DNA of 64,000 bases from Dyella subtropica (GCF_026283965.1 NZ_JAPDPD010000015.1:62001-126000), one strand, 5' to 3'; shown: positions 1 to 64,000, counted from the stretch's first letter. Made by a program: numbers and translations. Notes: a model not told the origin generated them from the sequence alone.

Positions 1-1695
1 AAGAAATGCACGCATTTCAGGATCACGCTCGTCGCCGTATTCTGCCCGGCGCAGGTCTCGCCGGTAGCCTTCAGTATGCTCCAGAAACGTGACGAAATTG
101 CTTTGTCCGACGAGCTCTATGCCCGCCTGCAAGCGTTTGCTGTAGTGCGTTAACGTGGATAAAACCATAAAGCCGCCATAGGAGCCGCCAAACACTCCAA
201 CGCGCTTAGCATCGAGTTCTCGGCGCGTGCCGACCCAATCGAGCAATGCGCCAATGTCTTTGACCGCATCCTCCCGCTTGAAGCCGTTGTCGAGCCCCAG
301 ATAAGTTTTGCCGTAGCCGGTCGAGCCGCGTACGTTTGGCATGATCACCGCCACGCCCAGTTCGTTCACCCAGAACGCTATTTGGGCGTTGAACAATGGC
401 CGGGCCTGATCCTCCGGGCCACCGTGGATCTGAATAATGACTGGGAAAGGCCCTTTGCCCGGAGGGCGATAGTAGAAGGCGGGAATGCGGCGCGGCTTGC
501 CTGCTACTTGGTCGAAAGTCGGAAAGTGTTCGAGCGAGGGCTCGACAAAGCGACTGGCATCGAGGCCGCCGACCTCGCTTGACGTCCAGCGCTCCAGCAC
601 CGGATGGGCCAGGTCGATGGCATAGAAGTCACCAGGCGACACGGCGGACATGAAAGTGAAGCCCAGCCGCTTGCTATCGGCGCTGAACGCCATCGAATCC
701 ACTTGCCCGCTCTTTAGTGCTGGCAACGCGACTTCGTGGCCCGACTTAAGATCGATCAAATGCAAAACATCAATGCCATCCTGATTAGCTGCGAATGCAA
801 GGTATTGGCCATTTTTCGATAACGTAAAACCCTCAATGTCCCACGGGATATTCGCAGTAAGGCGCTGCATGAATACAGTTGCGAGATCACGATAGTGCAA
901 CTCGGCGAATTCGCCGGTTTCGTTCGATATGTAGTAAATGCCCTTGCCGTCACGCGAGAACTTCATCTCGTTATAGGCTGTCTTGTGCCCGGCATCGCCG
1001 ATTCCCGTCATCGCACCGCTGGCGATATTCACAAGGTACGGGTGCGACTCTTCATCTGAAAGATACTGGCGCACCAGCAGTCGGGAGTCGTCCGGCGACC
1101 AGTCAAACACGTCCCAGGTGCCGCTGCGCTCCACAACGGCCTTGCTGGGTTTGCCGTCCAGTCCGACGATATGCACATCGCTATCGTTGCCGTTGCGCCG
1201 CGTGGTATCGAATGCTATGAGATCGCCACGATTGGACCAGACAGGGCCCTCGTTGCGTGACTTCCCATCGGTAAGCAATTGCGTCGCCCGCGTATCCAGG
1301 TCGAAGTAATAGATCTGGAAGAACTCCGCTCCTCCGATATCTTTGACAAACGCGAAGCCGTTACGCGATGGATTCACGGTAACGCTGCCCACCGGATCGG
1401 TGTAGAAGGTCAACTGCTGACGCGCATCACCAGGATGGTTAACCCAGTGCGCCTGGTAAGTGTCGCCAAAACGTGTGGAAATAATCGCGCCTTGCCCATT
1501 GGCAAGCCAGCCATCGAAATCCGCCCGCCGAATACCCTGATATCGCAGTAACCGATCGCCTAGCTCAACGGGAATCTCAGGAATACCCTCGGTAATGCAG
1601 TTTCCTTTTTCAACACGCTGGGGATTCGACTGGGCGTGGATCTGATGGGGGGCGCATGAGGATAAAAGTGCCGCAACAAGCAACGCGTATTTCAT
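1..1695 (-). CDS. S9-family prolyl oligopeptidase-like peptidase, lipoprotein (3' end off window)
   Basis: Read directly from the minus strand: 565 in-frame codons run from an ATG at 1693-1695 to the left edge without a stop. The N-terminus is a short hydrophobic signal ending in LLSSC, a fair lipobox, so the mature protein is probably lipid-anchored in the cell envelope. The middle has repeated beta-propeller-like strands (for example WSPDDSRLLV, FSRDGKGIYY). The C-terminal part is an alpha/beta hydrolase with IHGGPE, an NVRGSTGYG motif, and the nucleophile Ser505 in GGSYGG, as in acylaminoacyl- and dipeptidyl-peptidases of family S9. The catalytic Asp and His lie outside the window. A GTGAGG ribosome site precedes the start. 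It is divergent from the MarR gene and may be under its control. Substrate unknown; family assignment is strong. Confidence 0.9.
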   Translation of the reverse strand, partial: MKYALLVAALLSSCAPHQIHAQSNPQRVEKGNCITEGIPEIPVELGDRLLRYQGIRRADFDGWLANGQGAIISTRFGDTYQAHWVNHPGDARQQLTFYTDPVGSVTVNPSRNGFAFVKDIGGAEFFQIYYFDLDTRATQLLTDGKSRNEGPVWSNRGDLIAFDTTRRNGNDSDVHIVGLDGKPSKAVVERSGTWDVFDWSPDDSRLLVRQYLSDEESHPYLVNIASGAMTGIGDAGHKTAYNEMKFSRDGKGIYYISNETGEFAELHYRDLATVFMQRLTANIPWDIEGFTLSKNGQYLAFAANQDGIDVLHLIDLKSGHEVALPALKSGQVDSMAFSADSKRLGFTFMSAVSPGDFYAIDLAHPVLERWTSSEVGGLDASRFVEPSLEHFPTFDQVAGKPRRIPAFYYRPPGKGPFPVIIQIHGGPEDQARPLFNAQIAFWVNELGVAVIMPNVRGSTGYGKTYLGLDNGFKREDAVKDIGALLDWVGTRRELDAKRVGVFGGSYGGFMVLSTLTHYSKRLQAGIELVGQSNFVTFLEHTEGYRRDLRRAEYGDERDPEMRAFL

Positions 1696-1767
1696 GGCAT
1701 GCCTCACTGTGAAGTGGGTGTTCTGCTATGAAGCAACTAGAACGGCGTTTTTTACTTGACAAGAATG

Positions 1768-1796
1768 AATTTACCTTGAAAATATCTCGATGTAAA
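1768..1796 (-). promoter_or_regulatory. Candidate sigma-70 promoter for the S9 peptidase gene
   Basis: On the minus strand TTTACA (1796-1791) and TAAATT (1773-1768) are separated by 17 nt, matching the -35/-10 consensus at 5 of 6 and 4 of 6 positions. It lies about 75 nt upstream of the peptidase ATG. The -35 box lies inside the palindrome at 1783-1800, so binding there should block transcription. Prediction by eye only. Confidence 0.4.
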
Positions 1797-1800
1797 GATA
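1783..1800. promoter_or_regulatory. Palindromic operator candidate in the MarR/S9 divergent region
   Basis: The 18-nt sequence TATCTCGATGTAAAGATA has 5-bp perfect outer arms and a further A-T pair near the centre. It resembles the TATCTTGA-TCAAGATA type palindrome bound by several MarR-family repressors (16 of 18 positions fit that pattern). It lies between the divergent peptidase and MarR genes, 36 nt before the MarR ATG, and covers the predicted -35 of the peptidase promoter. The likely ligand protein is the adjacent MarR regulator, giving autoregulation plus control of the peptidase. Confidence 0.5.
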
Positions 1801-1836
1801 CTTGCTGTTAACATAACTGACCGGGAAGCCGACGAT

Positions 1837-2352
1837 ATGCCGAAGCCCCCTATCCCGCCGGGCAAGGATCGGGTCGACCAACTGCTGCGCGATTGGCAGC
1901 GCGAACGCCCGGATCTGAATGCCACGGCCACGGCCATGGCCGTGGTTGGCCGCATCCTTAATCTGGGGCGTGTCCTGGAGGCCAGGGCTAACGACTCCCT
2001 CAAGACGGTGGGGATCCACTACACCGATCTCGACGTGCTGGCCACCTTGCGACGGTCGGGAACGCCTTACCGACTCACACCTACTGTTTTGCGGCAGTCG
2101 GTGTTGATTACCTCCGGCGCCATGACTGCTTGTCTTAACCGCTTGGAAAAAGCCGGCCTGGTCATTCGCAACCCCGAAAACAGCGATCGCCGCTCCTTGA
2201 CGGCAACGCTGACTCCCAAGGGGGTTGCACTGATCGATCGAGCAATCGTCGTGCGGTTTGCCGAAGCAGCGCAGGCCGTTTCCGAACTAAGTCGTACCGA
2301 ACAGTACGAACTGTCCAAACTGCTGCGAAAACTTGGTATGTCACTGAGCTGA
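1837..2352 (+). CDS. MarR-family transcriptional regulator
   Basis: 171-aa protein with the length and layout of MarR regulators: a helical N-terminal dimerisation part, then a winged helix-turn-helix. The recognition-helix region reads LITSGAMTACLNRLEKAGLV followed by the wing motif NPENSDRRSLTATLTPKG, which is diagnostic for the family (the D-x-R wing). A C-terminal helix completes the dimer interface. MarR proteins usually repress a neighbouring gene and their own gene until a small phenolic or oxidant ligand is bound. The divergent S9 peptidase with a palindrome in between is the obvious candidate target. The N-terminus is longer than in many MarR proteins, so a downstream start is possible, but the ATG at 1837 has a weak GGGAAG upstream. 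Ligand unknown. Confidence 0.9.
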   Translation: MPKPPIPPGKDRVDQLLRDWQRERPDLNATATAMAVVGRILNLGRVLEARANDSLKTVGIHYTDLDVLATLRRSGTPYRLTPTVLRQSVLITSGAMTACLNRLEKAGLVIRNPENSDRRSLTATLTPKGVALIDRAIVVRFAEAAQAVSELSRTEQYELSKLLRKLGMSLS

Positions 2353-3230
2353 CGGACCGCCGCTCGATTATTCTTGATGTGGATGCCGTGCCCACAGAGC
2401 ATGCATATCAGCCCGCGATTCGCTTTGTCACGGGTAGAAGGCTTCACGACGAATGGCGCAACGAGGGTGTTGAACTGCGTGCATGGTGATAGCAGATCCT
2501 CGCAGAAGCCGTGCTGACATAGATTGGCTTTGGTCATTGCATCATTCCCGACGGATAGCCTCACGGATTTCATGTCCCAATCGGACTACGAGGGTGTCTA
2601 CCCCTCCCCGAGGGGCCTGCGACGAACCATGGGATAACGAAGCCTAGAATTGAATCGTTGCCAATATGGTTCGAAGCCAGGAGCCTCCCGATGTCAGCGT
2701 CCCGCTCCGTTACCAGTAGCGGGAGAGTTCGATCGCGATCCCGCCCCTGCCCCCTCCTGCGCACCCGGGGTCCTAAGAGGATTCACAGCTGGCGGAGCAG
2801 CCCCACGGCAGTTGCCCTGGCCGGATCATCCAGCCCCACCCCTTGCCCCTTGGCCTATGTCGTCGTCGAGAGTCGCAATGCTCAGTTCTAGCGTAAGGCC
2901 GTGGCAGCGCTTGCACTTGCCTCCAGTGTCGCACAGGCAAGGCTTGTGATCGCGACGACCGAGCACTAGTGCATCTCCGACCGCCCCCCTGAGGGAGCCT
3001 GCGATTGGCTCGTTGAAGGCGAGTGCGTTTCAGGTGACATAGTGTTGCCGCCAGGAGTGGTGGTCAAGCTTTGACGCCACGTCATACCGAGCACACAGAC
3101 CACAACGATGACAATCAAAATCAGTACGCCAAGGCGTTCGTCGAACGCGCGTACGGGAAATGTCGCTCTGCGGGGCGCAGTAATCGTCGCGCCTCTGGTG
3201 ATAACAAAGTGTCGGGTACCTATCTTTCGA
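2353..3230. other. Stretch without a supported gene
   Basis: Several short open frames exist on both strands but none has a convincing ribosome site together with a protein-like sequence; most are rich in Arg, Ser and Pro, as expected of non-coding high-GC frames. Part of the 168-aa minus frame here runs antisense into the MarR gene. I see no RNA gene, repeat or mobile-element motif. It may hold decayed genes. Confidence 0.4.
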
Positions 3231-3452
3231 TTACGTCATGGGGTAAGGCATGCCTTGTCGTGTGCAAACTTCATCGACTAGGACAGCTAGCCAATCATCG
3301 TCTTCGTGATGGGCGTCATTAAAGGCGCTCGAGAAGATGCCGTCTGTCGACTGGAAGAATTTCATGTCACTGGAGTGGCGGACGCGGAGGATGGATATCG
3401 CAGCGTCAATGCGGCTCACAATGCTTCGCAACTCTTGCCTTGACTTGTTCAT
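3231..3452 (-). CDS. Small hypothetical protein (73 aa)
   Basis: ATG preceded by GAGGTGG at suitable distance. The predicted protein starts with a basic amphipathic helix (residues 1-25) and ends in a mixed acidic part (HHEDDDWLAVLVDEV). Amino acid use is protein-like, unlike neighbouring spurious frames. No family recognised, no signal peptide or membrane segment. It stands alone between gene-poor stretches, so no role can be inferred. It could still be a chance frame. Confidence 0.45.
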   Translation of the reverse strand: MNKSRQELRSIVSRIDAAISILRVRHSSDMKFFQSTDGIFSSAFNDAHHEDDDWLAVLVDEVCTRQGMPYPMT

Positions 3453-3854
3453 GGTTCCACCTCAATCACCAGATACGCTCTGGTTTGACCTGCAATATTG
3501 AGTCTTGAGCGACCGGTAACCCGAGGTAGCACGGGAGATCTCAGGATCATTTGAAGAGGAACTGCAGAGCTGAGGCGCCGAAGGTCGGTCGACCCCATAG
3601 CGCAAAGATCACTATGCTCGCGACACTGTTACTCCGCTGTAATCCCAAGCGTCGTTTGGGCGATTCCTATGCTGACCTTTGCCAAGGCCCTTTTCCGGAA
3701 CCGTCTGCAAAATGCTAGAGCGTCGCTCGGAGAACCCTGTCGTAACCCCGGCAATCTAGCTTCTCGACTGACCCCAACGATGGTGATGGCGAGACTCTTG
3801 CGGCAGTAGTAAGTTGTTAGTTCCAAGCAGCCATAAAGCACTTCGGAGGGTCTC
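3453..3854. other. Stretch without a supported gene
   Basis: No convincing coding frame. The 3' end carries the GGAGGG ribosome site of the following small gene. A minus-strand frame of 127 aa covers part of this stretch but continues antisense through the better-supported gene at 3855, so it was not accepted. No terminator or repeat was recognised. Confidence 0.4.
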
Positions 3855-4148
3855 ATGGCGTCGATCGAAACCCGCGTTATCGCGCTCGAACGAGAAGTCG
3901 ATACCCTGTCAGGGATTGCCTGGCGCTGTCGTGGTGCTATGGAGATGCAAGATGTCGTGGTCATCGAAATCCTTCGATCCCTTGCGCGGAATCCGCAGGT
4001 GAAAGCAGCCATGCAAGCGACTTTGGATCAGCAGATGCAGGCATTCCGTGGCACGGACAGGCGCGACCTTGGATTGGCCGATCAAGTAGCCCGAATGGCC
4101 GACGAGGCGATCTCACGGCTGGACGCTTACCGAAAGGCGATCGAGTAG
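3855..4148 (+). CDS. Small hypothetical protein, mostly helical (97 aa)
   Basis: The ATG has a strong GGAGGG ribosome site five nucleotides upstream. The sequence is rich in Ala, Glu, Arg and Leu and is predicted to be nearly all alpha-helical, with heptad-like spacing at residues 5-25 and 75-95, so a short coiled coil is possible. There is no signal peptide or transmembrane segment. I do not recognise the family. The flanks are gene-poor, and the gene has no clear operon partner. Confidence 0.6.
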   Translation: MASIETRVIALEREVDTLSGIAWRCRGAMEMQDVVVIEILRSLARNPQVKAAMQATLDQQMQAFRGTDRRDLGLADQVARMADEAISRLDAYRKAIE

Positions 4149-4545
4149 CCACCTCCGCCGCTCGGTCCGTGACACGGGTATCCAACCGGACGGCGCATGA
4201 CAACCTCGCCTGGGTGGTTCGGCACGACGGTGAATAGCGAGACAGGCAGGGCTACCTCAGCGACCCGCTCTGGCGCATCGGTTATTGGAGTGGGCCGGGC
4301 ATGATCAGTCCCAGCCAGCCAGGGTCCATCGCATAGCCCACGCATGGGTAGATCATGGCGCTGCTTAGCAATAGGCACACAGATAGAGATGCCCCCCCAT
4401 CACCATAGTGATAAGCAAGACGCCTACTCACAGAGACCAAAAGAGAGCCTACATGGGTTCAGGTCGCTTGGAACGGTCAGCGCTCCCTAGCATCGTGTGC
4501 TGCGATATCTCGATATCACAGCAATGAAGCTATTGCTGACGAATT
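4149..4545. other. Stretch without a supported gene
   Basis: Intergenic sequence between a plus-strand small gene and the 3' end of a minus-strand gene. A tract of seven C at about 4391 and an AT-richer part follow, but no hairpin with a U-run and no coding frame were convincing. Confidence 0.4.
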
Positions 4546-5325
4546 TCACTTTCGCTTGAGTTCGTAGAGCTCATCCCAGCGAAGGGATCGGTAGTCGAAG
4601 CCAGCGGGTAACTCCGGTTTGATGATCTGGAAATACGGCGAGATATCGAAGTCGCGCGGCGCATACAGGCTACTGTTTCGGATGTGCAAAATCTCTGCAC
4701 AACAGGCATCTCCCCCGGGATGTTCTTCTGGTATGTATTCAATATCGGGAAGGATCGGGTAGCGGATGTTTTGAAATAGCGTTGCAATCAGGCTCGAGCA
4801 GATCGCCTTGGTGGGCTCGCCACTGCCCAGCGCAATCATCCGCCGGCGCCAGTGCGTCGGAACGGGTGGGGTTGGAAGCAGGTAGCGCGCAAGATCGAAA
4901 AGATTCCTCAGATCATAGGTCTGTCCAACGTGAGTCAGGGCATCGGCGATCAGTCGCTGCACATCGTCAGGCGCCAGGCCAAGCGGGCGGCAGATGGGCG
5001 TATGTACATGCTCGTACTTTGTCAGAGGTACCAAGCGCACACCCTCCTGCATGTCGGCCTCGATCAACATCGGCAGGTCGTGCCCCGTTTTTTGACGTGC
5101 TTCGGCGTCAAGATAAAGGGCTGCATGCGACCAGGTCGACTGAGTAAGGTACTTGATCGCCACGCTGACTCTCGAGGATCCTTCGATCAGCAAGACGTCA
5201 CCGGGCAGCAACGTCGATGCCATGTGTCGTGCAGGCATCATGGCTACAGGTGCGTAGTGTTTCAACGGCTTTCTGAGATAACGAGCAAGTGGACGTCCGA
5301 ATAGCCGCAGCAGATAGGCGAGCAC
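4546..5325 (-). CDS. YiiX/YebB-like permuted NlpC/P60 (papain-fold) hydrolase
   Basis: The region LLPGDVLLIEG...STWSHAALYLD is the hallmark of the YiiX/YebB-type NlpC/P60 superfamily: a Gly-Asp turn followed by the catalytic His in a SHAALY motif, with the Cys of AICSSLIA towards the C-terminus, the permuted order for this branch. Such proteins are thought to be amidases, peptidases or acyltransferases; the substrate here is unknown. No clear signal peptide. Start choice: the open frame reaches upstream to a TTG at 5475 and an ATG at 5442 without ribosome sites; the GTG at 5325 has AAGGGG six nucleotides upstream and gives a 259-aa protein starting just before the conserved part, so I prefer it. 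The start is uncertain; the family call is good. Confidence 0.75.
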   Translation of the reverse strand: MLAYLLRLFGRPLARYLRKPLKHYAPVAMMPARHMASTLLPGDVLLIEGSSRVSVAIKYLTQSTWSHAALYLDAEARQKTGHDLPMLIEADMQEGVRLVPLTKYEHVHTPICRPLGLAPDDVQRLIADALTHVGQTYDLRNLFDLARYLLPTPPVPTHWRRRMIALGSGEPTKAICSSLIATLFQNIRYPILPDIEYIPEEHPGGDACCAEILHIRNSSLYAPRDFDISPYFQIIKPELPAGFDYRSLRWDELYELKRK

Positions 5326-5534
5326 GGGGAACCCCTTGAACTTTGGCTGATCACAACCCGATGCGCTTCCCAAGCGCACACCATCGACTGGTTGTAGCGA
5401 CACCGGCCGGACCGGCCGGCACGAGATCCACGAATCATGCATGTATAATTTGATGGTACTGTACGCGCTCGTCAATTACTGGCGAACGGCGCCATAGCTT
5501 TGACCGCTGTGCGTGAAGAAGGGACTCGTCTGCC

Positions 5535-5684
5535 ATGATTGCGCTCTGTATTGCACTGTTCCGCGGGAACTGGCTCAACCCGCAGTCGCGATGGTGGGCT
5601 TGGTTCGCCATTGCGATAATAGTGATCGGGTGGTTTGTCGCGTTCTGGCCGGTGATTCGCAATCGGCTTCGGCATCGCCGATAG
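5535..5684 (+). CDS. Small single-pass membrane protein (49 aa)
   Basis: An ATG with GAAGAAGGGA about 11 nt upstream opens a 49-codon frame. The product has a Trp-rich hydrophobic segment (residues about 20-40, WWAWFAIAIIVIGWFVAFW) followed by a very basic tail (RNRLRHRR), which fits a single transmembrane helix with a cytoplasmic C-terminus under the positive-inside rule. No family recognised. It is too short for most gene callers. Supported by composition and start signal only. Confidence 0.5.
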   Translation: MIALCIALFRGNWLNPQSRWWAWFAIAIIVIGWFVAFWPVIRNRLRHRR

Positions 5685-5783
5685 GTCATCGGCCCTTTCA
5701 GTAGACGCTCGACTAGGAGAGCCCAATCATCTCGCGGGCAGCGGGCTACGCTTCACTCAACGGACAAGATGGGGAGTTCACGC

Positions 5784-5924
5784 ATGGCGTGTGTTGTCCA
5801 GACGTTCGTCGAAGAAGGTATTTCGTACCGCTTTGAGGGATCCACGGTGAAGATCCATGGCAACCTCATGGGGAAGGGAATCTATGGCGGATCGATCAGT
5901 TTGTGGGTCGGATCGTATTCGTGA
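5784..5924 (+). CDS. Possible small protein (46 aa)
   Basis: A GGGGAG sequence precedes an ATG that opens a 46-codon frame. The product looks like a short beta-strand-rich polypeptide (Gly, Val, Ser, Tyr rich). It follows the small membrane protein on the same strand. No family recognised; it may be a gene remnant or chance frame. Confidence 0.3.
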   Translation: MACVVQTFVEEGISYRFEGSTVKIHGNLMGKGIYGGSISLWVGSYS

Positions 5925-6051
5925 TCGCTGTCGCAGGCGCCATCGGCGGCGAAATGACTTAGGCTGAGAAAGGGGGCGCCTTGGTGACATCGATTTACAC
6001 ATAAGTAACTCCATGGCGCGCATGCTCATCGGGTAAATGCAGGTGCGTGCC

Positions 6052-6225
6052 ATGTGGATATGCAAGCAGTGTGGCGAGACGCTGGATGCTGATACCGCCC
6101 CTCCAAACGTCGATGAGCAAGGCTTCTTCTTCATCTGCCCGAGCTGCGGTAAGCGGAACGTTCTGAAGAACGTTGGTGGCAAAGGTGAGGACGACGGTAT
6201 CGTTCTGGCACAGCTCGACTCGTAG
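6052..6225 (+). CDS. Small zinc-ribbon protein (57 aa)
   Basis: The sequence contains two CxxC knuckles, Cys4/Cys7 (CKQC) and Cys29/Cys32 (CPSC), separated by 21 residues: a classic four-Cys zinc ribbon. GCAGGTG precedes the chosen ATG; an in-frame ATG five codons upstream at 6037 is possible but has a poorer context. Zinc ribbons of this size may bind nucleic acid or act as structural or adaptor proteins; no specific function can be given. The C-terminus is acidic and polar. Confidence 0.6.
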   Translation: MWICKQCGETLDADTAPPNVDEQGFFFICPSCGKRNVLKNVGGKGEDDGIVLAQLDS

Positions 6226-6560
6226 GTCGACCATCACTCCACCCCGCCACGCTTGACAGTGAGATTGATGATATCGGCGCTACCGGAAGCTGCTTGGCTC
6301 CGCGGCTATTATTACCTCGTTGCCCTGGGATGAGATGCCAATCCTAGAGTCGTGTGCGGGATGGTCGTGCACACCAATGGAGCTCGCTGGTGGCGCCTAG
6401 GCTTCGAGGGACTGGAGAACACCAACGCGCCGTCCCCGGACAAGTGATCGCTACCGACCGGAAGCGGTCTCTCCCCTACCCTCGATAACTGTCTCTAATC
6501 GCCTTGCCATCTTCAGCTTCCGGCCATGAAGGCGTCATGCGCGCACCATTGCACAGACAT
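6226..6560. other. Stretch without a supported gene
   Basis: Intergenic sequence between the zinc-ribbon gene and the 3' end of the truncated pirin gene. It could contain the lost C-terminal coding part of that pirin, but translation in the three minus-strand frames gives no cupin-like continuation. No hairpin terminator was seen. Confidence 0.4.
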
Positions 6561-7025
6561 TTAGGGGGGGCAGCCGTCCTTGATGTTGTAGACCAAGAAG
6601 TCCGCCTCGGTCTGCAGCGGCTGCTTGCCGTAGTTCTCCCAGCGCGGCGTTCCACCGCGCTGACGGGGAAGCAACCAGATCTGGAACAACTTGAGGGAGG
6701 TCTCACCGCGATTGTGTTCGGAATGACTGATGCCTGTCCCGGCGCTCATGACTTGAACGTCACCTGCGACGGTGCGGCCGACGTTGCTTGTGCTGTCCTC
6801 GTGCGTGACAACACCTTGCCGGACATACGTGATGATCTCCATGTCGGTATGGGAGTGACGGCCAAACCCCGTGCCCGGCGCGATCTCGTCATCGTTCCAC
6901 ACCACCAGAGCGCCAAGCGGACCATTGGCAGGGTTACCGTCAGCGGTAACTACAAAATGGTGGCGCGCGTTGAGCCAACCGTGATGGCTGACATCGAGTG
7001 TTTCTTTGGATCTGAGTTGCAGCAT
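6561..7025 (-). CDS. Pirin-family protein, N-terminal cupin only (C-terminally truncated)
   Basis: Strong match to the N-terminal cupin of pirin/YhhW proteins: HHGWLNARHHF near the start, WNDDEIAPGTGFGRHSHTDMEI, GTGISHSEHN and FQIWLLP. His57, His59, His101 and Glu103 coincide in spacing with the four metal ligands of pirins. Pirins are iron-binding bicupins, some with quercetinase activity or a redox-sensing role. Usual bacterial length is about 230-290 aa; this frame stops at 154, so the second cupin is missing. The stop follows a run of seven C, but shifting frame by one there does not restore cupin sequence, so a real deletion is more likely than a sequencing error. AGGGAAT precedes the ATG. 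It may be a functional mini-pirin or a decaying gene. Confidence 0.75.
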   Translation of the reverse strand: MLQLRSKETLDVSHHGWLNARHHFVVTADGNPANGPLGALVVWNDDEIAPGTGFGRHSHTDMEIITYVRQGVVTHEDSTSNVGRTVAGDVQVMSAGTGISHSEHNRGETSLKLFQIWLLPRQRGGTPRWENYGKQPLQTEADFLVYNIKDGCPP

Positions 7026-7227
7026 GGCTATTCCCTGATGCCGAGTACGGCGGCTGTTCGCTTCGGGAATAGTTATGGAGCTAAAACGCGGACACGATTA
7101 GTCAGACCATCACGGACAGGCTGTCCTATTCGGTGAACGCCGCCCTCCTCTGGCATGGCTATCGATCAGCGGATCTGGCGGCCCAAAGCTGCGGTCTCGT
7201 TAGATGGCTTTCGAGAATGATCGGTGG

Positions 7228-7866
7228 CTACGGCGGTGCGCCTAGCGGCCCATCCAGGATATCGATGATGCCGCGACGGGCCGCGACGACAACGGCCTGA
7301 GTACGATCACGCGCACCCAATTTGGAGAGAATGTTGCTTACATGGGACTTTGCGGTCTCTTCGCTGACATGTATGCGATGGGCGATCTCTTTATTGGAAA
7401 ATCCCTGCGCCACGAGCCTGAGCACTTCCACCTCTCTGCCACTAAGCGCGTCATCCATCATATGCGCCGCAATGATGCCGGCGACTTCACTGGGAAGGTA
7501 GTGTTTCCCCGCGTGGAGTTGGCGAATAGTGTTCAGCAGGTCTGCCCGCAACATATTTTTTAGCAGGTAAGCCGACGCGCCCAACTTCATCGCCCTGATA
7601 ACCTGCGCGTCACCGCTGTAGTTCGTCAGAACGACGATGCGTGCTCCGGGAAACTCGCTTGCGATCGCGCGTATGGCCTCCTCGCCGCTCATTCTGGGCA
7701 TCTGCAGATCCATCAGAGTGATGTCGGGGCGATGCTCGCGAAACTTTTCAACCGCCTCGGCACCACTCGAAGCCTCCGCCACGATGCACATGTCATCCTG
7801 GGCGGCGATAACCGCCGCGATCCCTTCGCGTAGTAGAGGGTGATCGTCGACCATCAGTATGCGCAT
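7228..7866 (-). CDS. NarL/LuxR-type response regulator
   Basis: Two-domain regulator of 212 aa. The receiver domain starts MRILMVDDHPLLREG, with the acidic pair Asp-Asp and the phospho-acceptor Asp53 in TLMDLQMP; conserved Thr (VVLTNYS) and Lys (YLLKN) complete the site. The C-terminal LuxR helix-turn-helix reads LSGREVEVLRLVAQGFSNKEIA...HVSNILSKLGARDR. The frame opens at an ATG at 7887, inside the kinase gene; I prefer the third ATG, nine nucleotides after GAGAGG. The gene overlaps or abuts the kinase stop at 7872, so the two are co-transcribed and form a cognate pair. Output genes are unknown; the palindrome upstream of the kinase is a candidate site. Confidence 0.92.
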   Translation of the reverse strand: MRILMVDDHPLLREGIAAVIAAQDDMCIVAEASSGAEAVEKFREHRPDITLMDLQMPRMSGEEAIRAIASEFPGARIVVLTNYSGDAQVIRAMKLGASAYLLKNMLRADLLNTIRQLHAGKHYLPSEVAGIIAAHMMDDALSGREVEVLRLVAQGFSNKEIAHRIHVSEETAKSHVSNILSKLGARDRTQAVVVAARRGIIDILDGPLGAPP

Positions 7867-7871
7867 GTTCG

Positions 7872-10868
7872 TCATCCTCTCGCCCATTGAAGCAGGCGTT
7901 CCAGCATTCTCTGAAGGACACTGACCTGGGTCAGATAGGCCGCGCCTGCAGGTACCAAGACCTCGATTTCGCAGCCCTCCCCCTCCCGTGACCAGATACG
8001 GAACTTCGCGGAGATCTTCTCAGCGCGCTCACGCATGCCACTGATGCCCCAATGATTGGGTCGCCCTTCCTGAAGCACTGCCTCCGGAATGCCCACGCCA
8101 TTGTCCCGCAACCGCACCCGTAGCACGCTGCTCAAATAGGCGATCTCCATTTCCAGAAGCGTGCCGTTCGAATGCTGGTACGCATTGAACATGGCTTCCT
8201 TGGCGATCGACAGGACCTCCCAATACACCACGGCAGTCAGCTCGCGAGGCCGGCCCTCCACCAGAGCCTTGAAATGCACAGGCTGGTCGGCGGTGAGTTC
8301 CACGCCCGTCTGCTTGAGCACTTCGTGGAGGTCTCCACGAACCCTGGTTCGCAGATCAAGGACACGCCCGCGCGCTTCGGCGACCACCTTGTCCGCGCGA
8401 TCGAGTGCGCCTTCCAGAGCCACTCGCGCATGCTGATCGTCGTTTATGCGATCGGCAACGGACTGAAAGCGCATAACCAGCCCTTGCACGCTTTGCAGCA
8501 GGGTGTCGTGCAGATCGCGCGCAATTCGATCGCGCTCATCATCGCGCGCCTCAATGCTCAATCGAATCCGTGCTCGCTCCTGACGCAGGCGAAGCCGATG
8601 GGTGGCTACCAACATCGCCAGGATGGCCATCGCGCAAAGCACTTTGAAGATCATGGTTTGGTACCAGGCGGCGCGAATGGCAAAAGCGAAACTGCTGTCG
8701 CCAGCACTAGCGACGCCATCCTCGTTCACCGCCTGAACATGGAAGCGGTAATGGCCAGGGCCGAGATTCGTATAGAGCGCGTTGCGAAGGCTCCCCGCGT
8801 TTTGCCAATCGTTGTCGACGCCATCGAGCCGGTACCGAAATTGAACCCTTTTCGGATTGGCCATCGAAGCCGCCGTGTAGTCGATATTCACCTTCCGGGT
8901 GAGCGGACGCATCCGGATGGCATCGGATACGGGGTAACGAACCTCACCATCCGAGATCCCTTCCATGGTGATAGTCGGCGCCACGGTGTTGTGGATGATC
9001 TGTTCGGGCGATATCCACGAAACCGATGTCGACGTACTGAACCAAAGGCGGCCATCGTCACTCTTCGCCAGGGTCGGCAGTGGTCGTGCGTGATCGGCCA
9101 TACCCAGGCGACCGTCGTCCGTCCCGAAGAAGCGGAATGACACTTCGTACGACGGATCGCTCTGCGCGCGAGCCAACTCAGACGCTTCGATGCGGTAAGC
9201 GCCATCAAGGCCATTCAACCAAAGATCGCCGTTGTCCAGTTCGACGATGCCGCTGATCACGCGAAAGACCTGGCCGTTCTTTCCCTTTACCTTGGCAAAT
9301 CGCTCCCCTCGGAGAAGAAACAGACCGCGCTCGCCGCCCGCCCATACATGCAACTTGGTTACCTCAACTGCCAGCAAACCGCCCGCCTCCAGACCCTCTT
9401 CTGCTCCGTAGCGCCTTGTCTTGCCTTCCGCCATGACGACGAGCGGCTCATGGGGATAAGCCAGCCATAGGCGACCGTAAGCATCGTTGAGGAGGCGAAC
9501 GGGGCCGCTCTGCCCGTATTCGGCGGTGTCGATCTTGGTCCAGGAACCGTCCTTGAATTGATACAGGCCATTCAGGGCAACGCTGACCCATAGCACCCCC
9601 TGATCATCCATGGCGATGGCCTGACTCAACGCGCCTGCATGCTGCAATGGTGGCGGCCATTCAATCTTGCTCAACGTACCGTTTTCATACTTGAAGACGC
9701 CATGCAAGCCAGCCATCCATACCACGCCATGCTTGTCGCGCACGGCGGCGCTGATGGCGTTTGGAATCGGCGCATAGAGCTTGGCGGCAACGCCCGTCAC
9801 TAGGAACGGCGACTGCCAGACATTGGGAACCCAGACCTGTTCGCCCGCCGCAGGGACGACGAAAGGAACTTGCACGTTGCCGGGCAGCGGCAACGGCCTC
9901 AGATTCGTTGCACGAAACTGATCCAGTCCCCGGCTCGTAATGACCCAGACACTCCCCTCACGATCTTCAAAGATGTCCTGGACCCCGTTCCCGGACAGCC
10001 CGTCGGCATCAGAGAAGGTCTCGATCGTCCGCTTGGGCTGTCCGTCTTCACCGACCGTCCAGCGATCCCGCTCGATTCCCTTTGGCCGCCCAATCCAAAG
10101 GGCTTCTGACGAGTCGACTAACGCGGGGCCATCCTCATCCGAGTTGTAGGTCCGAGGGGGCGTTCCCGTCCTACGCCATTGCACGCTGATGTGCTGTTCG
10201 CTGTCAGTAACGTCGAATTTTGTAGCGCCCGGCTTGAGAAACCATGCGTGCGTATCGTCGACGATCCACAACACCCCATCGATCATCTGCATCGAATGAG
10301 GGCGCCCCCCCTCGTAGCCGAGGTCGGAGCCAACCTTTGTCCACCGGTCATCAACCAGGCGTACGACGCCCTTGGTACTGGCGGCCCATAGATGGGCATC
10401 CGGCCCTCTGACAACGGTAAACAGCGTGCCCTGAGGCACATCGACGCCCCCCTGATAGTTGACGATGTCGTTGCCGCGAATCCGACTGAGGCCACCGGCA
10501 AAGTATCCGACCCAGATATCGCCATTGGCATCGACGTAGAGCGAGTTGATCCCCAGACTGGGAAGGCGGTTGGCATAGGTGTCGTCGAAGCGGACGCCAT
10601 CGAAACGCAGCAGGCCCACGGAGCTTCCCAGCCACAGGAAACCATCGGGAGACTGGGCAATGGCGGTAATGCCGCCATGGGTCGTATCGCCACCGGTCGC
10701 GTTGACGTGACGCAACTCGGCAAGCGGACGATCCAGCGGGCTGTCCGCGACCCGGGGAGTCCGGGTGATTTCTTGAGCATGCAGTCCAGGCGCACAGAGG
10801 CATGCAGCCGTAAAGCCCGCAAGCCGCCACCACGCACTCAAAACCAGCAGTCCCCGCGGATACGCCAT
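7872..10868 (-). CDS. Sensor histidine kinase with periplasmic two-component-regulator propeller and Y_Y_Y domain
   Basis: 998-aa membrane sensor. A signal peptide is seen at residues about 1-31 (ending LHAQ). Residues about 60-640 hold repeated propeller blades with the Reg_prop signature (PDGFLWLGSSVGLLRFDG, NGDIWVGYFAGGLSRI, EGSVWVITSRGLDQF, KHGVVWMAGLHGVFKYENG). A Y_Y_Y domain follows (about 665-735, FRYRLDGVDNDWQNAG), then one transmembrane helix (about 735-757), a HisKA_3 dimerisation helix with His787 in ARDLHDTLLQ, and a HATPase domain with the N box (EAMFNAYQHSNG), DNGVGIP and GISGMRER. It senses an unknown extracytoplasmic signal, often a polysaccharide or related compound in this family, and phosphorylates the NarL-type partner encoded directly downstream. 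Confidence 0.93.
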   Translation of the reverse strand: MAYPRGLLVLSAWWRLAGFTAACLCAPGLHAQEITRTPRVADSPLDRPLAELRHVNATGGDTTHGGITAIAQSPDGFLWLGSSVGLLRFDGVRFDDTYANRLPSLGINSLYVDANGDIWVGYFAGGLSRIRGNDIVNYQGGVDVPQGTLFTVVRGPDAHLWAASTKGVVRLVDDRWTKVGSDLGYEGGRPHSMQMIDGVLWIVDDTHAWFLKPGATKFDVTDSEQHISVQWRRTGTPPRTYNSDEDGPALVDSSEALWIGRPKGIERDRWTVGEDGQPKRTIETFSDADGLSGNGVQDIFEDREGSVWVITSRGLDQFRATNLRPLPLPGNVQVPFVVPAAGEQVWVPNVWQSPFLVTGVAAKLYAPIPNAISAAVRDKHGVVWMAGLHGVFKYENGTLSKIEWPPPLQHAGALSQAIAMDDQGVLWVSVALNGLYQFKDGSWTKIDTAEYGQSGPVRLLNDAYGRLWLAYPHEPLVVMAEGKTRRYGAEEGLEAGGLLAVEVTKLHVWAGGERGLFLLRGERFAKVKGKNGQVFRVISGIVELDNGDLWLNGLDGAYRIEASELARAQSDPSYEVSFRFFGTDDGRLGMADHARPLPTLAKSDDGRLWFSTSTSVSWISPEQIIHNTVAPTITMEGISDGEVRYPVSDAIRMRPLTRKVNIDYTAASMANPKRVQFRYRLDGVDNDWQNAGSLRNALYTNLGPGHYRFHVQAVNEDGVASAGDSSFAFAIRAAWYQTMIFKVLCAMAILAMLVATHRLRLRQERARIRLSIEARDDERDRIARDLHDTLLQSVQGLVMRFQSVADRINDDQHARVALEGALDRADKVVAEARGRVLDLRTRVRGDLHEVLKQTGVELTADQPVHFKALVEGRPRELTAVVYWEVLSIAKEAMFNAYQHSNGTLLEMEIAYLSSVLRVRLRDNGVGIPEAVLQEGRPNHWGISGMRERAEKISAKFRIWSREGEGCEIEVLVPAGAAYLTQVSVLQRMLERLLQWARG

Positions 10869-10928
10869 TGAGCCCTTTCCCCAAGGTTCTACGAGAAGCG
10901 TCTAATCGACCATCTCGTCGTTGCCAGC

Positions 10929-10950
10929 ATATCCCCCAATCGGGGGGTAT
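10929..10950. promoter_or_regulatory. GC-core palindrome midway between divergent genes
   Basis: ATATCCCCCAATCGGGGGGTAT: 9 of 11 possible base pairs match around the centre. It lies 60 nt upstream of the kinase start and 57 nt upstream of the DoxX-like gene start. The placement fits an operator shared by both divergent genes, possibly the binding site of the NarL-type regulator of this locus. The GC-rich arms with an AATC centre do not look like a terminator. Confidence 0.45.
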
Positions 10951-11006
10951 GAAGTTCCCACGAATGCGGATCGCGCTCCAGCCCTACCGCTACATAGCAT
11001 GGCGAC

Positions 11007-11354
11007 ATGCAACGCCTCTACTCGATGTTTCCCCAAGGAGCCCCGGGTGTCGGACTGGTGCTATTGCGCATGGCGATTGTGCTGCAAGTCCTAGTGGATA
11101 TCGGACCTCGGCCAACCGTATGGCTGCTGGCGACGACTGCCGCGCTTGCCCTGGCCATCACCGTGGGCTTTCTCACCTCCGCGGCAAACCTGCTGCTGCT
11201 CACCGGCCTAGTGACTCTTCGGATCCAAGGCGGCCCTTTTTCCATCGCGACCGTCTGCGAAGGACTCAATGCCATCGCCTTGATGCTTTTGGGACCGGGG
11301 GCGTACTCGCTGGATGCGCGCCTTTTCGGTCGACGCAGCTTTGATTTGAAGTGA
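11007..11354 (+). CDS. Small DoxX-like integral membrane protein
   Basis: 115-aa hydrophobic protein with about four predicted transmembrane segments (around residues 15-31, 36-53, 57-70 and 83-97). The start (GVGLVLLRMAIVLQVLVD) and the layout resemble short DoxX/DoxD-type membrane proteins common in proteobacteria, whose role is mostly unknown (links to thiosulfate:quinone oxidoreductase or oxidative stress exist for some). It is divergent from the sensor kinase and shares the palindrome-containing intergenic region, so it could be a target of the regulator. Start uncertain: no strong ribosome site at 11007; an in-frame ATG lies at 11025. Confidence 0.65.
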   Translation: MQRLYSMFPQGAPGVGLVLLRMAIVLQVLVDIGPRPTVWLLATTAALALAITVGFLTSAANLLLLTGLVTLRIQGGPFSIATVCEGLNAIALMLLGPGAYSLDARLFGRRSFDLK

Positions 11355-11495
11355 CCAGGCTTTAGCAGGTCGTCATGGCGACGACCTGGCGACTCGCAAA
11401 GCCATGGATGCTCCCAACCTGTCTTGGACCACGTGTGGATGGCGCTGCAGCGCCGCTATTTACACGCTCATTGTCGCGCTGCAGGAGCTTCCCAA

Positions 11496-12272
11496 ATGAA
11501 CCTCAATAAATACATCGCGGCTGTCGTTGTTGGTGGTGCTGTTTTGGCGAGTGGCGGACCTGCGCATGCGGCCGGCGCCAAGCCCTCCGTCGTGTTGGTC
11601 CACGGTGGTTTTGTGGATGGCTCCGGCTGGGAGGGCGTGTACAACATCCTGAAGCACGACGGCTATGACGTGACGATCGTCCAGAACCCCACATCCTCTC
11701 TCTCGGACGATGTTGCCTTCACCAAGCACGTGCTTGAGAAGCAGAGCGGCCCCGTCGTTCTTGTCGGCCATTCATACGGCGGCGCGGTGATCACGGAGTC
11801 CGGCAATGCCCCCAACGTCAAGGCGCTGGTCTACATCACCGCTTTCGCTCCGGATGCCGGCGAGTCGGTTCAGACGCTGACGTCGAATCCGATGCCGGGA
11901 GCTCCGGTGCCGCCCATCCTTCCGCCCCAGAACGGCTACCTGCTTCTGGATAGTGCCAAGTTCCCGGCCTCTTTTGCCGGCGATCTTCCGGCCGCAAAAG
12001 CGCAGTTCATGGCGAACTCGCAGGTACCCTGGGGCATGCACGCCTACGACGGCGCGATCACTCAGCCTGCGTGGAAGGCAAAGCCGAGCTGGTATCTCGT
12101 GGTTACCGAAGACCGCATGATCCCGGTGGCCGCGCAACGCACCATGGCCAAACGCGCGAATGCCACGGTGACGGAAGCCAAGGGAAGCCACGCTATCTAC
12201 GTGTCGAATCCGAAGGTGGTTGCAACGCTGATCGAAGAAGCGGCGAAGAAAGTGGCAACCCAGTCGAGCTAA
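11496..12272 (+). CDS. Exported alpha/beta hydrolase (esterase/EstC-like)
   Basis: 258-aa protein with a signal peptide (MNLNKYIAAVVVGGAVLASGG...AHA, cut near residue 25). It has the alpha/beta-hydrolase features VVLVHGGFVDGSGW (oxyanion loop), the nucleophile elbow GHSYGG and the catalytic His in KGSHAIYVS; the Asp is likely in VVTEDRMIP. This is the pattern of small exported hydrolases annotated as EstC or salicylate-esterase-like, related to plant MES-type esterases. A longer frame begins at 11424, but the ATG at 11496 has GCAGGAG upstream and starts right at the signal peptide. A rho-independent terminator follows directly. Natural substrate unknown. Confidence 0.85.
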   Translation: MNLNKYIAAVVVGGAVLASGGPAHAAGAKPSVVLVHGGFVDGSGWEGVYNILKHDGYDVTIVQNPTSSLSDDVAFTKHVLEKQSGPVVLVGHSYGGAVITESGNAPNVKALVYITAFAPDAGESVQTLTSNPMPGAPVPPILPPQNGYLLLDSAKFPASFAGDLPAAKAQFMANSQVPWGMHAYDGAITQPAWKAKPSWYLVVTEDRMIPVAAQRTMAKRANATVTEAKGSHAIYVSNPKVVATLIEEAAKKVATQSS

Positions 12273-12287
12273 ACGCCAGGTTATAGA

Positions 12288-12316
12288 AAGAAGGCCCCGC
12301 CGCGCGGGGCCTTCTT
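12288..12316 (+). terminator. Rho-independent terminator after the alpha/beta hydrolase gene
   Basis: A perfect 12-bp stem (AAGAAGGCCCCG pairing with CGGGGCCTTCTT) with a 5-nt loop starts 16 nt after the stop codon. The stem is GC-rich and ends in TTCTT followed by CTCTTGG, a modest U-tract. Confidence 0.85.
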
Positions 12317-12383
12317 CTCTTGGCCGCCCTGCTATTGTCAGGGGAGTCGGTCACCACGTGGCACCTATCCGGGAGTGAATCTC

Positions 12384-13304
12384 ATGTTTCGCATCCTGTA
12401 CGGCACGATCTTGCTCATGGCACTCAGCTTTCCTGCCATGGCGGACGTTCAACCCTTCCCTGCCTTATTTCGAACCCAGGATATCCAAGCGGAAGGCGCA
12501 ACGATCCATGTTCGCGTCGGTGGCCACGGTCCCGCCGTCGTCCTGCTGCACGGCTTTGGCGATACCGGAGATATGTGGGCGCCGCTCGCCGCCAACCTGG
12601 CTCGCGATCACACAGTAATCGTGCCGGATCTGCGTGGCATGGGTCTGTCATCGCATCCGGAGGGCGGCTACGACAAGAAAACCCAGGCGGGTGACGTGCG
12701 CGCCGTGTTGACCAAGCTCGGCATCGACCGCGCTGTCGTCGTGGGGCATGACATTGGCACCATGGTGGCCTATGCCTACGCCGCGCGTTACCCCGACATG
12801 ACCGATCGCTTGATCGTGATGGATGCGCCGGTTCCTGGAATTCCGCCGTGGGATCAGATCGTGCGATTGCCAGCGCTGTGGCACTTCGATTTTGGCGGAC
12901 CGGATATGGAGCGCCTCGTCGCAGGCCGAGAGCGCATCTATCTCGACCGGTTCTGGAACGAATTTGCGGGCGATCACACCAAGTTCGACGAAGCCTCGCG
13001 CCGCCATTACGCCGAACTCTACGCCCAGCCAGGCGCCATGCATTCCGCGTTCGCCCAGTTCCGCTCCATCCGGCAAGACGCGGAAGACAACAGGGTCTCA
13101 ATGGCCACCAAACTCACCATGCCTGTGCTCGCCATCGGTGGTGAGAAGTCGTTTGGCGCTAATGAGGCCATCGTGATGCGGAATGCGGCAAGCAACGTGA
13201 CCGAACTTGTGATCCCCCACGCGGGCCACTGGCTAATGGAGGAGGCACCGGAAACAACTATCGCCGCAGTGTGCAACTTTGCTGAAGGCAAGCCCGTCAA
13301 ATAA
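12384..13304 (+). CDS. Exported alpha/beta hydrolase, epoxide-hydrolase/dehalogenase-like
   Basis: 306-aa protein with a signal peptide (residues about 1-20, ending AMA). It has the motif set of the epoxide hydrolase/haloalkane dehalogenase branch: LLHGFGDTGDMW with the His-Gly oxyanion loop, an Asp nucleophile in GHDIGT instead of Ser, a cap region rich in Trp and Phe (LPALWHFDFG) and the catalytic His in HAGHWLMEE. With Asp as nucleophile, epoxide hydrolysis is more likely than ester cleavage. The ATG at 12384 has GGGAG eight nucleotides upstream; a GTG three codons earlier is less likely. Separated from the previous hydrolase by a terminator, so it probably has its own promoter. Confidence 0.85.
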   Translation: MFRILYGTILLMALSFPAMADVQPFPALFRTQDIQAEGATIHVRVGGHGPAVVLLHGFGDTGDMWAPLAANLARDHTVIVPDLRGMGLSSHPEGGYDKKTQAGDVRAVLTKLGIDRAVVVGHDIGTMVAYAYAARYPDMTDRLIVMDAPVPGIPPWDQIVRLPALWHFDFGGPDMERLVAGRERIYLDRFWNEFAGDHTKFDEASRRHYAELYAQPGAMHSAFAQFRSIRQDAEDNRVSMATKLTMPVLAIGGEKSFGANEAIVMRNAASNVTELVIPHAGHWLMEEAPETTIAAVCNFAEGKPVK

Positions 13305-13337
13305 CCCGTGCCATGCGTGATTTCCATGCTTTGAAAG

Positions 13338-13363
13338 CGTCCGCTTAGACGCTGAAGCGGACG
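13338..13363. terminator. Possible bidirectional hairpin between convergent genes
   Basis: CGTCCGCTT and AAGCGGACG form a perfect 9-bp stem with an 8-nt loop. It lies 34 nt after the stop of the plus-strand hydrolase and about 180 nt after the end of the minus-strand biosynthetic operon. There is no clear U-tract on either side, so terminator activity is uncertain. Confidence 0.35.
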
Positions 13364-13542
13364 TTCCTACCTACGATAACACGGGCTAATCACCCTGCCG
13401 TGGCGTTCGATTGAAGGATGGAAGCCCAACCTTCTGACTTGACTGGGCAGTGCGCGACTGCATCACTCTGTGAGACGTACCGTCGGCTACGATGATTTCA
13501 GGATACGGAATCAGGGCCAGCCGCCGTTTCAGGTAACCACAA

Positions 13543-14067
13543 TCAGCGAATGTTGTTCTCCACGTAGCGTCTTATACGCGCCACGTAGGATTGAGAGGCC
13601 CGCTCCATCATCGCCAAGTGCCGTTCGCTAACTTCGCCGACGATGCGGCCCGGAATACCCTGGACTATGGAGTTGTCGGGAATGACCTTGCCCTCGGGTA
13701 CCAGGGATTTGGCGCCAATCAGGCAGTGGCGCCCTATTTCGGCACGATTCAAAACCACGGCGCCGATGCCGATCAATGATCCGTCGCCGACCATGCATCC
13801 ATGCAGCATGGCCAGATGGCCGACGCTGACCTTGTTGCCTACGACCAGCGGAATCCCGGGATCGGTATGCAGTACGGCGTTGTCCTGGATGTTGCTTTCG
13901 CTTCCGATGGCTATGCGGTCGTTATCTCCCCGCAACACGGCGCCAAACCATACGCTGGACGCCTGGCCGATATGCACATCCCCTATGACGATGGCCGATG
14001 GAGCGATGTAACTTCCATCCCCGAGCTCAAGTTGCGAGTTTTCCAAGGAAAAATAGTAGGGGCTCAC
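13543..14067 (-). CDS. Gamma-carbonic-anhydrase-like hexapeptide-repeat protein (YrdA/PaaY type)
   Basis: 174-aa left-handed beta-helix protein with hexapeptide periodicity (IVIGDVHIGQASSVWFGAVLRGD). The residues expected for metal binding in gamma-class carbonic anhydrases are present: His in LHTDPG, then GHLAMLHGC. Length is typical for YrdA/PaaY/CaiE proteins, which are cytosolic trimers with carbonic anhydrase or possibly other hydrolytic or acyl-transfer roles. GTG start with AGGAAAG upstream. It is the last gene of the minus-strand run, 91 nt after the stand-alone condensation protein, so it is probably co-transcribed; whether it belongs to the pathway (for example CO2/bicarbonate supply for malonyl-CoA) or is a housekeeping neighbour cannot be decided. 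Confidence 0.85.
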   Translation of the reverse strand: MSPYYFSLENSQLELGDGSYIAPSAIVIGDVHIGQASSVWFGAVLRGDNDRIAIGSESNIQDNAVLHTDPGIPLVVGNKVSVGHLAMLHGCMVGDGSLIGIGAVVLNRAEIGRHCLIGAKSLVPEGKVIPDNSIVQGIPGRIVGEVSERHLAMMERASQSYVARIRRYVENNIR

Positions 14068-14158
14068 GTTGCTTTCCTATGCGGCACAGGCATTCCGCGT
14101 GCAACAACTCAATGCTCTCGCGCGCCCTGGTGGTCAGGAGGCGCCGGTTCGGACCGAC

Positions 14159-15685
14159 TTACACGCACACCTCGGAAATTCGTTGCAGCTTCGAGAGCAG
14201 CGTTTCAGCCAGCTCGATGATCGTGTCATCCCTGTGTATCTTTTCGCTGTATATCAGGGATATTTCTATGCCATCCCACGCCCTGTCGCATTCAATAAGC
14301 AACTCGTGAGAATACGGGTCATGCAGCTCCGGATCGCTATGCGACTCGACCCTGAAAATGCCGCTCTTTCTGGGCGGCATGGCGACCCCGTCTTCTTTTG
14401 CTCCACCTTTGACAAACAGCGTCGTGCGATTGTTAAGGAAGACCTGAGGCCGCGGCATCCGCTGGAAGTCGGACCTGACCTCCTGGTCCGGGTGCAGATA
14501 CCGCAGGAAGCCATAACCCAGGCCATGCTGGGTCACATCCGTAATCCGCTTGCGGAGAGCCTCGAACGATCCGGGCGACGACAGGCTATCCGGTTCCACG
14601 TCGAACCACATGGGAAATTTGAAGGTCGTCGGACCCACCACTTCCAGGAAATCGATCCCAGGAGTATGGCCGCCGCGCCCATGGTGCTCGACGTCGATGG
14701 CGACCATCGGGTGGCCTGACCAATGCGCGATCGCCGCCACGGCGGCGATAAGAAGCGAATCATTCATGAGGGATGTGTTCTTGGATGAAAGAACATCGGC
14801 CCCGACATACAAGGTAATTATTTTGGAATTGTTGGCGGTGTGCAGGCCACCCACAAAGTCAACGGGAATCCTGGGCGTCTCTGCGTTGATGAAGCCGCCC
14901 CAATAGGACAATGACCTTGCAAGAAACATCGGCCCGCTCATGTATTGATGCAGCGTTTCGGTGTAGCTCGCATAGCTGCATGCTTTCTTTATTTCGGCAT
15001 CCACCACTTGATGGCCTGACAGCCTCTTATAGACATCTACCATATCGGAGACAATGGATTCGACGCAGTAAGCGTCCACAATGTTGTGATGGAGATTTAC
15101 AACGATGACGTCTCCTGTGTTCCTGTTCTTGCAAAGGGCCACATAGATCACCGGCCCGTCGACCATGCTGAGGGTCCGCTCAACGTCCTTCTGAATATCG
15201 AGCATGCATTTTTCGGTGTTCTCGGTCGCGTCAGACAGGACTATTTTCGGCTCGCCTGGAGCGCTCAGTATTCTCAGCGCCCATTCCCCGTCCTGCTTCC
15301 GGTACAGCCGCTGCCGGAACGTGTCGTAGCGGCTCATGGTCAAATGAACCGCTTCTCTTACCAAATCAAAATCGGCGTCTCCACCGATGTGCGCGTGGCG
15401 AGTCACCGACCACCTGTGCTCGACAGGATCGAAGGTCTCCAGGTACCAGCCATGCCATGGCGTCAGCGGCAGTTCGCCGGCGTCGCGATCGTCCGATGAC
15501 CATCGCTCCACCTGGGCCAGACCTCTTTCGATAAGGCCGATCAGGTCTTGCTTGTGGCGCTTCACCTCTTCGAGCAGGGCGTCGGTGAAAGCTCCCGCCG
15601 GGGCTCTATAGCCAAGAGCGCCATTCTTGACGAAGAGCTCAATCTGCTTGTACTCCAGCGCGAGCAGCAAATCTGAAAGATGCAT
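14159..15685 (-). CDS. Stand-alone NRPS condensation domain with N-terminal TubC docking domain
   Basis: 508 aa. Residues about 1-58 have the beta-alpha-beta pattern of a TubC-type docking domain (MHLSDLLLALEYKQIELFVKNG..., then a basic helix), like the NRPS N-terminus encoded upstream. From about residue 73 a condensation fold begins (LPLTPWHGWYLE). The catalytic motif is HHNIVDA, with His199, His200 and Asp204 (Gly of HHxxxDG replaced by Ala). There is no A, PCP or TE domain. Since the NRPS lacks a thioesterase and ends in an acidic tail suited to a TubC domain, this protein probably acts on the last PCP, joining the chain to a soluble amine or alcohol (as VibH-type free C domains do) or to a late-acting carrier. 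ATG with AGAAGAAGGG upstream; 55 nt after the oxygenase gene. Confidence 0.88.
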   Translation of the reverse strand: MHLSDLLLALEYKQIELFVKNGALGYRAPAGAFTDALLEEVKRHKQDLIGLIERGLAQVERWSSDDRDAGELPLTPWHGWYLETFDPVEHRWSVTRHAHIGGDADFDLVREAVHLTMSRYDTFRQRLYRKQDGEWALRILSAPGEPKIVLSDATENTEKCMLDIQKDVERTLSMVDGPVIYVALCKNRNTGDVIVVNLHHNIVDAYCVESIVSDMVDVYKRLSGHQVVDAEIKKACSYASYTETLHQYMSGPMFLARSLSYWGGFINAETPRIPVDFVGGLHTANNSKIITLYVGADVLSSKNTSLMNDSLLIAAVAAIAHWSGHPMVAIDVEHHGRGGHTPGIDFLEVVGPTTFKFPMWFDVEPDSLSSPGSFEALRKRITDVTQHGLGYGFLRYLHPDQEVRSDFQRMPRPQVFLNNRTTLFVKGGAKEDGVAMPPRKSGIFRVESHSDPELHDPYSHELLIECDRAWDGIEISLIYSEKIHRDDTIIELAETLLSKLQRISEVCV

Positions 15686-15740
15686 CGGATTCCCTTCTTC
15701 TATTCTCTATGGACGCCAGCCATTGTGCCGCCGCACGGCC

Positions 15741-16715
15741 TCAGGCAAAGGCCGCCGCCACCCGCCTGACTCCCGTTCCCGGGGTCCATCCGCACGCCGA
15801 ATGAGCCCAGGTCATGTTGTTCATGACGACAAGTTCCCCCGCGCGAAGCTTCCTCACAATCGCCCGATTGAATATGGACGGCAGCCGGATGCCGGAAGAC
15901 CAGACCTTTCGATGAAGGCTGCAGTCCAGGACGCTGCCGTCCTCGATGTCATGCGGAGCCTTGAAAAGGCCCACGCGCCGGAGCGCCTTGATGAACTCCT
16001 TCGCGATGTCCCGATCCACATTGCCGATGGTGTCCCAGCAGACAAAGCGATCGACGCCCAGGATCCTGGAGTGGTTCTTCTTGGCTGGCTGCAGAACGCC
16101 GTACCGGGAGACATCAGCCACGGGCGTATCCATCAGATGCACCAGATCATCGCCCTCCTTGACCCTATCCCTGGGCCATTCGACCTCGCACGTCATCTTC
16201 AGTGTCGCAATTTCCATCTTTGTCAATTCGGTGCGATCAGTTTTTACCTTGTATTTGAATTCCTTCATGTCACTCCAGACATCCTCGTCATCGGAAGACC
16301 CCCAGAGGATGGTCTCCCCGCCGTCCGTGGTGTTTTCATAGCAGTAGAAAGAGGATATCTGCATGTTCATGCCGCTATTCCCTTCCGAATGCGGCGGTAT
16401 GAAGTGGTAGTCTCCGCGCTCGTTGACCGTCATGAAATACTTCCCCACGTTCTTTCTATGACCGTGGATGGCCGCGAATCCAGCCTGAATCTCAAGCTCC
16501 TCGCTCAAGCCAAATTCCGCCGCTATGCCGGAGATCAATCTATCCGCATCCGCCGGCGAAGCGCCCTGGATCAGTACGACCTTATCCTTCGACAGGATCT
16601 CGGCAATCCTTCCGAATCTGGCCTGGGCGGCATCGAGCGCGACCATGTGTTCCGAGCCGGCTTGTGCATCCAGGCCCGACAGATCAAATATGGATTCGTC
16701 AGATACGGTGGCCAT
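15741..16715 (-). CDS. TauD/TfdA-type Fe(II)/2-oxoglutarate-dependent oxygenase
   Basis: 324-aa cytosolic enzyme. The metal triad is visible as His109-x-Glu111 (PPHSEGNSG) and the distal His305 (TWAHSACGW); Arg317/Arg318 shortly after is placed to bind 2-oxoglutarate. The carboxylate ligand is Glu, as in clavaminate synthase and AsnO-type beta-hydroxylases, and not Ala or Gly as in SyrB2-type halogenases, so hydroxylation (or desaturation) is expected. It lies 47 nt after the NRPS stop and 55 nt before the stand-alone C domain, so it is part of the operon. A likely role is beta-hydroxylation of a PCP-bound or free amino acid, perhaps that of NRPS module 1, but the substrate is not shown by the sequence. 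Confidence 0.88.
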   Translation of the reverse strand: MATVSDESIFDLSGLDAQAGSEHMVALDAAQARFGRIAEILSKDKVVLIQGASPADADRLISGIAAEFGLSEELEIQAGFAAIHGHRKNVGKYFMTVNERGDYHFIPPHSEGNSGMNMQISSFYCYENTTDGGETILWGSSDDEDVWSDMKEFKYKVKTDRTELTKMEIATLKMTCEVEWPRDRVKEGDDLVHLMDTPVADVSRYGVLQPAKKNHSRILGVDRFVCWDTIGNVDRDIAKEFIKALRRVGLFKAPHDIEDGSVLDCSLHRKVWSSGIRLPSIFNRAIVRKLRAGELVVMNNMTWAHSACGWTPGTGVRRVAAAFA

Positions 16716-16762
16716 TTAGTTAACGCCCTTCATTGGAGAGATGATTGCGCGGGTTGCCTGCA

Positions 16763-19700
16763 TCAGATGAAGCCCTCCTCGTACACCGGCTGCTTCGGAG
16801 CGGCCGGGTTCAAACGGGGCACCATGGATACCCGTTCAGCGAATTGCTCCAGCACCGCTGCCGCGAATAGCGCCTGCACGCTGGCATGCAGATCCACCTG
16901 CCGCATCCGCGCCAGCAGGCGCACAGCCAGCAGGGAATGGCCGCCCAGCTCGAAGAAGTTGTCGTGTCGGCCTACGCGCTCGACACCGAGCAGTTCCTGC
17001 CAGATCTCGGCGATCGCCGTTTCGACCCGGCCGATCGGCGCTTCATAAGCTTGCGTTGCATACGCGTCCACCTCCGGCGCCGGCAGTGCCTTGCGATCCA
17101 GCTTGCCGTTGACCGTCAGAGGAAAATCCTCCAGCGTCACGAAGGCGTTCGGCACCATATAGTCGGGAAGCTGCTTCGAAAGCTCCGCACGCAGATCCGC
17201 CACGGCAAGCACGCTGCCCGCTTCGGCGCGGAGGTAGGCCACCAGTCGCTTGTCCCCGGGCTGGTCTTCCCGCGCGATCACCACGCTGGCGGCCACACCT
17301 GCACACGCGGCGAGCTTCGCCTCGATTTCGCCAAGCTCGATGCGGAACCCGCGGATCTTCACCTGGAAATCGTTGCGGCCCAGATACTCGATCTCGCCGG
17401 CCGCGTTATAACGACCCAGGTCGCCCGTCCGGTATAACCGACTTCCCGGCGACCCGAAGGGATCGTCGACGAAGCGTTCGGCCGTCAACGTCGGACGGTT
17501 CAAATACCCTCGCGCGACGCCCACGCCACCGATATGGATTTCCCCCGCCACACCGACAGGAACCGGCCGGCGCCGCTCATCCAGGATGTAGATCTGCGTG
17601 TTGGCGATCGGACGTCCGATCGGTATCGCCAAGCCGACGTCCTGCGTACGGCAGGCATGGAAGGTGACATCGACGGACGCCTCCGTCGGCCCATACAGGT
17701 TATGCAGATGCGCCGTCGACGACGCCAGGAAATCGCGCGCGACATCCGCGGGCAAGGCTTCACCGCTACAGAAGACGTGTCTGAGACTGGTGCACGCCGC
17801 CAGGTCCTCGACACTCAGGAACTGCCTGAGCATGGACGGCACGAAGTGCGTCACCGTCACCGCTTCGCCCACGATCAGGTCGCGCAGATCCGCTGGATCC
17901 TTGTGCCCGCCCGGCTCCGCCAGCACGATTCGCGCGCCATACGACAACGGCCAGAAGAATTCCCACACTGACACGTCGAAGCTAAACGGTGTCTTTTGCA
18001 GAACACGATCCATGCCGTCGAGCCGATAGGCATCCTGCATCCACTGCAGGCGATTCACGATGGCGCCGTGCTCAACCATCACACCCTTCGGGTTGCCGGT
18101 GGAGCCCGACGTATAGATGACATAGGCCAGCTGCGTGCTTGAGAGCTCGTCCACCACAGGATCATGTCGGGGTTGCAGCGCCAGGCTTTCGGCGTCATCC
18201 AGCAGCACCACCGGCGGCGCGATGTCCTGCAACCGGCGACGCCATGCCTCCTGCGTCAGCACAAGTTTCGGGGCACTGTCCGCCAGCATGTAGCCGATCC
18301 GATCGACCGGATAATCCGGATCCAGCGGCACATAACTTGCGCCCGCCTTCAGCACACCCAGCAAGCCGACCACCATCTCGGCGCTGCGCTCGGCATACAG
18401 CGCCACCCGATCGTCGGGCTTGATCCCCTGGCCCAGCAGATGATGGGCGAGCTGGTTGGCGCGGGCGTTCAACTCCGCATAGGTCAACTGGCGTTCCTTG
18501 AACACCAGGGCGATCGCGTCCGGCGTGCGCCCCACTTGCGCTTCAAACAGCTGATGCAGGCAGCGGATCTTTGGATAGTCCACGGTCGTGTCATTGAACG
18601 TCTCCACCACTTGCTGCCGCTCCGCCGCGTCCAGCACGTCCAATTGGCACACGGGGGTGGATGGCGCGTATTCCAATGCGTCGACCAATTGCTCCATGGC
18701 CCGATGCAGCATCGCGCACACTCGCGCCGGACCGATCGACTCCTGCACCTGCACCAGCAATTCAAATCCTTCGCCGAAATCGTCGATTGCCAAGGTCAAC
18801 GGATAATTGGTGCGCTCCTCCGAACGCAGATGGCCCGCCTCCTCCTGCGCACCTGACGGCTTCGACTCCTCGCTGGCCGCGGTATGACGGTAATTCAGCA
18901 GCGCACTGAACAGCGGCGCGGGTGCCCGAACACCACTGCAGTTCTGCGCCAGCACCAGCGAGGCGTGCTCGTGGTGCAGCAGCTGGCTGATCAGGCCGTG
19001 CACGGCGCGCACGCTGGCATCGACGCTGCTTTCGTCGATGCGGATCCGTACCGGCAGCGTATTGATCCCCAGGCCCAAGGCGTTCTCGCCCTGCATGCCA
19101 CCGAACAGGACGGTGCCGAACACCACGTCGTTCTGGCCTGACGCCCGCGCGAACACCAGGGCGGTAGCCAGGTGGCAGAGACTTGCCGCGCTCACGCCCA
19201 GCGCCCGCGCCCGGGACCGCAGCCGCCGCGCCAGCCCTGCGTCGACCTCGCGCCGAAAATCGACGATGTTGCTGCCGTCGCCATGCACATTGGCAAGGCC
19301 GAACGGGATCGTCGGCTCGTCGACGTCGCCGAGCATTTGGCGGAAGAACGCCTCGTGTTCCGACGCGCTCACGCCCAGCCGCGCCTGCGCCACGAAGTTG
19401 CGGAAGGGCAGCGCGGGCGGAAGCTCGGCCTGGCGTCCTTGCAGGTAGGCCGCAACCTCCGCCTGCAGGTGCTCCTGCGCCATGTGATCCATGCACAACT
19501 GATGCAGCAGTTGCAGGACCACCCATCGGTCGTTGCGCTCGTCATACGCCGCAAACAGCTTGAACAGCGGGGCCTGGCGCAGATCCAGCCGGCATCGCCG
19601 CGGATCGAAGCGCGTCCACAGCTGCTCCGCGATATCACCGTCGCTGGCCGACAAGACAGGCTCCTCCACCACCAGCTCGGCCTTTCGCCACACCACCTGG

Positions 19701-20059
19701 ACCGGCTCGGACAAGCCTTCCCACACGACCCCGGTCCGCAGCATGTCGTGGCGGCCGATCGCGAAACGCAACGCGGTCAGGTAACTCTCCAACTGGGCCT
19801 TGTTGCCAAAAGTAGAGAGGGACCTCAGTACATAAGGATCGCCATCGGTCGCCAGCATGTGATGGAACAGGATCCCTTCCTGCAGCGGCACTAAGGGATA
19901 GATGTCCTGGATATTCGCTGCCCCTCCCGGCACGGTCGCAGCGATCCGCTCGATTTCCGGCGCCGTCAACTCAATCAGCGATAGCATCGCCGGGGTGATC
20001 GCCGTCGCGTCTGGCGGGGGCAAGTTATCCGGCACCGCGACGACTTCGGCGTCGCCCGT
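16763..20059 (-). other. NRPS module 3: dual E/C with His-to-Gln change, A3 (Ser), PCP, C-terminal tail
   Basis: The dual-type start (HHMLATDGD) is intact, but the catalytic motif reads HQLCMDH: codon CAG at 19499-19501 gives Gln2398 where module 2 has CAC for His. A3 is nearly identical to A2, including the serine code. After PCP3 only about 45 residues remain, ending in an acidic, aromatic tail. No TE, R or terminal C domain. Confidence 0.88.
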
Positions 20060-23000
20060 GGTGGCCGCGGCCAATCCCGACAAGGTCGGCGTCTCGAACA
20101 GCATCCGCACGTGGGCATGCAGATCCACCTGCCGCATCCGGGCCAGCAGGCGCACGGCCAGCAGGGAATGGCCGCCCAGCTCGAAGAAGTTGTCGTGCCG
20201 GCCTACGCGCTCGACACCGAGCAGGTCCTGCCAGATCTCCGCGATCGCCGTTTCGACCCGACCGATCGGCGCTTCATAGGCTTGGGTTGCAAACGCATCC
20301 GCCTCCGGCGCCGGCAGTGCCTTGCGATCCAGCTTGCCGTTGACCGTGAGGGGGAAATCCTCCAGCGTCACGAAGGCGTTCGGCACCATATAGTCGGGCA
20401 ACTGCTTCGACAGCTCCGCGCGCAGATCCGCCACGGCAAGCACACTGCCCGCTTCGGCGCGGAGGTAGGCTACCAGCCGCTTGTCGCCGGGTTGGTCCTC
20501 GCGCGCGATCACCACGCTGGCGGCCACACCTGCACACGCGGCGAGCTTCGCCTCGATTTCGCCAAGCTCGATGCGGAACCCACGGATCTTCACCTGGAAA
20601 TCGTTGCGGCCCAGATACTCGATCTCGCCGGCCGCGTTATACCGACCCAGGTCACCCGTTCGATACAAGCGGCCTCCCGGCGACCCGAAGGGATCGTCGA
20701 CGAAGCGTTCGGCCGTCAACGTCGGACGGTTCAAATACCCTCGCGCGACGCCCACGCCACCGATATGGATTTCCCCCGCCACGCCCACAGGAACCGGCCG
20801 GCGCCGGTCATCCAGAATGTAGATCTGCGTGTTGGCGATCGGACGTCCGATCGGTATCGCCAAGCCGACGTCCTGCGCACGGCAGGCATGAAAAGTGACA
20901 TCGACGGACGCCTCCGTCGGCCCATAAAGGTTATGCAGATGCGCCGTCGACGATGCCAGGAAAGCTCCCACGACATCCGCGGGCAAGGCCTCACCGCTAC
21001 AGAAGACGTACCGAAGACGGGTGCACGCCGCCAAGTCCTCGACACTCAGGAACTGCCTCAGCATGGACGGCACGAAATGTGTCGCCGTCACCGCTTCGCG
21101 CACGATCAGGTCACGCAGATAGGCCGGATCCTTGTGCCCACCCGGCTCCGCCAGCACGATCCGCGCGCCGTACGACAACGGCCAGAAGAATTCCCACACC
21201 GACACATCGAAGCTGAAGGGGGTCTTTTGAAGAATGCGATCGCTACCGTCGAGCCGATAGGCGTCCTGCATCCACTGCAGACGATTGACGATGGCGCCAT
21301 GCTCAACCATCACGCCCTTCGGGTTGCCAGTGGAGCCCGACGTATAGATGACATAGGCCAGATGCGTACTTGAAAGCTCGTCCACCACAGGGTCATGTCG
21401 GGGTTGCAGCGCCAGGCTTTCAGCGTCATCCAGCATCACCACCGGCGGCGCGACGTCCTGCAACCGGCGACGCCATGCCTCCTGCGTCAGCACAAGTTTC
21501 GGCGCACTGTCCGCCAGCATGTAGCCGATCCGATCGACCGGATAATCCGGATCCAGCGGCACATAACTTCCGCCCGCCTTCAGCACACCCAGCAAGCCGA
21601 CCACCATCTCAGCGCTGCGCTCGGTATACAGCGCCACGCGATCGTCGGGCTTGACCCCCAGACTCACGAGACGATGAGCCACTTGGTTGGCGCGGACATT
21701 CAGCTCGTCATAGGTCAGCTGGTGATCCCTGAACACCAGGGCGATCGCGTCCGGCGTGCGCTCCGCCTGCGCTTCGAACAGCTGATGCAGGCAGCGGACT
21801 TGCGGATAGTCCACCGCCGTGTCGTTGAACGCTTCCAGCAGCTGATGACGCTCCTCCACGCCCAATACGTCCAGCTCGCACACGGCGCTGGACGGCGCGC
21901 GTTCCAGCGCATCGACCAATTGCTCCAGGGCTCGATGCACCATCGCGCACACCCGCGCAGGACCCACCGAGGCCGGCACCTGCGCGACCAGTTCAAAGCC
22001 TTCGCCAAGGTCGTCGATGGCCAGCGTCAACGGATAGTTGGTGCGTTCCTCCGAGCGCTGCCCCACCACGCCTTCCCACTGGACTGCCGCCCCCTGCCCT
22101 TCGCTGGCCGCGCTATGGCGGTAATTCAACAGCGCACTGAACAGCGGCGCCGGTGCTTGGACGCCGCTGCAGTTCTGCGCCAACGCCAGCGAGGCGTGCT
22201 CGTGACGCAACAGCCGGCTGATCAGGCGATGCACCGCGCGCACACTGGTATCGACGCTGCTTTCGTCGATGCGAATCCGCACCGGCAGCGTATTGATCCC
22301 CAGGCCCAGGGCATTCTCGCCCTGCATGCGCCCGAACAGGACGGTGCCGAACACCACGTCGTCCCGGCCCGACACCCGCGCAAGCACCTGCGCCCACGCC
22401 AGATAGAACAGGCTCGCCGCGCTTACGCCAAGCGCCCGCGCCCGGGACCGCAGCCGCCGCGCCAGCCCCGCATCGATTGCCCGCCGAATCTCGTCGATAT
22501 CGCTCCCGTCGCCCCGCACATCGGCGAGGCCGAACGGTATCGTCGGTTCGCCGACGTCACCAAGCATCTCGCGGAAGAATGCCTCGTGCTCCGACGCACT
22601 CACGCCAAGCCGCGCCTGCGCCACGAAGTTGCGGAACGGCAGCGCGCGCGGAAGCTCGGCCTGACGTCCTTGCAGGTACAGCGCGATCTCCGCCTGCAGC
22701 TGGTCCTGTGCCATGTGGTCCATGCACAGGTGATGCAGCAGCTGCAGGGCGATCCATCGATCGCTGCGCTCGTCATAGGCCACAAACAGCCGGAACAGCG
22801 GAGCCTGGTGTAGATCCAGCCGGTATTCCCGCGGATCGAAGCGCGCCCATAGCTGGTCGGCGACGTCGCCGTCGCTCGCCGACAAGGCAAGTTCTTCCAC
22901 CGCCAGCTCGGCCTTTCGCCACACCACCTGGGCCGGCTCGGATAAGCCCTCCCACACAATCCCGGTCCGCAGCATGTCATGGCGATCGATCGCGAAGCGC

Positions 23001-26000
23001 AATGCGGCCAGATAGCTGTCCAGTTGCGTGCGACTTTCGAAGACCGACAGAGCCCTAACCTGATAGGGGTCGCCTTCAGTCGCCAGCATGTGATGGAACA
23101 ACATGCCTTCCTGCAGCGGCGCCAGGGGATAGATGTCCTGGATATTCGCCGCTCCTCCCGGCACGGTCGCGGCGATCCGCTCGATCTCCGGGGCCGTCAA
23201 CTCGACCAGGGACAGCATCGCCGGAGTGATCGCCGTCGCATCCGGCGGAATCAGATTATCTGGCACAACCAAAACGTCAGCGCCACCGCCAATCGCCGCA
23301 GCCAATCCCGACACCGTCGGTGTCGAGAACAAGGTCTGCACGTCGGCATGCAGATCCATCTGCCGCATCCGTGCCAGCAGGCGCACGGCCAGCAGGGAAT
23401 GCCCGCCCAGTTCGAAGAAGTTGTCGTGCCGGCCCACGCGCTCGACACCCAGCAGTTCCTGCCAGATGTCGGCGATCGCCGTTTCGACCCGGCCGACAGG
23501 TGCTTCGTACGCCTGCGTCACAAAGGCGTCCGCTTCCGGCGCCGGCAACGCCTTGCTGTCCAGCTTGCCGTTGACCGTCAGAGGAAAATCCTTCAGCGTC
23601 ACGAACGCGCTCGGCACCATGTATTCGGGCAATTGCCTGGAGAGCGCCGCGCGCAGCTCCGAGACGGAAAGCACGATCCCTGCTTCTGCGCGGATATAGG
23701 CCACCAGCCGCTTGTCCCCTGGCCGGTCTTCCCGCGCAATGACCACGCTAGCCGCTACGCCTTCGCAGGCGGCGAGCTTCGCCTCGATTTCGCCAAGCTC
23801 GATGCGGAACCCGCGGATCTTCACCTGGAAATCGTTGCGGCCCAGATATTCGATCTCGCCGGCCGCGTTATAACGCCCAAGATCGCCCGTGCGGTACAGC
23901 CGGCTTCCCGGCGGCCCGAAGGGATCATCGACGAAGCGCTCCGCCGTCAACTCCGGCTGGTTCAAATACCCCTGCGCAACCGCTGCCCCGCCGACGAAAA
24001 TCTCGCCCTGCATATAAGCAGGCACCGGCCGCATGGCCTGATCCAGGATATGCACCGCGACATTGGCCACGGGCCGGCCCAATGAAACTTCCCTCAGCGC
24101 GCCGTCCTGATCCGTCCGCGCCGGACATTTATATCGAGTCACCGCAATCGCGGTTTCGGTGGGGCCGTACGTATTGAACAGATCGATCCGATCGGCCGCC
24201 TTGGCTTGCCATTGCGCCAAGGCCATGGGCGAAGCGCGCTCGCCGCCGATCACCACGCAGCGCAGCATGGGCGGCAAAGGGACATGGTCGAGGTCGACCA
24301 CGATCTCATGCCAATACGCCGTGGGCAGCATCAGGACCGTAATGCCCATGCGCCCGCAGCGATCCATGAAGTGTTCGCTGGATTCGAGCATCCCTGCGGG
24401 ACGCAGGACCAGCGTCGCGCCTTTGGCGAACGTGGAGAAGATCTCTTCGAAGCTCGCGTCGAAAGCGATCGAGGCGAACTGCAGGACGCGATCGGAAGGC
24501 TCGATGCCGTAATCCTCGCCAGCGCCTACGGCGTAATTCACCAATGCGCCGTGCGACAGCATCACGCCCTTGGGCTGCCCCGTCGATCCGGACGTGTACA
24601 GCACGCAGGCAAGCGAGCCGGCATGGCCCGTCGGCGCCAGGTCGGCGCCGCTCTCCTGCGCCATGCTGTCCTGCTCGCGATCCAGATGGAAGACGATCCT
24701 GGCCGCGGCAGCCAGGCCCAGGTCGATATCCGACATCGTCAGAAGCATGTCGATCCCGGCGTCTTCGACGATGAAATCGAGACGCTGGACCGGCGTGGCC
24801 GGATCGAGCGGAACGCAGGCGCCGCCGGCTTTCAGCACCGCCATCAGCGCCACCAGCATGCCGCTGGATCGTTCGAACAAGATCCCGACCCGGGATTCGG
24901 GCCGCACACCGCGTGCCCTCAGAACCCGCGCCAATTGATTGGCTTGCGCGTTCAACTCGGCATAGCTAAGAGCCACGCCGTCCTCTTCGACGGCAACCGC
25001 TGTCGGCCGGAGCGCCGCCTGGCGCTCCAGAAATTGATGCAGTTGCGCGATATCGGTGGCTTGCTTCGCCCCCTGCGCCCAATCCATGAGCAGCGCTTCG
25101 CGCTCGGCCTCGGTCAGCAGATCGAGCTCGGCGACGGGCCGATCAGGCTCGGCAAGAGCGCCGCCCAGGAAGATCTGAAGCCTTTCTATGAGCTTCCCGA
25201 TTTCCTGTTGATCAAAAAGATCGCCGTTGAATTCCGTTCTGCCGGTGAGCCCTGCCGGCGTCTCTTCCAGCGTGACCGAAAGGTCGAATTTTGTCGTGCC
25301 ATTGCCGGTGGAAGGCACATAGGCGCCAAAAGCTCCTTCGAAATGTTCGATATCGGGAGCTTGCTCATCCTCCACCGCCTGCAGCGGCGCATCAGGGCTT
25401 CGTTGCTCGGTCGGCGAGTTCAACAACACCAGCATCGTTTGAAACAGCGGCGAGCCGCTGGTATCGCGCGTGATTTGCAGCTTCGGCATTAACTCTTCAT
25501 AGGGGACGGCACTATGGTCGAACGCTGCCAGGCAGGTGCGCCGGATCTGCTGCAGCAAGTCGCGAAAACTGGCGTTCTTGTCGACACGCACGCGCAAAGG
25601 CAGCGTATTCAGGAAAAAGCCGATCAGGCTTTCGGTCTCGACGCGCCCTCGGTCGGAGACGGCCGAGCCGATGATGATGTCGTCCTGCAGGGTGTAGCGG
25701 GACAGCAGCGCGGAATAGCCGGCAATCAGTGTCATGAACAAGGTGACGCGTTCCGTCTCGCACCATCGGCGCAGTGCAGCGGAAAGCGCGGGCGGAAAGA
25801 AGAAATTGCCGCAGCAGCCGCGCGTCTCCACTTGCCTGGAACGATTCCTGGCCAGATGGAGCACCGGCAATTCACCGCCGAGATGCCCGGCCCAGTAATC
25901 GATGTGCGCATCGAGCACCTTCCCTTTCAGCCACTGATGTTGCCAGAGGGCGAAATCGGCCCACTGGATCGGCAGTTCCGGCAAGGGTGAGGGAAGACCG

Positions 26001-26692
26001 GCGGAAAACGCGGCATAGAGCGCGTTCAATTCCCGGTCCAGCAGCTTCATCGACCAATCGTCGCTGATGATGTGGTGGATGCTCTGCAGCCACACATAGC
26101 GCTCTTCCGCCAGCTTGATCAGGCGGATGCGCAGCATCGAACCGCGCGCGAGATCGAATGGCGTTTTCGACTCCTCGAGGATCCGGCGACGGACCTCGGC
26201 GGCACGCTCCTCTGCCGTCAGCGACGAAAGATCGACCAGCGGCAGGAGAACCTGCGCCGTGGGTGCGATGTGCTGGACCGGCACGCCGTCGACCGCGGGA
26301 AAGCTGGTCCGCAGAATTTCATGCCGCCTGACCAGCTCGTCGACGGTACGTTCGAGCACCGCGGGGTCGATCCGCCGTCCGACCTCGGCCGCGCTGAAGG
26401 TGTTGTAAGCCGGCACCCCGGGCTGCAATTGATCGAGGAACCACAGCCTTTTCTGGGAAAAGGACAGCGGGATCGATTCCTCATCTCCCGTGCGGGACTC
26501 GACCGGCTTCTCGCCGGAGCCGTGCGAAAGCTGCTGCAGGAGCCGGATGATCTCCGGCTTGCGCTCGCTCAGCTCGGTCTTGAGCTCAGCGGTCAGGACA
26601 TCGGGCAGCGCCCTGACGCGCAAGGCGCCGTCCTCAAGCCAGAGCTTGATATTGAGGTTCTTGAGAATCCCTAGAAACTGTGCCGTGGACAC
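16763..26692 (-). CDS. Three-module NRPS: TubC-C-A-PCP-(E/C)-A-PCP-(E/C)-A-PCP, no thioesterase
   Basis: 3,309 aa. Residues 1-58 form a TubC-type docking domain for the PKS C-terminus. Order: C1 (HHIISDDWS near residue 207), A1, PCP1 (GGHSL near 1097), dual E/C (HHMLATEGD near 1200; HHLCMDH with His1320-His1321), A2, PCP2 (near 2176), dual E/C (HHMLATDGD near 2274; HQLCMDH with Gln2398), A3, PCP3 (near 3253), acidic tail ending VYEEGFI. A2 and A3 read DVWHFSLVDK, a serine code; A1 reads about DAEMVGTIAK, which I cannot assign. Dual E/C domains imply D-configuration of residues 1 and 2. GTG start: the PKS stop and this start overlap as TAGTG, with GAGGAAG upstream, so translation is coupled. 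No TE or reductase at the end. Confidence 0.96.
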   Translation of the reverse strand: MSTAQFLGILKNLNIKLWLEDGALRVRALPDVLTAELKTELSERKPEIIRLLQQLSHGSGEKPVESRTGDEESIPLSFSQKRLWFLDQLQPGVPAYNTFSAAEVGRRIDPAVLERTVDELVRRHEILRTSFPAVDGVPVQHIAPTAQVLLPLVDLSSLTAEERAAEVRRRILEESKTPFDLARGSMLRIRLIKLAEERYVWLQSIHHIISDDWSMKLLDRELNALYAAFSAGLPSPLPELPIQWADFALWQHQWLKGKVLDAHIDYWAGHLGGELPVLHLARNRSRQVETRGCCGNFFFPPALSAALRRWCETERVTLFMTLIAGYSALLSRYTLQDDIIIGSAVSDRGRVETESLIGFFLNTLPLRVRVDKNASFRDLLQQIRRTCLAAFDHSAVPYEELMPKLQITRDTSGSPLFQTMLVLLNSPTEQRSPDAPLQAVEDEQAPDIEHFEGAFGAYVPSTGNGTTKFDLSVTLEETPAGLTGRTEFNGDLFDQQEIGKLIERLQIFLGGALAEPDRPVAELDLLTEAEREALLMDWAQGAKQATDIAQLHQFLERQAALRPTAVAVEEDGVALSYAELNAQANQLARVLRARGVRPESRVGILFERSSGMLVALMAVLKAGGACVPLDPATPVQRLDFIVEDAGIDMLLTMSDIDLGLAAAARIVFHLDREQDSMAQESGADLAPTGHAGSLACVLYTSGSTGQPKGVMLSHGALVNYAVGAGEDYGIEPSDRVLQFASIAFDASFEEIFSTFAKGATLVLRPAGMLESSEHFMDRCGRMGITVLMLPTAYWHEIVVDLDHVPLPPMLRCVVIGGERASPMALAQWQAKAADRIDLFNTYGPTETAIAVTRYKCPARTDQDGALREVSLGRPVANVAVHILDQAMRPVPAYMQGEIFVGGAAVAQGYLNQPELTAERFVDDPFGPPGSRLYRTGDLGRYNAAGEIEYLGRNDFQVKIRGFRIELGEIEAKLAACEGVAASVVIAREDRPGDKRLVAYIRAEAGIVLSVSELRAALSRQLPEYMVPSAFVTLKDFPLTVNGKLDSKALPAPEADAFVTQAYEAPVGRVETAIADIWQELLGVERVGRHDNFFELGGHSLLAVRLLARMRQMDLHADVQTLFSTPTVSGLAAAIGGGADVLVVPDNLIPPDATAITPAMLSLVELTAPEIERIAATVPGGAANIQDIYPLAPLQEGMLFHHMLATEGDPYQVRALSVFESRTQLDSYLAALRFAIDRHDMLRTGIVWEGLSEPAQVVWRKAELAVEELALSASDGDVADQLWARFDPREYRLDLHQAPLFRLFVAYDERSDRWIALQLLHHLCMDHMAQDQLQAEIALYLQGRQAELPRALPFRNFVAQARLGVSASEHEAFFREMLGDVGEPTIPFGLADVRGDGSDIDEIRRAIDAGLARRLRSRARALGVSAASLFYLAWAQVLARVSGRDDVVFGTVLFGRMQGENALGLGINTLPVRIRIDESSVDTSVRAVHRLISRLLRHEHASLALAQNCSGVQAPAPLFSALLNYRHSAASEGQGAAVQWEGVVGQRSEERTNYPLTLAIDDLGEGFELVAQVPASVGPARVCAMVHRALEQLVDALERAPSSAVCELDVLGVEERHQLLEAFNDTAVDYPQVRCLHQLFEAQAERTPDAIALVFRDHQLTYDELNVRANQVAHRLVSLGVKPDDRVALYTERSAEMVVGLLGVLKAGGSYVPLDPDYPVDRIGYMLADSAPKLVLTQEAWRRRLQDVAPPVVMLDDAESLALQPRHDPVVDELSSTHLAYVIYTSGSTGNPKGVMVEHGAIVNRLQWMQDAYRLDGSDRILQKTPFSFDVSVWEFFWPLSYGARIVLAEPGGHKDPAYLRDLIVREAVTATHFVPSMLRQFLSVEDLAACTRLRYVFCSGEALPADVVGAFLASSTAHLHNLYGPTEASVDVTFHACRAQDVGLAIPIGRPIANTQIYILDDRRRPVPVGVAGEIHIGGVGVARGYLNRPTLTAERFVDDPFGSPGGRLYRTGDLGRYNAAGEIEYLGRNDFQVKIRGFRIELGEIEAKLAACAGVAASVVIAREDQPGDKRLVAYLRAEAGSVLAVADLRAELSKQLPDYMVPNAFVTLEDFPLTVNGKLDRKALPAPEADAFATQAYEAPIGRVETAIAEIWQDLLGVERVGRHDNFFELGGHSLLAVRLLARMRQVDLHAHVRMLFETPTLSGLAAATTGDAEVVAVPDNLPPPDATAITPAMLSLIELTAPEIERIAATVPGGAANIQDIYPLVPLQEGILFHHMLATDGDPYVLRSLSTFGNKAQLESYLTALRFAIGRHDMLRTGVVWEGLSEPVQVVWRKAELVVEEPVLSASDGDIAEQLWTRFDPRRCRLDLRQAPLFKLFAAYDERNDRWVVLQLLHQLCMDHMAQEHLQAEVAAYLQGRQAELPPALPFRNFVAQARLGVSASEHEAFFRQMLGDVDEPTIPFGLANVHGDGSNIVDFRREVDAGLARRLRSRARALGVSAASLCHLATALVFARASGQNDVVFGTVLFGGMQGENALGLGINTLPVRIRIDESSVDASVRAVHGLISQLLHHEHASLVLAQNCSGVRAPAPLFSALLNYRHTAASEESKPSGAQEEAGHLRSEERTNYPLTLAIDDFGEGFELLVQVQESIGPARVCAMLHRAMEQLVDALEYAPSTPVCQLDVLDAAERQQVVETFNDTTVDYPKIRCLHQLFEAQVGRTPDAIALVFKERQLTYAELNARANQLAHHLLGQGIKPDDRVALYAERSAEMVVGLLGVLKAGASYVPLDPDYPVDRIGYMLADSAPKLVLTQEAWRRRLQDIAPPVVLLDDAESLALQPRHDPVVDELSSTQLAYVIYTSGSTGNPKGVMVEHGAIVNRLQWMQDAYRLDGMDRVLQKTPFSFDVSVWEFFWPLSYGARIVLAEPGGHKDPADLRDLIVGEAVTVTHFVPSMLRQFLSVEDLAACTSLRHVFCSGEALPADVARDFLASSTAHLHNLYGPTEASVDVTFHACRTQDVGLAIPIGRPIANTQIYILDERRRPVPVGVAGEIHIGGVGVARGYLNRPTLTAERFVDDPFGSPGSRLYRTGDLGRYNAAGEIEYLGRNDFQVKIRGFRIELGEIEAKLAACAGVAASVVIAREDQPGDKRLVAYLRAEAGSVLAVADLRAELSKQLPDYMVPNAFVTLEDFPLTVNGKLDRKALPAPEVDAYATQAYEAPIGRVETAIAEIWQELLGVERVGRHDNFFELGGHSLLAVRLLARMRQVDLHASVQALFAAAVLEQFAERVSMVPRLNPAAPKQPVYEEGFI
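20060..23289 (-). other. NRPS module 2: dual epimerisation/condensation, A2 (Ser), PCP
   Basis: The domain start DIYPLAPLQEGMLFHHML and the extended motif HHMLATEGD mark a dual E/C domain, which epimerises the residue on PCP1 and condenses it with the next. The second His motif is intact (HHLCMDH). A2 code D-V-W-H-F-S-L-V-D-K is a well-known serine code. PCP2 has GGHSL. Confidence 0.88.
23290..26692 (-). other. NRPS module 1: TubC docking, C, A1 (unassigned code), PCP
   Basis: The C domain (residues about 75-510) opens with SFSQKRLWFLDQLQPG, like LCL-type domains; it must accept the polyketide chain from PKS module 7. Its catalytic motif has Asp where Gly is usual (HHIISDD), with both His residues intact. 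The A domain has FDASFEEIF, unlike the FDVSVWEFF of A2 and A3; the ten specificity positions read about D-A-E-M-V-G-T-I-A-K. DAE begins some Lys-type codes but the rest does not fit, so the substrate is open. Confidence 0.85.
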
Positions 26693-29600
26693 TACACAAC
26701 TTCCTCAATGAAATCGCCGCTCAGGCTCGCGTCGACCTGCTCCTGCTCCAAACCGACGGCCTGAATCATCAGAATTTCCTCGGTCATCTCAGCCTGCTTT
26801 CTGACAGTGGAGGACTCGTAGATACAGCTCAGCGGGATGCTCATATCCAGGTCTCGATTGATTCTTCCGATCAGCTGCAGGCCGACCAGCGAATTGCCGC
26901 CGAGATCGAAGAAATTGTCATCGACGCCGACCTGCTCGATGCCGAGCACCTCCTGCCAAACCGTGGCGATCTGAAGCTCCATGTCGCTTTCCGCCGCGAC
27001 GAACGCCGTCGCCAGCGCAGGGCGCGGATAGGCGCTTGTCCGGCGGCCGCGCGTCTGCTTGACCGCATTGGAGATATTGGTGACCGAGCAGGTATTGCTG
27101 CCGCCGATCATCGCCACCGCGTCCTCGGGTAGCAGGATCATCTGCGGCACATCGAGCGCGAGGATGCGGCGGACGCCTTCCATGCCTTCCTCGAAGCTGA
27201 TGCCGAACTGCCGGCGATGGCTCCTCATCGCCTCCTGCATCTCCGGCTGGAAGCCCTTCAGGCCTTCGCTCCAAGCATCCCACTGCCATTCGCCGAAGCT
27301 GATTGCCACCGTCGCGCCATGCCTGGCGTGATGGCGCTGAGCGAAGGCATCCAGGAAGGCGTTCGCCGCGCAGTAATCGATCTGGCCGGGGCCGCCGCCG
27401 GTGATCGCCGCAATCGACGAGACCAGCACCATGAAGTCCAGCTCCACGCCGGAGAAGGCGCGATCCAACGCCAGCGTGCCTTGGATCTTTGGCGCCATCA
27501 CCTCGGCAACGGCTTGCGCGGTCTTGAGCTGGGTCAGGCCCTGGCCGGGCAGGCCCGCGGCGTGGAACACGCCGTTGATCGCCCCGAATCGCGCCAGCGC
27601 CTGGCGCACGGCGTCCTCCATCTGCGCCGGGTCGGCCACGTCCGCGGTGATCATCAGCACCTCGGCGCCGGCCTCGATCAGGCTGCTGACCTTGCGCACG
27701 CGCTCGGTCACCCGGTCGTCGTGACCCGCGGCCAGGATCGCGTCCCACTCCTCGCGCGGCGGCAAGCCGGAACGGCCTACCAGCACGAGCTTCGCGCGCT
27801 TGGTCCGATACATATGCTCGGCGAAGGCGAAGCCGATGCCGCCCAGGCCGCCGGTGACGAAATAGACGCCCTCCTCCTTCAGGCGCGGCACTTCCTCGAA
27901 CGGCGCATCGACCTGTACCGGCGCAACGAACGGAATCCAGCGCTGTCCGTCGCGGAACGCGCTGAACTGGTCGTCACCGCCGGACAGGATTTCCGCGGCA
28001 AGGCGCGCGCCAAGGCGATCCTCACCCAGAGCCTCTTCGTCGGACGAGAACAGGTCGATGCTGCGGCAGGCGACCGTCGCGAACTCCTGGCGGATAACCT
28101 TGCACGGCCCACGCAGCGTGGCCTTGGCCGGATGAATGGTCTCCGTGCCGAGCACCGGCTCCAGGTCGCTGGCGACGATGCATAGCTCGATCGGCGTGTC
28201 GGCCAGCCGCTCGCCGATCGCCTGGGCGAGATGGAACAGGCTGTAGAAGCCTGCTTCCATCTGCTCGGCCAGATGGCCGGAAAGATCGGCATCCCACGCT
28301 TCGGCGGCCCACAGATGCACGATGCGGCTGGGCACCAGGCTGCGGCGCTTGAGCTCCTTCAGCACCGCGACATAGTCCTCCTTCACGGTGGCGCGCAACG
28401 AGATGGACCCATCCTGCGCGACCGCGAAGCTCCTGCCGCGCCACGCCAGCACCGTCTCGATGCCGAGCGGCTTCACCGCCGCGGCGAGCGCGTCGCCAAT
28501 GCCGTCCGCATCCGCAAAGATCAGCCAGCAGGTGCCCGCCGCAGGCGTGGGCGCCTTCAATGCGCCATCGACGGTCCCGGCAATCTTCCACGACGGCAGA
28601 TAGAACGAATCGGCCAGCGGCGACTTCTCCGCCTGCGTCAGCAGGCGGCTCGCCAGGGGCACCTCCGGCATGTCTGCGTCGATCCAGTAGCGCTGGCGGT
28701 CGAAGGCATAACTCGGCAGCGGGATGCGGCGGCGCTGCTCGCCGGCATGATAGGCATCCCAATCGGGTGCCACGCCGGCAACCCATAGCTTCGCAAGCGC
28801 CGCCGTCAGCACCGCCCGGTCGTCGTCCTGCACATAGGTGGTGCGTATGGTCGTGATCGCGGCCGGTGCCTGCCCATGCTCCCGGCCCAGAGCCTGCTGC
28901 TTGACCAGCGAGGTCAGGCTCTGCCCCGGCCCCACCTCGACCATCGCCCAATCACCCCTGGCCCACAGCGTGTCGAGGCATTCGGCGAAGCGCGCCGTCC
29001 GGCACATATGCCTGATCCAGTACTCGCGATCGGTCGCATCGGCTTTGGTGATCCACTCGCCGGTAACGTTCGACAGGCAAGGCCGTTGCGGCGCATGCAG
29101 CTCGACCGTCGACAGCAGTTGCCGCAGCGCATCCGCGGCGCCTTCCATCATCGGCGAGTGGAACGCATGGCTGGTCTGCAGGCGGCGGCTCACCACGTCC
29201 TTCGCGGCAAGTGCCGTTTCCAGGGCGGCGACCGACGCGTCCGGCCCGGACACGATCGTGAGATTCGGGCCGTTGCTGATGCCGACCGCAAGGTCGGCCC
29301 CCAACATCGGTTCGAGCTTGTCCGCCGGCAGCGGCACCGCCAGCATGGCGCCGCCCGGCAGGTCCGCGATGATCCGCGCGCGACCGGCCACCAGCCGCAG
29401 CGCGTCCGGCAGCGACATGACGCCGGCGATCGCCGCCGCGGCGAACTCGCCCACGCTGTAGCCAAGCAGGGCCTCGGGCACGATGCCCCAGCTCATCAGC
29501 AAGCGGGCCAGGCAGTATTCGACGACGAACATGCACGGCTGCGCGTACTGCGTCTGGCTGAGCCGCTGGGATGCCTCGTCCTGCGGTGCCTCGCCGCGCA

Positions 29601-31360
29601 GGAACTGCTTCGCCTTCTCTGGAGTCTTTGCGCCTTCTGCAAAGAGAACGGGCCGCAGATCCAAGCCCAGTTCCGTTTCAAGCAGCTCGAAACAGGTGTC
29701 CATTTCCTGGCGGAACACCGCTTCGGTCTCATACAAGCCGGCGGCCATGCCGACGTATTGCTCGCCCGCGCCAGGAAACAGGAACGCCACGGGCCGTTTG
29801 CCGGCTCCCCCGACACTGCGGAAGCAACGGTCCGACGGCTGGTCGCGAAGCGCGCGGATCAAATCCTCACGGTCGCGACCCACCACCGCCAGGCGTTCGC
29901 CGAACTCACGGCGTCCGTAGTGCAGCGTGAATGCCGCATCGTCGATGCTGATGCCGTCATCCGTGTCCAGGGTGTCGGCCAGGTTCTCGCGCATGGCCTC
30001 AAGCGACCCGGCCGTCTTCGCCGACAAGGTCAGGAAGTTCCAGGCCTTGCCGTCCGTCGACGGCGCGGGCGCCGGGCCCTGTTCAAGAATGAGATGGACA
30101 TTGGTGCCGCCGACACCCAGCGAAGTCACGCCTGCGCGCCATGGCGACGTCGAGACCGGCAGCGCCTGCCGCTGGTTGCTCACCACGAAGGGACTGTTGT
30201 CCAGGTCGATCTTGGGATTGGGCCGTTCGAAGTGCAGCGTGGCCGGCACCACGCCGGTCTTCAGCACGTGCGTCGCCTTGATCACGCCAATCACGCCCGC
30301 GGCGCGGTCCGTATGGCCGATATTGGTCTTGATCGAACCCAGTGCGCAGAACTGCCGGGCATCGGTGGTTTCGCGGAAGGCCCGGGTCAAGGCGGCGAAC
30401 TCGATCGGGTCGCCGAGTTCGGTCGCGGTGCCGTGCGCTTCCACATAATGGATGTCAGCGGCGCTGAGCCCGGCATCGTCGATGGCCATCGCCACCACTT
30501 CGGACTGCCGTTCGACGCTGGGCGCCGTATACCCGGCCTTGAGCGAACCGTCATTGTTGACGGCCGAGCCCTTGATCACCGCGTGGATGGTGTCGCCGTC
30601 GGCCAGCGCGTCATCCAGGCGCTTGAGCAGCACCATGCCGGCGCCGTCGGAGAACACCGTGCCCTGCGCCTTCGCGTCGAACGTGCGGGTGTGGCCGTCC
30701 GGGGAACCCTGGTCGCCCTGCACGAACAGGTAGCCGCGCCGATTCGGGGTGCGGAGCGAGATGCCGCCGGCCAGCGCCATGTCGGATTCGCCGGTGCGCA
30801 GGCTCTGGCAGGCCAGATGGATCGCCACGCCGGACGTGGAGCAATAGGTGCCGACGGAAAGGCTCGGTCCGTTCAAGTCGAGCTTGTAGGAGATCCGCGT
30901 GGCCAGCGAATCCGGGGTATTGGCCAGATGCGTATCGAACGAGTCGATTTCCGCCCACAGTGCGCGATCCAGATACAGGCCGTACTGGTACTCGCTGGGC
31001 GCGGTGCCCGCGAAGACGCCGATCGCCCCCTCATAGCGATGCGAATCGTAGCCGGCATGTTCCAGGGTCTGCCAGGCGATCTCCAGCATCAACCGGTGCT
31101 GCGGATCCATCACTTCCGCTTCGCGCGGACTGATGCCGAACACGCCCGGATCGAACTGGTCGATATCCGTGACGATGCCGCGAGCCTTGACGTAATCGGG
31201 GTTGCGGATAAGCGCCGGATCCACCCCGGAGGCAAACAGCTCGTCGTCGCTGAAGCGGGCCATCGACTCGACGCCGTTGAGCGCGTTGTCCCACAGTGTC
31301 GCTACGTCGGACGCGCCGGGGCCGCGGGCGGCCATGCCGATGATGGCGATGTCCGAATGC
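26692..31360 (-). other. PKS module 7: KS-AT-KR(class b)-ACP and C-terminal docking tail
   Basis: KS7 active site VGTYCSTSG (Cys9476), following a class-a KR. AT7 groups with AT5. KR class b with QIDYCAANAFLDAF. The last ACP differs from the other class-b ACPs (WQEVLGIEQVGVDDNFFDLGG), as expected for one that faces an NRPS condensation domain; an acidic tail ends the protein. Confidence 0.9.
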
Positions 31361-34300
31361 AGCACGCCACGCTTGCTGCGCCGTGCGCGCTTGAGCGGCA
31401 CCGGCGGCTCGGCCGCCACCAGGCCCTCCACCCCGCACACGGTCAGCAGATGCTTGCTGATCGTGCTGACGCTGGGCGCCTCGAAGATCAGGATCGGCGA
31501 CAGCTGAAGCTCGAACTCGCGCTGCAGTTCGGCAAGGATCTGCAGCGAGATCAGCGAATTCCCGCCGAGCTCGAAGAAGTTGTCCTCGAGGCCGACTTGC
31601 TCGATGCCCAGCACGTCCTGGAAGACCCGCGCCACCCGCTTCTCGATCTTGTTGCTGGCCGCGACATACGCCGTGCTGATGGCGGGCCGCGCGTAATAAG
31701 ACAGCTTCCGTTCGCTCCTGGCGCTGGCCGGTGCAGCCTTGCGGTACACCCATTGATCCAGGCGCGCATGCAGATCGGCCGTCGAATTGATCAGGCGGCT
31801 GGCCTGCGTCGAGCCCAGCACGCGCCTTACGGCTTCCGCACCCTCGTCGGGCCACATCAGGAACGCTTCCAGCGTGGTGCCCTTGTGGTCCTGAACGCCC
31901 TCCGCGCGGGCCCAGGTGTCCCAGTTCACCGAGACCCACCGCGTGCCGCCCGCATCGCGGCGGGACAGCGCGAAGTTGTCCTCGAACGCATTCGCCGCCG
32001 CATAGGGCGACAGCGTCAGCCCGCCCAGCACCGCCGACACGGAGGAGAACAGCAGGCAGAAATCCGCGTTGCGCGAGGCCAGCAGGCGCGACAGCACCAG
32101 CGTTCCGCTTACCTTCGGCGCATATTGCCTGTCGACCTGCGGCTTGCTGGCGGTGGCGATGATGCTGTGCGACTCGCCGGTGATCAGGCCTGCGGCGTGG
32201 AAGACGCCGTGCACCTGGCCATAGCGCTCGTCGAGCCAGGCGAACAGCTCGGTCATGCGCGCTTCGTCGGCGACGTCCGCTGTCAGCACCACCACTTCGC
32301 CACCGGCGGCTTCCATGTCTAACAGACCGGCGATCTGCCGGCTGACCGGATCGTCGTCGCCATGCTCGGCACGCCACTGTTCCCATTGCCCACGCTCGGG
32401 GAAGGCGCGCCGCGACAGCAACGCTACCTTGGCCGCGTACCGGCGCGTGAGCATGCCGGCCAGCGTCAGGCCCACATTGCCGAGTCCGCCGGTAATGACA
32501 TACACACCGCCCTGGCGCAGCGCATCGCGATCCGCCGCCACCTCGTCCAGCGGACTGGCGGCATAGCCCTGCACCAGTCGCGTGTCGCCACGACAGGCAA
32601 CCGCCACATTCGTCGCCGACGAAGCGATCTCCGCCAGCAGACGCTCCGCGGCCCCTGCCCCGACTGCATCGATGTCGATGCTGCGCACGGAGACGTTCTG
32701 ATACTCCTGCGGAATGGTGCGGATCGCGCCGATCAGCGTGGCCTTGGCGGCACTCACCACATCGTCCGGCCGCGCCGCATAGAGTCCGTTCGAGACGATA
32801 TCGAGCCGCAGGGGTGTGGTGACGCGGTTCTCGCCCAGCGCCTGCATCAGGCTCAACAGACTCAGATAGCCGCCTGCTTGTAGCGCCTCGAAATCCTGTT
32901 CGTCCGTGAGCCCGCCCAGGTGAAGAATCCGGGTCGGCGTCTTGCCGGCCTGCCGCATCTCACCGATCACCTGCTTCAGATGACTGACGCCCGCGCCAGC
33001 CTCCGCCGTCACTACCTGCTGCCCTCGCGCCCGCAAGCCGGTGAGCAAGGCCCGGCTGACCTCGTTGTCGTGGGACAGCACGAGCCAGCTCGCTTGCGCA
33101 TCCGCTTCGTCCGCACCTCGGGCAGCCTCGTTCCAGGTTTCCGTATAGAACCACCGGCCGATATCGGCGATCTTGCCGACGCTGGCGTCCTCGGCGGCCG
33201 GGCTCTGTTTCCCCGGCTCGACCCAGTAACGCTGCTGCTCGAAGACATACGTCGGCAACGAGACCTTGAGCCTGCGCTCGTCCCGATAGAACAACGCCCA
33301 GTCCGGCTCGATGCCGGCCAGCCACAGCCGGCCCACAGCGCTCAGCAGGTAGGCGTCGTCGCGCTGCTCCTGGAACGACGCCCGCAGCGTCGCGATCACC
33401 GGCGTTCCCCGCCCATACGCCGGGTGCTGCTTGACGAAGGAACCCAGGCTCTGGCCCGCACCCAGCTCCAGCAACACCCGTCCTTTGTCTTCCAGCAATA
33501 GTTCGCCGATGCCGTCGGCGAAGCGCACCGTGCCGCACATATGCGACACCCAATAATCCGCCGACGCCGCTTCCTGCTCGCCGATCCAGGTGCCCGTCAA
33601 ATTGGAGATATACGGAATCGTTGGCGCTGCGAACGTCACCTCCGACAGCAGCTCGCGCAGCCCTTCGGCGGCGCCGGCCAGCATCGGCGAATGGAAGGCG
33701 TGCGTGGTCTGCAGGCGGCGGCTCACGATCGACTTCGCCGCCAGCGCCGTTTCGAACGAAGCGATCGCCGCCTCCGCGCCAGACACCACGGTCGTCTTCG
33801 GGCCATTGCAGATGGCGATCGACACACCCTCCGGCAACAGTGCGGATGTATCGGTCTCGGACAGCGGCACCGCCAGCATCGCTCCGCCCGGCTGCGCCTC
33901 GATCAGCTTCGCGCGCAACGCCACCAGGCGCAGCGCATCTTCCAGCTCGATGCTTCCCGCCACCGCCGCGGCCACGAACTCGCCGATGCTGTAGCCGATC
34001 ATCGCCTGCGGCTGGATGCCCCAGCTCATTAGCAGCTGCGCCAGGCTGTATTCGATGACGAACACCGCCGGCTGCGCCAGCCAGGTTTCCTGCAGGCGCC
34101 CTTCCGGACGCTGTTCGCCGCGCTTCAGCAACGCCTTCAGATCCATGGCCGCACGCGGCTCGCCCGACAAGCCGCCGGGTGTGAACAGCACTTCGCGCAG
34201 ATCCAGGCCGATCACCGGCTCCAGCACAGCGCAGCAATGGTCCACCAGATCGCGGAACGTCGCCTCGGTCCGATACAGATCCACCGCCATGTCCGGATAG

Positions 34301-37300
34301 TGATCGCCCACACCCTGGAACATGAACACCACCGACGGCTTCGCATTCGGCGACAGATGACCCTGATCGCCGCCTTGCTCCAGCGCCGCGACCGCCTCGC
34401 CACGCTCGTTGCACACCACCGCCTTGCGGTATTCCAACCGCTTGCGGCCGGCCTGCAGCGTGTAGGCCACATCCGCCAGATCCTGCTCGGGGTGTTCCTG
34501 CAGATGCGCACTCAATCGTGCTGCCGCACCATCGAGCGACGCCTGCGTCTTGGCCGAAAGCAACAGCAGCCGTGCTGCGCGCGACGGACCGGACGGCTCG
34601 ATGTCCGGCGCTTCCTCCAGAATGAAGTGCACATTCGTGCCGCCCAGGCCGAGCACATTGACGCCGGCACGACGCGGCTCCGCGCCGCGCGGCCAGGCCA
34701 GCTTCTGGTCCGCCACGAAGAACGGGCTATCGGCAAAATCGATATTCGGATTGGGCGCCGTGAAGTGCAGCACCTGCGTAATCAGCTCGTGCTGCAAGGA
34801 CAGCGCCGCCTTGATCAGGCCGGTGACGCCCGAGGCTCGATCCAGATGGCCGATATTGGGCTTGATCGAGCTGAGCGCGCAGTAGCCGACGCGATCGGTG
34901 CTGCCGCGATACGCCCTGGTCAGCGCCGCCACCTCGATCGGGTCGCCCAGTTCGGTGGCCGTGCCGTGCGTCTCCACGAAACCGATGCTGCCGGCGTCGA
35001 CACCCGCCACCGCCAGGGCCTCGGCGATGGCGATGGACTGGCCCTCCACGCTCGGTGCGGTGTAGCCCACCTTGAACGAGCCGTCGTTGTTGATCGCCGA
35101 ACCCTTGACCACCGCGTAGATGTGGTCGCTATCGGCCAGCGCATCTTCCAGGCGCTTGAATACCACCACACCAACGCCATCACCGATCACCGCGCCTTTC
35201 GAATGAATATCAAAAGTACGGGTATGCCCATCGGGCGAGTCGATGCTGCCCTCTTCAAACATGTACCCGACCTTGCCGCTGATGGCGATGTTCACGCCGC
35301 CGGCCATGGCGATATCGCACTCGCCGTGCAACAGGCTCCTGCACGCGGTATGCATGGCCACGCCCGAGGTCGAGCAGAAAGTCTGCACCGACATCGCGGG
35401 GCCGCGCAGGTTGAGCTTGTACGCCACCCGGGTTGCCAAGGCGTCATTGCTGTTGCCGACGCCAATCTGCAGCCCGGCGACGGGCGATTCCATCAAATCC
35501 GGGCGGGACAGCAGGTTGTGGATATAGGCGCTGTTATTCGATCCGGCGAAGATGCCGATCATGCCGGCGTAGCGCTCCGGATCGCAGGCGGCATCCTCGA
35601 GCGCCTCCCAGGCGCATTCGAGGAACTGCCGATGCTGCGGGTCGATAAGCTCCGCCTCGCGCGGCGCATAGCCGAACAGCGGCCCGTCGAACAGATCAAA
35701 ACCTTCGACGTCGTAACCCGCGCGTACATAGTTCGGATGGCGCAGCTTGGCCGGACTGACGCCGGCTTCGCGCAATTCGGCCTCCGTGTAGAACGTCACC
35801 GACTCCACACCCGCGCTCAGGTTCTTCCACAACTGCTGCGGCGTCCGCGCACCGGGGAAGCGACCGGACATGCCGATCAAAGCGATATCGTTCGAACTGC
35901 GCCCCAGCCTGACTTTTCCGCGACGCTCGGCGAGCAACCGGCTCTCGCCCTCCTGCGCTGCGCCCGCTTCCTGCGCGGGCGACAGCAAACGCACCAGGGC
36001 ATCGATCGTCGGTGCTTCATACAGCACCACCTGGGTCAGTTCGACGTCGAGCTCCTTGCGCAGCTCGGCGACGACCTGCAGCCCCACCAGCGAATTGCCG
36101 CCGAGATCGAAGAAGTTGTCCTTGGTGCCGATCTCGTCGATGCCCAGCGCGCGCTGCCAGATCGCGGCAACCTTGCGCTCCAGCTCATTGCTGGCCGCGA
36201 CGAACTGGCTGGACAAGGCGGGCCGCGGATAAGCGGTCTGGCGACGGCCGCGCGTCTGCTTGAGCGCGTTCGAGATGTTGGTGACCGAGCAGCTGTTGCT
36301 GCCGCCGATCATCGCCACTGCGTCCTCGGGCAGCAGGATCATCTGCGGCACGTCGAGCGCGAGAATGCGGCGGATACCTTCCATGCCCTCTTCGAAGCTG
36401 ATGCCGAACTGCCGGCGATGCTGTTTGAGCGCCTCCTGCATTTCCGGCTGATAACCCTTCAGGCCATCGCTCCACGCGTCCCACTGCCATTCGCCGAAGT
36501 TGATCGCCACCGTCACGCCGTGCCTGGCGTGATGACGCTGCGCGAACGCGTCCATGAACGCATTGGCCGCGCAGTAATCGATCTGCCCGGGGCCGCCGCC
36601 GGTGATCGACGCGATCGTCGAAACCAGCACCATGAAATCCAGATCCACGCCGGAAAGCGCGCGATCGAGCGCCAGCGTGCCCTGGATCTTCGGCGCAATC
36701 ACCTCCGCCACGGCTTGCGCGGTCTTGAGCTGGGTCAGGCCCTGGCCGGGCAGGCCTGCCGCGTGGAACACGCCGTTGATCGTCCCGAACCGCGCGAGCG
36801 CCTCGCGCACGGCGTCATCCATCTGTGCCGGATCGGCCACGTCCGCGGTGATGATCAACACCTGCGCGCCGGCTTCGATCAGGCCATGGATCTTGCGTAC
36901 TCGCTCGGTCACTCGATCGTCCTGGCCCGCAGCCAGGATCCCCGCCCACTCCTCGCGCGGCGGCAAGCCAGTACGCCCAACGAGTACGAGCTTCGCGTTC
37001 CGGGTCCGGTACACATGCTCGGCAAAGGCGAAGCCGATGCCGCCCAGGCCACCGGTAACGAAATAGACGCCGCCTTCGCGCAGGCGTGGCACCTCTTCCT
37101 GCGGCGCCTCGATCCGCATTGGCGCGACGAACGGAACCCAGCGCTGACCGTCGCGGAACGCGCTGAACTGGTCTTCGCCGCCGGACAGGATTTCCGCGGC
37201 CAGGCGCGTGCCCAACTTAGCCGCGCCCAAGGCCTCTTCGCTGGACGAGAACAGGTCGATGCTGCGGCAGGCGACCGTCGCGAATTCCTGGCGGATCACC

Positions 37301-40300
37301 TTGCACGGCCCACGCAGCGTGGCCTTGGCCGGATGGATCGTCTCCGTGCCAAGCACCGGCTCCAGGTCGCTGGCGACGATGCACAGCTCCACCGGCGTAT
37401 CGCTCAGCCGCTCGCCGATGGCCTGGGCGAGGTGGAACAGGCTGTAGAAGCCTGTTTCCATCTGCTCGTGCAAATGGCTCGACATATCCTCGTGCCAATG
37501 CTCGGCCGCCCACAGGTGCACGATGCGGCTGGGCGTGAGCCCGCGGCGCTTGAGCTCCTTCAGCACCGCGACATAGTCCTCCTTCCTGGCGGCGCGCAAC
37601 GCGACGGAACCATCCTGTGCGACCGCGAAGTCCTCGCCGCGCCGCACCAGCACCGTCTCGATGCCTAGCGGCTTCACCGCCGCGGCAAGCGCGTCGCCGA
37701 TGCCGTCCGCATCCGCGAAGATCAGCCAGCACGCACCCGCTGCGGGCGCTTTCAATGCCCCATCGACGGTCCCGGCGATCTTCCACGACGGCAGATAGAA
37801 TGAATCGGCCAGCGGCGATTTCTCCGCCTGCGTCATCAAGCGGCTCGCCAGGGAAACGTCCGGTATGTCGGCGTCCATCCAGTAGCGCTGCCGGTCGAAG
37901 GCATAGCTGGGCAGCGGAATGCGTCGGCGGCGCTCGCCGGCATGATAGGCGTCCCAATCGGGCGCCACGCCGGCAATCCACAGCTTTGCGAGCGCCGCTG
38001 TCAGCACGGCCTGGTCCTGCTCGGACAGATAGGCCATGCGCATGGTCGAGACGATCGTCGGTGCCGCGCGGCCCAGGCTGTGCTGCTTGACCAGCGAGGT
38101 CAGGCTCTGTCCCGGCCCCACTTCGACCATCGCCCAATCGCCCTTGGCGACCAGGCTGTCGAGGCAGTCGGCGAAGCGCGCCGTCCGGCACATATGCCTG
38201 ACCCAATATTCGCGGTCAGTCGCATCGGCCTCGGTGAGCCAGCCGCCGGTGACGTTCGACAGGCAGCGCATACGCGGCGCGTGCAGCTCCACCGTGGACA
38301 GCAGCTGCCGCAGCGCATCCGCGGCGCCCTCCATCATCGGCGAGTGGAACGCATGCGTCGTCTGCAGCCGCCGGCTGACGACTTCTCTCGATGCCAGCAC
38401 CGCCTCGAAAGACGCGATCGCCGCTTCCGGCCCGGACACCACGGTGAGCTTCGGCCCGTTGCCGATGCCGATGGCGAGCTCCGCAGGCAGCAGCGGCTTC
38501 AGCTCCGCTTCCGGCAGCGGCACCGCCAGCATGGCGCCGCCCGGCAGGTCCGCGATGATCCGCGCGCGACCGGCCACCAGCCGCAACGCATCCGGCAGCG
38601 ACACGATGCCAGCGATCGCCGCCGCGGCGAACTCGCCCACGCTGTAACCCAGCAAGGCCTCTGGCACGATGCCCCAGCTCATCAGCAAACGGGCCAGGCA
38701 GTATTCGACGACGAACATGCACGGCTGCGCGTATTGCGTCTGGTTGAGGCGCAGGGATGCTTCGTCCTGTGGCGCCTCGCCGCGCAGGAACTGCTTCGCC
38801 TTCTCTGGAGTCTTTGCGCCCTCGGCAAACAGCACCGGCCGCAGATCCAGGCCCAGCTCCGTTTCCAGCAGCTCGAAACAGGTGTCCATCTCCTGGCGGA
38901 ACACCGCTTCGGTCTCATACAAGCCGGCGGCCATGCCGACGTACTGCTCGCCCGCACCGGGGAACAGGAACGCCACCGGCCGCTTACCGGCGGTGCCGAC
39001 GCTGCGGAAGCAACGGTCCGACGGCTGGTCGCGAAGTGCGCGGATCAATTCCTCGCGGTCGCGACCCACCACCGCCAGGCGCTCGCCAAATTCACGGCGC
39101 CCATGGTGCAGCGTGAATGCCGCGTCAGCGATGTGGATGCCGGCATCGGCGTTCAGGGCATCGGCCAGGTTCTCGCGCATGGTCTCGAGCGATCCGGTGG
39201 TCTTCGCCGACAAGGTCAGGAAGTTCCAGGCCTTGCCATCTGTCGACGGCGCCGGTGCCGGACTCTGCTCAAGAATGATATGGGCGTTGGTACCGCCGAC
39301 ACCGAGCACGGTTACACCCGCACGCCACGGCGATACAGAAGCCGGAAGCTGCTGGCACTGATTGCTCACCACGAAGGGACTGTTGGCCAGGTCGATCTTG
39401 GGATTGGGTCGCTCGAAATGCAGGGTCGGCGGCACCACGCCGGTCTTCAGCACATGAGTCGCTTTGATCACACCGATCACGCCCGCGGCGCGGTCGGTGT
39501 GGCCGATATTGGGCTTGATCGAACCCAGCGCGCAGTAACCCACCTTATCGGTGCTTTCGCGATACGCCTTGGTCAGCGCCGCCACTTCGATCGGGTCGCC
39601 CAGCTCGGTCGCCGTGCCATGGGCTTCGACATAGTGGATATCACCCGCACTCAGCCCCGCGTTGTCGAGCGCCATCGAAACCACTTCGGACTGCTGCTCG
39701 ACGCTGGGTGCCGTGTATCCGGCCTTGAGCGAACCGTCATTGTTGACGGCCGAACCCTTGATCACGGCATGGATGGTGTCGCCATCCTCAAGCGCGGCTT
39801 CCAGCGGCTTCAGCAGCACCATGCCGACGCCGTCGGAGAACACGGTGCCCTGCGCCCGCGCATCGAAGGTCCGCGTATGGCCGTCGGGAGAGGCCTGGTC
39901 TCCCGGCTCGTACAGGTAGCCGCGCCGGCCCGGAACGAAGAACGAAACCGCACCCGCCAGCGCCATATCGGACTCGCCGGTACGCAAGCTCTGGCAGGCG
40001 AGATGGATCGCCACGCCGGACGTGGAGCAATAAGTGCCGACGGAAAGGCTCGGCCCCTTGAGGTGCAGCTTGTAGGAAATGCGGGTGGCCAGCGAATCCT
40101 GGGTATTGGCCAGGTGCGTATCCGATGGCTCGAGTTCCGACCACAGTTCGCGGTCGGAATGCAGGATCATCTGATAGTCGCTGGGCCTTGCGCCCGCGAA
40201 GATGCCGATCTGCCCGTCGTACCGGAAGGAGTCGTAGCCGGCATGCTCCAGGGTCTGCCAGGCCGTCTCCAGCATCAGGCGATGCTGGGGGTCCATCAAT

Positions 40301-43300
40301 TCGGCTTCGCGCGGGCTGATGCCGAAGATGCCCGGATCGAACAGATCGATATCCGCAACGATGCCGCGGGCTTTGACGTAGTTGGGGTTGCGAACCAGGG
40401 CGGGATCGATCCCCGATGCGTACAGTTCGTCGTCGCTGAACTGGGTCATCGACTCGACCCCGTTCAGCGCGTTCTCCCACAGCGCGGCAAAGTTCGAGGC
40501 GCCCGGGCCGCGGGCGGCCATGCCGATGATGGCGATATCGGCATACATGGCCTCCCGCCTCGTGCGCGGCTTGCGCTTCGGCGCCACCTGCACGGCGGCC
40601 GCCGCCTGTGGCCCCCCGATGGCCAGCATGTGCTTGCTGACCGTGCTGACGCTGGGCGCTTCGAACATAAGAATCGGCGAGAGCTGCACACCGAACTCGT
40701 GCTGCAGGGCCGCGATGATCTGCAGAGAGATCAGCGAGTTTCCGCCCAGCTCGAAGAAGTTGTCTTCGAGCCCGACCTGCTCGATGCCCAGCACATCCTG
40801 GAAGACTCGCGCGACGCGCTTCTCGATCTCGTTGCTGGCCGCGACATAGGCGGCACTGACCGCCGGGCGCGCGTAATAGGACAGCTTCCGCTCCACCTTC
40901 GCCCCGGCAAGAGGCGAAGCCTTGCGATAGACCCACTGGTCGAGACGCGTGCGCAGATCGGCCGTCGAATTGATCAGGCGGCTGGCCTGCGTCGAGCCGA
41001 GCACGCGCCTTACGGCTTCCGCGCCCTCGTCGGGCCACATCAGGAATGCTTCCAGCGTGGTGCCCTTGTGATCCTGCACGCCTTCCGCGCGAGCCCAGGT
41101 GTCCCAGTTCACCGCGACCCACCGCGTGCCGCCCGCATCGTGGCGGGATAGCGCGACGTTGTCCTCGAACGCATTCGCCGCCGCATAGGCCGACAGCGTA
41201 AGGCCGCCCAGCACGGCCGAGAGCGAGGAGAACAGCAGGCAGAAGTCCGCCTGGCGCTTGTCCAGAAGGCGTGCAAGCACCGAGGTTCCATGCACCTTTG
41301 GCGCGTACTGGCCATCGATCTGCGACTTGCTGGCGGTGGCGATGATGCTGTGCGATTCGCTGGTGATCAGGCCCGCGGCGTGGAACACGCCATGCACTTG
41401 ACCATGACGCTGTTCGATCGAGGCGAATACCTCCTCCATCCTCGCTTCGTCGGCGATATTCGCGGCAAGCACCACCACTTCGCCGCCCGCGGCTTCCATG
41501 TCGAGCAGCTTGGCGATCTGCCCGCTGACCGGATCCTCGCTGCCATGCTCGGAGAGCCAGCTCTCCCATTGCTCCCGCTCGGGGAACGCCCGGCGCGAGA
41601 GCAGCGCGATCTTCGCCTGGTAGTGCTGGGCAAGCATCCCGGCGATCGTCAGGCCCACGTTGCCGAGACCGCCGGTGATGACGTAGACACCACCCTGGCG
41701 CAGCACGTCGCTATCTACTGCGACCTCGCCCAACGGCCTGGACTCGTAGCCCTGCACCAGTCGCGTGTCGCCACGATAGGCAACCGCCACATCCGTCGCC
41801 GCCGAGGCAATCTCCGCCAGTAGACGCTTCGCGACGCCTGCCCCGGCAGCATCGATATCGATGCTACGCACGGTGACGTTCTGATACTCCTGCGGAATGG
41901 TGCGGATCGCACCGATCAGCGTGCCCTTGGCGGCACTCACCTTATCGTCCGGCCGCGCCGCATAGAGCCCGTTCGAGACGACATCGAGTTGAACTGGCGC
42001 GAGGACGCGACTCTCCCCAAGAGCCTGCATCAGGCTCAACAGGCTCAGATAGCCCTTGGCTTGCAAGGCATCGAAATCCCGCTCATCCGTCAGATTACCG
42101 AGATGAACGATGTGGTTCGGGACGATGCCTGCTTGCTGCATTTCCCTGATCACCCGCTTCAACTGCGCGGGGTCGGCGGGATCGATCCGGTAATGATCGG
42201 GGCGCTCCAGCGCGAAAACCCCGTCCGGGCTGCCCGCAATCGTCACCACCCGCTTCGCCGTAGCCCGCAGTTTCGCGGTCAGCGCCTGGCCGGCCGGATG
42301 GTCGTCGAACAGCACGAGCCAGGTCGCGTCCGCCGACGCCTTCGCAGGGCCGGGCGCCGCCTCGCTCCACGTCTCCGCGTAGAACCATTGCCCGATATCC
42401 GTAATTCTGCCGCCGCTCGCGTTCTCGACAGCCGGGTTTTGCTTGCCTGATTCGATCCAGTAGCGCTGGCGGTCGAAGGCGTAGGTCGGCAGCGGAACCT
42501 TGAGGCGGCGTTCTTTTCGATAGAACGACGTCCAGTCCGCTTCGATGCCGGCCAGCCACAGGCGGCCCACGGCGCTCAGCAGATAGGCGTCGTCGCGTTG
42601 TTCCTGGAATGGCGCGCGCAGTGTCGGGATCACCGCCATACCGCGCTCATACGCCGGGTGCTGTTTGACGAACGAGCCCAGGCTCTGCCCGGCGCCAAGC
42701 TCCACCAGCACCCGACCCTTGTCCTCGCTCAACAACACACCGATGCCGTCGGCAAAGCGCACGGTGCCGCACATATGCGACACCCAGTAATCCGCCGACG
42801 CTGCTTCCTGCTCGCCGATCCAGGTGCCCGTCATGTTCGAGATGTACGGAATGGCGGGCGCTGCGAACGTCACCTCCGACAGCAGCTCGCGCAGCCCCTC
42901 CGCCGCACCCGCCAGCATCGGCGAATGGAACGCGTGCGTGGTCTGCAGGCGGCGACTCGCGATCGACTTCGCAGCGAGGATCGCTTCGAATGAAGCAATC
43001 GCTTCCTCTGCGCCGGACACCACCGTCGTCTTCGGGCCATTGCAGATGGCGATCGATACGCCCTCCGGCAGCAACGCAGCGACATCCGCTTCGGCCATCG
43101 GCACCGCCAGCATGGCACCGCCTGGCAGCTGTTCAATCAACTTCGCGCGTAACGCCACCAAGCGCAGCGCTTCTTCCAGCTCGACGCTTCCCGCCACTGC
43201 CGCGGCCACGAACTCGCCGATGCTGTAACCGATCATCGCTTGCGGCTGGATGCCCCAACTCATCAGCAACTGCGCCAGGCTGTACTCGATAACGAATACC

Positions 43301-46300
43301 GCCGGTTGCGCCAGCCAGGTTTCCTGCAGGCGCCCCTCAGGACGCTGTTCGCCGCGCTTGAGCAGCGCCTTCAAATCCATCGATGCACGCGACTCGCCCG
43401 ACAAGGCGCCCGGCGTAAACAGCACTTCGCGCAGGTCCAGACCGATCACCGGCTCAAGCACCGCGCAGCAATGATCGACCAGCTCGCTGAACGTCGCTTC
43501 CGTTCGGTACAGATCCGCCGCCATGTCCGGATAGTGATCGCCCACACCGGGGAACATGAACACCACCGACGGCTTCGCATTCGGCGACAGATGACCTTGA
43601 TCGCCGCCCTGCTCCAAGGTGGCGATCGCCTCGCCTCGTTCATTGCACACCACCGCCTTGCGGTACTCCAACCGCTTGCGGCCGACTTGCAGCGTATAGG
43701 CCACGTCCGCGAGGCTCTGGTCGGGATGTTCCTGCAGATGCGCACCCAATCGTGCCGCAGCACCATCGAGCGACGCCTGCGTCTTGGCCGAGAGCAACAG
43801 CAACTGCGCTGCACGCGACGGACCCGACGGCTCGATCTCCGGCGCCTCTTCCAGAATGAAGTGCACATTCGTGCCGCCCAGGCCGAGCACATTGACGCCG
43901 GCACGACGCGGCTCCGCCCCACGCGGCCACGCAAGATCACGATCCGCCACAAAGAACGGACTGCTGGCGAAATCGATATTCGGATTCGGCGCCTTGAAAT
44001 GCAGCACCGGCGTGATCCGCTCGTGCTGCAGTGACAGCGCCGCCTTGATCATGCCGGTGGCGCCCGCCGCACGATCGAGATGCCCGACGTTGGGCTTGAT
44101 CGAACCCAGCGCGCAGTAGCCCACCTTGTCGGTGCTCTGGCGATACGCCTTGGTCAGCGCCGCCACTTCGATCGGATCGCCCAGTTCCGTCGCGGTACCG
44201 TGCGTCTCGATAAAGCCGATGCTCTCCGCCGAAACGCCCGCTACTGCGAGAGCCTCGGCGACCACCGCAGCCTGGCCCTCGACGCTGGGCGCGGTGTAGC
44301 CGACCTTGAACGAGCCATCGTTGTTGATCGCCGAACCCTTGACCACCGCATAGATATGGTCGCCGTCGGCCAGCGCATCTTCCAGGCGCTTGAACACCAC
44401 CACGGCCACACCATCGCCTAGGACGGAACCCTTGGCGTCGACGTCGAAGGTACGGGTATGGCCGTCCGGCGGCGTGATGCCGCCTTCGGTATACATGTAA
44501 CCCGCCTTGCCCGAGATGGCGATGTTGACGCCGCCGGCCAAGGCGATGTCGGACTCCCCGAGCAACAAACTCTTGCAGGCAAAATGCATCGCCACGCCGG
44601 AGGTCGAGCAGAAGGTCTGCACCGACATGGCCGGACCGCGCAGGTTGAGCTTGTACGCCACCCGGGTCGCCAGCGCGTCGTTGTTGTTGCCGATGATGAC
44701 CTGCAGCATGTCCACGCCGGTATCCACCACATCCGGCCGTGAAAGCAGGTTCTCGGTATACGCGCTGTTGGTCGATCCGCCGAACACGCCGATCAGCCCG
44801 CGATAACTGGCGGGGTCGCACGCCGCGTTCTCCAGCGCCTCCCAGGCGCATTCGAGGAACTGGCGATGCTGCGGATCGATGAACTCGGCCTCGCGCGGCG
44901 CATAGCCGAACAGCCGCGCATCGAACAGATCGAAATCGGGGATATCGCAGCCGGCCTTGACGTAATTGGGATTCGCGAACGTCGCCGGAGCGACGCCGGC
45001 CGCGAGCAATTCCGCGTCGGTGTAGAACGTGACCGCCTCGGCGCCCTCGTTGATGTTCTTCCAGAGCTGCCGCGGGGTCATCGCACCCGGGAAGCGGCCA
45101 GCCATGCCGACCAGCGCGATATCGCGGGAGGCCGCGCCGCCCGCCCTCGCCCGTTCGCGGCGCTCGGCCAGCAGCTGGCCGGCATCCTGGCCCACGGGTT
45201 CCTCCGCCGCAGGCGACAGGTAGCGCACCAGGGCGTCGATGGTCGGCGCCTCGTACAGCACCACCTGGCGGACTTCGATATCCAGCTCTTTGCGCAGATC
45301 GGCGACCACCTGCAGGCCGACCAGCGAATTGCCGCCGAGGTCGAAGAAATTGTCCTTGGTGCCGATCTGGTCAATGCCCAGCGCACGCTGCCAGATCGCG
45401 GCGATCTTGCGCTCCAGCTCATTGCTGGCCGCGACGAACTGGCTCGACAGCTCGGGGCGCGGATAGGCGGTCGGTCGGCGGCCGCGCGTCTGCTGCACCG
45501 CGCTGGAGATATTCGAAATGACGCAGGCATTGCTACTGGCGATGACCGCGGCCGCATCTTCGGGGAACAGGATGATCTGCGGCACGTCGATGGCGAGGAT
45601 GCGGCGGATCGCCTCCATGCCTTCTTCGAAAGTAATGCCGAATTGCCGGCGATGGCTGCGCAGCGCCTCCTGCATCTCCGGTTGATAGCCCTTCAGGCCG
45701 TCGCTCCACGCGTCCCACTGCCATTCGCCGAAGTTGATCGCCACCGTCACGCCGTGCCTGGCGTGATGGCGCTGCGCGAAAGCGTCCATGAACGCATTGG
45801 CCGCGCAGTAGTCGATCTGGCCAGGGCCGCCGCCGACGATGGCGGCCACCGAAGAAACCAGGATCATGAAGTCCAGATCCACGCCGGAGAACGCGCGATC
45901 GAGTGCCAGCGTGCCCTGGATCTTCGGCGCCATCACCTGCGCAACGGCCTGTACGGTCTTGAGCTGGGTCAGGCCCTGGCCGGGCAGGCCGGCGCCATGG
46001 AATACGCCGTTGATGGTGCCGAAACGCTCGAGCGCCTGGCGCACGGCGTCATCCATTTGCGCCTGATCGGCCACATCCGCGGTGATGATCAGCACTTCCG
46101 CGCCGGCCTGGATCAGGTCGTGGATCTTGCGCACCCGCTCGGTCACGCGGTCGTCCTGGCCCGCGGCAAGCAGCGCATCCCACTCCTCGCGCGGCGGCAG
46201 GCCTGTCCGGCCTACCAGCACGAGCCTCGCGCTGCGCATCCGATAGAGATAGTCGGCAAAGGCAAGACCGATGCCGCCCAGGCCGCCGGTAATGAAATAG

Positions 46301-49300
46301 ACGCCGCCTTCCTTCAGGCGCGGCATATCGTCCGACACCGGCGCTTCGATGTGCACCGGCTCAGCCACCGGAATCCAGCGCTGCCCCTCGCGGAACGCGG
46401 TGAACTGATCCTGGCCGCTCAGCAGCTCGGCAGCCAGGCGCAATGCCAGCCGGTCCGCAGCCAGGGTCTCTTCGTCGGACGAGAACAGATCGATGCTGCG
46501 GCAGGCGATCGTCGCGAATTCCTGGCGGATGATCTTGCACGGACCGCGCAGGGTGGCCTTGGTCAGATGGAGCGACTCCGTACCCAGCACCGGCTCCAGG
46601 TCACTGGCCACGATGCACAGTTCGATCGGCGTGTCGGCCAGCCGCTCGCCGATCGCCTTGGCGAGGTGGAACAGGCTGTAGAAGCCCGCGTCCATATGCT
46701 CGGCCAGATGGCCGGAAAGATCGGCATCCCACGCTTCGGCAGCCCACAGATGCACGATGCGGCTGGGCACCACGCCGCGGCGCTTTAGCTCCTTCAACAA
46801 CGAGGCATAGTCAGCCTCCGCCGCGGCACGCAGCGAGATGGAACCGTCCTGCGCGACCGAGAAGTTCTCCCCGCGGCGCGCCAGTACCGTTTCGATGCCT
46901 AGCGGCTTCATTGCCGCGGCAAGCGCGTCGCCTATGCCGTCCGCATCCGCGAAGATCAGCCAGCAGGTGCCGGTCGCAGGCGCGGGGGCTTTCAAGGCTC
47001 CGTCAACGGTGCCGGCGATCTTCCATGAAGGCACGTAGAAAGAGTCTTCGAGCGGCAGTTTTTCCGCGTGCTCCATCAAGCGGGTGATCAGGGAGACTTC
47101 GCCGGTGTCGATCTCCGCGTTGGCGTCGATAGCCGGTTCGATCCAATAGCGCTGCTTTTCGAACGCGTACGTCGGCAAGGAGACCTTGAGGCGGCGCTCT
47201 TCCCGATAGAACGACGTCCAGTCCGCTTCGATGCCGGCCAGCCATAGGCGGCCCACGGCGCTCAGCAGGTAGGCGTCGTCGCGTTGTTCCTGGAATGGCG
47301 CGCGCAGTGTCGGGATCACCGCCATGCCGCGCTCATACGCCGGGTGCTGTTTGACGAACGAGCCCAGGCTTTGACCGGCGCCAAGCTCCACCAGCACCCG
47401 ACCCTTGTCCTCGCTCAACAGTGCGCCGATGCCGTCGGCAAAGCGCACGGTGCCGCACATATGCGACACCCAGTAATCGGCCGACGCGGCTTCCTGCGCA
47501 CCGATCCAGGTGCCCGTCAAGTTAGAGATGTACGGAATGGCGGGCGCTGCGAACGTCACGTTCGACAGCAACGCGCGCAACCCTTCCGCCGCACCCGCCA
47601 GCATCGGCGAATGGAAGGCATGCGTGGTCTGCAGGCGGCGGCTCACGATCGACTTGGCAGCGAGGATCGCTTCGAACGAGGCGATCGCATCTTCCGCACC
47701 CGACACCACCGTCGTCTTCGGGCCATTGCAGATGGCGATCGACACGCCCTCCGGCAGCAGCGTGGATGCATCGATCTCAGACAGCGGTACTGCCAGCATC
47801 GCCCCGCCCGCCAGCGCTTCTATCAGCTTCGCGCGCAACGCCACCAGGCGCAGCGCGTCTTCCAGCTCGACGCTTCCCGCCACTGCCGCGGCCACGAACT
47901 CACCGATGCTGTAACCGATCATCGCTTGCGGCTGGATGCCCCAACTCATCAGCAACTGCGCCAGGCTGTACTCGATAACGAATACCGCCGGTTGCGCGAG
48001 CCAGGTCTCCTGCAGGCGCCCCTCAGGACGCTGCTCACCGCGCTTGAGCAGCGCCTTCAAATCCATCGACGCACGCGGCTCGCCTGACAGACCGCCCGGC
48101 GTAAACAGCACCTCGCGCAGGTCCAGACCGATCACCGGCTCAAGCACTTCGCAGCAACGATCGACCAGTTCGCGGAACACGATCTCGGTCCGATACAGAT
48201 CCGCGGCCATATCCGGATAGTGATCGCCCACACCCGGGAACATGAACACCACTGACGGCGTGCCATTCGACGACAGGTGACCCTGATCGCCGCCCTGCTC
48301 CAGGTTTGCGATCGCCTCGCCTCGTTCATTGCACACCACCGCCTTGCGGTACTCCAACCGCTTGCGGCCGACTTGCAGCGTATAGGCCACGTCCGCGAGG
48401 CTCTGGTCGGGATGTTCCTGCAGATGCGCACCCAATCGTGCCGCAGCACCATCGAGCGACGCCTGCGTCTTGGCCGAGAGCAACAGCAACTGCGCTGCAC
48501 GCGACGGGCCCGACGGCTCGATCTCCGGCGCCTCTTCCAGAATGAAGTGCACATTCGTGCCGCCCACGCCTAGCACGTTGACGCCAGCGCGACGTGGCGC
48601 CGACCCACGCGGCCAGGACTTCGCTTCAGCCGCCACGAAGAACGGACTGCTGGCAAAGTCGATGCTCGGATTCGGCGCCTTGAAATGCAGCACCGGCGTG
48701 ATCCGCTCGTGCTGCAGCGACAGCACCGCCTTGATCATGCCGGCGACGCCGGCCGCGCGATCCAGATGGCCGATATTGGTCTTGACCGAACCCAGTGCGC
48801 AGAAACCCACCTTGTCGGTGCTCTGGCGATACGCCTTGGTCAGCGCCGCCACTTCGATCGGATCGCCCAGCTCCGTCGCGGTGCCGTGCGTTTCGATAAA
48901 GCTGATGCTGTCCGCCGCGACGCCCGCCACCGCCAAGGCCTCGGCAACCACCGCGGCCTGGCCTTCGATGCTGGGAGCGGTGTAGCCGACCTTGAGCGAG
49001 CCGTCGTTGTTGAGGGCCGAGCCCTTCACCACCGCGTAAATATGGTCGCCATCGGCCAGCGCATCTTCCAGGCGCTTGAACACCACCACCGCCACGCCAT
49101 CGCCGATGACCGAGCCCTTGGCATCGGCATCGAAGGTACGGGTATGGCCGTCGGGCGAATCGATTCCGCCCTGCTCGTAGAGGTAGCCGGCCTTGCCCGA
49201 GATGGCGATATTGACGCCACCCGCCAGCGCGATATCGCATTCGCCGTACTGCAGGCTCTTGCAAGCCGCATGCATGGCCGTGCCCGAGGTCGAGCAGAAG

Positions 49301-52300
49301 GTCTGCACCGACATGGCCGGACCGCGCAGGTTGAGCTTGTACGCCACCCGGGTCGCCAGCGCGTCGTTGTTGTTGCCGATATTTGCCTGCAGCACCGCCA
49401 TGCCGGAGGTCAGCAGTTCCGGATGAGCGAACACATGACGCCCATAAGCGCTGCCGGCCGCGCCCGCAAAGATGCCGATCAGTCCGGGATGGCTGTCGGG
49501 ATCGCACGCGGCGTCTTCCAGCGCCTCCCAGGCGCATTCGAGGAACTGGCGATGCTGCGGATCGATGAGCTCGGCCTCGCGCGGCGAATAGCCGAACAGC
49601 CTCGCATCGAAGAGATCGAAGTCCGCGACGTCATAGCCGGCCCGCACATAGTTGGGATCGCGCAGCTTCGATGCGCCGACCCCGGCTTCGCGCAATTCCG
49701 CTTCGCTGTAGAACGTCACCGATTCCACGCCGGCGCTGACGTTCTCCCACAGCTCCTGCGGGCTCCTCGCGCCCGGAAAGCGTCCGGACATGCCGACCAG
49801 GGCGATATCGCGGGACGCGCTCCCGCCCCTTATCCGTTCGCGACGCTCGGCCAGCAGCCGGCCGGCGTGCTGACTCGCGGGTTCTTCCGCCGTGGGCGAC
49901 AGGTAACGGACCAAGGCATCGATCGTCGGCGCCTCGAACAGCACCACCTGGCGCAGCTCGACGTCGAGTTCCTTGCGCAACTCGGCAACGACTTGCAAAC
50001 CCACCAGCGAATTGCCGCCGAGATCGAAGAAATTATCCTTGGTGCCGATCTCGTCGATACCCAACGCACGCTGCCAGATAGCGGCGATCTTGCGCTCCAG
50101 CTCATTGCTGGCCGCTACGAACTGGCTGGACAGCGCCGGGCGCGGATAGGCGGTCGGGCGGCGGCCGCGTGTCTGCTGCACCGCGCTGGAAATGGTGGTA
50201 ACCGAGCAGCTGTTGCTGCCCTCGATCATCGCCACCGCATCCTCGGGCAGCAGGATCATCTGCGGTGCATCGATGGCGAGGATGCGGCGGATGCCTTCCA
50301 TGCCCTCTTCGAAGCTGATGCCGAACTGCCGGCGGTGCTGCTTGAGCGCCTCCTGCATTTCCGGCTGATAGCCCTTCAGGCCATCGCTCCAGGCATCCCA
50401 CTGCCATTCACCGAAATTGATCGCCACCGTCATGCCATGCTTCGCATGATGACGCTGCGCGAACGCGTCCATGAAGGCGTTGGCCGCGCAGTAATCGATT
50501 TGGCCGGGGCCGCCGCCCACGATCGCCGCGATCGACGAAACCAGGACCATGAAGTCCAGATCCACGCCGGAGAACGCATGGTCGAGCGCCAGCGTGCCCT
50601 GGATCTTCGGCGCCATGACAGCTGCCGCAGCCTGTGCGGTTTTCAGCTGGGTCAGGCCCTGGCCTGGCAGGCCGGCCGCGTGGAATACACCGTTGATGGT
50701 GCCGAACCGCGCGAGCGCCTGGCGCACGGCGTCATCCATCTGCGCCGGATCGGCGACATCGGCGGTGATGATCAGAACCTCCGCACCGGCCTCGATCAGG
50801 CCACCGATCTTGCGCACGCGCTCAGTGACCTGGTCTTCCTTGCCCGCGGCAAGGATTCCGGCCCATGCCTCGCGCGGCGGCAAGCCGGAACGACCCACCA
50901 GTACAAGCTTCGCGTTCCGGGTTCGGTACACATAGTCGGCAAAAGCGAAGCCGATGCCGCCCAGGCCACCGGTAACGAAATAGACGCCGCCTTCCTTCAG
51001 CCGAGGCACTTCATCGTGCGGCGCCTCGATCTGCACCGGCGCGACGAACGGTACCCAGCGCTGGCCGTCGCGGAAGGCACTGAATTGATCCTCTCCACCG
51101 GACAGGATTTCCGCGGCGAGGCGCATGCCCAATCGCTCCGCATCCCAGGCTTCTTCACTGGGCGAGAACAGATCGATGCTGCGGCAGGCGACCGTCGCAT
51201 ACTCCTGGCGGATCACCTTGCATGGCCCGCGCAGCGTGGCCTTGGCCGGATGGATCGTCTCCGTGCCCAGCACCGGCTCCAGGTCGCTGGCGACGATGCA
51301 CAGCTCGGTCGGCGTGTCGGCCAGTTGCTCGCCGATCGCCTGGGCGAGATGGAACAGGCTGTAAAAGCCAGCTTCCATTTGCTCCTGCAAATGGCTCGAC
51401 ATATCCTCGTGCCAATGCTCGGCCGCCCACAGATGCACGATGCGACTGGGTGCAAGACGACGGTGCTTGAGCTCCTTCAGTACCGAGACGTAATCCGCCG
51501 CCACGGAAGGCCGCAGCAAGCAAGAGCCGTCTTCGGCGACCGTGAAGTTCTCGCCGCGCCTGACGAGCACCGTCTCGATGCCTAGCGGCTTCACTGCCGC
51601 GGCAAGCGCGTCGCCGATGCCGTCAGCGTCCGCGAAGATCAGCCAGCAGGTGCCTGCTGCGGGTGCATTCAATGCACCGTCAACGCTCCCTGAGGTCTTC
51701 CACGACGGCGCGTAGAACGAGTCGGCAAGCGCTGATTTCTCCGCCTGTGTCAGCAAGCTCCTGGCCAGCGACAAGGCCGGCAATTCGGCGTCGATCCAGT
51801 AGCGCTGGCGGTCGAAGGCATAGGTCGGCAGCGGAACCTTGAGGCGGCGTTCTTCCCGATAGAAGGATGTCCAGTCCGCTTCGATGCCAGCCAGCCACAG
51901 GCGGCCCACGGCGCTCAGCAGGTAGGCGTCGTCGCGTTGCTCCTGGAATGGCGCGCGCAGTGTCGGGATCACCGCCATGCCGCGCTCATACGCCGGGTGC
52001 TGTTTGACGAACGAGCCCAGGCTTTGACCTGCGCCAAGTTCCACCAGTACCCGACCCTTGTCCTCGCTCAACAGTGCGCCGATGCCGTCGGCAAAACGCA
52101 CGGTGCCGCACATGTGCGACACCCAGTAGTCGGCCGACGCCGCTTCCTGCGCATCGATCCAGGTGCCCGTCAGATTCGAGATGTATGGGATGGCCGGCGC
52201 CGCGAACGTCACGTTCGACAGCAACTCGCGCAGCCCTTCGGCCGCACCCTCCAGCATCGGCGAATGGAACGCATGCGTGGTCTGCAGGCGGCGGCTCACG

Positions 52301-55300
52301 ATCGACTTCGCGGCGAGAATCGCCTCGAATGAGGCGATCGCATCTTCCGCACCCGACACCACCGTCGTCTTCGGGCCATTGCAGATCGCAACCGATACCC
52401 CTTCCGGCAGCAATGCAGCGACATCCGCTTCCGCCAGCGGCACCGCCAGCATCGCCCCGCCCGGCAGCGCCTCGATCAACTTCGCGCGCAACGCCACCAG
52501 GCGCAGCGCGTCTTCCAGCTCCAGACTGCCCGCCACCGCCGCGGCCACAAACTCGCCGACGCTGTAGCCGATCATCGCCTGCGGCTGGATGCCCCAACTC
52601 ATCAGCAATTGCGCCAGGCTGTATTCGATGACGAACACCGCTGGCTGTGCCAGCCAGGTTTCCTGCAGGCGGCCTTCCGGACGCTGTTCGCCGCGCTTGA
52701 GCAGCGCCTTCAAATCCATCGACGCACGCGGCTCGCCCGACAAGCCGCCCGGCGTAAACAGCACCTCGCGCAGGTCCAGACCGATCACTGGCTCCAGCAC
52801 GGCACAGCAATGGTCCACGAGTTCACGGAACGTCGCTTCGGTTCGGTACAGATCCGCGGCCATATCCGAGTAGTGATCGCCCACACCCGGGAACATGAAC
52901 ACCACCGACGGCGTGCCGTTCGACGACAGATGACCCTGATCGCCGCCTTCCGAGAGCGCCGCAATGGCTTCGCCTCGTTCGTTGCACACCACTGCCTTGC
53001 GGTATTCCAGCCGCTTGCGCCCCGTCTGCAGCGTATAGGCCACATCCGCCAGATCCTGCTCGGGATGTTCCTGCAGATGCGCACTCAATCGTGCCGACGC
53101 ACCATCGAGCGACGCCTGCGTCTTGGCCGATAACAACAGCAACTGCGCTGCGCGCGACGGACCGGACGGCTCGACCTCCGGCGCCTGTTCCAGAATGAAA
53201 TGCACATTCGTGCCGCCCACACCCAGCGTCGTCACGCCCGCGCGCCACGGCGACGCCGAGGCCGGCAGCTCCTGCCGCTGGTTGCTGACCACGAAGGGAC
53301 TGTTGGCCAGGTCGATCTTGGGATTGGGCCGCTCGAAATGCAGGGTCGGCGGCACCACGCCGGTCTTCAGCACATGAGTCGCTTTGATCACGCCGATCAC
53401 GCCCGCGGCGCGGTCGGTGTGGCCGATATTGGGCTTGATCGAACCCAGCGCGCAGTAACCCACCTTGTCGGTGCTTTCGCGATACGCCTTGGTCAGCGCC
53501 GCCACTTCGATCGGGTCGCCCAGCTCGGTCGCCGTGCCATGGGCTTCGACATAGTGGATATCGCCCGCGCTCAGCCCCGCATGGTCGAGCGCCATCGAAA
53601 TCACTTCGGACTGCTGCTCAACGCTCGGCGCCGTAAATCCCGCCTTGAGCGAACCGTCATTATTGACGGCCGAACCCTTGATCACCGCATGGATGGTGTC
53701 GCCATCCTCAAGCGCATCCTCCAGCGGCTTCAGCAGCACCAGGCCGATGCCGTCGGAGAACACGGTGCCCTGCGCCCGCGCATCGAAGGTCCGCGTAAGG
53801 CCATCGGGAGAAGCCTGGTTACCAGGCTCGTACAGATAGCCGATCGCACTGGGAACGCGCAGGGAGATGCCGCCCGCCAACGCCATGTCGGACTCGCCCG
53901 CGCGCAGGCTCTGGCACGCCAGATGGATGGCGACGCCCGAGGTCGAGCAGTACGTGCCGACCGAAAGGCTCGGCCCGCGCAGATTGAGCTTGTAGGAGAC
54001 GCGCGTGGCGAGCGAATCCTGGGTGTTGGCCAGATAGGTATCGAACTCGTTCAGCCCTTCCCACAGCGCACGATCCAGGAACAGGCCCGCCTGGTATTCG
54101 CTGGGCGTGGTGCCGGCAAAGACGGCGATCGAGCCCTCGTAGCGATGCGAATCGTAGCCCGCATGCTCCAGGGTCTCCCACGCGGTCTCCAGCATCAGGC
54201 GATGCTGCGGGTCCATCAATTCCGCTTCGCGCGGGCTGATCCCGAACACGCCCGCATCGAACAGATCGATGCCGGAGACGACGCCTCGCACCTTCACGTA
54301 GGCGGGGTTGTGCACGAGTGCCGGATCGACGCCGGCCGCGCGCAATTCGTCGTCGCTGAAACGCACCAGCGATTCGACGCCGTTCAGCGCGTTGTCCCAG
54401 AGCGTGCCGATATCCGGTGCGCCCGAGGACCGGCTCGCCATGCCGATGATGGCGATATCGGAAGAGCCCGAACCACGCCTCGCCTGCCGGCGCCGCCTGG
54501 CCGAAGCGCCGGATATGGCCGGCTGGTCTTCGCCGCCGATCAACGACGCCATGCGCCGGCTGACCGCGCTGATGCTGGGCGCCTCGAAAATCAAGATCGG
54601 GGAAAGCTGCGTGTCGAACTCGCGCTGCACTTCCGCCAGGATCTGCAGTGAGACCAGCGAGTTTCCGCCCAACTCGAAGAAATTATCCTCCAGCCCGATC
54701 GCCTCGATCCCCAGCACGTCCTGGAAAACCCGGGCCACGCGCTTCTCGATCTTGCTGCTGGCCGCGACGAAGGCGGTGCTTACCGCCGGGCGCGCATAGT
54801 AGGAAAGCTTGCGCTCCGTGGTGCCGGCCGCCGGGGCTGTGGTCTTGCGGTACACCCATTGATTCAGGCGCGTCCATAGATCCGCCGTCGAGCCGATCAG
54901 CCGTGCAGAGGCATTCGAGCCCAGCACCCGGCGGACCGCCTCGGCGCCCTCTTCCGGCCACATCAGGAACGCTTCCAGCGTGGTTCCCTTGGTGTCCTGC
55001 TCGCCGCGGTCGCGCGCCCAGGTATCCCAGTTCACGGTGACCCAGCGCGTGCCCACCGCATCGCGACGCGACAGCACGAAACCATCCTCGTACGCATTCG
55101 CCGCCACATAGGCCGACAAGGCCAAGCCACCAAGCACCACCGAAATCGACGAGAACACCAGGCAGAAATCCGCTTGACGCGTGTCGAGCACGCGGCCGAG
55201 CACCTGCGTTCCGCGAACCTTCGCGCTGAAATGCGTTTCGATCTGCTCCGCCGTAAGTTCGGCGATGATGTTGTTGGACGCGGGCGTGACCAGGCCGGCG

Positions 55301-58300
55301 GCGTGGAACACGCCATGCACCTGGCCATGACGCTGTTCGATCGAGGCGAAGACTTCCTCCATCCTCGCCTCATCGGCGACATCCGCGGCAAGCACCACCA
55401 CTTCGCCGCCCGCGGCTTCCATGTCGAGCAGCTTGGCGATCTGCGCGCTGACCGGATCCTCGTTGCCATTCTCGGAGAGCCAGCGCTCCCATTGCTCCCG
55501 CTCGGGGAAGGCCCGGCGCGAGAGCAGCGCGATCTTTGCCTGGTAGCGCTGAGCCAGCATCCCGGCGATCGTCAGGCCCACGTTGCCGAGGCCGCCGGTG
55601 ATGACGTAGACACCGCCCTCGCGCAGCATGTCGCGCTCCGCCGTAACTTCATCCAGTGGCCTGGACTCGTAGCCCTGCACCAGTCGCGTGTCGCCACGCC
55701 ACGCAACCGCCACGTCGTTTGCCGGCGACAGCAGTTCCGCCAGCAAGCGGCTTGCGGAGGCCGCATCGACGCCGTCCATGTCGATACTGCGCAGCGTGAC
55801 GTTCTGGTACTCCTGCGGAATGGTGCGGATCGCGCCGATCAGCGTGGCCTTGGCCGCGCTCAGCACGTCCCTGGCACGGGCCAGATAAAGCCCGTTCGAC
55901 ACGATATCCAGCTGCACCGTCGCCGTGGACCGGCCTTCGCCCAGCGCTTTCATCAGCGCCAACAGACTCAGGTAGCCACGCGCCTGCAGCGTCTCTTCAC
56001 CATCCTCCGCGGTCAGGCCGCCCAGGTGGACGATCCGGCTCGGCACAAAACCTTCGCTGCGCATCTGGCCGATCGCCTGCCGCAGGCGCTCGGGATCGGA
56101 CGCAACTTCCGTCGACACGAGTCGCTTCGAGCGGCCATGCAAGCCCCCGCCCACCGCTTCGCCCGCGGGGCTGTCCGCGCACAGCACGAGCCAGTTGGCC
56201 GCGCCGGCATCTGCGTCAGCTTGCGGCGCCGGTGATTCGCTCCACGTTTCCGCGTAGAACCACTTTCCGATATCCGCCACCTTCCCGCCTGCACCCTGCG
56301 CGGCCGTGACGGCCTGCTGCCGCGCGTCGAGCCAATAGCGTTGGCGATCGAACAGCCAGCTGGGAAGGGAAACGTGGCTGCCCGGGGCTCCTTCGAACGG
56401 AGTCCCCCAGTTCACCGAGCCACCAGCGCACCAGAATTCGCCAAGGCTCTTGAGGAAGACAGCCTGGTCCTCCTGCGGATCGAACGCACCCCGGCAGGTG
56501 GAAACCACCAGGTGACTGCGCTGATTGAAACCAGGATGCAGGCGGGCCAGCGAGTTCAGGCTCTGCCCGGGGCCGATTTCGATCAAGGCGCCGGATTCGC
56601 GGTCGAACAGCTTTTGCAGGCAATCCGCGAATTGCACGGTTTCGCAGAGGTGGCGTCCCCAATAGGCGGGAGAGGTCGCCTCGTCCTCGCGCAGCCAGTC
56701 GCCGGTGACGTTCGACAGCACCGGAATGCGCGGAGCGGACAACGGCATCCCGCCGATCAGATCCGCCAATGCCTTAGCCACCGGCTGCATCATCGGCGAA
56801 TGGAAAGCATGCGCGGTGCCCAGCAGGCGGCTGACCACACCGTCCGCCTGCAGCCTTTCCTTGACCTGCTCGACTGCCGCGAGCGGACCGGACACGACAC
56901 TGAGGCGCGGCCCGTTGACGATGCCGATCGCCAGCTGCTTGTCTACGTCGAGATAATCGCCGAGCGCTTCGGCCGCAAGCGGTACCGCCAGCATGCCTCC
57001 AGCCGGCAATTCACCGATCAGGCGCGCGCGTGTCGCGACGATCCGAAGACCGTCTTCAAGGGAAAACACACCCGCGAGCGTCGCCGCCGTGTATTCGCCC
57101 AGGCTGTAGCCGACGCAGGCTCCCGGCTCGATGCCCCAGGCTTCCAGCAGGCGCGCCAGCGCGTATTCCAGTACGAATACGGCCGGCTGAGCCAGCTCGG
57201 TCTGCGCCAGGATGCCGAGGTCGCGCGCTCCGGCGACCATGCGGCGGAAAGCATCGCCCGCATTGGCTTCGCGCGACGGCCGGGCCTGGAAAACGTCCAG
57301 CAGATCGAGACCAAGTTCGGCCTTCAACCAGCCGCAGCAATAATCCACCCAATGGCGGAATACCGGCTCGGCCTGATAAAGGCCCTGCCCCATACCAAGG
57401 TAGTGATCGCCGACGCCGGCAAAAACAAAGGCCGGCTGCGCACCGGGAGAAAGCAGGCGCTCCGCCTTCGCGAGCAAGGGACTGGCGCCATGGTTTGCAT
57501 CCGCGATGACGACGGCGCGGTTCGGGTAGGGTTCGCGCTTCGTCAGCGTATAGGCGAGGTTGCGCCGGAATGGCACGTCGCCGTTCTGCAAGCTCTGATC
57601 GAGCACGCGGCGCGCGCGTTCCAGGCCGCTGACGGTCCGCGCCGACACAGGGAAAGCGCGAAAGGTAGTCGCATCGTCCGGCTCGGGCGCCAGCGGAGCC
57701 GCCTCCAGCACCACGTGCACATTGGTGCCGCCGAAGCCGAACGCACTGACGCCGGCCAGCGGCGGTCGCGAGGTGGCTGGCCAGGGAGTCAGTGCGGTGA
57801 CGACTTCGATCGCCGTCTTCTCGAAACCGATGCGCGGATTCGGCCGCTCGAAATGCAGCGAGGCGGGAATCTGGCGATGCTGCATCGCCAGCACGGTCTT
57901 GATCATGCCGGCCATGCCGGCAGCCGCTTCAAGATGGCCCAGGTTGGTCTTCACCGAACCGATCAGGCACTTGCGACCAGCGGGCCGCCCCTGCTCCAGC
58001 ACGGCGGACAAAGCAGCGACCTCGATGACATCGCCTATCGGCGTCGCGGTGCCATGCGCCTCGACATAGTCGACGTCCGCTGGCGCGATCGCCGCCGCCT
58101 CGTAGGCGGCCTCCAGCATCGCCTCCTGGGCCGCGCGGTTCGGCGTGGTGAGCGCAAGCGTCCTGCCGTCCTGATTGATCGCACTGCCGCGGATCAAGCC
58201 GTAAATACGATCGCCGTCCGCCTGCGCTTGCGCATAGGTCTTGAGCACGATCGCCGCCGCGCCTTCGCTGCGGACATAGCCGTTCGCATCCGCATCGAAG

Positions 58301-59268
58301 GTCCGGCATTTTCCATCGGAGGACAGCAAGCCCGCCTGCGAAAACACAATGGTGAATTCCGGCGTCAGCATCAGATTGACCGCGCCGGCCAGCGCCGTGC
58401 GCGACTCGCCGCTGCGCAGGCTCTGGCAGGCCATGTGAATGGCGGTCAAGGACGACGAACACGCCGTATCGATCGACAGGCTCGGGCCGCGCAGGTCGAA
58501 GAAATAGGAAATCCGGTTCGCCGTGATACTGGCCGAATTACCGGTTCCGGCCAGTGCGTCGATCGAACAGCGGTCGCTGAATTGCCGCTCCCGGTATTCC
58601 TGGTTCGACAGGCCGACGAAAACGCCGATCCGATCGCCGCGCACGGCATCGCGGTTGAGGCCCGCGTCTTCGAAAGCCTCCCAGGCGACCTCCAGCATCG
58701 CCCTTTGCTGGGGATCCATGCGCTCCGCTTCGCGCGGGGCGATCCCGAAAGCGTCGGCATCGAATTCCTCGATGTCGGGAATGAAACCGCCATGGCGCGT
58801 ATTCATCTTGCCCGGCGTGCCGATGACCGGATCGTAGACGGCATCCACATCCCAGCGGGTCGGCGGCACTTCGGAAATCGCATCCTTGCCGGAAGCGAGC
58901 AGTTCCCAGAACTCCGAGAGATTCTGCGCCCCCGGAAAACGGCAGGACATGCCGACGATGGCGATCGCCTCCTGCGACGGCAGCGGCCTGGCTGCGGGTG
59001 ACGGCGCGCGCGGAGACGATGTTCCCGTGGCGGCTAGAACGTATTCCATAACCTTCGATATGGAATCGCAATCGTAGAACAGGGTGACCGGCAGTTCGGT
59101 TTCCAGCCAGCGCTCGAAATCGCCGGCCAGCGTCGCAGCTTCGCTGGAGGAAAGGCCAAGGTCCGAAAAAGAATCGTCCCAGGCAATCTCCGATGTCGAG
59201 ATGGCGCAAATCTCCGCCAGGCGCTCGACGAGCCACTGACCCATTACGTCCTTATCTGTAGTACGCAT
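26692..59268 (-). CDS. Giant cis-AT type I PKS: loading ACP plus seven KS-AT-KR-ACP modules
   Basis: One uninterrupted 10,858-aa frame. Order: ACP(0), then seven modules of KS-AT-KR-ACP with phosphopantetheine serines in GGNSL (module ACPs) or GLSSSE (loading ACP). KS cysteines are at residues 270, 1774, 3325, 4887, 6414, 7965 and 9476; each KS also has HGTAT and the K-x-N-(I/L/V)-GH motif. All seven AT domains have HAFHSPM, the malonyl signature. All KRs have the NADPH motif GGLGxxG and the YxAAN active site. No DH, ER or MT domain was found, so each extension should stop at a beta-hydroxyl. Two KR classes occur in the order a-b-b-a-b-a-b. The C-terminus (DFIEEVV) is an acidic tail matching the TubC domain of the NRPS. 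Starts 80 nt after the ABC gene. Confidence 0.97.
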   Translation of the reverse strand: MRTTDKDVMGQWLVERLAEICAISTSEIAWDDSFSDLGLSSSEAATLAGDFERWLETELPVTLFYDCDSISKVMEYVLAATGTSSPRAPSPAARPLPSQEAIAIVGMSCRFPGAQNLSEFWELLASGKDAISEVPPTRWDVDAVYDPVIGTPGKMNTRHGGFIPDIEEFDADAFGIAPREAERMDPQQRAMLEVAWEAFEDAGLNRDAVRGDRIGVFVGLSNQEYRERQFSDRCSIDALAGTGNSASITANRISYFFDLRGPSLSIDTACSSSLTAIHMACQSLRSGESRTALAGAVNLMLTPEFTIVFSQAGLLSSDGKCRTFDADANGYVRSEGAAAIVLKTYAQAQADGDRIYGLIRGSAINQDGRTLALTTPNRAAQEAMLEAAYEAAAIAPADVDYVEAHGTATPIGDVIEVAALSAVLEQGRPAGRKCLIGSVKTNLGHLEAAAGMAGMIKTVLAMQHRQIPASLHFERPNPRIGFEKTAIEVVTALTPWPATSRPPLAGVSAFGFGGTNVHVVLEAAPLAPEPDDATTFRAFPVSARTVSGLERARRVLDQSLQNGDVPFRRNLAYTLTKREPYPNRAVVIADANHGASPLLAKAERLLSPGAQPAFVFAGVGDHYLGMGQGLYQAEPVFRHWVDYCCGWLKAELGLDLLDVFQARPSREANAGDAFRRMVAGARDLGILAQTELAQPAVFVLEYALARLLEAWGIEPGACVGYSLGEYTAATLAGVFSLEDGLRIVATRARLIGELPAGGMLAVPLAAEALGDYLDVDKQLAIGIVNGPRLSVVSGPLAAVEQVKERLQADGVVSRLLGTAHAFHSPMMQPVAKALADLIGGMPLSAPRIPVLSNVTGDWLREDEATSPAYWGRHLCETVQFADCLQKLFDRESGALIEIGPGQSLNSLARLHPGFNQRSHLVVSTCRGAFDPQEDQAVFLKSLGEFWCAGGSVNWGTPFEGAPGSHVSLPSWLFDRQRYWLDARQQAVTAAQGAGGKVADIGKWFYAETWSESPAPQADADAGAANWLVLCADSPAGEAVGGGLHGRSKRLVSTEVASDPERLRQAIGQMRSEGFVPSRIVHLGGLTAEDGEETLQARGYLSLLALMKALGEGRSTATVQLDIVSNGLYLARARDVLSAAKATLIGAIRTIPQEYQNVTLRSIDMDGVDAASASRLLAELLSPANDVAVAWRGDTRLVQGYESRPLDEVTAERDMLREGGVYVITGGLGNVGLTIAGMLAQRYQAKIALLSRRAFPEREQWERWLSENGNEDPVSAQIAKLLDMEAAGGEVVVLAADVADEARMEEVFASIEQRHGQVHGVFHAAGLVTPASNNIIAELTAEQIETHFSAKVRGTQVLGRVLDTRQADFCLVFSSISVVLGGLALSAYVAANAYEDGFVLSRRDAVGTRWVTVNWDTWARDRGEQDTKGTTLEAFLMWPEEGAEAVRRVLGSNASARLIGSTADLWTRLNQWVYRKTTAPAAGTTERKLSYYARPAVSTAFVAASSKIEKRVARVFQDVLGIEAIGLEDNFFELGGNSLVSLQILAEVQREFDTQLSPILIFEAPSISAVSRRMASLIGGEDQPAISGASARRRRQARRGSGSSDIAIIGMASRSSGAPDIGTLWDNALNGVESLVRFSDDELRAAGVDPALVHNPAYVKVRGVVSGIDLFDAGVFGISPREAELMDPQHRLMLETAWETLEHAGYDSHRYEGSIAVFAGTTPSEYQAGLFLDRALWEGLNEFDTYLANTQDSLATRVSYKLNLRGPSLSVGTYCSTSGVAIHLACQSLRAGESDMALAGGISLRVPSAIGYLYEPGNQASPDGLTRTFDARAQGTVFSDGIGLVLLKPLEDALEDGDTIHAVIKGSAVNNDGSLKAGFTAPSVEQQSEVISMALDHAGLSAGDIHYVEAHGTATELGDPIEVAALTKAYRESTDKVGYCALGSIKPNIGHTDRAAGVIGVIKATHVLKTGVVPPTLHFERPNPKIDLANSPFVVSNQRQELPASASPWRAGVTTLGVGGTNVHFILEQAPEVEPSGPSRAAQLLLLSAKTQASLDGASARLSAHLQEHPEQDLADVAYTLQTGRKRLEYRKAVVCNERGEAIAALSEGGDQGHLSSNGTPSVVFMFPGVGDHYSDMAADLYRTEATFRELVDHCCAVLEPVIGLDLREVLFTPGGLSGEPRASMDLKALLKRGEQRPEGRLQETWLAQPAVFVIEYSLAQLLMSWGIQPQAMIGYSVGEFVAAAVAGSLELEDALRLVALRAKLIEALPGGAMLAVPLAEADVAALLPEGVSVAICNGPKTTVVSGAEDAIASFEAILAAKSIVSRRLQTTHAFHSPMLEGAAEGLRELLSNVTFAAPAIPYISNLTGTWIDAQEAASADYWVSHMCGTVRFADGIGALLSEDKGRVLVELGAGQSLGSFVKQHPAYERGMAVIPTLRAPFQEQRDDAYLLSAVGRLWLAGIEADWTSFYREERRLKVPLPTYAFDRQRYWIDAELPALSLARSLLTQAEKSALADSFYAPSWKTSGSVDGALNAPAAGTCWLIFADADGIGDALAAAVKPLGIETVLVRRGENFTVAEDGSCLLRPSVAADYVSVLKELKHRRLAPSRIVHLWAAEHWHEDMSSHLQEQMEAGFYSLFHLAQAIGEQLADTPTELCIVASDLEPVLGTETIHPAKATLRGPCKVIRQEYATVACRSIDLFSPSEEAWDAERLGMRLAAEILSGGEDQFSAFRDGQRWVPFVAPVQIEAPHDEVPRLKEGGVYFVTGGLGGIGFAFADYVYRTRNAKLVLVGRSGLPPREAWAGILAAGKEDQVTERVRKIGGLIEAGAEVLIITADVADPAQMDDAVRQALARFGTINGVFHAAGLPGQGLTQLKTAQAAAAVMAPKIQGTLALDHAFSGVDLDFMVLVSSIAAIVGGGPGQIDYCAANAFMDAFAQRHHAKHGMTVAINFGEWQWDAWSDGLKGYQPEMQEALKQHRRQFGISFEEGMEGIRRILAIDAPQMILLPEDAVAMIEGSNSCSVTTISSAVQQTRGRRPTAYPRPALSSQFVAASNELERKIAAIWQRALGIDEIGTKDNFFDLGGNSLVGLQVVAELRKELDVELRQVVLFEAPTIDALVRYLSPTAEEPASQHAGRLLAERRERIRGGSASRDIALVGMSGRFPGARSPQELWENVSAGVESVTFYSEAELREAGVGASKLRDPNYVRAGYDVADFDLFDARLFGYSPREAELIDPQHRQFLECAWEALEDAACDPDSHPGLIGIFAGAAGSAYGRHVFAHPELLTSGMAVLQANIGNNNDALATRVAYKLNLRGPAMSVQTFCSTSGTAMHAACKSLQYGECDIALAGGVNIAISGKAGYLYEQGGIDSPDGHTRTFDADAKGSVIGDGVAVVVFKRLEDALADGDHIYAVVKGSALNNDGSLKVGYTAPSIEGQAAVVAEALAVAGVAADSISFIETHGTATELGDPIEVAALTKAYRQSTDKVGFCALGSVKTNIGHLDRAAGVAGMIKAVLSLQHERITPVLHFKAPNPSIDFASSPFFVAAEAKSWPRGSAPRRAGVNVLGVGGTNVHFILEEAPEIEPSGPSRAAQLLLLSAKTQASLDGAAARLGAHLQEHPDQSLADVAYTLQVGRKRLEYRKAVVCNERGEAIANLEQGGDQGHLSSNGTPSVVFMFPGVGDHYPDMAADLYRTEIVFRELVDRCCEVLEPVIGLDLREVLFTPGGLSGEPRASMDLKALLKRGEQRPEGRLQETWLAQPAVFVIEYSLAQLLMSWGIQPQAMIGYSIGEFVAAAVAGSVELEDALRLVALRAKLIEALAGGAMLAVPLSEIDASTLLPEGVSIAICNGPKTTVVSGAEDAIASFEAILAAKSIVSRRLQTTHAFHSPMLAGAAEGLRALLSNVTFAAPAIPYISNLTGTWIGAQEAASADYWVSHMCGTVRFADGIGALLSEDKGRVLVELGAGQSLGSFVKQHPAYERGMAVIPTLRAPFQEQRDDAYLLSAVGRLWLAGIEADWTSFYREERRLKVSLPTYAFEKQRYWIEPAIDANAEIDTGEVSLITRLMEHAEKLPLEDSFYVPSWKIAGTVDGALKAPAPATGTCWLIFADADGIGDALAAAMKPLGIETVLARRGENFSVAQDGSISLRAAAEADYASLLKELKRRGVVPSRIVHLWAAEAWDADLSGHLAEHMDAGFYSLFHLAKAIGERLADTPIELCIVASDLEPVLGTESLHLTKATLRGPCKIIRQEFATIACRSIDLFSSDEETLAADRLALRLAAELLSGQDQFTAFREGQRWIPVAEPVHIEAPVSDDMPRLKEGGVYFITGGLGGIGLAFADYLYRMRSARLVLVGRTGLPPREEWDALLAAGQDDRVTERVRKIHDLIQAGAEVLIITADVADQAQMDDAVRQALERFGTINGVFHGAGLPGQGLTQLKTVQAVAQVMAPKIQGTLALDRAFSGVDLDFMILVSSVAAIVGGGPGQIDYCAANAFMDAFAQRHHARHGVTVAINFGEWQWDAWSDGLKGYQPEMQEALRSHRRQFGITFEEGMEAIRRILAIDVPQIILFPEDAAAVIASSNACVISNISSAVQQTRGRRPTAYPRPELSSQFVAASNELERKIAAIWQRALGIDQIGTKDNFFDLGGNSLVGLQVVADLRKELDIEVRQVVLYEAPTIDALVRYLSPAAEEPVGQDAGQLLAERRERARAGGAASRDIALVGMAGRFPGAMTPRQLWKNINEGAEAVTFYTDAELLAAGVAPATFANPNYVKAGCDIPDFDLFDARLFGYAPREAEFIDPQHRQFLECAWEALENAACDPASYRGLIGVFGGSTNSAYTENLLSRPDVVDTGVDMLQVIIGNNNDALATRVAYKLNLRGPAMSVQTFCSTSGVAMHFACKSLLLGESDIALAGGVNIAISGKAGYMYTEGGITPPDGHTRTFDVDAKGSVLGDGVAVVVFKRLEDALADGDHIYAVVKGSAINNDGSFKVGYTAPSVEGQAAVVAEALAVAGVSAESIGFIETHGTATELGDPIEVAALTKAYRQSTDKVGYCALGSIKPNVGHLDRAAGATGMIKAALSLQHERITPVLHFKAPNPNIDFASSPFFVADRDLAWPRGAEPRRAGVNVLGLGGTNVHFILEEAPEIEPSGPSRAAQLLLLSAKTQASLDGAAARLGAHLQEHPDQSLADVAYTLQVGRKRLEYRKAVVCNERGEAIATLEQGGDQGHLSPNAKPSVVFMFPGVGDHYPDMAADLYRTEATFSELVDHCCAVLEPVIGLDLREVLFTPGALSGESRASMDLKALLKRGEQRPEGRLQETWLAQPAVFVIEYSLAQLLMSWGIQPQAMIGYSIGEFVAAAVAGSVELEEALRLVALRAKLIEQLPGGAMLAVPMAEADVAALLPEGVSIAICNGPKTTVVSGAEEAIASFEAILAAKSIASRRLQTTHAFHSPMLAGAAEGLRELLSEVTFAAPAIPYISNMTGTWIGEQEAASADYWVSHMCGTVRFADGIGVLLSEDKGRVLVELGAGQSLGSFVKQHPAYERGMAVIPTLRAPFQEQRDDAYLLSAVGRLWLAGIEADWTSFYRKERRLKVPLPTYAFDRQRYWIESGKQNPAVENASGGRITDIGQWFYAETWSEAAPGPAKASADATWLVLFDDHPAGQALTAKLRATAKRVVTIAGSPDGVFALERPDHYRIDPADPAQLKRVIREMQQAGIVPNHIVHLGNLTDERDFDALQAKGYLSLLSLMQALGESRVLAPVQLDVVSNGLYAARPDDKVSAAKGTLIGAIRTIPQEYQNVTVRSIDIDAAGAGVAKRLLAEIASAATDVAVAYRGDTRLVQGYESRPLGEVAVDSDVLRQGGVYVITGGLGNVGLTIAGMLAQHYQAKIALLSRRAFPEREQWESWLSEHGSEDPVSGQIAKLLDMEAAGGEVVVLAANIADEARMEEVFASIEQRHGQVHGVFHAAGLITSESHSIIATASKSQIDGQYAPKVHGTSVLARLLDKRQADFCLLFSSLSAVLGGLTLSAYAAANAFEDNVALSRHDAGGTRWVAVNWDTWARAEGVQDHKGTTLEAFLMWPDEGAEAVRRVLGSTQASRLINSTADLRTRLDQWVYRKASPLAGAKVERKLSYYARPAVSAAYVAASNEIEKRVARVFQDVLGIEQVGLEDNFFELGGNSLISLQIIAALQHEFGVQLSPILMFEAPSVSTVSKHMLAIGGPQAAAAVQVAPKRKPRTRREAMYADIAIIGMAARGPGASNFAALWENALNGVESMTQFSDDELYASGIDPALVRNPNYVKARGIVADIDLFDPGIFGISPREAELMDPQHRLMLETAWQTLEHAGYDSFRYDGQIGIFAGARPSDYQMILHSDRELWSELEPSDTHLANTQDSLATRISYKLHLKGPSLSVGTYCSTSGVAIHLACQSLRTGESDMALAGAVSFFVPGRRGYLYEPGDQASPDGHTRTFDARAQGTVFSDGVGMVLLKPLEAALEDGDTIHAVIKGSAVNNDGSLKAGYTAPSVEQQSEVVSMALDNAGLSAGDIHYVEAHGTATELGDPIEVAALTKAYRESTDKVGYCALGSIKPNIGHTDRAAGVIGVIKATHVLKTGVVPPTLHFERPNPKIDLANSPFVVSNQCQQLPASVSPWRAGVTVLGVGGTNAHIILEQSPAPAPSTDGKAWNFLTLSAKTTGSLETMRENLADALNADAGIHIADAAFTLHHGRREFGERLAVVGRDREELIRALRDQPSDRCFRSVGTAGKRPVAFLFPGAGEQYVGMAAGLYETEAVFRQEMDTCFELLETELGLDLRPVLFAEGAKTPEKAKQFLRGEAPQDEASLRLNQTQYAQPCMFVVEYCLARLLMSWGIVPEALLGYSVGEFAAAAIAGIVSLPDALRLVAGRARIIADLPGGAMLAVPLPEAELKPLLPAELAIGIGNGPKLTVVSGPEAAIASFEAVLASREVVSRRLQTTHAFHSPMMEGAADALRQLLSTVELHAPRMRCLSNVTGGWLTEADATDREYWVRHMCRTARFADCLDSLVAKGDWAMVEVGPGQSLTSLVKQHSLGRAAPTIVSTMRMAYLSEQDQAVLTAALAKLWIAGVAPDWDAYHAGERRRRIPLPSYAFDRQRYWMDADIPDVSLASRLMTQAEKSPLADSFYLPSWKIAGTVDGALKAPAAGACWLIFADADGIGDALAAAVKPLGIETVLVRRGEDFAVAQDGSVALRAARKEDYVAVLKELKRRGLTPSRIVHLWAAEHWHEDMSSHLHEQMETGFYSLFHLAQAIGERLSDTPVELCIVASDLEPVLGTETIHPAKATLRGPCKVIRQEFATVACRSIDLFSSSEEALGAAKLGTRLAAEILSGGEDQFSAFRDGQRWVPFVAPMRIEAPQEEVPRLREGGVYFVTGGLGGIGFAFAEHVYRTRNAKLVLVGRTGLPPREEWAGILAAGQDDRVTERVRKIHGLIEAGAQVLIITADVADPAQMDDAVREALARFGTINGVFHAAGLPGQGLTQLKTAQAVAEVIAPKIQGTLALDRALSGVDLDFMVLVSTIASITGGGPGQIDYCAANAFMDAFAQRHHARHGVTVAINFGEWQWDAWSDGLKGYQPEMQEALKQHRRQFGISFEEGMEGIRRILALDVPQMILLPEDAVAMIGGSNSCSVTNISNALKQTRGRRQTAYPRPALSSQFVAASNELERKVAAIWQRALGIDEIGTKDNFFDLGGNSLVGLQVVAELRKELDVELTQVVLYEAPTIDALVRLLSPAQEAGAAQEGESRLLAERRGKVRLGRSSNDIALIGMSGRFPGARTPQQLWKNLSAGVESVTFYTEAELREAGVSPAKLRHPNYVRAGYDVEGFDLFDGPLFGYAPREAELIDPQHRQFLECAWEALEDAACDPERYAGMIGIFAGSNNSAYIHNLLSRPDLMESPVAGLQIGVGNSNDALATRVAYKLNLRGPAMSVQTFCSTSGVAMHTACRSLLHGECDIAMAGGVNIAISGKVGYMFEEGSIDSPDGHTRTFDIHSKGAVIGDGVGVVVFKRLEDALADSDHIYAVVKGSAINNDGSFKVGYTAPSVEGQSIAIAEALAVAGVDAGSIGFVETHGTATELGDPIEVAALTRAYRGSTDRVGYCALSSIKPNIGHLDRASGVTGLIKAALSLQHELITQVLHFTAPNPNIDFADSPFFVADQKLAWPRGAEPRRAGVNVLGLGGTNVHFILEEAPDIEPSGPSRAARLLLLSAKTQASLDGAAARLSAHLQEHPEQDLADVAYTLQAGRKRLEYRKAVVCNERGEAVAALEQGGDQGHLSPNAKPSVVFMFQGVGDHYPDMAVDLYRTEATFRDLVDHCCAVLEPVIGLDLREVLFTPGGLSGEPRAAMDLKALLKRGEQRPEGRLQETWLAQPAVFVIEYSLAQLLMSWGIQPQAMIGYSIGEFVAAAVAGSIELEDALRLVALRAKLIEAQPGGAMLAVPLSETDTSALLPEGVSIAICNGPKTTVVSGAEAAIASFETALAAKSIVSRRLQTTHAFHSPMLAGAAEGLRELLSEVTFAAPTIPYISNLTGTWIGEQEAASADYWVSHMCGTVRFADGIGELLLEDKGRVLLELGAGQSLGSFVKQHPAYGRGTPVIATLRASFQEQRDDAYLLSAVGRLWLAGIEPDWALFYRDERRLKVSLPTYVFEQQRYWVEPGKQSPAAEDASVGKIADIGRWFYTETWNEAARGADEADAQASWLVLSHDNEVSRALLTGLRARGQQVVTAEAGAGVSHLKQVIGEMRQAGKTPTRILHLGGLTDEQDFEALQAGGYLSLLSLMQALGENRVTTPLRLDIVSNGLYAARPDDVVSAAKATLIGAIRTIPQEYQNVSVRSIDIDAVGAGAAERLLAEIASSATNVAVACRGDTRLVQGYAASPLDEVAADRDALRQGGVYVITGGLGNVGLTLAGMLTRRYAAKVALLSRRAFPERGQWEQWRAEHGDDDPVSRQIAGLLDMEAAGGEVVVLTADVADEARMTELFAWLDERYGQVHGVFHAAGLITGESHSIIATASKPQVDRQYAPKVSGTLVLSRLLASRNADFCLLFSSVSAVLGGLTLSPYAAANAFEDNFALSRRDAGGTRWVSVNWDTWARAEGVQDHKGTTLEAFLMWPDEGAEAVRRVLGSTQASRLINSTADLHARLDQWVYRKAAPASARSERKLSYYARPAISTAYVAASNKIEKRVARVFQDVLGIEQVGLEDNFFELGGNSLISLQILAELQREFELQLSPILIFEAPSVSTISKHLLTVCGVEGLVAAEPPVPLKRARRSKRGVLHSDIAIIGMAARGPGASDVATLWDNALNGVESMARFSDDELFASGVDPALIRNPDYVKARGIVTDIDQFDPGVFGISPREAEVMDPQHRLMLEIAWQTLEHAGYDSHRYEGAIGVFAGTAPSEYQYGLYLDRALWAEIDSFDTHLANTPDSLATRISYKLDLNGPSLSVGTYCSTSGVAIHLACQSLRTGESDMALAGGISLRTPNRRGYLFVQGDQGSPDGHTRTFDAKAQGTVFSDGAGMVLLKRLDDALADGDTIHAVIKGSAVNNDGSLKAGYTAPSVERQSEVVAMAIDDAGLSAADIHYVEAHGTATELGDPIEFAALTRAFRETTDARQFCALGSIKTNIGHTDRAAGVIGVIKATHVLKTGVVPATLHFERPNPKIDLDNSPFVVSNQRQALPVSTSPWRAGVTSLGVGGTNVHLILEQGPAPAPSTDGKAWNFLTLSAKTAGSLEAMRENLADTLDTDDGISIDDAAFTLHYGRREFGERLAVVGRDREDLIRALRDQPSDRCFRSVGGAGKRPVAFLFPGAGEQYVGMAAGLYETEAVFRQEMDTCFELLETELGLDLRPVLFAEGAKTPEKAKQFLRGEAPQDEASQRLSQTQYAQPCMFVVEYCLARLLMSWGIVPEALLGYSVGEFAAAAIAGVMSLPDALRLVAGRARIIADLPGGAMLAVPLPADKLEPMLGADLAVGISNGPNLTIVSGPDASVAALETALAAKDVVSRRLQTSHAFHSPMMEGAADALRQLLSTVELHAPQRPCLSNVTGEWITKADATDREYWIRHMCRTARFAECLDTLWARGDWAMVEVGPGQSLTSLVKQQALGREHGQAPAAITTIRTTYVQDDDRAVLTAALAKLWVAGVAPDWDAYHAGEQRRRIPLPSYAFDRQRYWIDADMPEVPLASRLLTQAEKSPLADSFYLPSWKIAGTVDGALKAPTPAAGTCWLIFADADGIGDALAAAVKPLGIETVLAWRGRSFAVAQDGSISLRATVKEDYVAVLKELKRRSLVPSRIVHLWAAEAWDADLSGHLAEQMEAGFYSLFHLAQAIGERLADTPIELCIVASDLEPVLGTETIHPAKATLRGPCKVIRQEFATVACRSIDLFSSDEEALGEDRLGARLAAEILSGGDDQFSAFRDGQRWIPFVAPVQVDAPFEEVPRLKEEGVYFVTGGLGGIGFAFAEHMYRTKRAKLVLVGRSGLPPREEWDAILAAGHDDRVTERVRKVSSLIEAGAEVLMITADVADPAQMEDAVRQALARFGAINGVFHAAGLPGQGLTQLKTAQAVAEVMAPKIQGTLALDRAFSGVELDFMVLVSSIAAITGGGPGQIDYCAANAFLDAFAQRHHARHGATVAISFGEWQWDAWSEGLKGFQPEMQEAMRSHRRQFGISFEEGMEGVRRILALDVPQMILLPEDAVAMIGGSNTCSVTNISNAVKQTRGRRTSAYPRPALATAFVAAESDMELQIATVWQEVLGIEQVGVDDNFFDLGGNSLVGLQLIGRINRDLDMSIPLSCIYESSTVRKQAEMTEEILMIQAVGLEQEQVDASLSGDFIEEVV
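31361..35897 (-). other. PKS module 6: KS-AT-KR(class a)-ACP
   Basis: KS6 active site VQTFCSTSG (Cys7965), following a class-b KR. AT6 belongs to the AT2/3/4 group but has FQGVGDHY. KR class a with DIGRWFYTETW and SPYAAANAFED. ACP motif ELGGNSL. Confidence 0.9.
35898..40544 (-). other. PKS module 5: KS-AT-KR(class b)-ACP
   Basis: KS5 active site VGTYCSTSG (Cys6414), following a class-a KR. AT5 belongs with AT7 to a second group (PGAGEQYVGM, GYSVGEFAAAAIAG, HAFHSPMM). KR class b with LVSTIASITGGG and QIDYCAANAF. ACP motif DLGGNSL. Confidence 0.9.
40545..45129 (-). other. PKS module 4: KS-AT-KR(class a)-ACP
   Basis: KS4 active site VQTFCSTSG (Cys4887), following a class-b KR. AT4 belongs to the AT2/3/6 group. 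KR class a with DIGQWFYAETW and SAYAAANAFED. ACP motif ELGGNSL. Confidence 0.9.
45130..49814 (-). other. PKS module 3: KS-AT-KR(class b)-ACP
   Basis: KS3 active site VQTFCSTSG (Cys3325), following a class-b KR. AT3 is nearly identical to AT2, AT4 and AT6 (GYSIGEF, HAFHSPML). KR class b with QIDYCAANAFMDAF; DLGGNSL in the ACP. Confidence 0.9.
49815..54464 (-). other. PKS module 2: KS-AT-KR(class b)-ACP
   Basis: KS2 active site VGTYCSTSG (Cys1774), following a class-a KR. AT2 is of the GVGDHY/GYSVGEF type. KR class b is marked by FYAPSWKTSG in its N-terminal half and QIDYCAANAFMDAF at the active site. ACP motif DLGGNSL. Confidence 0.9.
54465..58972 (-). other. PKS module 1: KS-AT-KR(class a)-ACP
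   Basis: KS1 has the classic DTACSSS active site (Cys270), unlike all other KS domains here, and takes the starter from the loading ACP. AT1 is the most divergent of the seven (GYSLGEY, GVGDHY, HAFHSPMM). KR class a is marked by DIGKWFYAETW at its N-terminal half and SAYVAANAYED at the active site. ACP motif ELGGNSL. Confidence 0.9.
59010..59268 (-). other. PKS loading ACP (residues about 1-86)
   Basis: The protein begins directly with a carrier domain (DSFSDLGLSSSEAATLA) with no AT, KSQ or adenylation domain before it. It must therefore be charged in trans. With an FkbH-type protein in the same operon, a glyceryl group is the most likely starter. Confidence 0.85.
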
Positions 59269-59348
59269 CTGGCACCCGTCGACTGCAATTCATGGATTGA
59301 CAGCAGCCGAGGCGCCGCCCCGGCCGCTGAAGAATTGAACGGAAGTAC

Positions 59349-61046
59349 TTAAGCGGGAACGGCCTCGCCTTGTGGCACTTCTTTGGCCAGGCGACCGCTT
59401 TCGAGTTTTATGATCCGGTCCGCGACGTGGTAGTAGCGGTCGTCGTGGCTGATCACGATGACCGTCTTACCCTTGGCTTTCAGTTCCGGCAGGATCTTGT
59501 GATAGAAAAACTCCCGGAACTCGGGATCCTGGTCCGCCGCCCATTCATCGAACAGGTAAATGGGACGGTCCTCGACATACGTCGTGACCAGAGCCAGGCG
59601 CTTCCGCTGGCCTTGCGACAACGAGATCGTCGAAAACCTGCCTGCATGCACCTGCACTTTCTCCTCCAGGCGGAATTCGCGCAGGTAGCCGCGGATGACC
59701 TCGTCCGTCTGCGGCAAGTCCTCGGCCCCGTAGAGCTTGCTGAACAGGTAGGAGTCGGAAAACACCGTGCCGAAATGCTGCGCGTACCAGGCACGGTTCT
59801 CCGCCTGCACCCGCACGCCATTGAGCGAGACCTCGCCGCTGCCGGATTCGTACAGACCGCAGAGCAGCTTGGCGAATGTCGTCTTTCCGCTGCCGTTGCC
59901 GCCGGTGATGAAGAGCAGTTCGCCCGCGTTGATCGAGAGATTGACCGGGCCAAACTCGAAACCATGATCGCCGCCGATGCCTTCATAGGTGTGGCGGAGA
60001 TTGGTCAGTTTTATGCTGCAACCCGAGGCGTGCACCCGCTCACCGAGCTTCACGTCGTTGTTGACCGCCGTGGCGACCCGGTCGCGCGAGGTGCGCGTAT
60101 GCAGCTCGGCCACGGACATCGACGCCGAATGGCGGAACACGCCAAGCTCTTCCAGATTGTCGAGTGCGACGCCGGCTCGGGCGAACTGTCCGCCGCTCTC
60201 GATCACGCGATCCATGTTCGACCTGATGTAAAGGAACGCCACCAGGAAGCTGATCATGACCTCGTGGGAAATTCCGCCGAGGAGCTTCGCGCCGTAGATA
60301 AGCAGGCCGACAAAGATAAAGAAGGCTACCTCGGAGTATCCGTAGATGATTCCGAACATCAGCTCGGCGCTGTAGCTCCTGTCCCGGTGCTTGCTCGATA
60401 CGTCATAGAGCTCGCCCGTATAGAATCCATTCCAGCGAGCCATGTTCATCTTCAGCTCCTTGATGCCCCCATTCATCGCGTTGTATGTGGCCAGCATCAT
60501 TTCCGCGAACGTGTGCGCCTCGCGGAGGTGTTTCTCGAACCTGCTTTTCATCAGTTCGCGCGTCACCGTCAGCGCCAGCATGAAACACACCAGCACCAGC
60601 AGCAGCTTCCAGGACAGATAGCCCAGATAGAAGAAGGATGCGATGGTCACGGTGTAGTCGACAAGCAGCGCCGGGAGCGAGCGCATGGATTCCGACAGGC
60701 GGTCCACGTCCTGGGTAACGGCCGACAGAAGCTTGGCATTGCCCTCGCGCTCCAGCTCGACCAGCGGCGTATGGATCCACTGCCGCCCGAGCTGCAGGCG
60801 AAGGTCGAACGACGACCATAACGCCAGCTTGGAAATGCTGACCTTGGCAATGAAGCTCGTCACCGCGGCAGCGGTGCACAGGCCAATGAACTTCCAGATA
60901 TCCTCATTGCCGTCGATGACGCCTCTGAGATGGTTGTTGAATATCATCAGCAGCCAGACGGTGCTCAATCCGGCGACCGCCGAGATGGCCGTGGTGGCGA
61001 TGATCACTTCGGGAGCGTATCCGAACAGAAAACGTATGATCCTCAC
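59349..61046 (-). CDS. Cyclic-peptide-type ABC exporter (SyrD/PvdE family), fused TM and ATPase
   Basis: 565 aa with six or so membrane segments (about residues 1-300) followed by one ATPase domain: Walker A GGNGSGKTT (about 381-389), signature LSQGQRKRL (about 475-483) and Walker B IYLFDEWAADQDPE. This organisation, and the DEWAADQDP form, are typical of exporters that sit beside NRPS clusters (SyrD, PvdE). It should move the finished product or a precursor out of the cytoplasm, probably as a homodimer. The open frame extends 55 codons further upstream to 61211, but those codons read through the FkbH gene out of frame; the GTG at 61046 (VRIIRFLFGYAP) has GAGAGAGG upstream and is the better start. 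80 nt before the PKS gene. Confidence 0.92.
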   Translation of the reverse strand: MRIIRFLFGYAPEVIIATTAISAVAGLSTVWLLMIFNNHLRGVIDGNEDIWKFIGLCTAAAVTSFIAKVSISKLALWSSFDLRLQLGRQWIHTPLVELEREGNAKLLSAVTQDVDRLSESMRSLPALLVDYTVTIASFFYLGYLSWKLLLVLVCFMLALTVTRELMKSRFEKHLREAHTFAEMMLATYNAMNGGIKELKMNMARWNGFYTGELYDVSSKHRDRSYSAELMFGIIYGYSEVAFFIFVGLLIYGAKLLGGISHEVMISFLVAFLYIRSNMDRVIESGGQFARAGVALDNLEELGVFRHSASMSVAELHTRTSRDRVATAVNNDVKLGERVHASGCSIKLTNLRHTYEGIGGDHGFEFGPVNLSINAGELLFITGGNGSGKTTFAKLLCGLYESGSGEVSLNGVRVQAENRAWYAQHFGTVFSDSYLFSKLYGAEDLPQTDEVIRGYLREFRLEEKVQVHAGRFSTISLSQGQRKRLALVTTYVEDRPIYLFDEWAADQDPEFREFFYHKILPELKAKGKTVIVISHDDRYYHVADRIIKLESGRLAKEVPQGEAVPA

Positions 61047-61126
61047 CGCGCACCTCTCTCTGCGTTGGTAGTGAAATTCCCGACGAGCAAAAACACATGC
61101 AGGCCTGCGTGCAGCAGGCCATCGAT

Positions 61127-62236
61127 CTACGCGAATGCTTCCTGGCGGCAGCCCATGCCGTTCACGATGTGGACCGACGCGTACGCGGGGTAATCCGAGA
61201 CCACGCTGCATTCGTTCTCCAGGAGGCTGACGCCGTCGAACTCGCCCAGGTCCTGGAAATGGCTGAAGCGGTAGGTGATGTACATCATGCGGTTGCGGTC
61301 GGTGCGGATGAATTCAGCGCGCAAACGAACGCCGGCCTTGTTGGCCTCTGTCACCAGGTAATTGATGATGATCGTTCCCACGCCACGCGACATGACGCGG
61401 CAGGACATCAGCAGCAGCTTTACTGTCCAGTACTTGGGCGCCCGTTCGAGCAGGCACAGGCCGATCTTTCCGTAGGTCCCGAACCTGTCTTCCAGGCCGG
61501 CGATAAGCAGCTCGTGATCCGGCGACTCCATGATGGCCTTGAGCTCATCGTAGCTATAGGTCCGCCCCGTGGTATTCAGCTGATGGGTGCGTTTGGTGAG
61601 CTCTTCCGCCCGCTGCAAGTCGTTTTCAGTCGCCTTGCCCAGCGTCAGCTGGAGGCCAAGGGTCGCAAGGAAGTCTTCCTTGGGCCCCTCGAACTTCTCT
61701 TCCACCTCGTTGCGCTGGATGTCGCTGAGATACATAAGGCGACGGCTTTTGGACTCGTCCGTGACGAATCGCGGAATGAATTCATTCCGCTCCAGGATGG
61801 CGTCGAATTCCGTCGCGTCGACGCACAGCACGTCCGGATGCGAATAAGCCACTTCCTCGCGCTCGAAGGACTGATCGTCGATAAAGGCGATACTGTCGAT
61901 GCCGACATTGATCGCGGTCGCAATCGCCTTGACGGAGGCGGCCTTCGATCCCCAGTTGATCTGGGGATAGAGGAAGTATTCGGCGATCCCGAAGGCGGCC
62001 AGCTTGGCCATGGCCGTGGCGTGATCGTTCTTGCTCGAGATCGACTGAAGAATGCCGCGGCGATCGAGCTCCTGGATCACGTCCACGACGCCGGGGATCA
62101 AGGCAACGGCCTCGTCTTCGAGAAGGACGCCGTCCCAGATCGTATGGTCGAGATCCCAGACGACGACCTTGACCGACCTGGCTCGCCGCTCTTCCCTGTC
62201 TTTCTCCAGCTCTGCCAACAACGCGTTGCTAGACAT
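61127..62236 (-). CDS. fkbH: FkbH-like HAD-superfamily glyceryl transferase/phosphatase
   Basis: 369 aa. The HAD motif is VVVWDLDHTIWDG (Asp28, Asp30), followed by SISSKNDHATAMAKLAAFG, YFLYPQINWGSKAASVKAIA and FIDDQSFEREEV, the full FkbH signature; the C-terminal third carries a GNAT-like part with DRFGTYGKIGLCLLE. FkbH proteins take D-1,3-bisphosphoglycerate, remove the phosphate and place the glyceryl group on an ACP. The glyceryl-ACP is either used as a starter (bryostatin-type loading) or oxidised to hydroxy- or methoxymalonyl-ACP. Here the PKS begins with a bare ACP, which is the natural acceptor. The start is chosen at the ATG at 62236, six nucleotides after GGAGGA; the frame itself opens further upstream at 62299. 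Confidence 0.93.
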   Translation of the reverse strand: MSSNALLAELEKDREERRARSVKVVVWDLDHTIWDGVLLEDEAVALIPGVVDVIQELDRRGILQSISSKNDHATAMAKLAAFGIAEYFLYPQINWGSKAASVKAIATAINVGIDSIAFIDDQSFEREEVAYSHPDVLCVDATEFDAILERNEFIPRFVTDESKSRRLMYLSDIQRNEVEEKFEGPKEDFLATLGLQLTLGKATENDLQRAEELTKRTHQLNTTGRTYSYDELKAIMESPDHELLIAGLEDRFGTYGKIGLCLLERAPKYWTVKLLLMSCRVMSRGVGTIIINYLVTEANKAGVRLRAEFIRTDRNRMMYITYRFSHFQDLGEFDGVSLLENECSVVSDYPAYASVHIVNGMGCRQEAFA

Positions 62237-62317
62237 CTTCATTCCTCCGATTGAAAGGACAGCAACAGCTCGCAACAACGCACCCCGCTCACCTCGCAAC
62301 CCGTACGCACCCGTCGC

Positions 62318-63010
62318 TCAAGAGCGAGGCAGCGTTACGCCGGTGTAGATCCGCTCGCCATCGGCCATCCAGCGCCCGATGAAATCGGCGGCATGGCGCG
62401 GCATGGGCTTCACCTTGTTTTCCAGAACGATCGAGAAGCCCCCCTCCCTGGCCCCTCCCGCCTTGACGGAAAAGAACACGGAAACCTCCCGAAACCCGAG
62501 AAAAGAGCGCGTGCCCGGGTAATAGCACTTGTAAAAAGATTCTTTGGCGCTGAAAGCGAGCTTTGGCCAATCCACGCCATCGATGTGCGGCAAGGCACGG
62601 AAATGCACGAGGTCATTCGGCCTGCAAACCAAATGGTATAGATCGCCCCCGAGGGGCTTGGCTTCTTCAGCGTCGAATCCCACGCCGGATGCGTCGTCCG
62701 ATCGTGCGACGACGGCGGAACAGAACCCTTCGCAATGCGTGATGCTGCCGCAGAAACTCGCCGGCCAGCGAGGGCTGCGATCGGGGTCGGCAATAATCGG
62801 CCCGATCGCCCCGCCGGCCTTCGCCAGCGCCTTGCGGGCAGCGGCACGACCTGCGGAATATTCACGGCGCCGCGCCGGCACCGCCTTGCGAATGTATGCC
62901 TCTTCCTCGACGAAAAGAGGCGCGCTGAACATATCCGAGTCCGCGATGCATGCGGCGACGGGGGTCACAAAAAGGTCCGCCATCGCGCGCTCATCCGCGG
63001 CGAGGCTCAT
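62318..63010 (-). CDS. Sfp/EntD-type 4'-phosphopantetheinyl transferase
   Basis: 230 aa. It has the EntD-like SITHCEG motif, the magnesium-binding GVGFDAEE and the FSAKESFYKCYYP motif, in the right order and spacing. It transfers phosphopantetheine from CoA to the serines of the eight PKS ACPs and three NRPS PCPs. The ATG overlaps the dehydrogenase stop by four nucleotides (ATGA), so the two are translationally coupled. 81 nt separate it from the FkbH gene. Its presence in the operon suggests the pathway carries its own activating enzyme. Confidence 0.93.
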   Translation of the reverse strand: MSLAADERAMADLFVTPVAACIADSDMFSAPLFVEEEAYIRKAVPARRREYSAGRAAARKALAKAGGAIGPIIADPDRSPRWPASFCGSITHCEGFCSAVVARSDDASGVGFDAEEAKPLGGDLYHLVCRPNDLVHFRALPHIDGVDWPKLAFSAKESFYKCYYPGTRSFLGFREVSVFFSVKAGGAREGGFSIVLENKVKPMPRHAADFIGRWMADGERIYTGVTLPRS

Positions 63011-64000
63011 TCCGACACCGTATCGAGTGCGAGCTGATGCTTCGGCCTGCCGCCACTCGGCTGCCCGAAGGAATCACCTCCCGCCAACAGCCTCTGCCGG
63101 TCGAATTCCTGGAACCCCAGGCTGGCAATGGTGATCTGCTGGATCTGCGTGCTGCCCTCGATCACCTCCATGATCTTGGCGTCGCGCATCAACCGCTCGA
63201 CCGGATAGGAGGGACTGCACCCGTTCGCGCCATGGATCTGGACAGCACGATCCGCCGCCCGCATCGCCGCGGTCGACGCGTGGTACTTCGCGATGAAGGT
63301 ATGCATGATGTCCTGGAAATCCCCGGACTCACGCAGCGCTCCCGCGTGGCGGCACAGCAGCCGCGCCGCGACGGTATCCGTAATGGTGTCGCTGATCATC
63401 TGCTGGATCAGCTGATGATCTTTCAGCAGAGCACCGAATCGCGTGACGCCACTGGCGTATGCGTAGCAGGCATCCAGGGACGCCTGCGCGATCCCCACGG
63501 CACCGCAAGCCACCGAATAACGCCCGAGTCCAAGCGCAGTCTGGGCCACGGTGGCGCCGAATCCCGGCCGGCCGATCATGTTGTCTTTCGGCACGCGGCA
63601 CTGCTTGAACGTCACGAGCCCCAGCATCGATCCGCGGGTCCCGAACATGCCTTCGATCGGCTCGACGGACAGCCCTGCCCTGTCGCGCTCCACCAGAAAC
63701 GTCACCGGCAGGCCGCTGTATGTGCACAGGACCAGGTACAGATCGGCAAGCTGACCAAAGCTGATCCATTTCTTCTGGCCGTCGAGTACGAACGCATCGC
63801 CATCGGCAACGGCCGTCATTTCAACGGCGGTGATGTCGCTGCCGACATTGGGTTCGCTGACACCGAGCGCACCAAGGACTTCACCCCTGGCCAGCAAAGG
63901 CAGCCAGCGCTCCTTGAGGCCGGAGCTGCCCCATCGAAGAATCGTGTGGGCGACCATGTCATGCACGGTCAACAGGGTGCGCACCGACGAGCAGGCCCTG
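63007..64000 (-). CDS. FkbI-like acyl-CoA/acyl-ACP dehydrogenase (5' end off window)
   Basis: At least 330 codons, open to the right edge. The visible N-terminal part reads RACSSVRTLLTVHDMVAHTILRWG, typical of the FkbI-type dehydrogenases of hydroxy- and methoxymalonyl-ACP pathways. It continues with the flavin-binding GALGVSEPNVGSD, WISFGQLAD, and the C-terminal YPVERLMRDAKIMEVIEGSTQIQ with the catalytic Glu position. In the classic pathway it oxidises a glyceryl-derived ACP thioester after an FkbK-type step. An internal GTG at 63984 exists but lies inside the fold, so the true start is outside. Its neighbours FkbJ (ACP) and FkbK, if present, would be beyond the window. Coupled to the PPTase by ATGA. 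Confidence 0.88.
   Translation of the reverse strand, partial: RACSSVRTLLTVHDMVAHTILRWGSSGLKERWLPLLARGEVLGALGVSEPNVGSDITAVEMTAVADGDAFVLDGQKKWISFGQLADLYLVLCTYSGLPVTFLVERDRAGLSVEPIEGMFGTRGSMLGLVTFKQCRVPKDNMIGRPGFGATVAQTALGLGRYSVACGAVGIAQASLDACYAYASGVTRFGALLKDHQLIQQMISDTITDTVAARLLCRHAGALRESGDFQDIMHTFIAKYHASTAAMRAADRAVQIHGANGCSPSYPVERLMRDAKIMEVIEGSTQIQQITIASLGFQEFDRQRLLAGGDSFGQPSGGRPKHQLALDTVSE

Follow-up and report, generated by a model that had tools for sequence, protein, structure and literature searches.

A Dyella subtropica locus that probably encodes a FAAL-primed PKS–NRPS building a contiguous polyol from hydroxymalonyl-ACP

Introduction

Hydroxymalonyl is a rare extender unit of polyketide synthases (PKSs), and butyrolactol, with four, is the best known case in which several are used. 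In characterised FkbH systems the glyceryl unit is drawn from glycolysis as 1,3-bisphosphoglycerate. A gene set of the FkbHIJK type makes hydroxymalonyl-ACP in both zwittermicin and butyrolactol biosynthesis (PMC5355916). The butyrolactol A PKS of Streptomyces is accompanied by such a cassette without an O-methyltransferase, and consecutive hydroxymalonyl extensions give it contiguous hydroxylated carbons; labelling of butyrolactol indicated that C1–C8 derive from hydroxymalonyl-ACP (PMC5355916). These four units follow malonyl and methylmalonyl units and a tert-butyl starter, and the cluster as listed contains neither a non-ribosomal peptide synthetase (NRPS) nor a fatty acyl-AMP ligase (FAAL). 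Zwittermicin A, an aminopolyol of Bacillus cereus, is the product of a PKS–NRPS hybrid in which ZmaN, ZmaD, ZmaG and ZmaE correspond to FkbH, FkbJ, FkbK and FkbI. The acyltransferase (AT) of ZmaA, which uses hydroxymalonyl-ACP, carries the motif GYSFG, and that of ZmaF, which uses aminomalonyl-ACP, GYSLG, whereas the CoA-using ATs in the same table carry GHSxG (PMC4207774).

Siderophore-type clusters of Gloeocapsopsis dulcis and Chroococcidiopsis (L017 and L018) likewise place an FkbK-ACP-FkbI-FkbH cassette beside a PKS with a GYS-type AT, but this is a single GYS among GHS ATs, in a siderophore-like context and with no seven-module PKS. FAAL-primed PKS–NRPS lipopeptide pathways share with the locus described here a FAAL, a dedicated loading ACP, an exporter and an NRPS; to our knowledge, they mostly use malonyl-CoA and few PKS modules. 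From its gene content, domain order, cassette completeness, AT class and FAAL co-conservation, we consider that the Dyella subtropica locus probably encodes a FAAL-primed modular PKS–NRPS that builds a contiguous polyol from hydroxymalonyl-ACP.

Results

Extent of the cluster and its ortholog

The window, by which we mean the whole stretch of 64,000 nucleotides that was analysed, corresponds to C6:62001-126000, part of a contig in a draft genome of 4.95 Mb. The contig extends to 145,311, and the sequence to the right of the window (L002) is numbered here in continuation as 64001-83311. The genes of the cluster are all encoded on the minus strand (Table 1). A preliminary description had set the operon at 13543-64000; the anatomy it gave (giant PKS, three-module NRPS, oxygenase, lone condensation (C) domain, exporter, FkbH and FkbI-like protein) is present as open reading frames and by Pfam and TIGR families, but the right end at 64000 does not stand, as FkbI, FkbJ, FkbK, a type II thioesterase and the FAAL extend past the edge. 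Because the window edge cuts the operon, the chemistry first read from it was mostly wrong. Although the genome is a draft, the count of seven PKS modules is probably right, since the longest exact repeat across PKS and NRPS measures 200 bp and the sequence is free of Ns. To the left of the cluster lies a two-component pair, a sensor with regulator propeller and Y_Y_Y domain and a LuxR-type response regulator, which is a possible regulator.

Table 1. Features of the D. subtropica locus, in window numbering (positions above 64000 lie beyond the window)
Feature	Position	Strand	Remarks
Two-component pair	7228-10868		Left of cluster
Gamma-carbonic-anhydrase-like protein	13543-14067		Considered as a cluster member and left out; no counterpart seen in O. 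citrea cluster
Stand-alone TubC_N docking + condensation domain	14159..15685	-	HHNIVDA; PF00668, PF18563; 58% to O. citrea ortholog
TauD-like Fe/2-oxoglutarate oxygenase	15741..16715	-	HSE...H; weak PF02668
NRPS, TubC_N-(C-A-T)x3	16763..26692	-	Pfam; without TE
PKS, loading ACP + seven KS-AT-KR-ACP modules	26692..59268	-	10,858 aa, no internal stop
AT7	28906..29778	-	GYSVGE
AT6	33439..34311	-	GYSIGE
AT5	38092..38964	-	GYSVGE; AT7 84% identical to AT5
AT4	42673..43545	-	GYSIGE
AT3	47359..48231	-	GYSIGE
AT2	52012..52884	-	GYSVGE; AT3, AT4, AT6 91-95% identical to AT2
AT1	56554..57426	-	GYSLGE; groups with cassette-adjacent GYS AT
Loading ACP	59029..59241	-	LGLSSSEA; best NCBIfam match Pks13 N-terminal ACP, E 2.4e-8
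Cyclic-peptide-export-type ABC transporter	59349..~61046	-	TIGR01194 above cutoff; 75% to O. citrea ortholog, from alignment to which the start (~61046) is placed
FkbH (glyceryl transferase/phosphatase)	61127..62299	-	TIGR01686, 277 bits vs cutoff 147; 81% to O. citrea ortholog
Sfp-type phosphopantetheinyl transferase (PPTase)	62318..63010	-	PF17837/PF01648
FkbI acyl-ACP dehydrogenase	63007..64227	-	Pfam acyl-CoA dehydrogenase; cut by window edge at 64000
FkbJ, stand-alone 82-aa ACP	64258-64506	-	Beyond window
FkbK (3-hydroxyacyl dehydrogenase)	64533-65387	-	Beyond window
Type II thioesterase (TE)	65463-66299	-	Beyond window
Alpha-amylase-like + glycogen-synthase-like protein	66650-69841	+	1063 aa; L002:2650-5841
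Two MacB/FtsX-type permease subunits	69864-72498	-	L002:5864-8498
FAAL	72464-74308	-	Best PDB matches are FAALs

Only one of 147 relatives besides the source has an ortholog of the oxygenase, Oleiagrimonas citrea MEBiC09124, of the same family, and this was also the sole match in an oxygenase-based scan of genome contigs. Its cluster is split across two contigs. One (C13) carries, in order, PKS module 1 and the start of module 2 (78%), exporter, FkbH, FAAL, PPTase, FkbI, FkbJ, FkbK, TE and the glycogen-synthase-like gene; the other (C7) carries the PKS end (75-76%), NRPS, oxygenase and lone C domain. The Fkb cassette genes keep the same order at 80-87%. Of 398 genomes belonging to the order, 3 have an FkbH of this type; in one of them (G134) an FkbH/I/J/K cassette (L089:4596-7881) had no other cluster genes within the 20 kb examined. 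Directly after the O. citrea cluster stand Wadjet-type defence genes (JetA, JetD and an SMC-like ATPase; L007:17541-19085, L008:3141-4340). The 1063-aa glycogen-synthase-like protein, which may be a tailoring glycosyltransferase, adjoins the cluster in D. subtropica and O. citrea alike (72% identity) and was found in none of ten relatives that lack the cluster. The permease pair, which lies between the gene for this protein and the FAAL here, was not found near the O. citrea cluster.

Domains of the PKS

In each of modules 1-6, Pfam finds a ketoacyl synthase (KS), an AT, a ketoreductase (KR) and a PP-binding domain, and no DH, ER or MT family; the domains of module 7 were assigned by motif and by identity to the other modules. 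The earlier prediction of a polyhydroxylated acyl chain is supported. Active-site residues are present in all ACPs and KSs, and the KR active sites are intact as first described except in KR5, where Ser is replaced by Thr at the catalytic position (STIAS). The KRs are of two types, in the module order 1-2-2-1-2-1-2, and at all six junctions the clade of the downstream KS fits the type of the upstream KR, as expected of a working ordered line; this pairing suggests a defined stereochemical pattern. Since the stereochemistry motifs LDD and W are absent from both KR types, we predict no configuration. KS1, which is preceded by the bare ACP, is unlike the other KSs (DTACSSS as against xTxCSTS; 39-43% identity).

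Starter unit

The N-terminal ACP of Pks13 is loaded by FadD32, a FAAL. At this locus a FAAL rather than a CoA ligase is encoded with the PKS, and the N-terminal ACP is of the FAAL-loaded type. In D. subtropica the FAAL is set apart from the operon by the glycogen-synthase-like gene and the two permeases, and the same genes could be read as a line whose loading ACP is primed by glyceryl-ACP or some other product of FkbH and whose ATs draw on hydroxymalonyl-ACP, while the nearby FAAL serves something else. This is improbable, as the O. citrea FAAL, a reciprocal best match, lies within the operon. With that FAAL in the operon and a Pks13-like loading ACP, a fatty acid is the most likely starter, not the glyceryl unit proposed at first.

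Hydroxymalonyl-ACP cassette

FkbH, FkbI, FkbJ and FkbK form a complete four-gene set on one strand, and no FkbG-type O-methyltransferase, the maker of methoxymalonyl, is among the genes scanned between 13543 and 74308. To judge by its genes, the cassette is a complete pathway to hydroxymalonyl-ACP, not to methoxymalonyl. An arrangement with FkbH alone, as for a glyceryl starter, was not found, both oxidising enzymes (FkbI and FkbK) being present; FkbH, to which the preliminary description gave the loading of a glyceryl starter, sits in a set that would oxidise glyceryl-ACP on to hydroxymalonyl-ACP.

Acyltransferase class and extender units

The active site of all seven ATs reads GYSxGE, not GHSxGE, and all have an HAFH lid; of the malonyl-type motifs reported before, the lid is thus confirmed and the active site is not. 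Both ATs recovered from O. citrea carry GYSxGE as well. The seven fall into three classes (AT1, AT2/3/4/6 and AT5/7) that are only 44-54% alike, so that some of them could take malonyl. Against solved structures, ZmaA-AT (4qbu) is the best match of AT2 (323 vs 252 bits) and narrowly leads for AT5 (288 vs 280 bits), but is not nearest for AT1 (206 vs 243 bits). The carrier-recognition (RXR) position is V-S-R in the window ATs, with the HAFH lid, as against a hydrophobic MCM with the lid GAAH in ZmaA; the ZmaA-type combination of hydrophobic RXR motif and non-malonyl lid was not found in the window ATs. Cassette-adjacent GYS ATs of cyanobacteria and Streptomyces likewise carry HAFH. We therefore rejected HAFH as proof of malonyl specificity and regard the lid motif as not decisive for the GYS class.

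The GYS motif itself goes with the cassette. In plasmid PKS loci, every GYS AT lies no more than about 14 kb from an FkbHIJK cassette and the remaining ATs are GHS; among 378 genomes sampled evenly across the phylum, every AT that was read was GHS except in one genome (G202), where a GYS AT lies about 3 kb from the cassette. Overall, a GYS AT occurs in 8 of 10 loci with a cassette and in none of about 30 without (Fisher p = 6e-7, a guide only, the sampled loci being partly related by descent). The only exceptions seen are G190 and G218 (L080-L083), which have FkbH/I/J/K cassettes without a nearby GYS AT; the AT closest to them reads GHSLGE and has an unusual lid, IPYH. When scored in pairs at the loci with both kinds (8/8), each window AT class scores higher against the cassette-associated GYS AT than against any GHS AT, in 24 of 24 comparisons, although the margin of AT5 shrinks to 3-4 bits in two cyanobacterial loci.

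A locus of Streptantibioticus cattleyicolor is called butyrolactol-type here because its proteins are listed as homologs, 71-78% identical, of those encoded in the butyrolactol cluster (PMC5355916). Against its GYS ATs the three window AT classes score 237-273 bits, and against its GHS ATs 129-190 bits. Three GHSVGE ATs and one GHSQGE AT, the latter of the methylmalonyl type, precede two GYS ATs beside the cassette. This is the order expected from labelled butyrolactol, with hydroxymalonyl units last, though only two GYS ATs were found in the locus and butyrolactol needs four such units. In a tree of 78 AT sequences, the window ATs, the S. cattleyicolor GYS ATs and the GYS AT of G202 form one clade (support 0.99) that contains no GHS AT, within which AT1 joins a cassette-adjacent GYS AT (support 0.95). 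Hydroxymalonyl is thereby well supported as the predicted substrate of AT2, AT3, AT4 and AT6, and likely, but less sure, as that of AT1, AT5 and AT7.

Two other assignments of extender units were weighed. The first keeps FAAL priming and hydroxymalonyl-ACP for AT2, 3, 4 and 6 but gives malonyl-CoA to AT1, AT5 and AT7, for up to 11 hydroxyls, seven of them contiguous. Most modular PKSs do mix extender units, and of the three AT classes the AT2 type is by far the most ZmaA-like, the AT5 type marginally so and AT1 not; yet all three are GYS and fall in a single clade together with cassette-adjacent GYS ATs, those of the butyrolactol type among them; both the position of AT1 and the paired comparisons favour the GYS class. 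We regard mixed extension as rather unlikely, though deserving attention. The second is the original model, in which a glyceryl starter loaded by FkbH onto the bare ACP is followed by seven malonyl-CoA extensions to give a C17 1,3-polyol acyl-X-Ser-Ser. The bare loading ACP and FkbH are indeed there, and HAFH is the usual malonyl motif. FkbI, FkbJ and FkbK, however, are there as well, and the making of a glyceryl starter would give them nothing to do; the FAAL is co-conserved, the loading ACP is Pks13-like, and each of the seven ATs is of the GYS class that goes with FkbHIJK cassettes. The complete cassette, the FAAL and the class of the ATs led us to reject this model as scarcely credible, and with it the C17 1,3-polyol is unlikely.

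NRPS and tailoring genes

As first reported, the adenylation domains give the series unknown-Ser-Ser: read from the A4-A5 motifs, the A1 code DAEMVGTIA allows no substrate to be assigned, and A2 and A3 share DVWHFSLVD, which we take to be the serine code of EntF, so that both presumably select Ser. Modules 2 and 3 are 86% identical. As the O. citrea NRPS has two modules only, module 3 looks like a recent duplication. The C3 active site, HQxxxDH, is missing the second His that C2 retains (HHxxxDH), and C3 may be inactive. The TauD-like oxygenase, with H109, E111 and H305 conserved and 64% identity to its O. citrea ortholog, is a probable hydroxylase; its sequence had no match in the PDB, and an AlphaFold model from two sequences (pLDDT 35) was set aside. 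The lone C domain, with HHxxxDA and a docking domain, is a candidate for the enzyme of chain release or of the last condensation.

Discussion

The pathway that we favour, FAAL-primed and fed by hydroxymalonyl-ACP, would run as follows. The FAAL would adenylate a fatty acid and transfer it to the N-terminal ACP of the PKS, from which the divergent KS1 would accept the fatty acyl starter. FkbH would put a glyceryl unit on FkbJ, FkbK and FkbI would oxidise it to hydroxymalonyl-ACP, and the seven GYS-type ATs would draw hydroxymalonyl from FkbJ. Each module would then add a two-carbon unit with an alpha-hydroxyl, its KR reducing the previous keto group, so that the PKS would deliver R-(CHOH)n-CO-. 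Here n could reach 14, the starter carbonyl giving one CHOH, the alpha-hydroxyls seven and the other reduced carbonyls six. The NRPS would append X-Ser, perhaps followed by a second Ser, the TauD-like enzyme may hydroxylate a residue, the lone C domain may finish or release the chain, and the ABC exporter would secrete the product. Substrates, number of hydroxyls, mode of release and function of the product are all predictions here. The full form, with hydroxymalonyl-ACP taken by every one of the seven modules and with every KR active, would give R-(CHOH)14-CO-X-Ser(-Ser), a lipid-tailed, carbohydrate-like chain, and we put it forward tentatively, at close to even chances. The weakest points of the model are the margins of AT5 and AT7, the Ser-to-Thr change in KR5 and the possibly dead C3 of the NRPS. 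For such a product, lipo-polyol-peptide is a better description than the water-soluble polyol-peptide envisaged before.

The module order and gene content of the butyrolactol and zwittermicin clusters are not matched, as starter, NRPS and module count differ. With butyrolactol, the cluster shares a clade of GYS ATs, represented on that side by the homologous locus of S. cattleyicolor, and a thioesterase gene beside FkbH; it departs from it in having seven GYS-class ATs in one polypeptide, FAAL priming and an NRPS end, and from the S. cattleyicolor locus, where GHS ATs come first, in that its ATs are all GYS. With zwittermicin, it shares the hybrid PKS–NRPS character, the cassette and, in ZmaA-AT, the nearest solved relative of AT2; unlike it, the cluster has no recognised aminomalonyl genes or ZmaF-like trans-AT, and combines a FAAL starter with seven consecutive modules. 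In the searches made, we saw no FAAL-primed pathway with a seven-module PKS of the hydroxymalonyl type.

FAAL priming, hydroxymalonyl cassettes and PKS–NRPS hybrids are each already known singly; their combination, with seven consecutive GYS ATs in one polypeptide, had no counterpart among described systems in the searches made. No matching product was found in the papers searched (MIBiG was outside this search), and one ortholog was found among the genomes searched, which agrees with the earlier judgement that the operon is apparently undescribed. There is a good case that the product belongs to a new class. As a rule, GYS versus GHS offers a simple, testable predictor of hydroxymalonyl use, where a reading of the HAFH motif only would miss such ATs. 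If the full form of the product is true, its 14 contiguous CHOH groups would be nearly twice as many as the eight hydroxylated carbons that stand in a row in butyrolactol, and engineering could draw on the synthase for ACP-dependent ATs and dihydroxy-tolerant KS domains. The locus would then represent a polyketide route to a long, sugar-like polyol bearing both lipid and peptide, an amphiphile that would be a new type of product.
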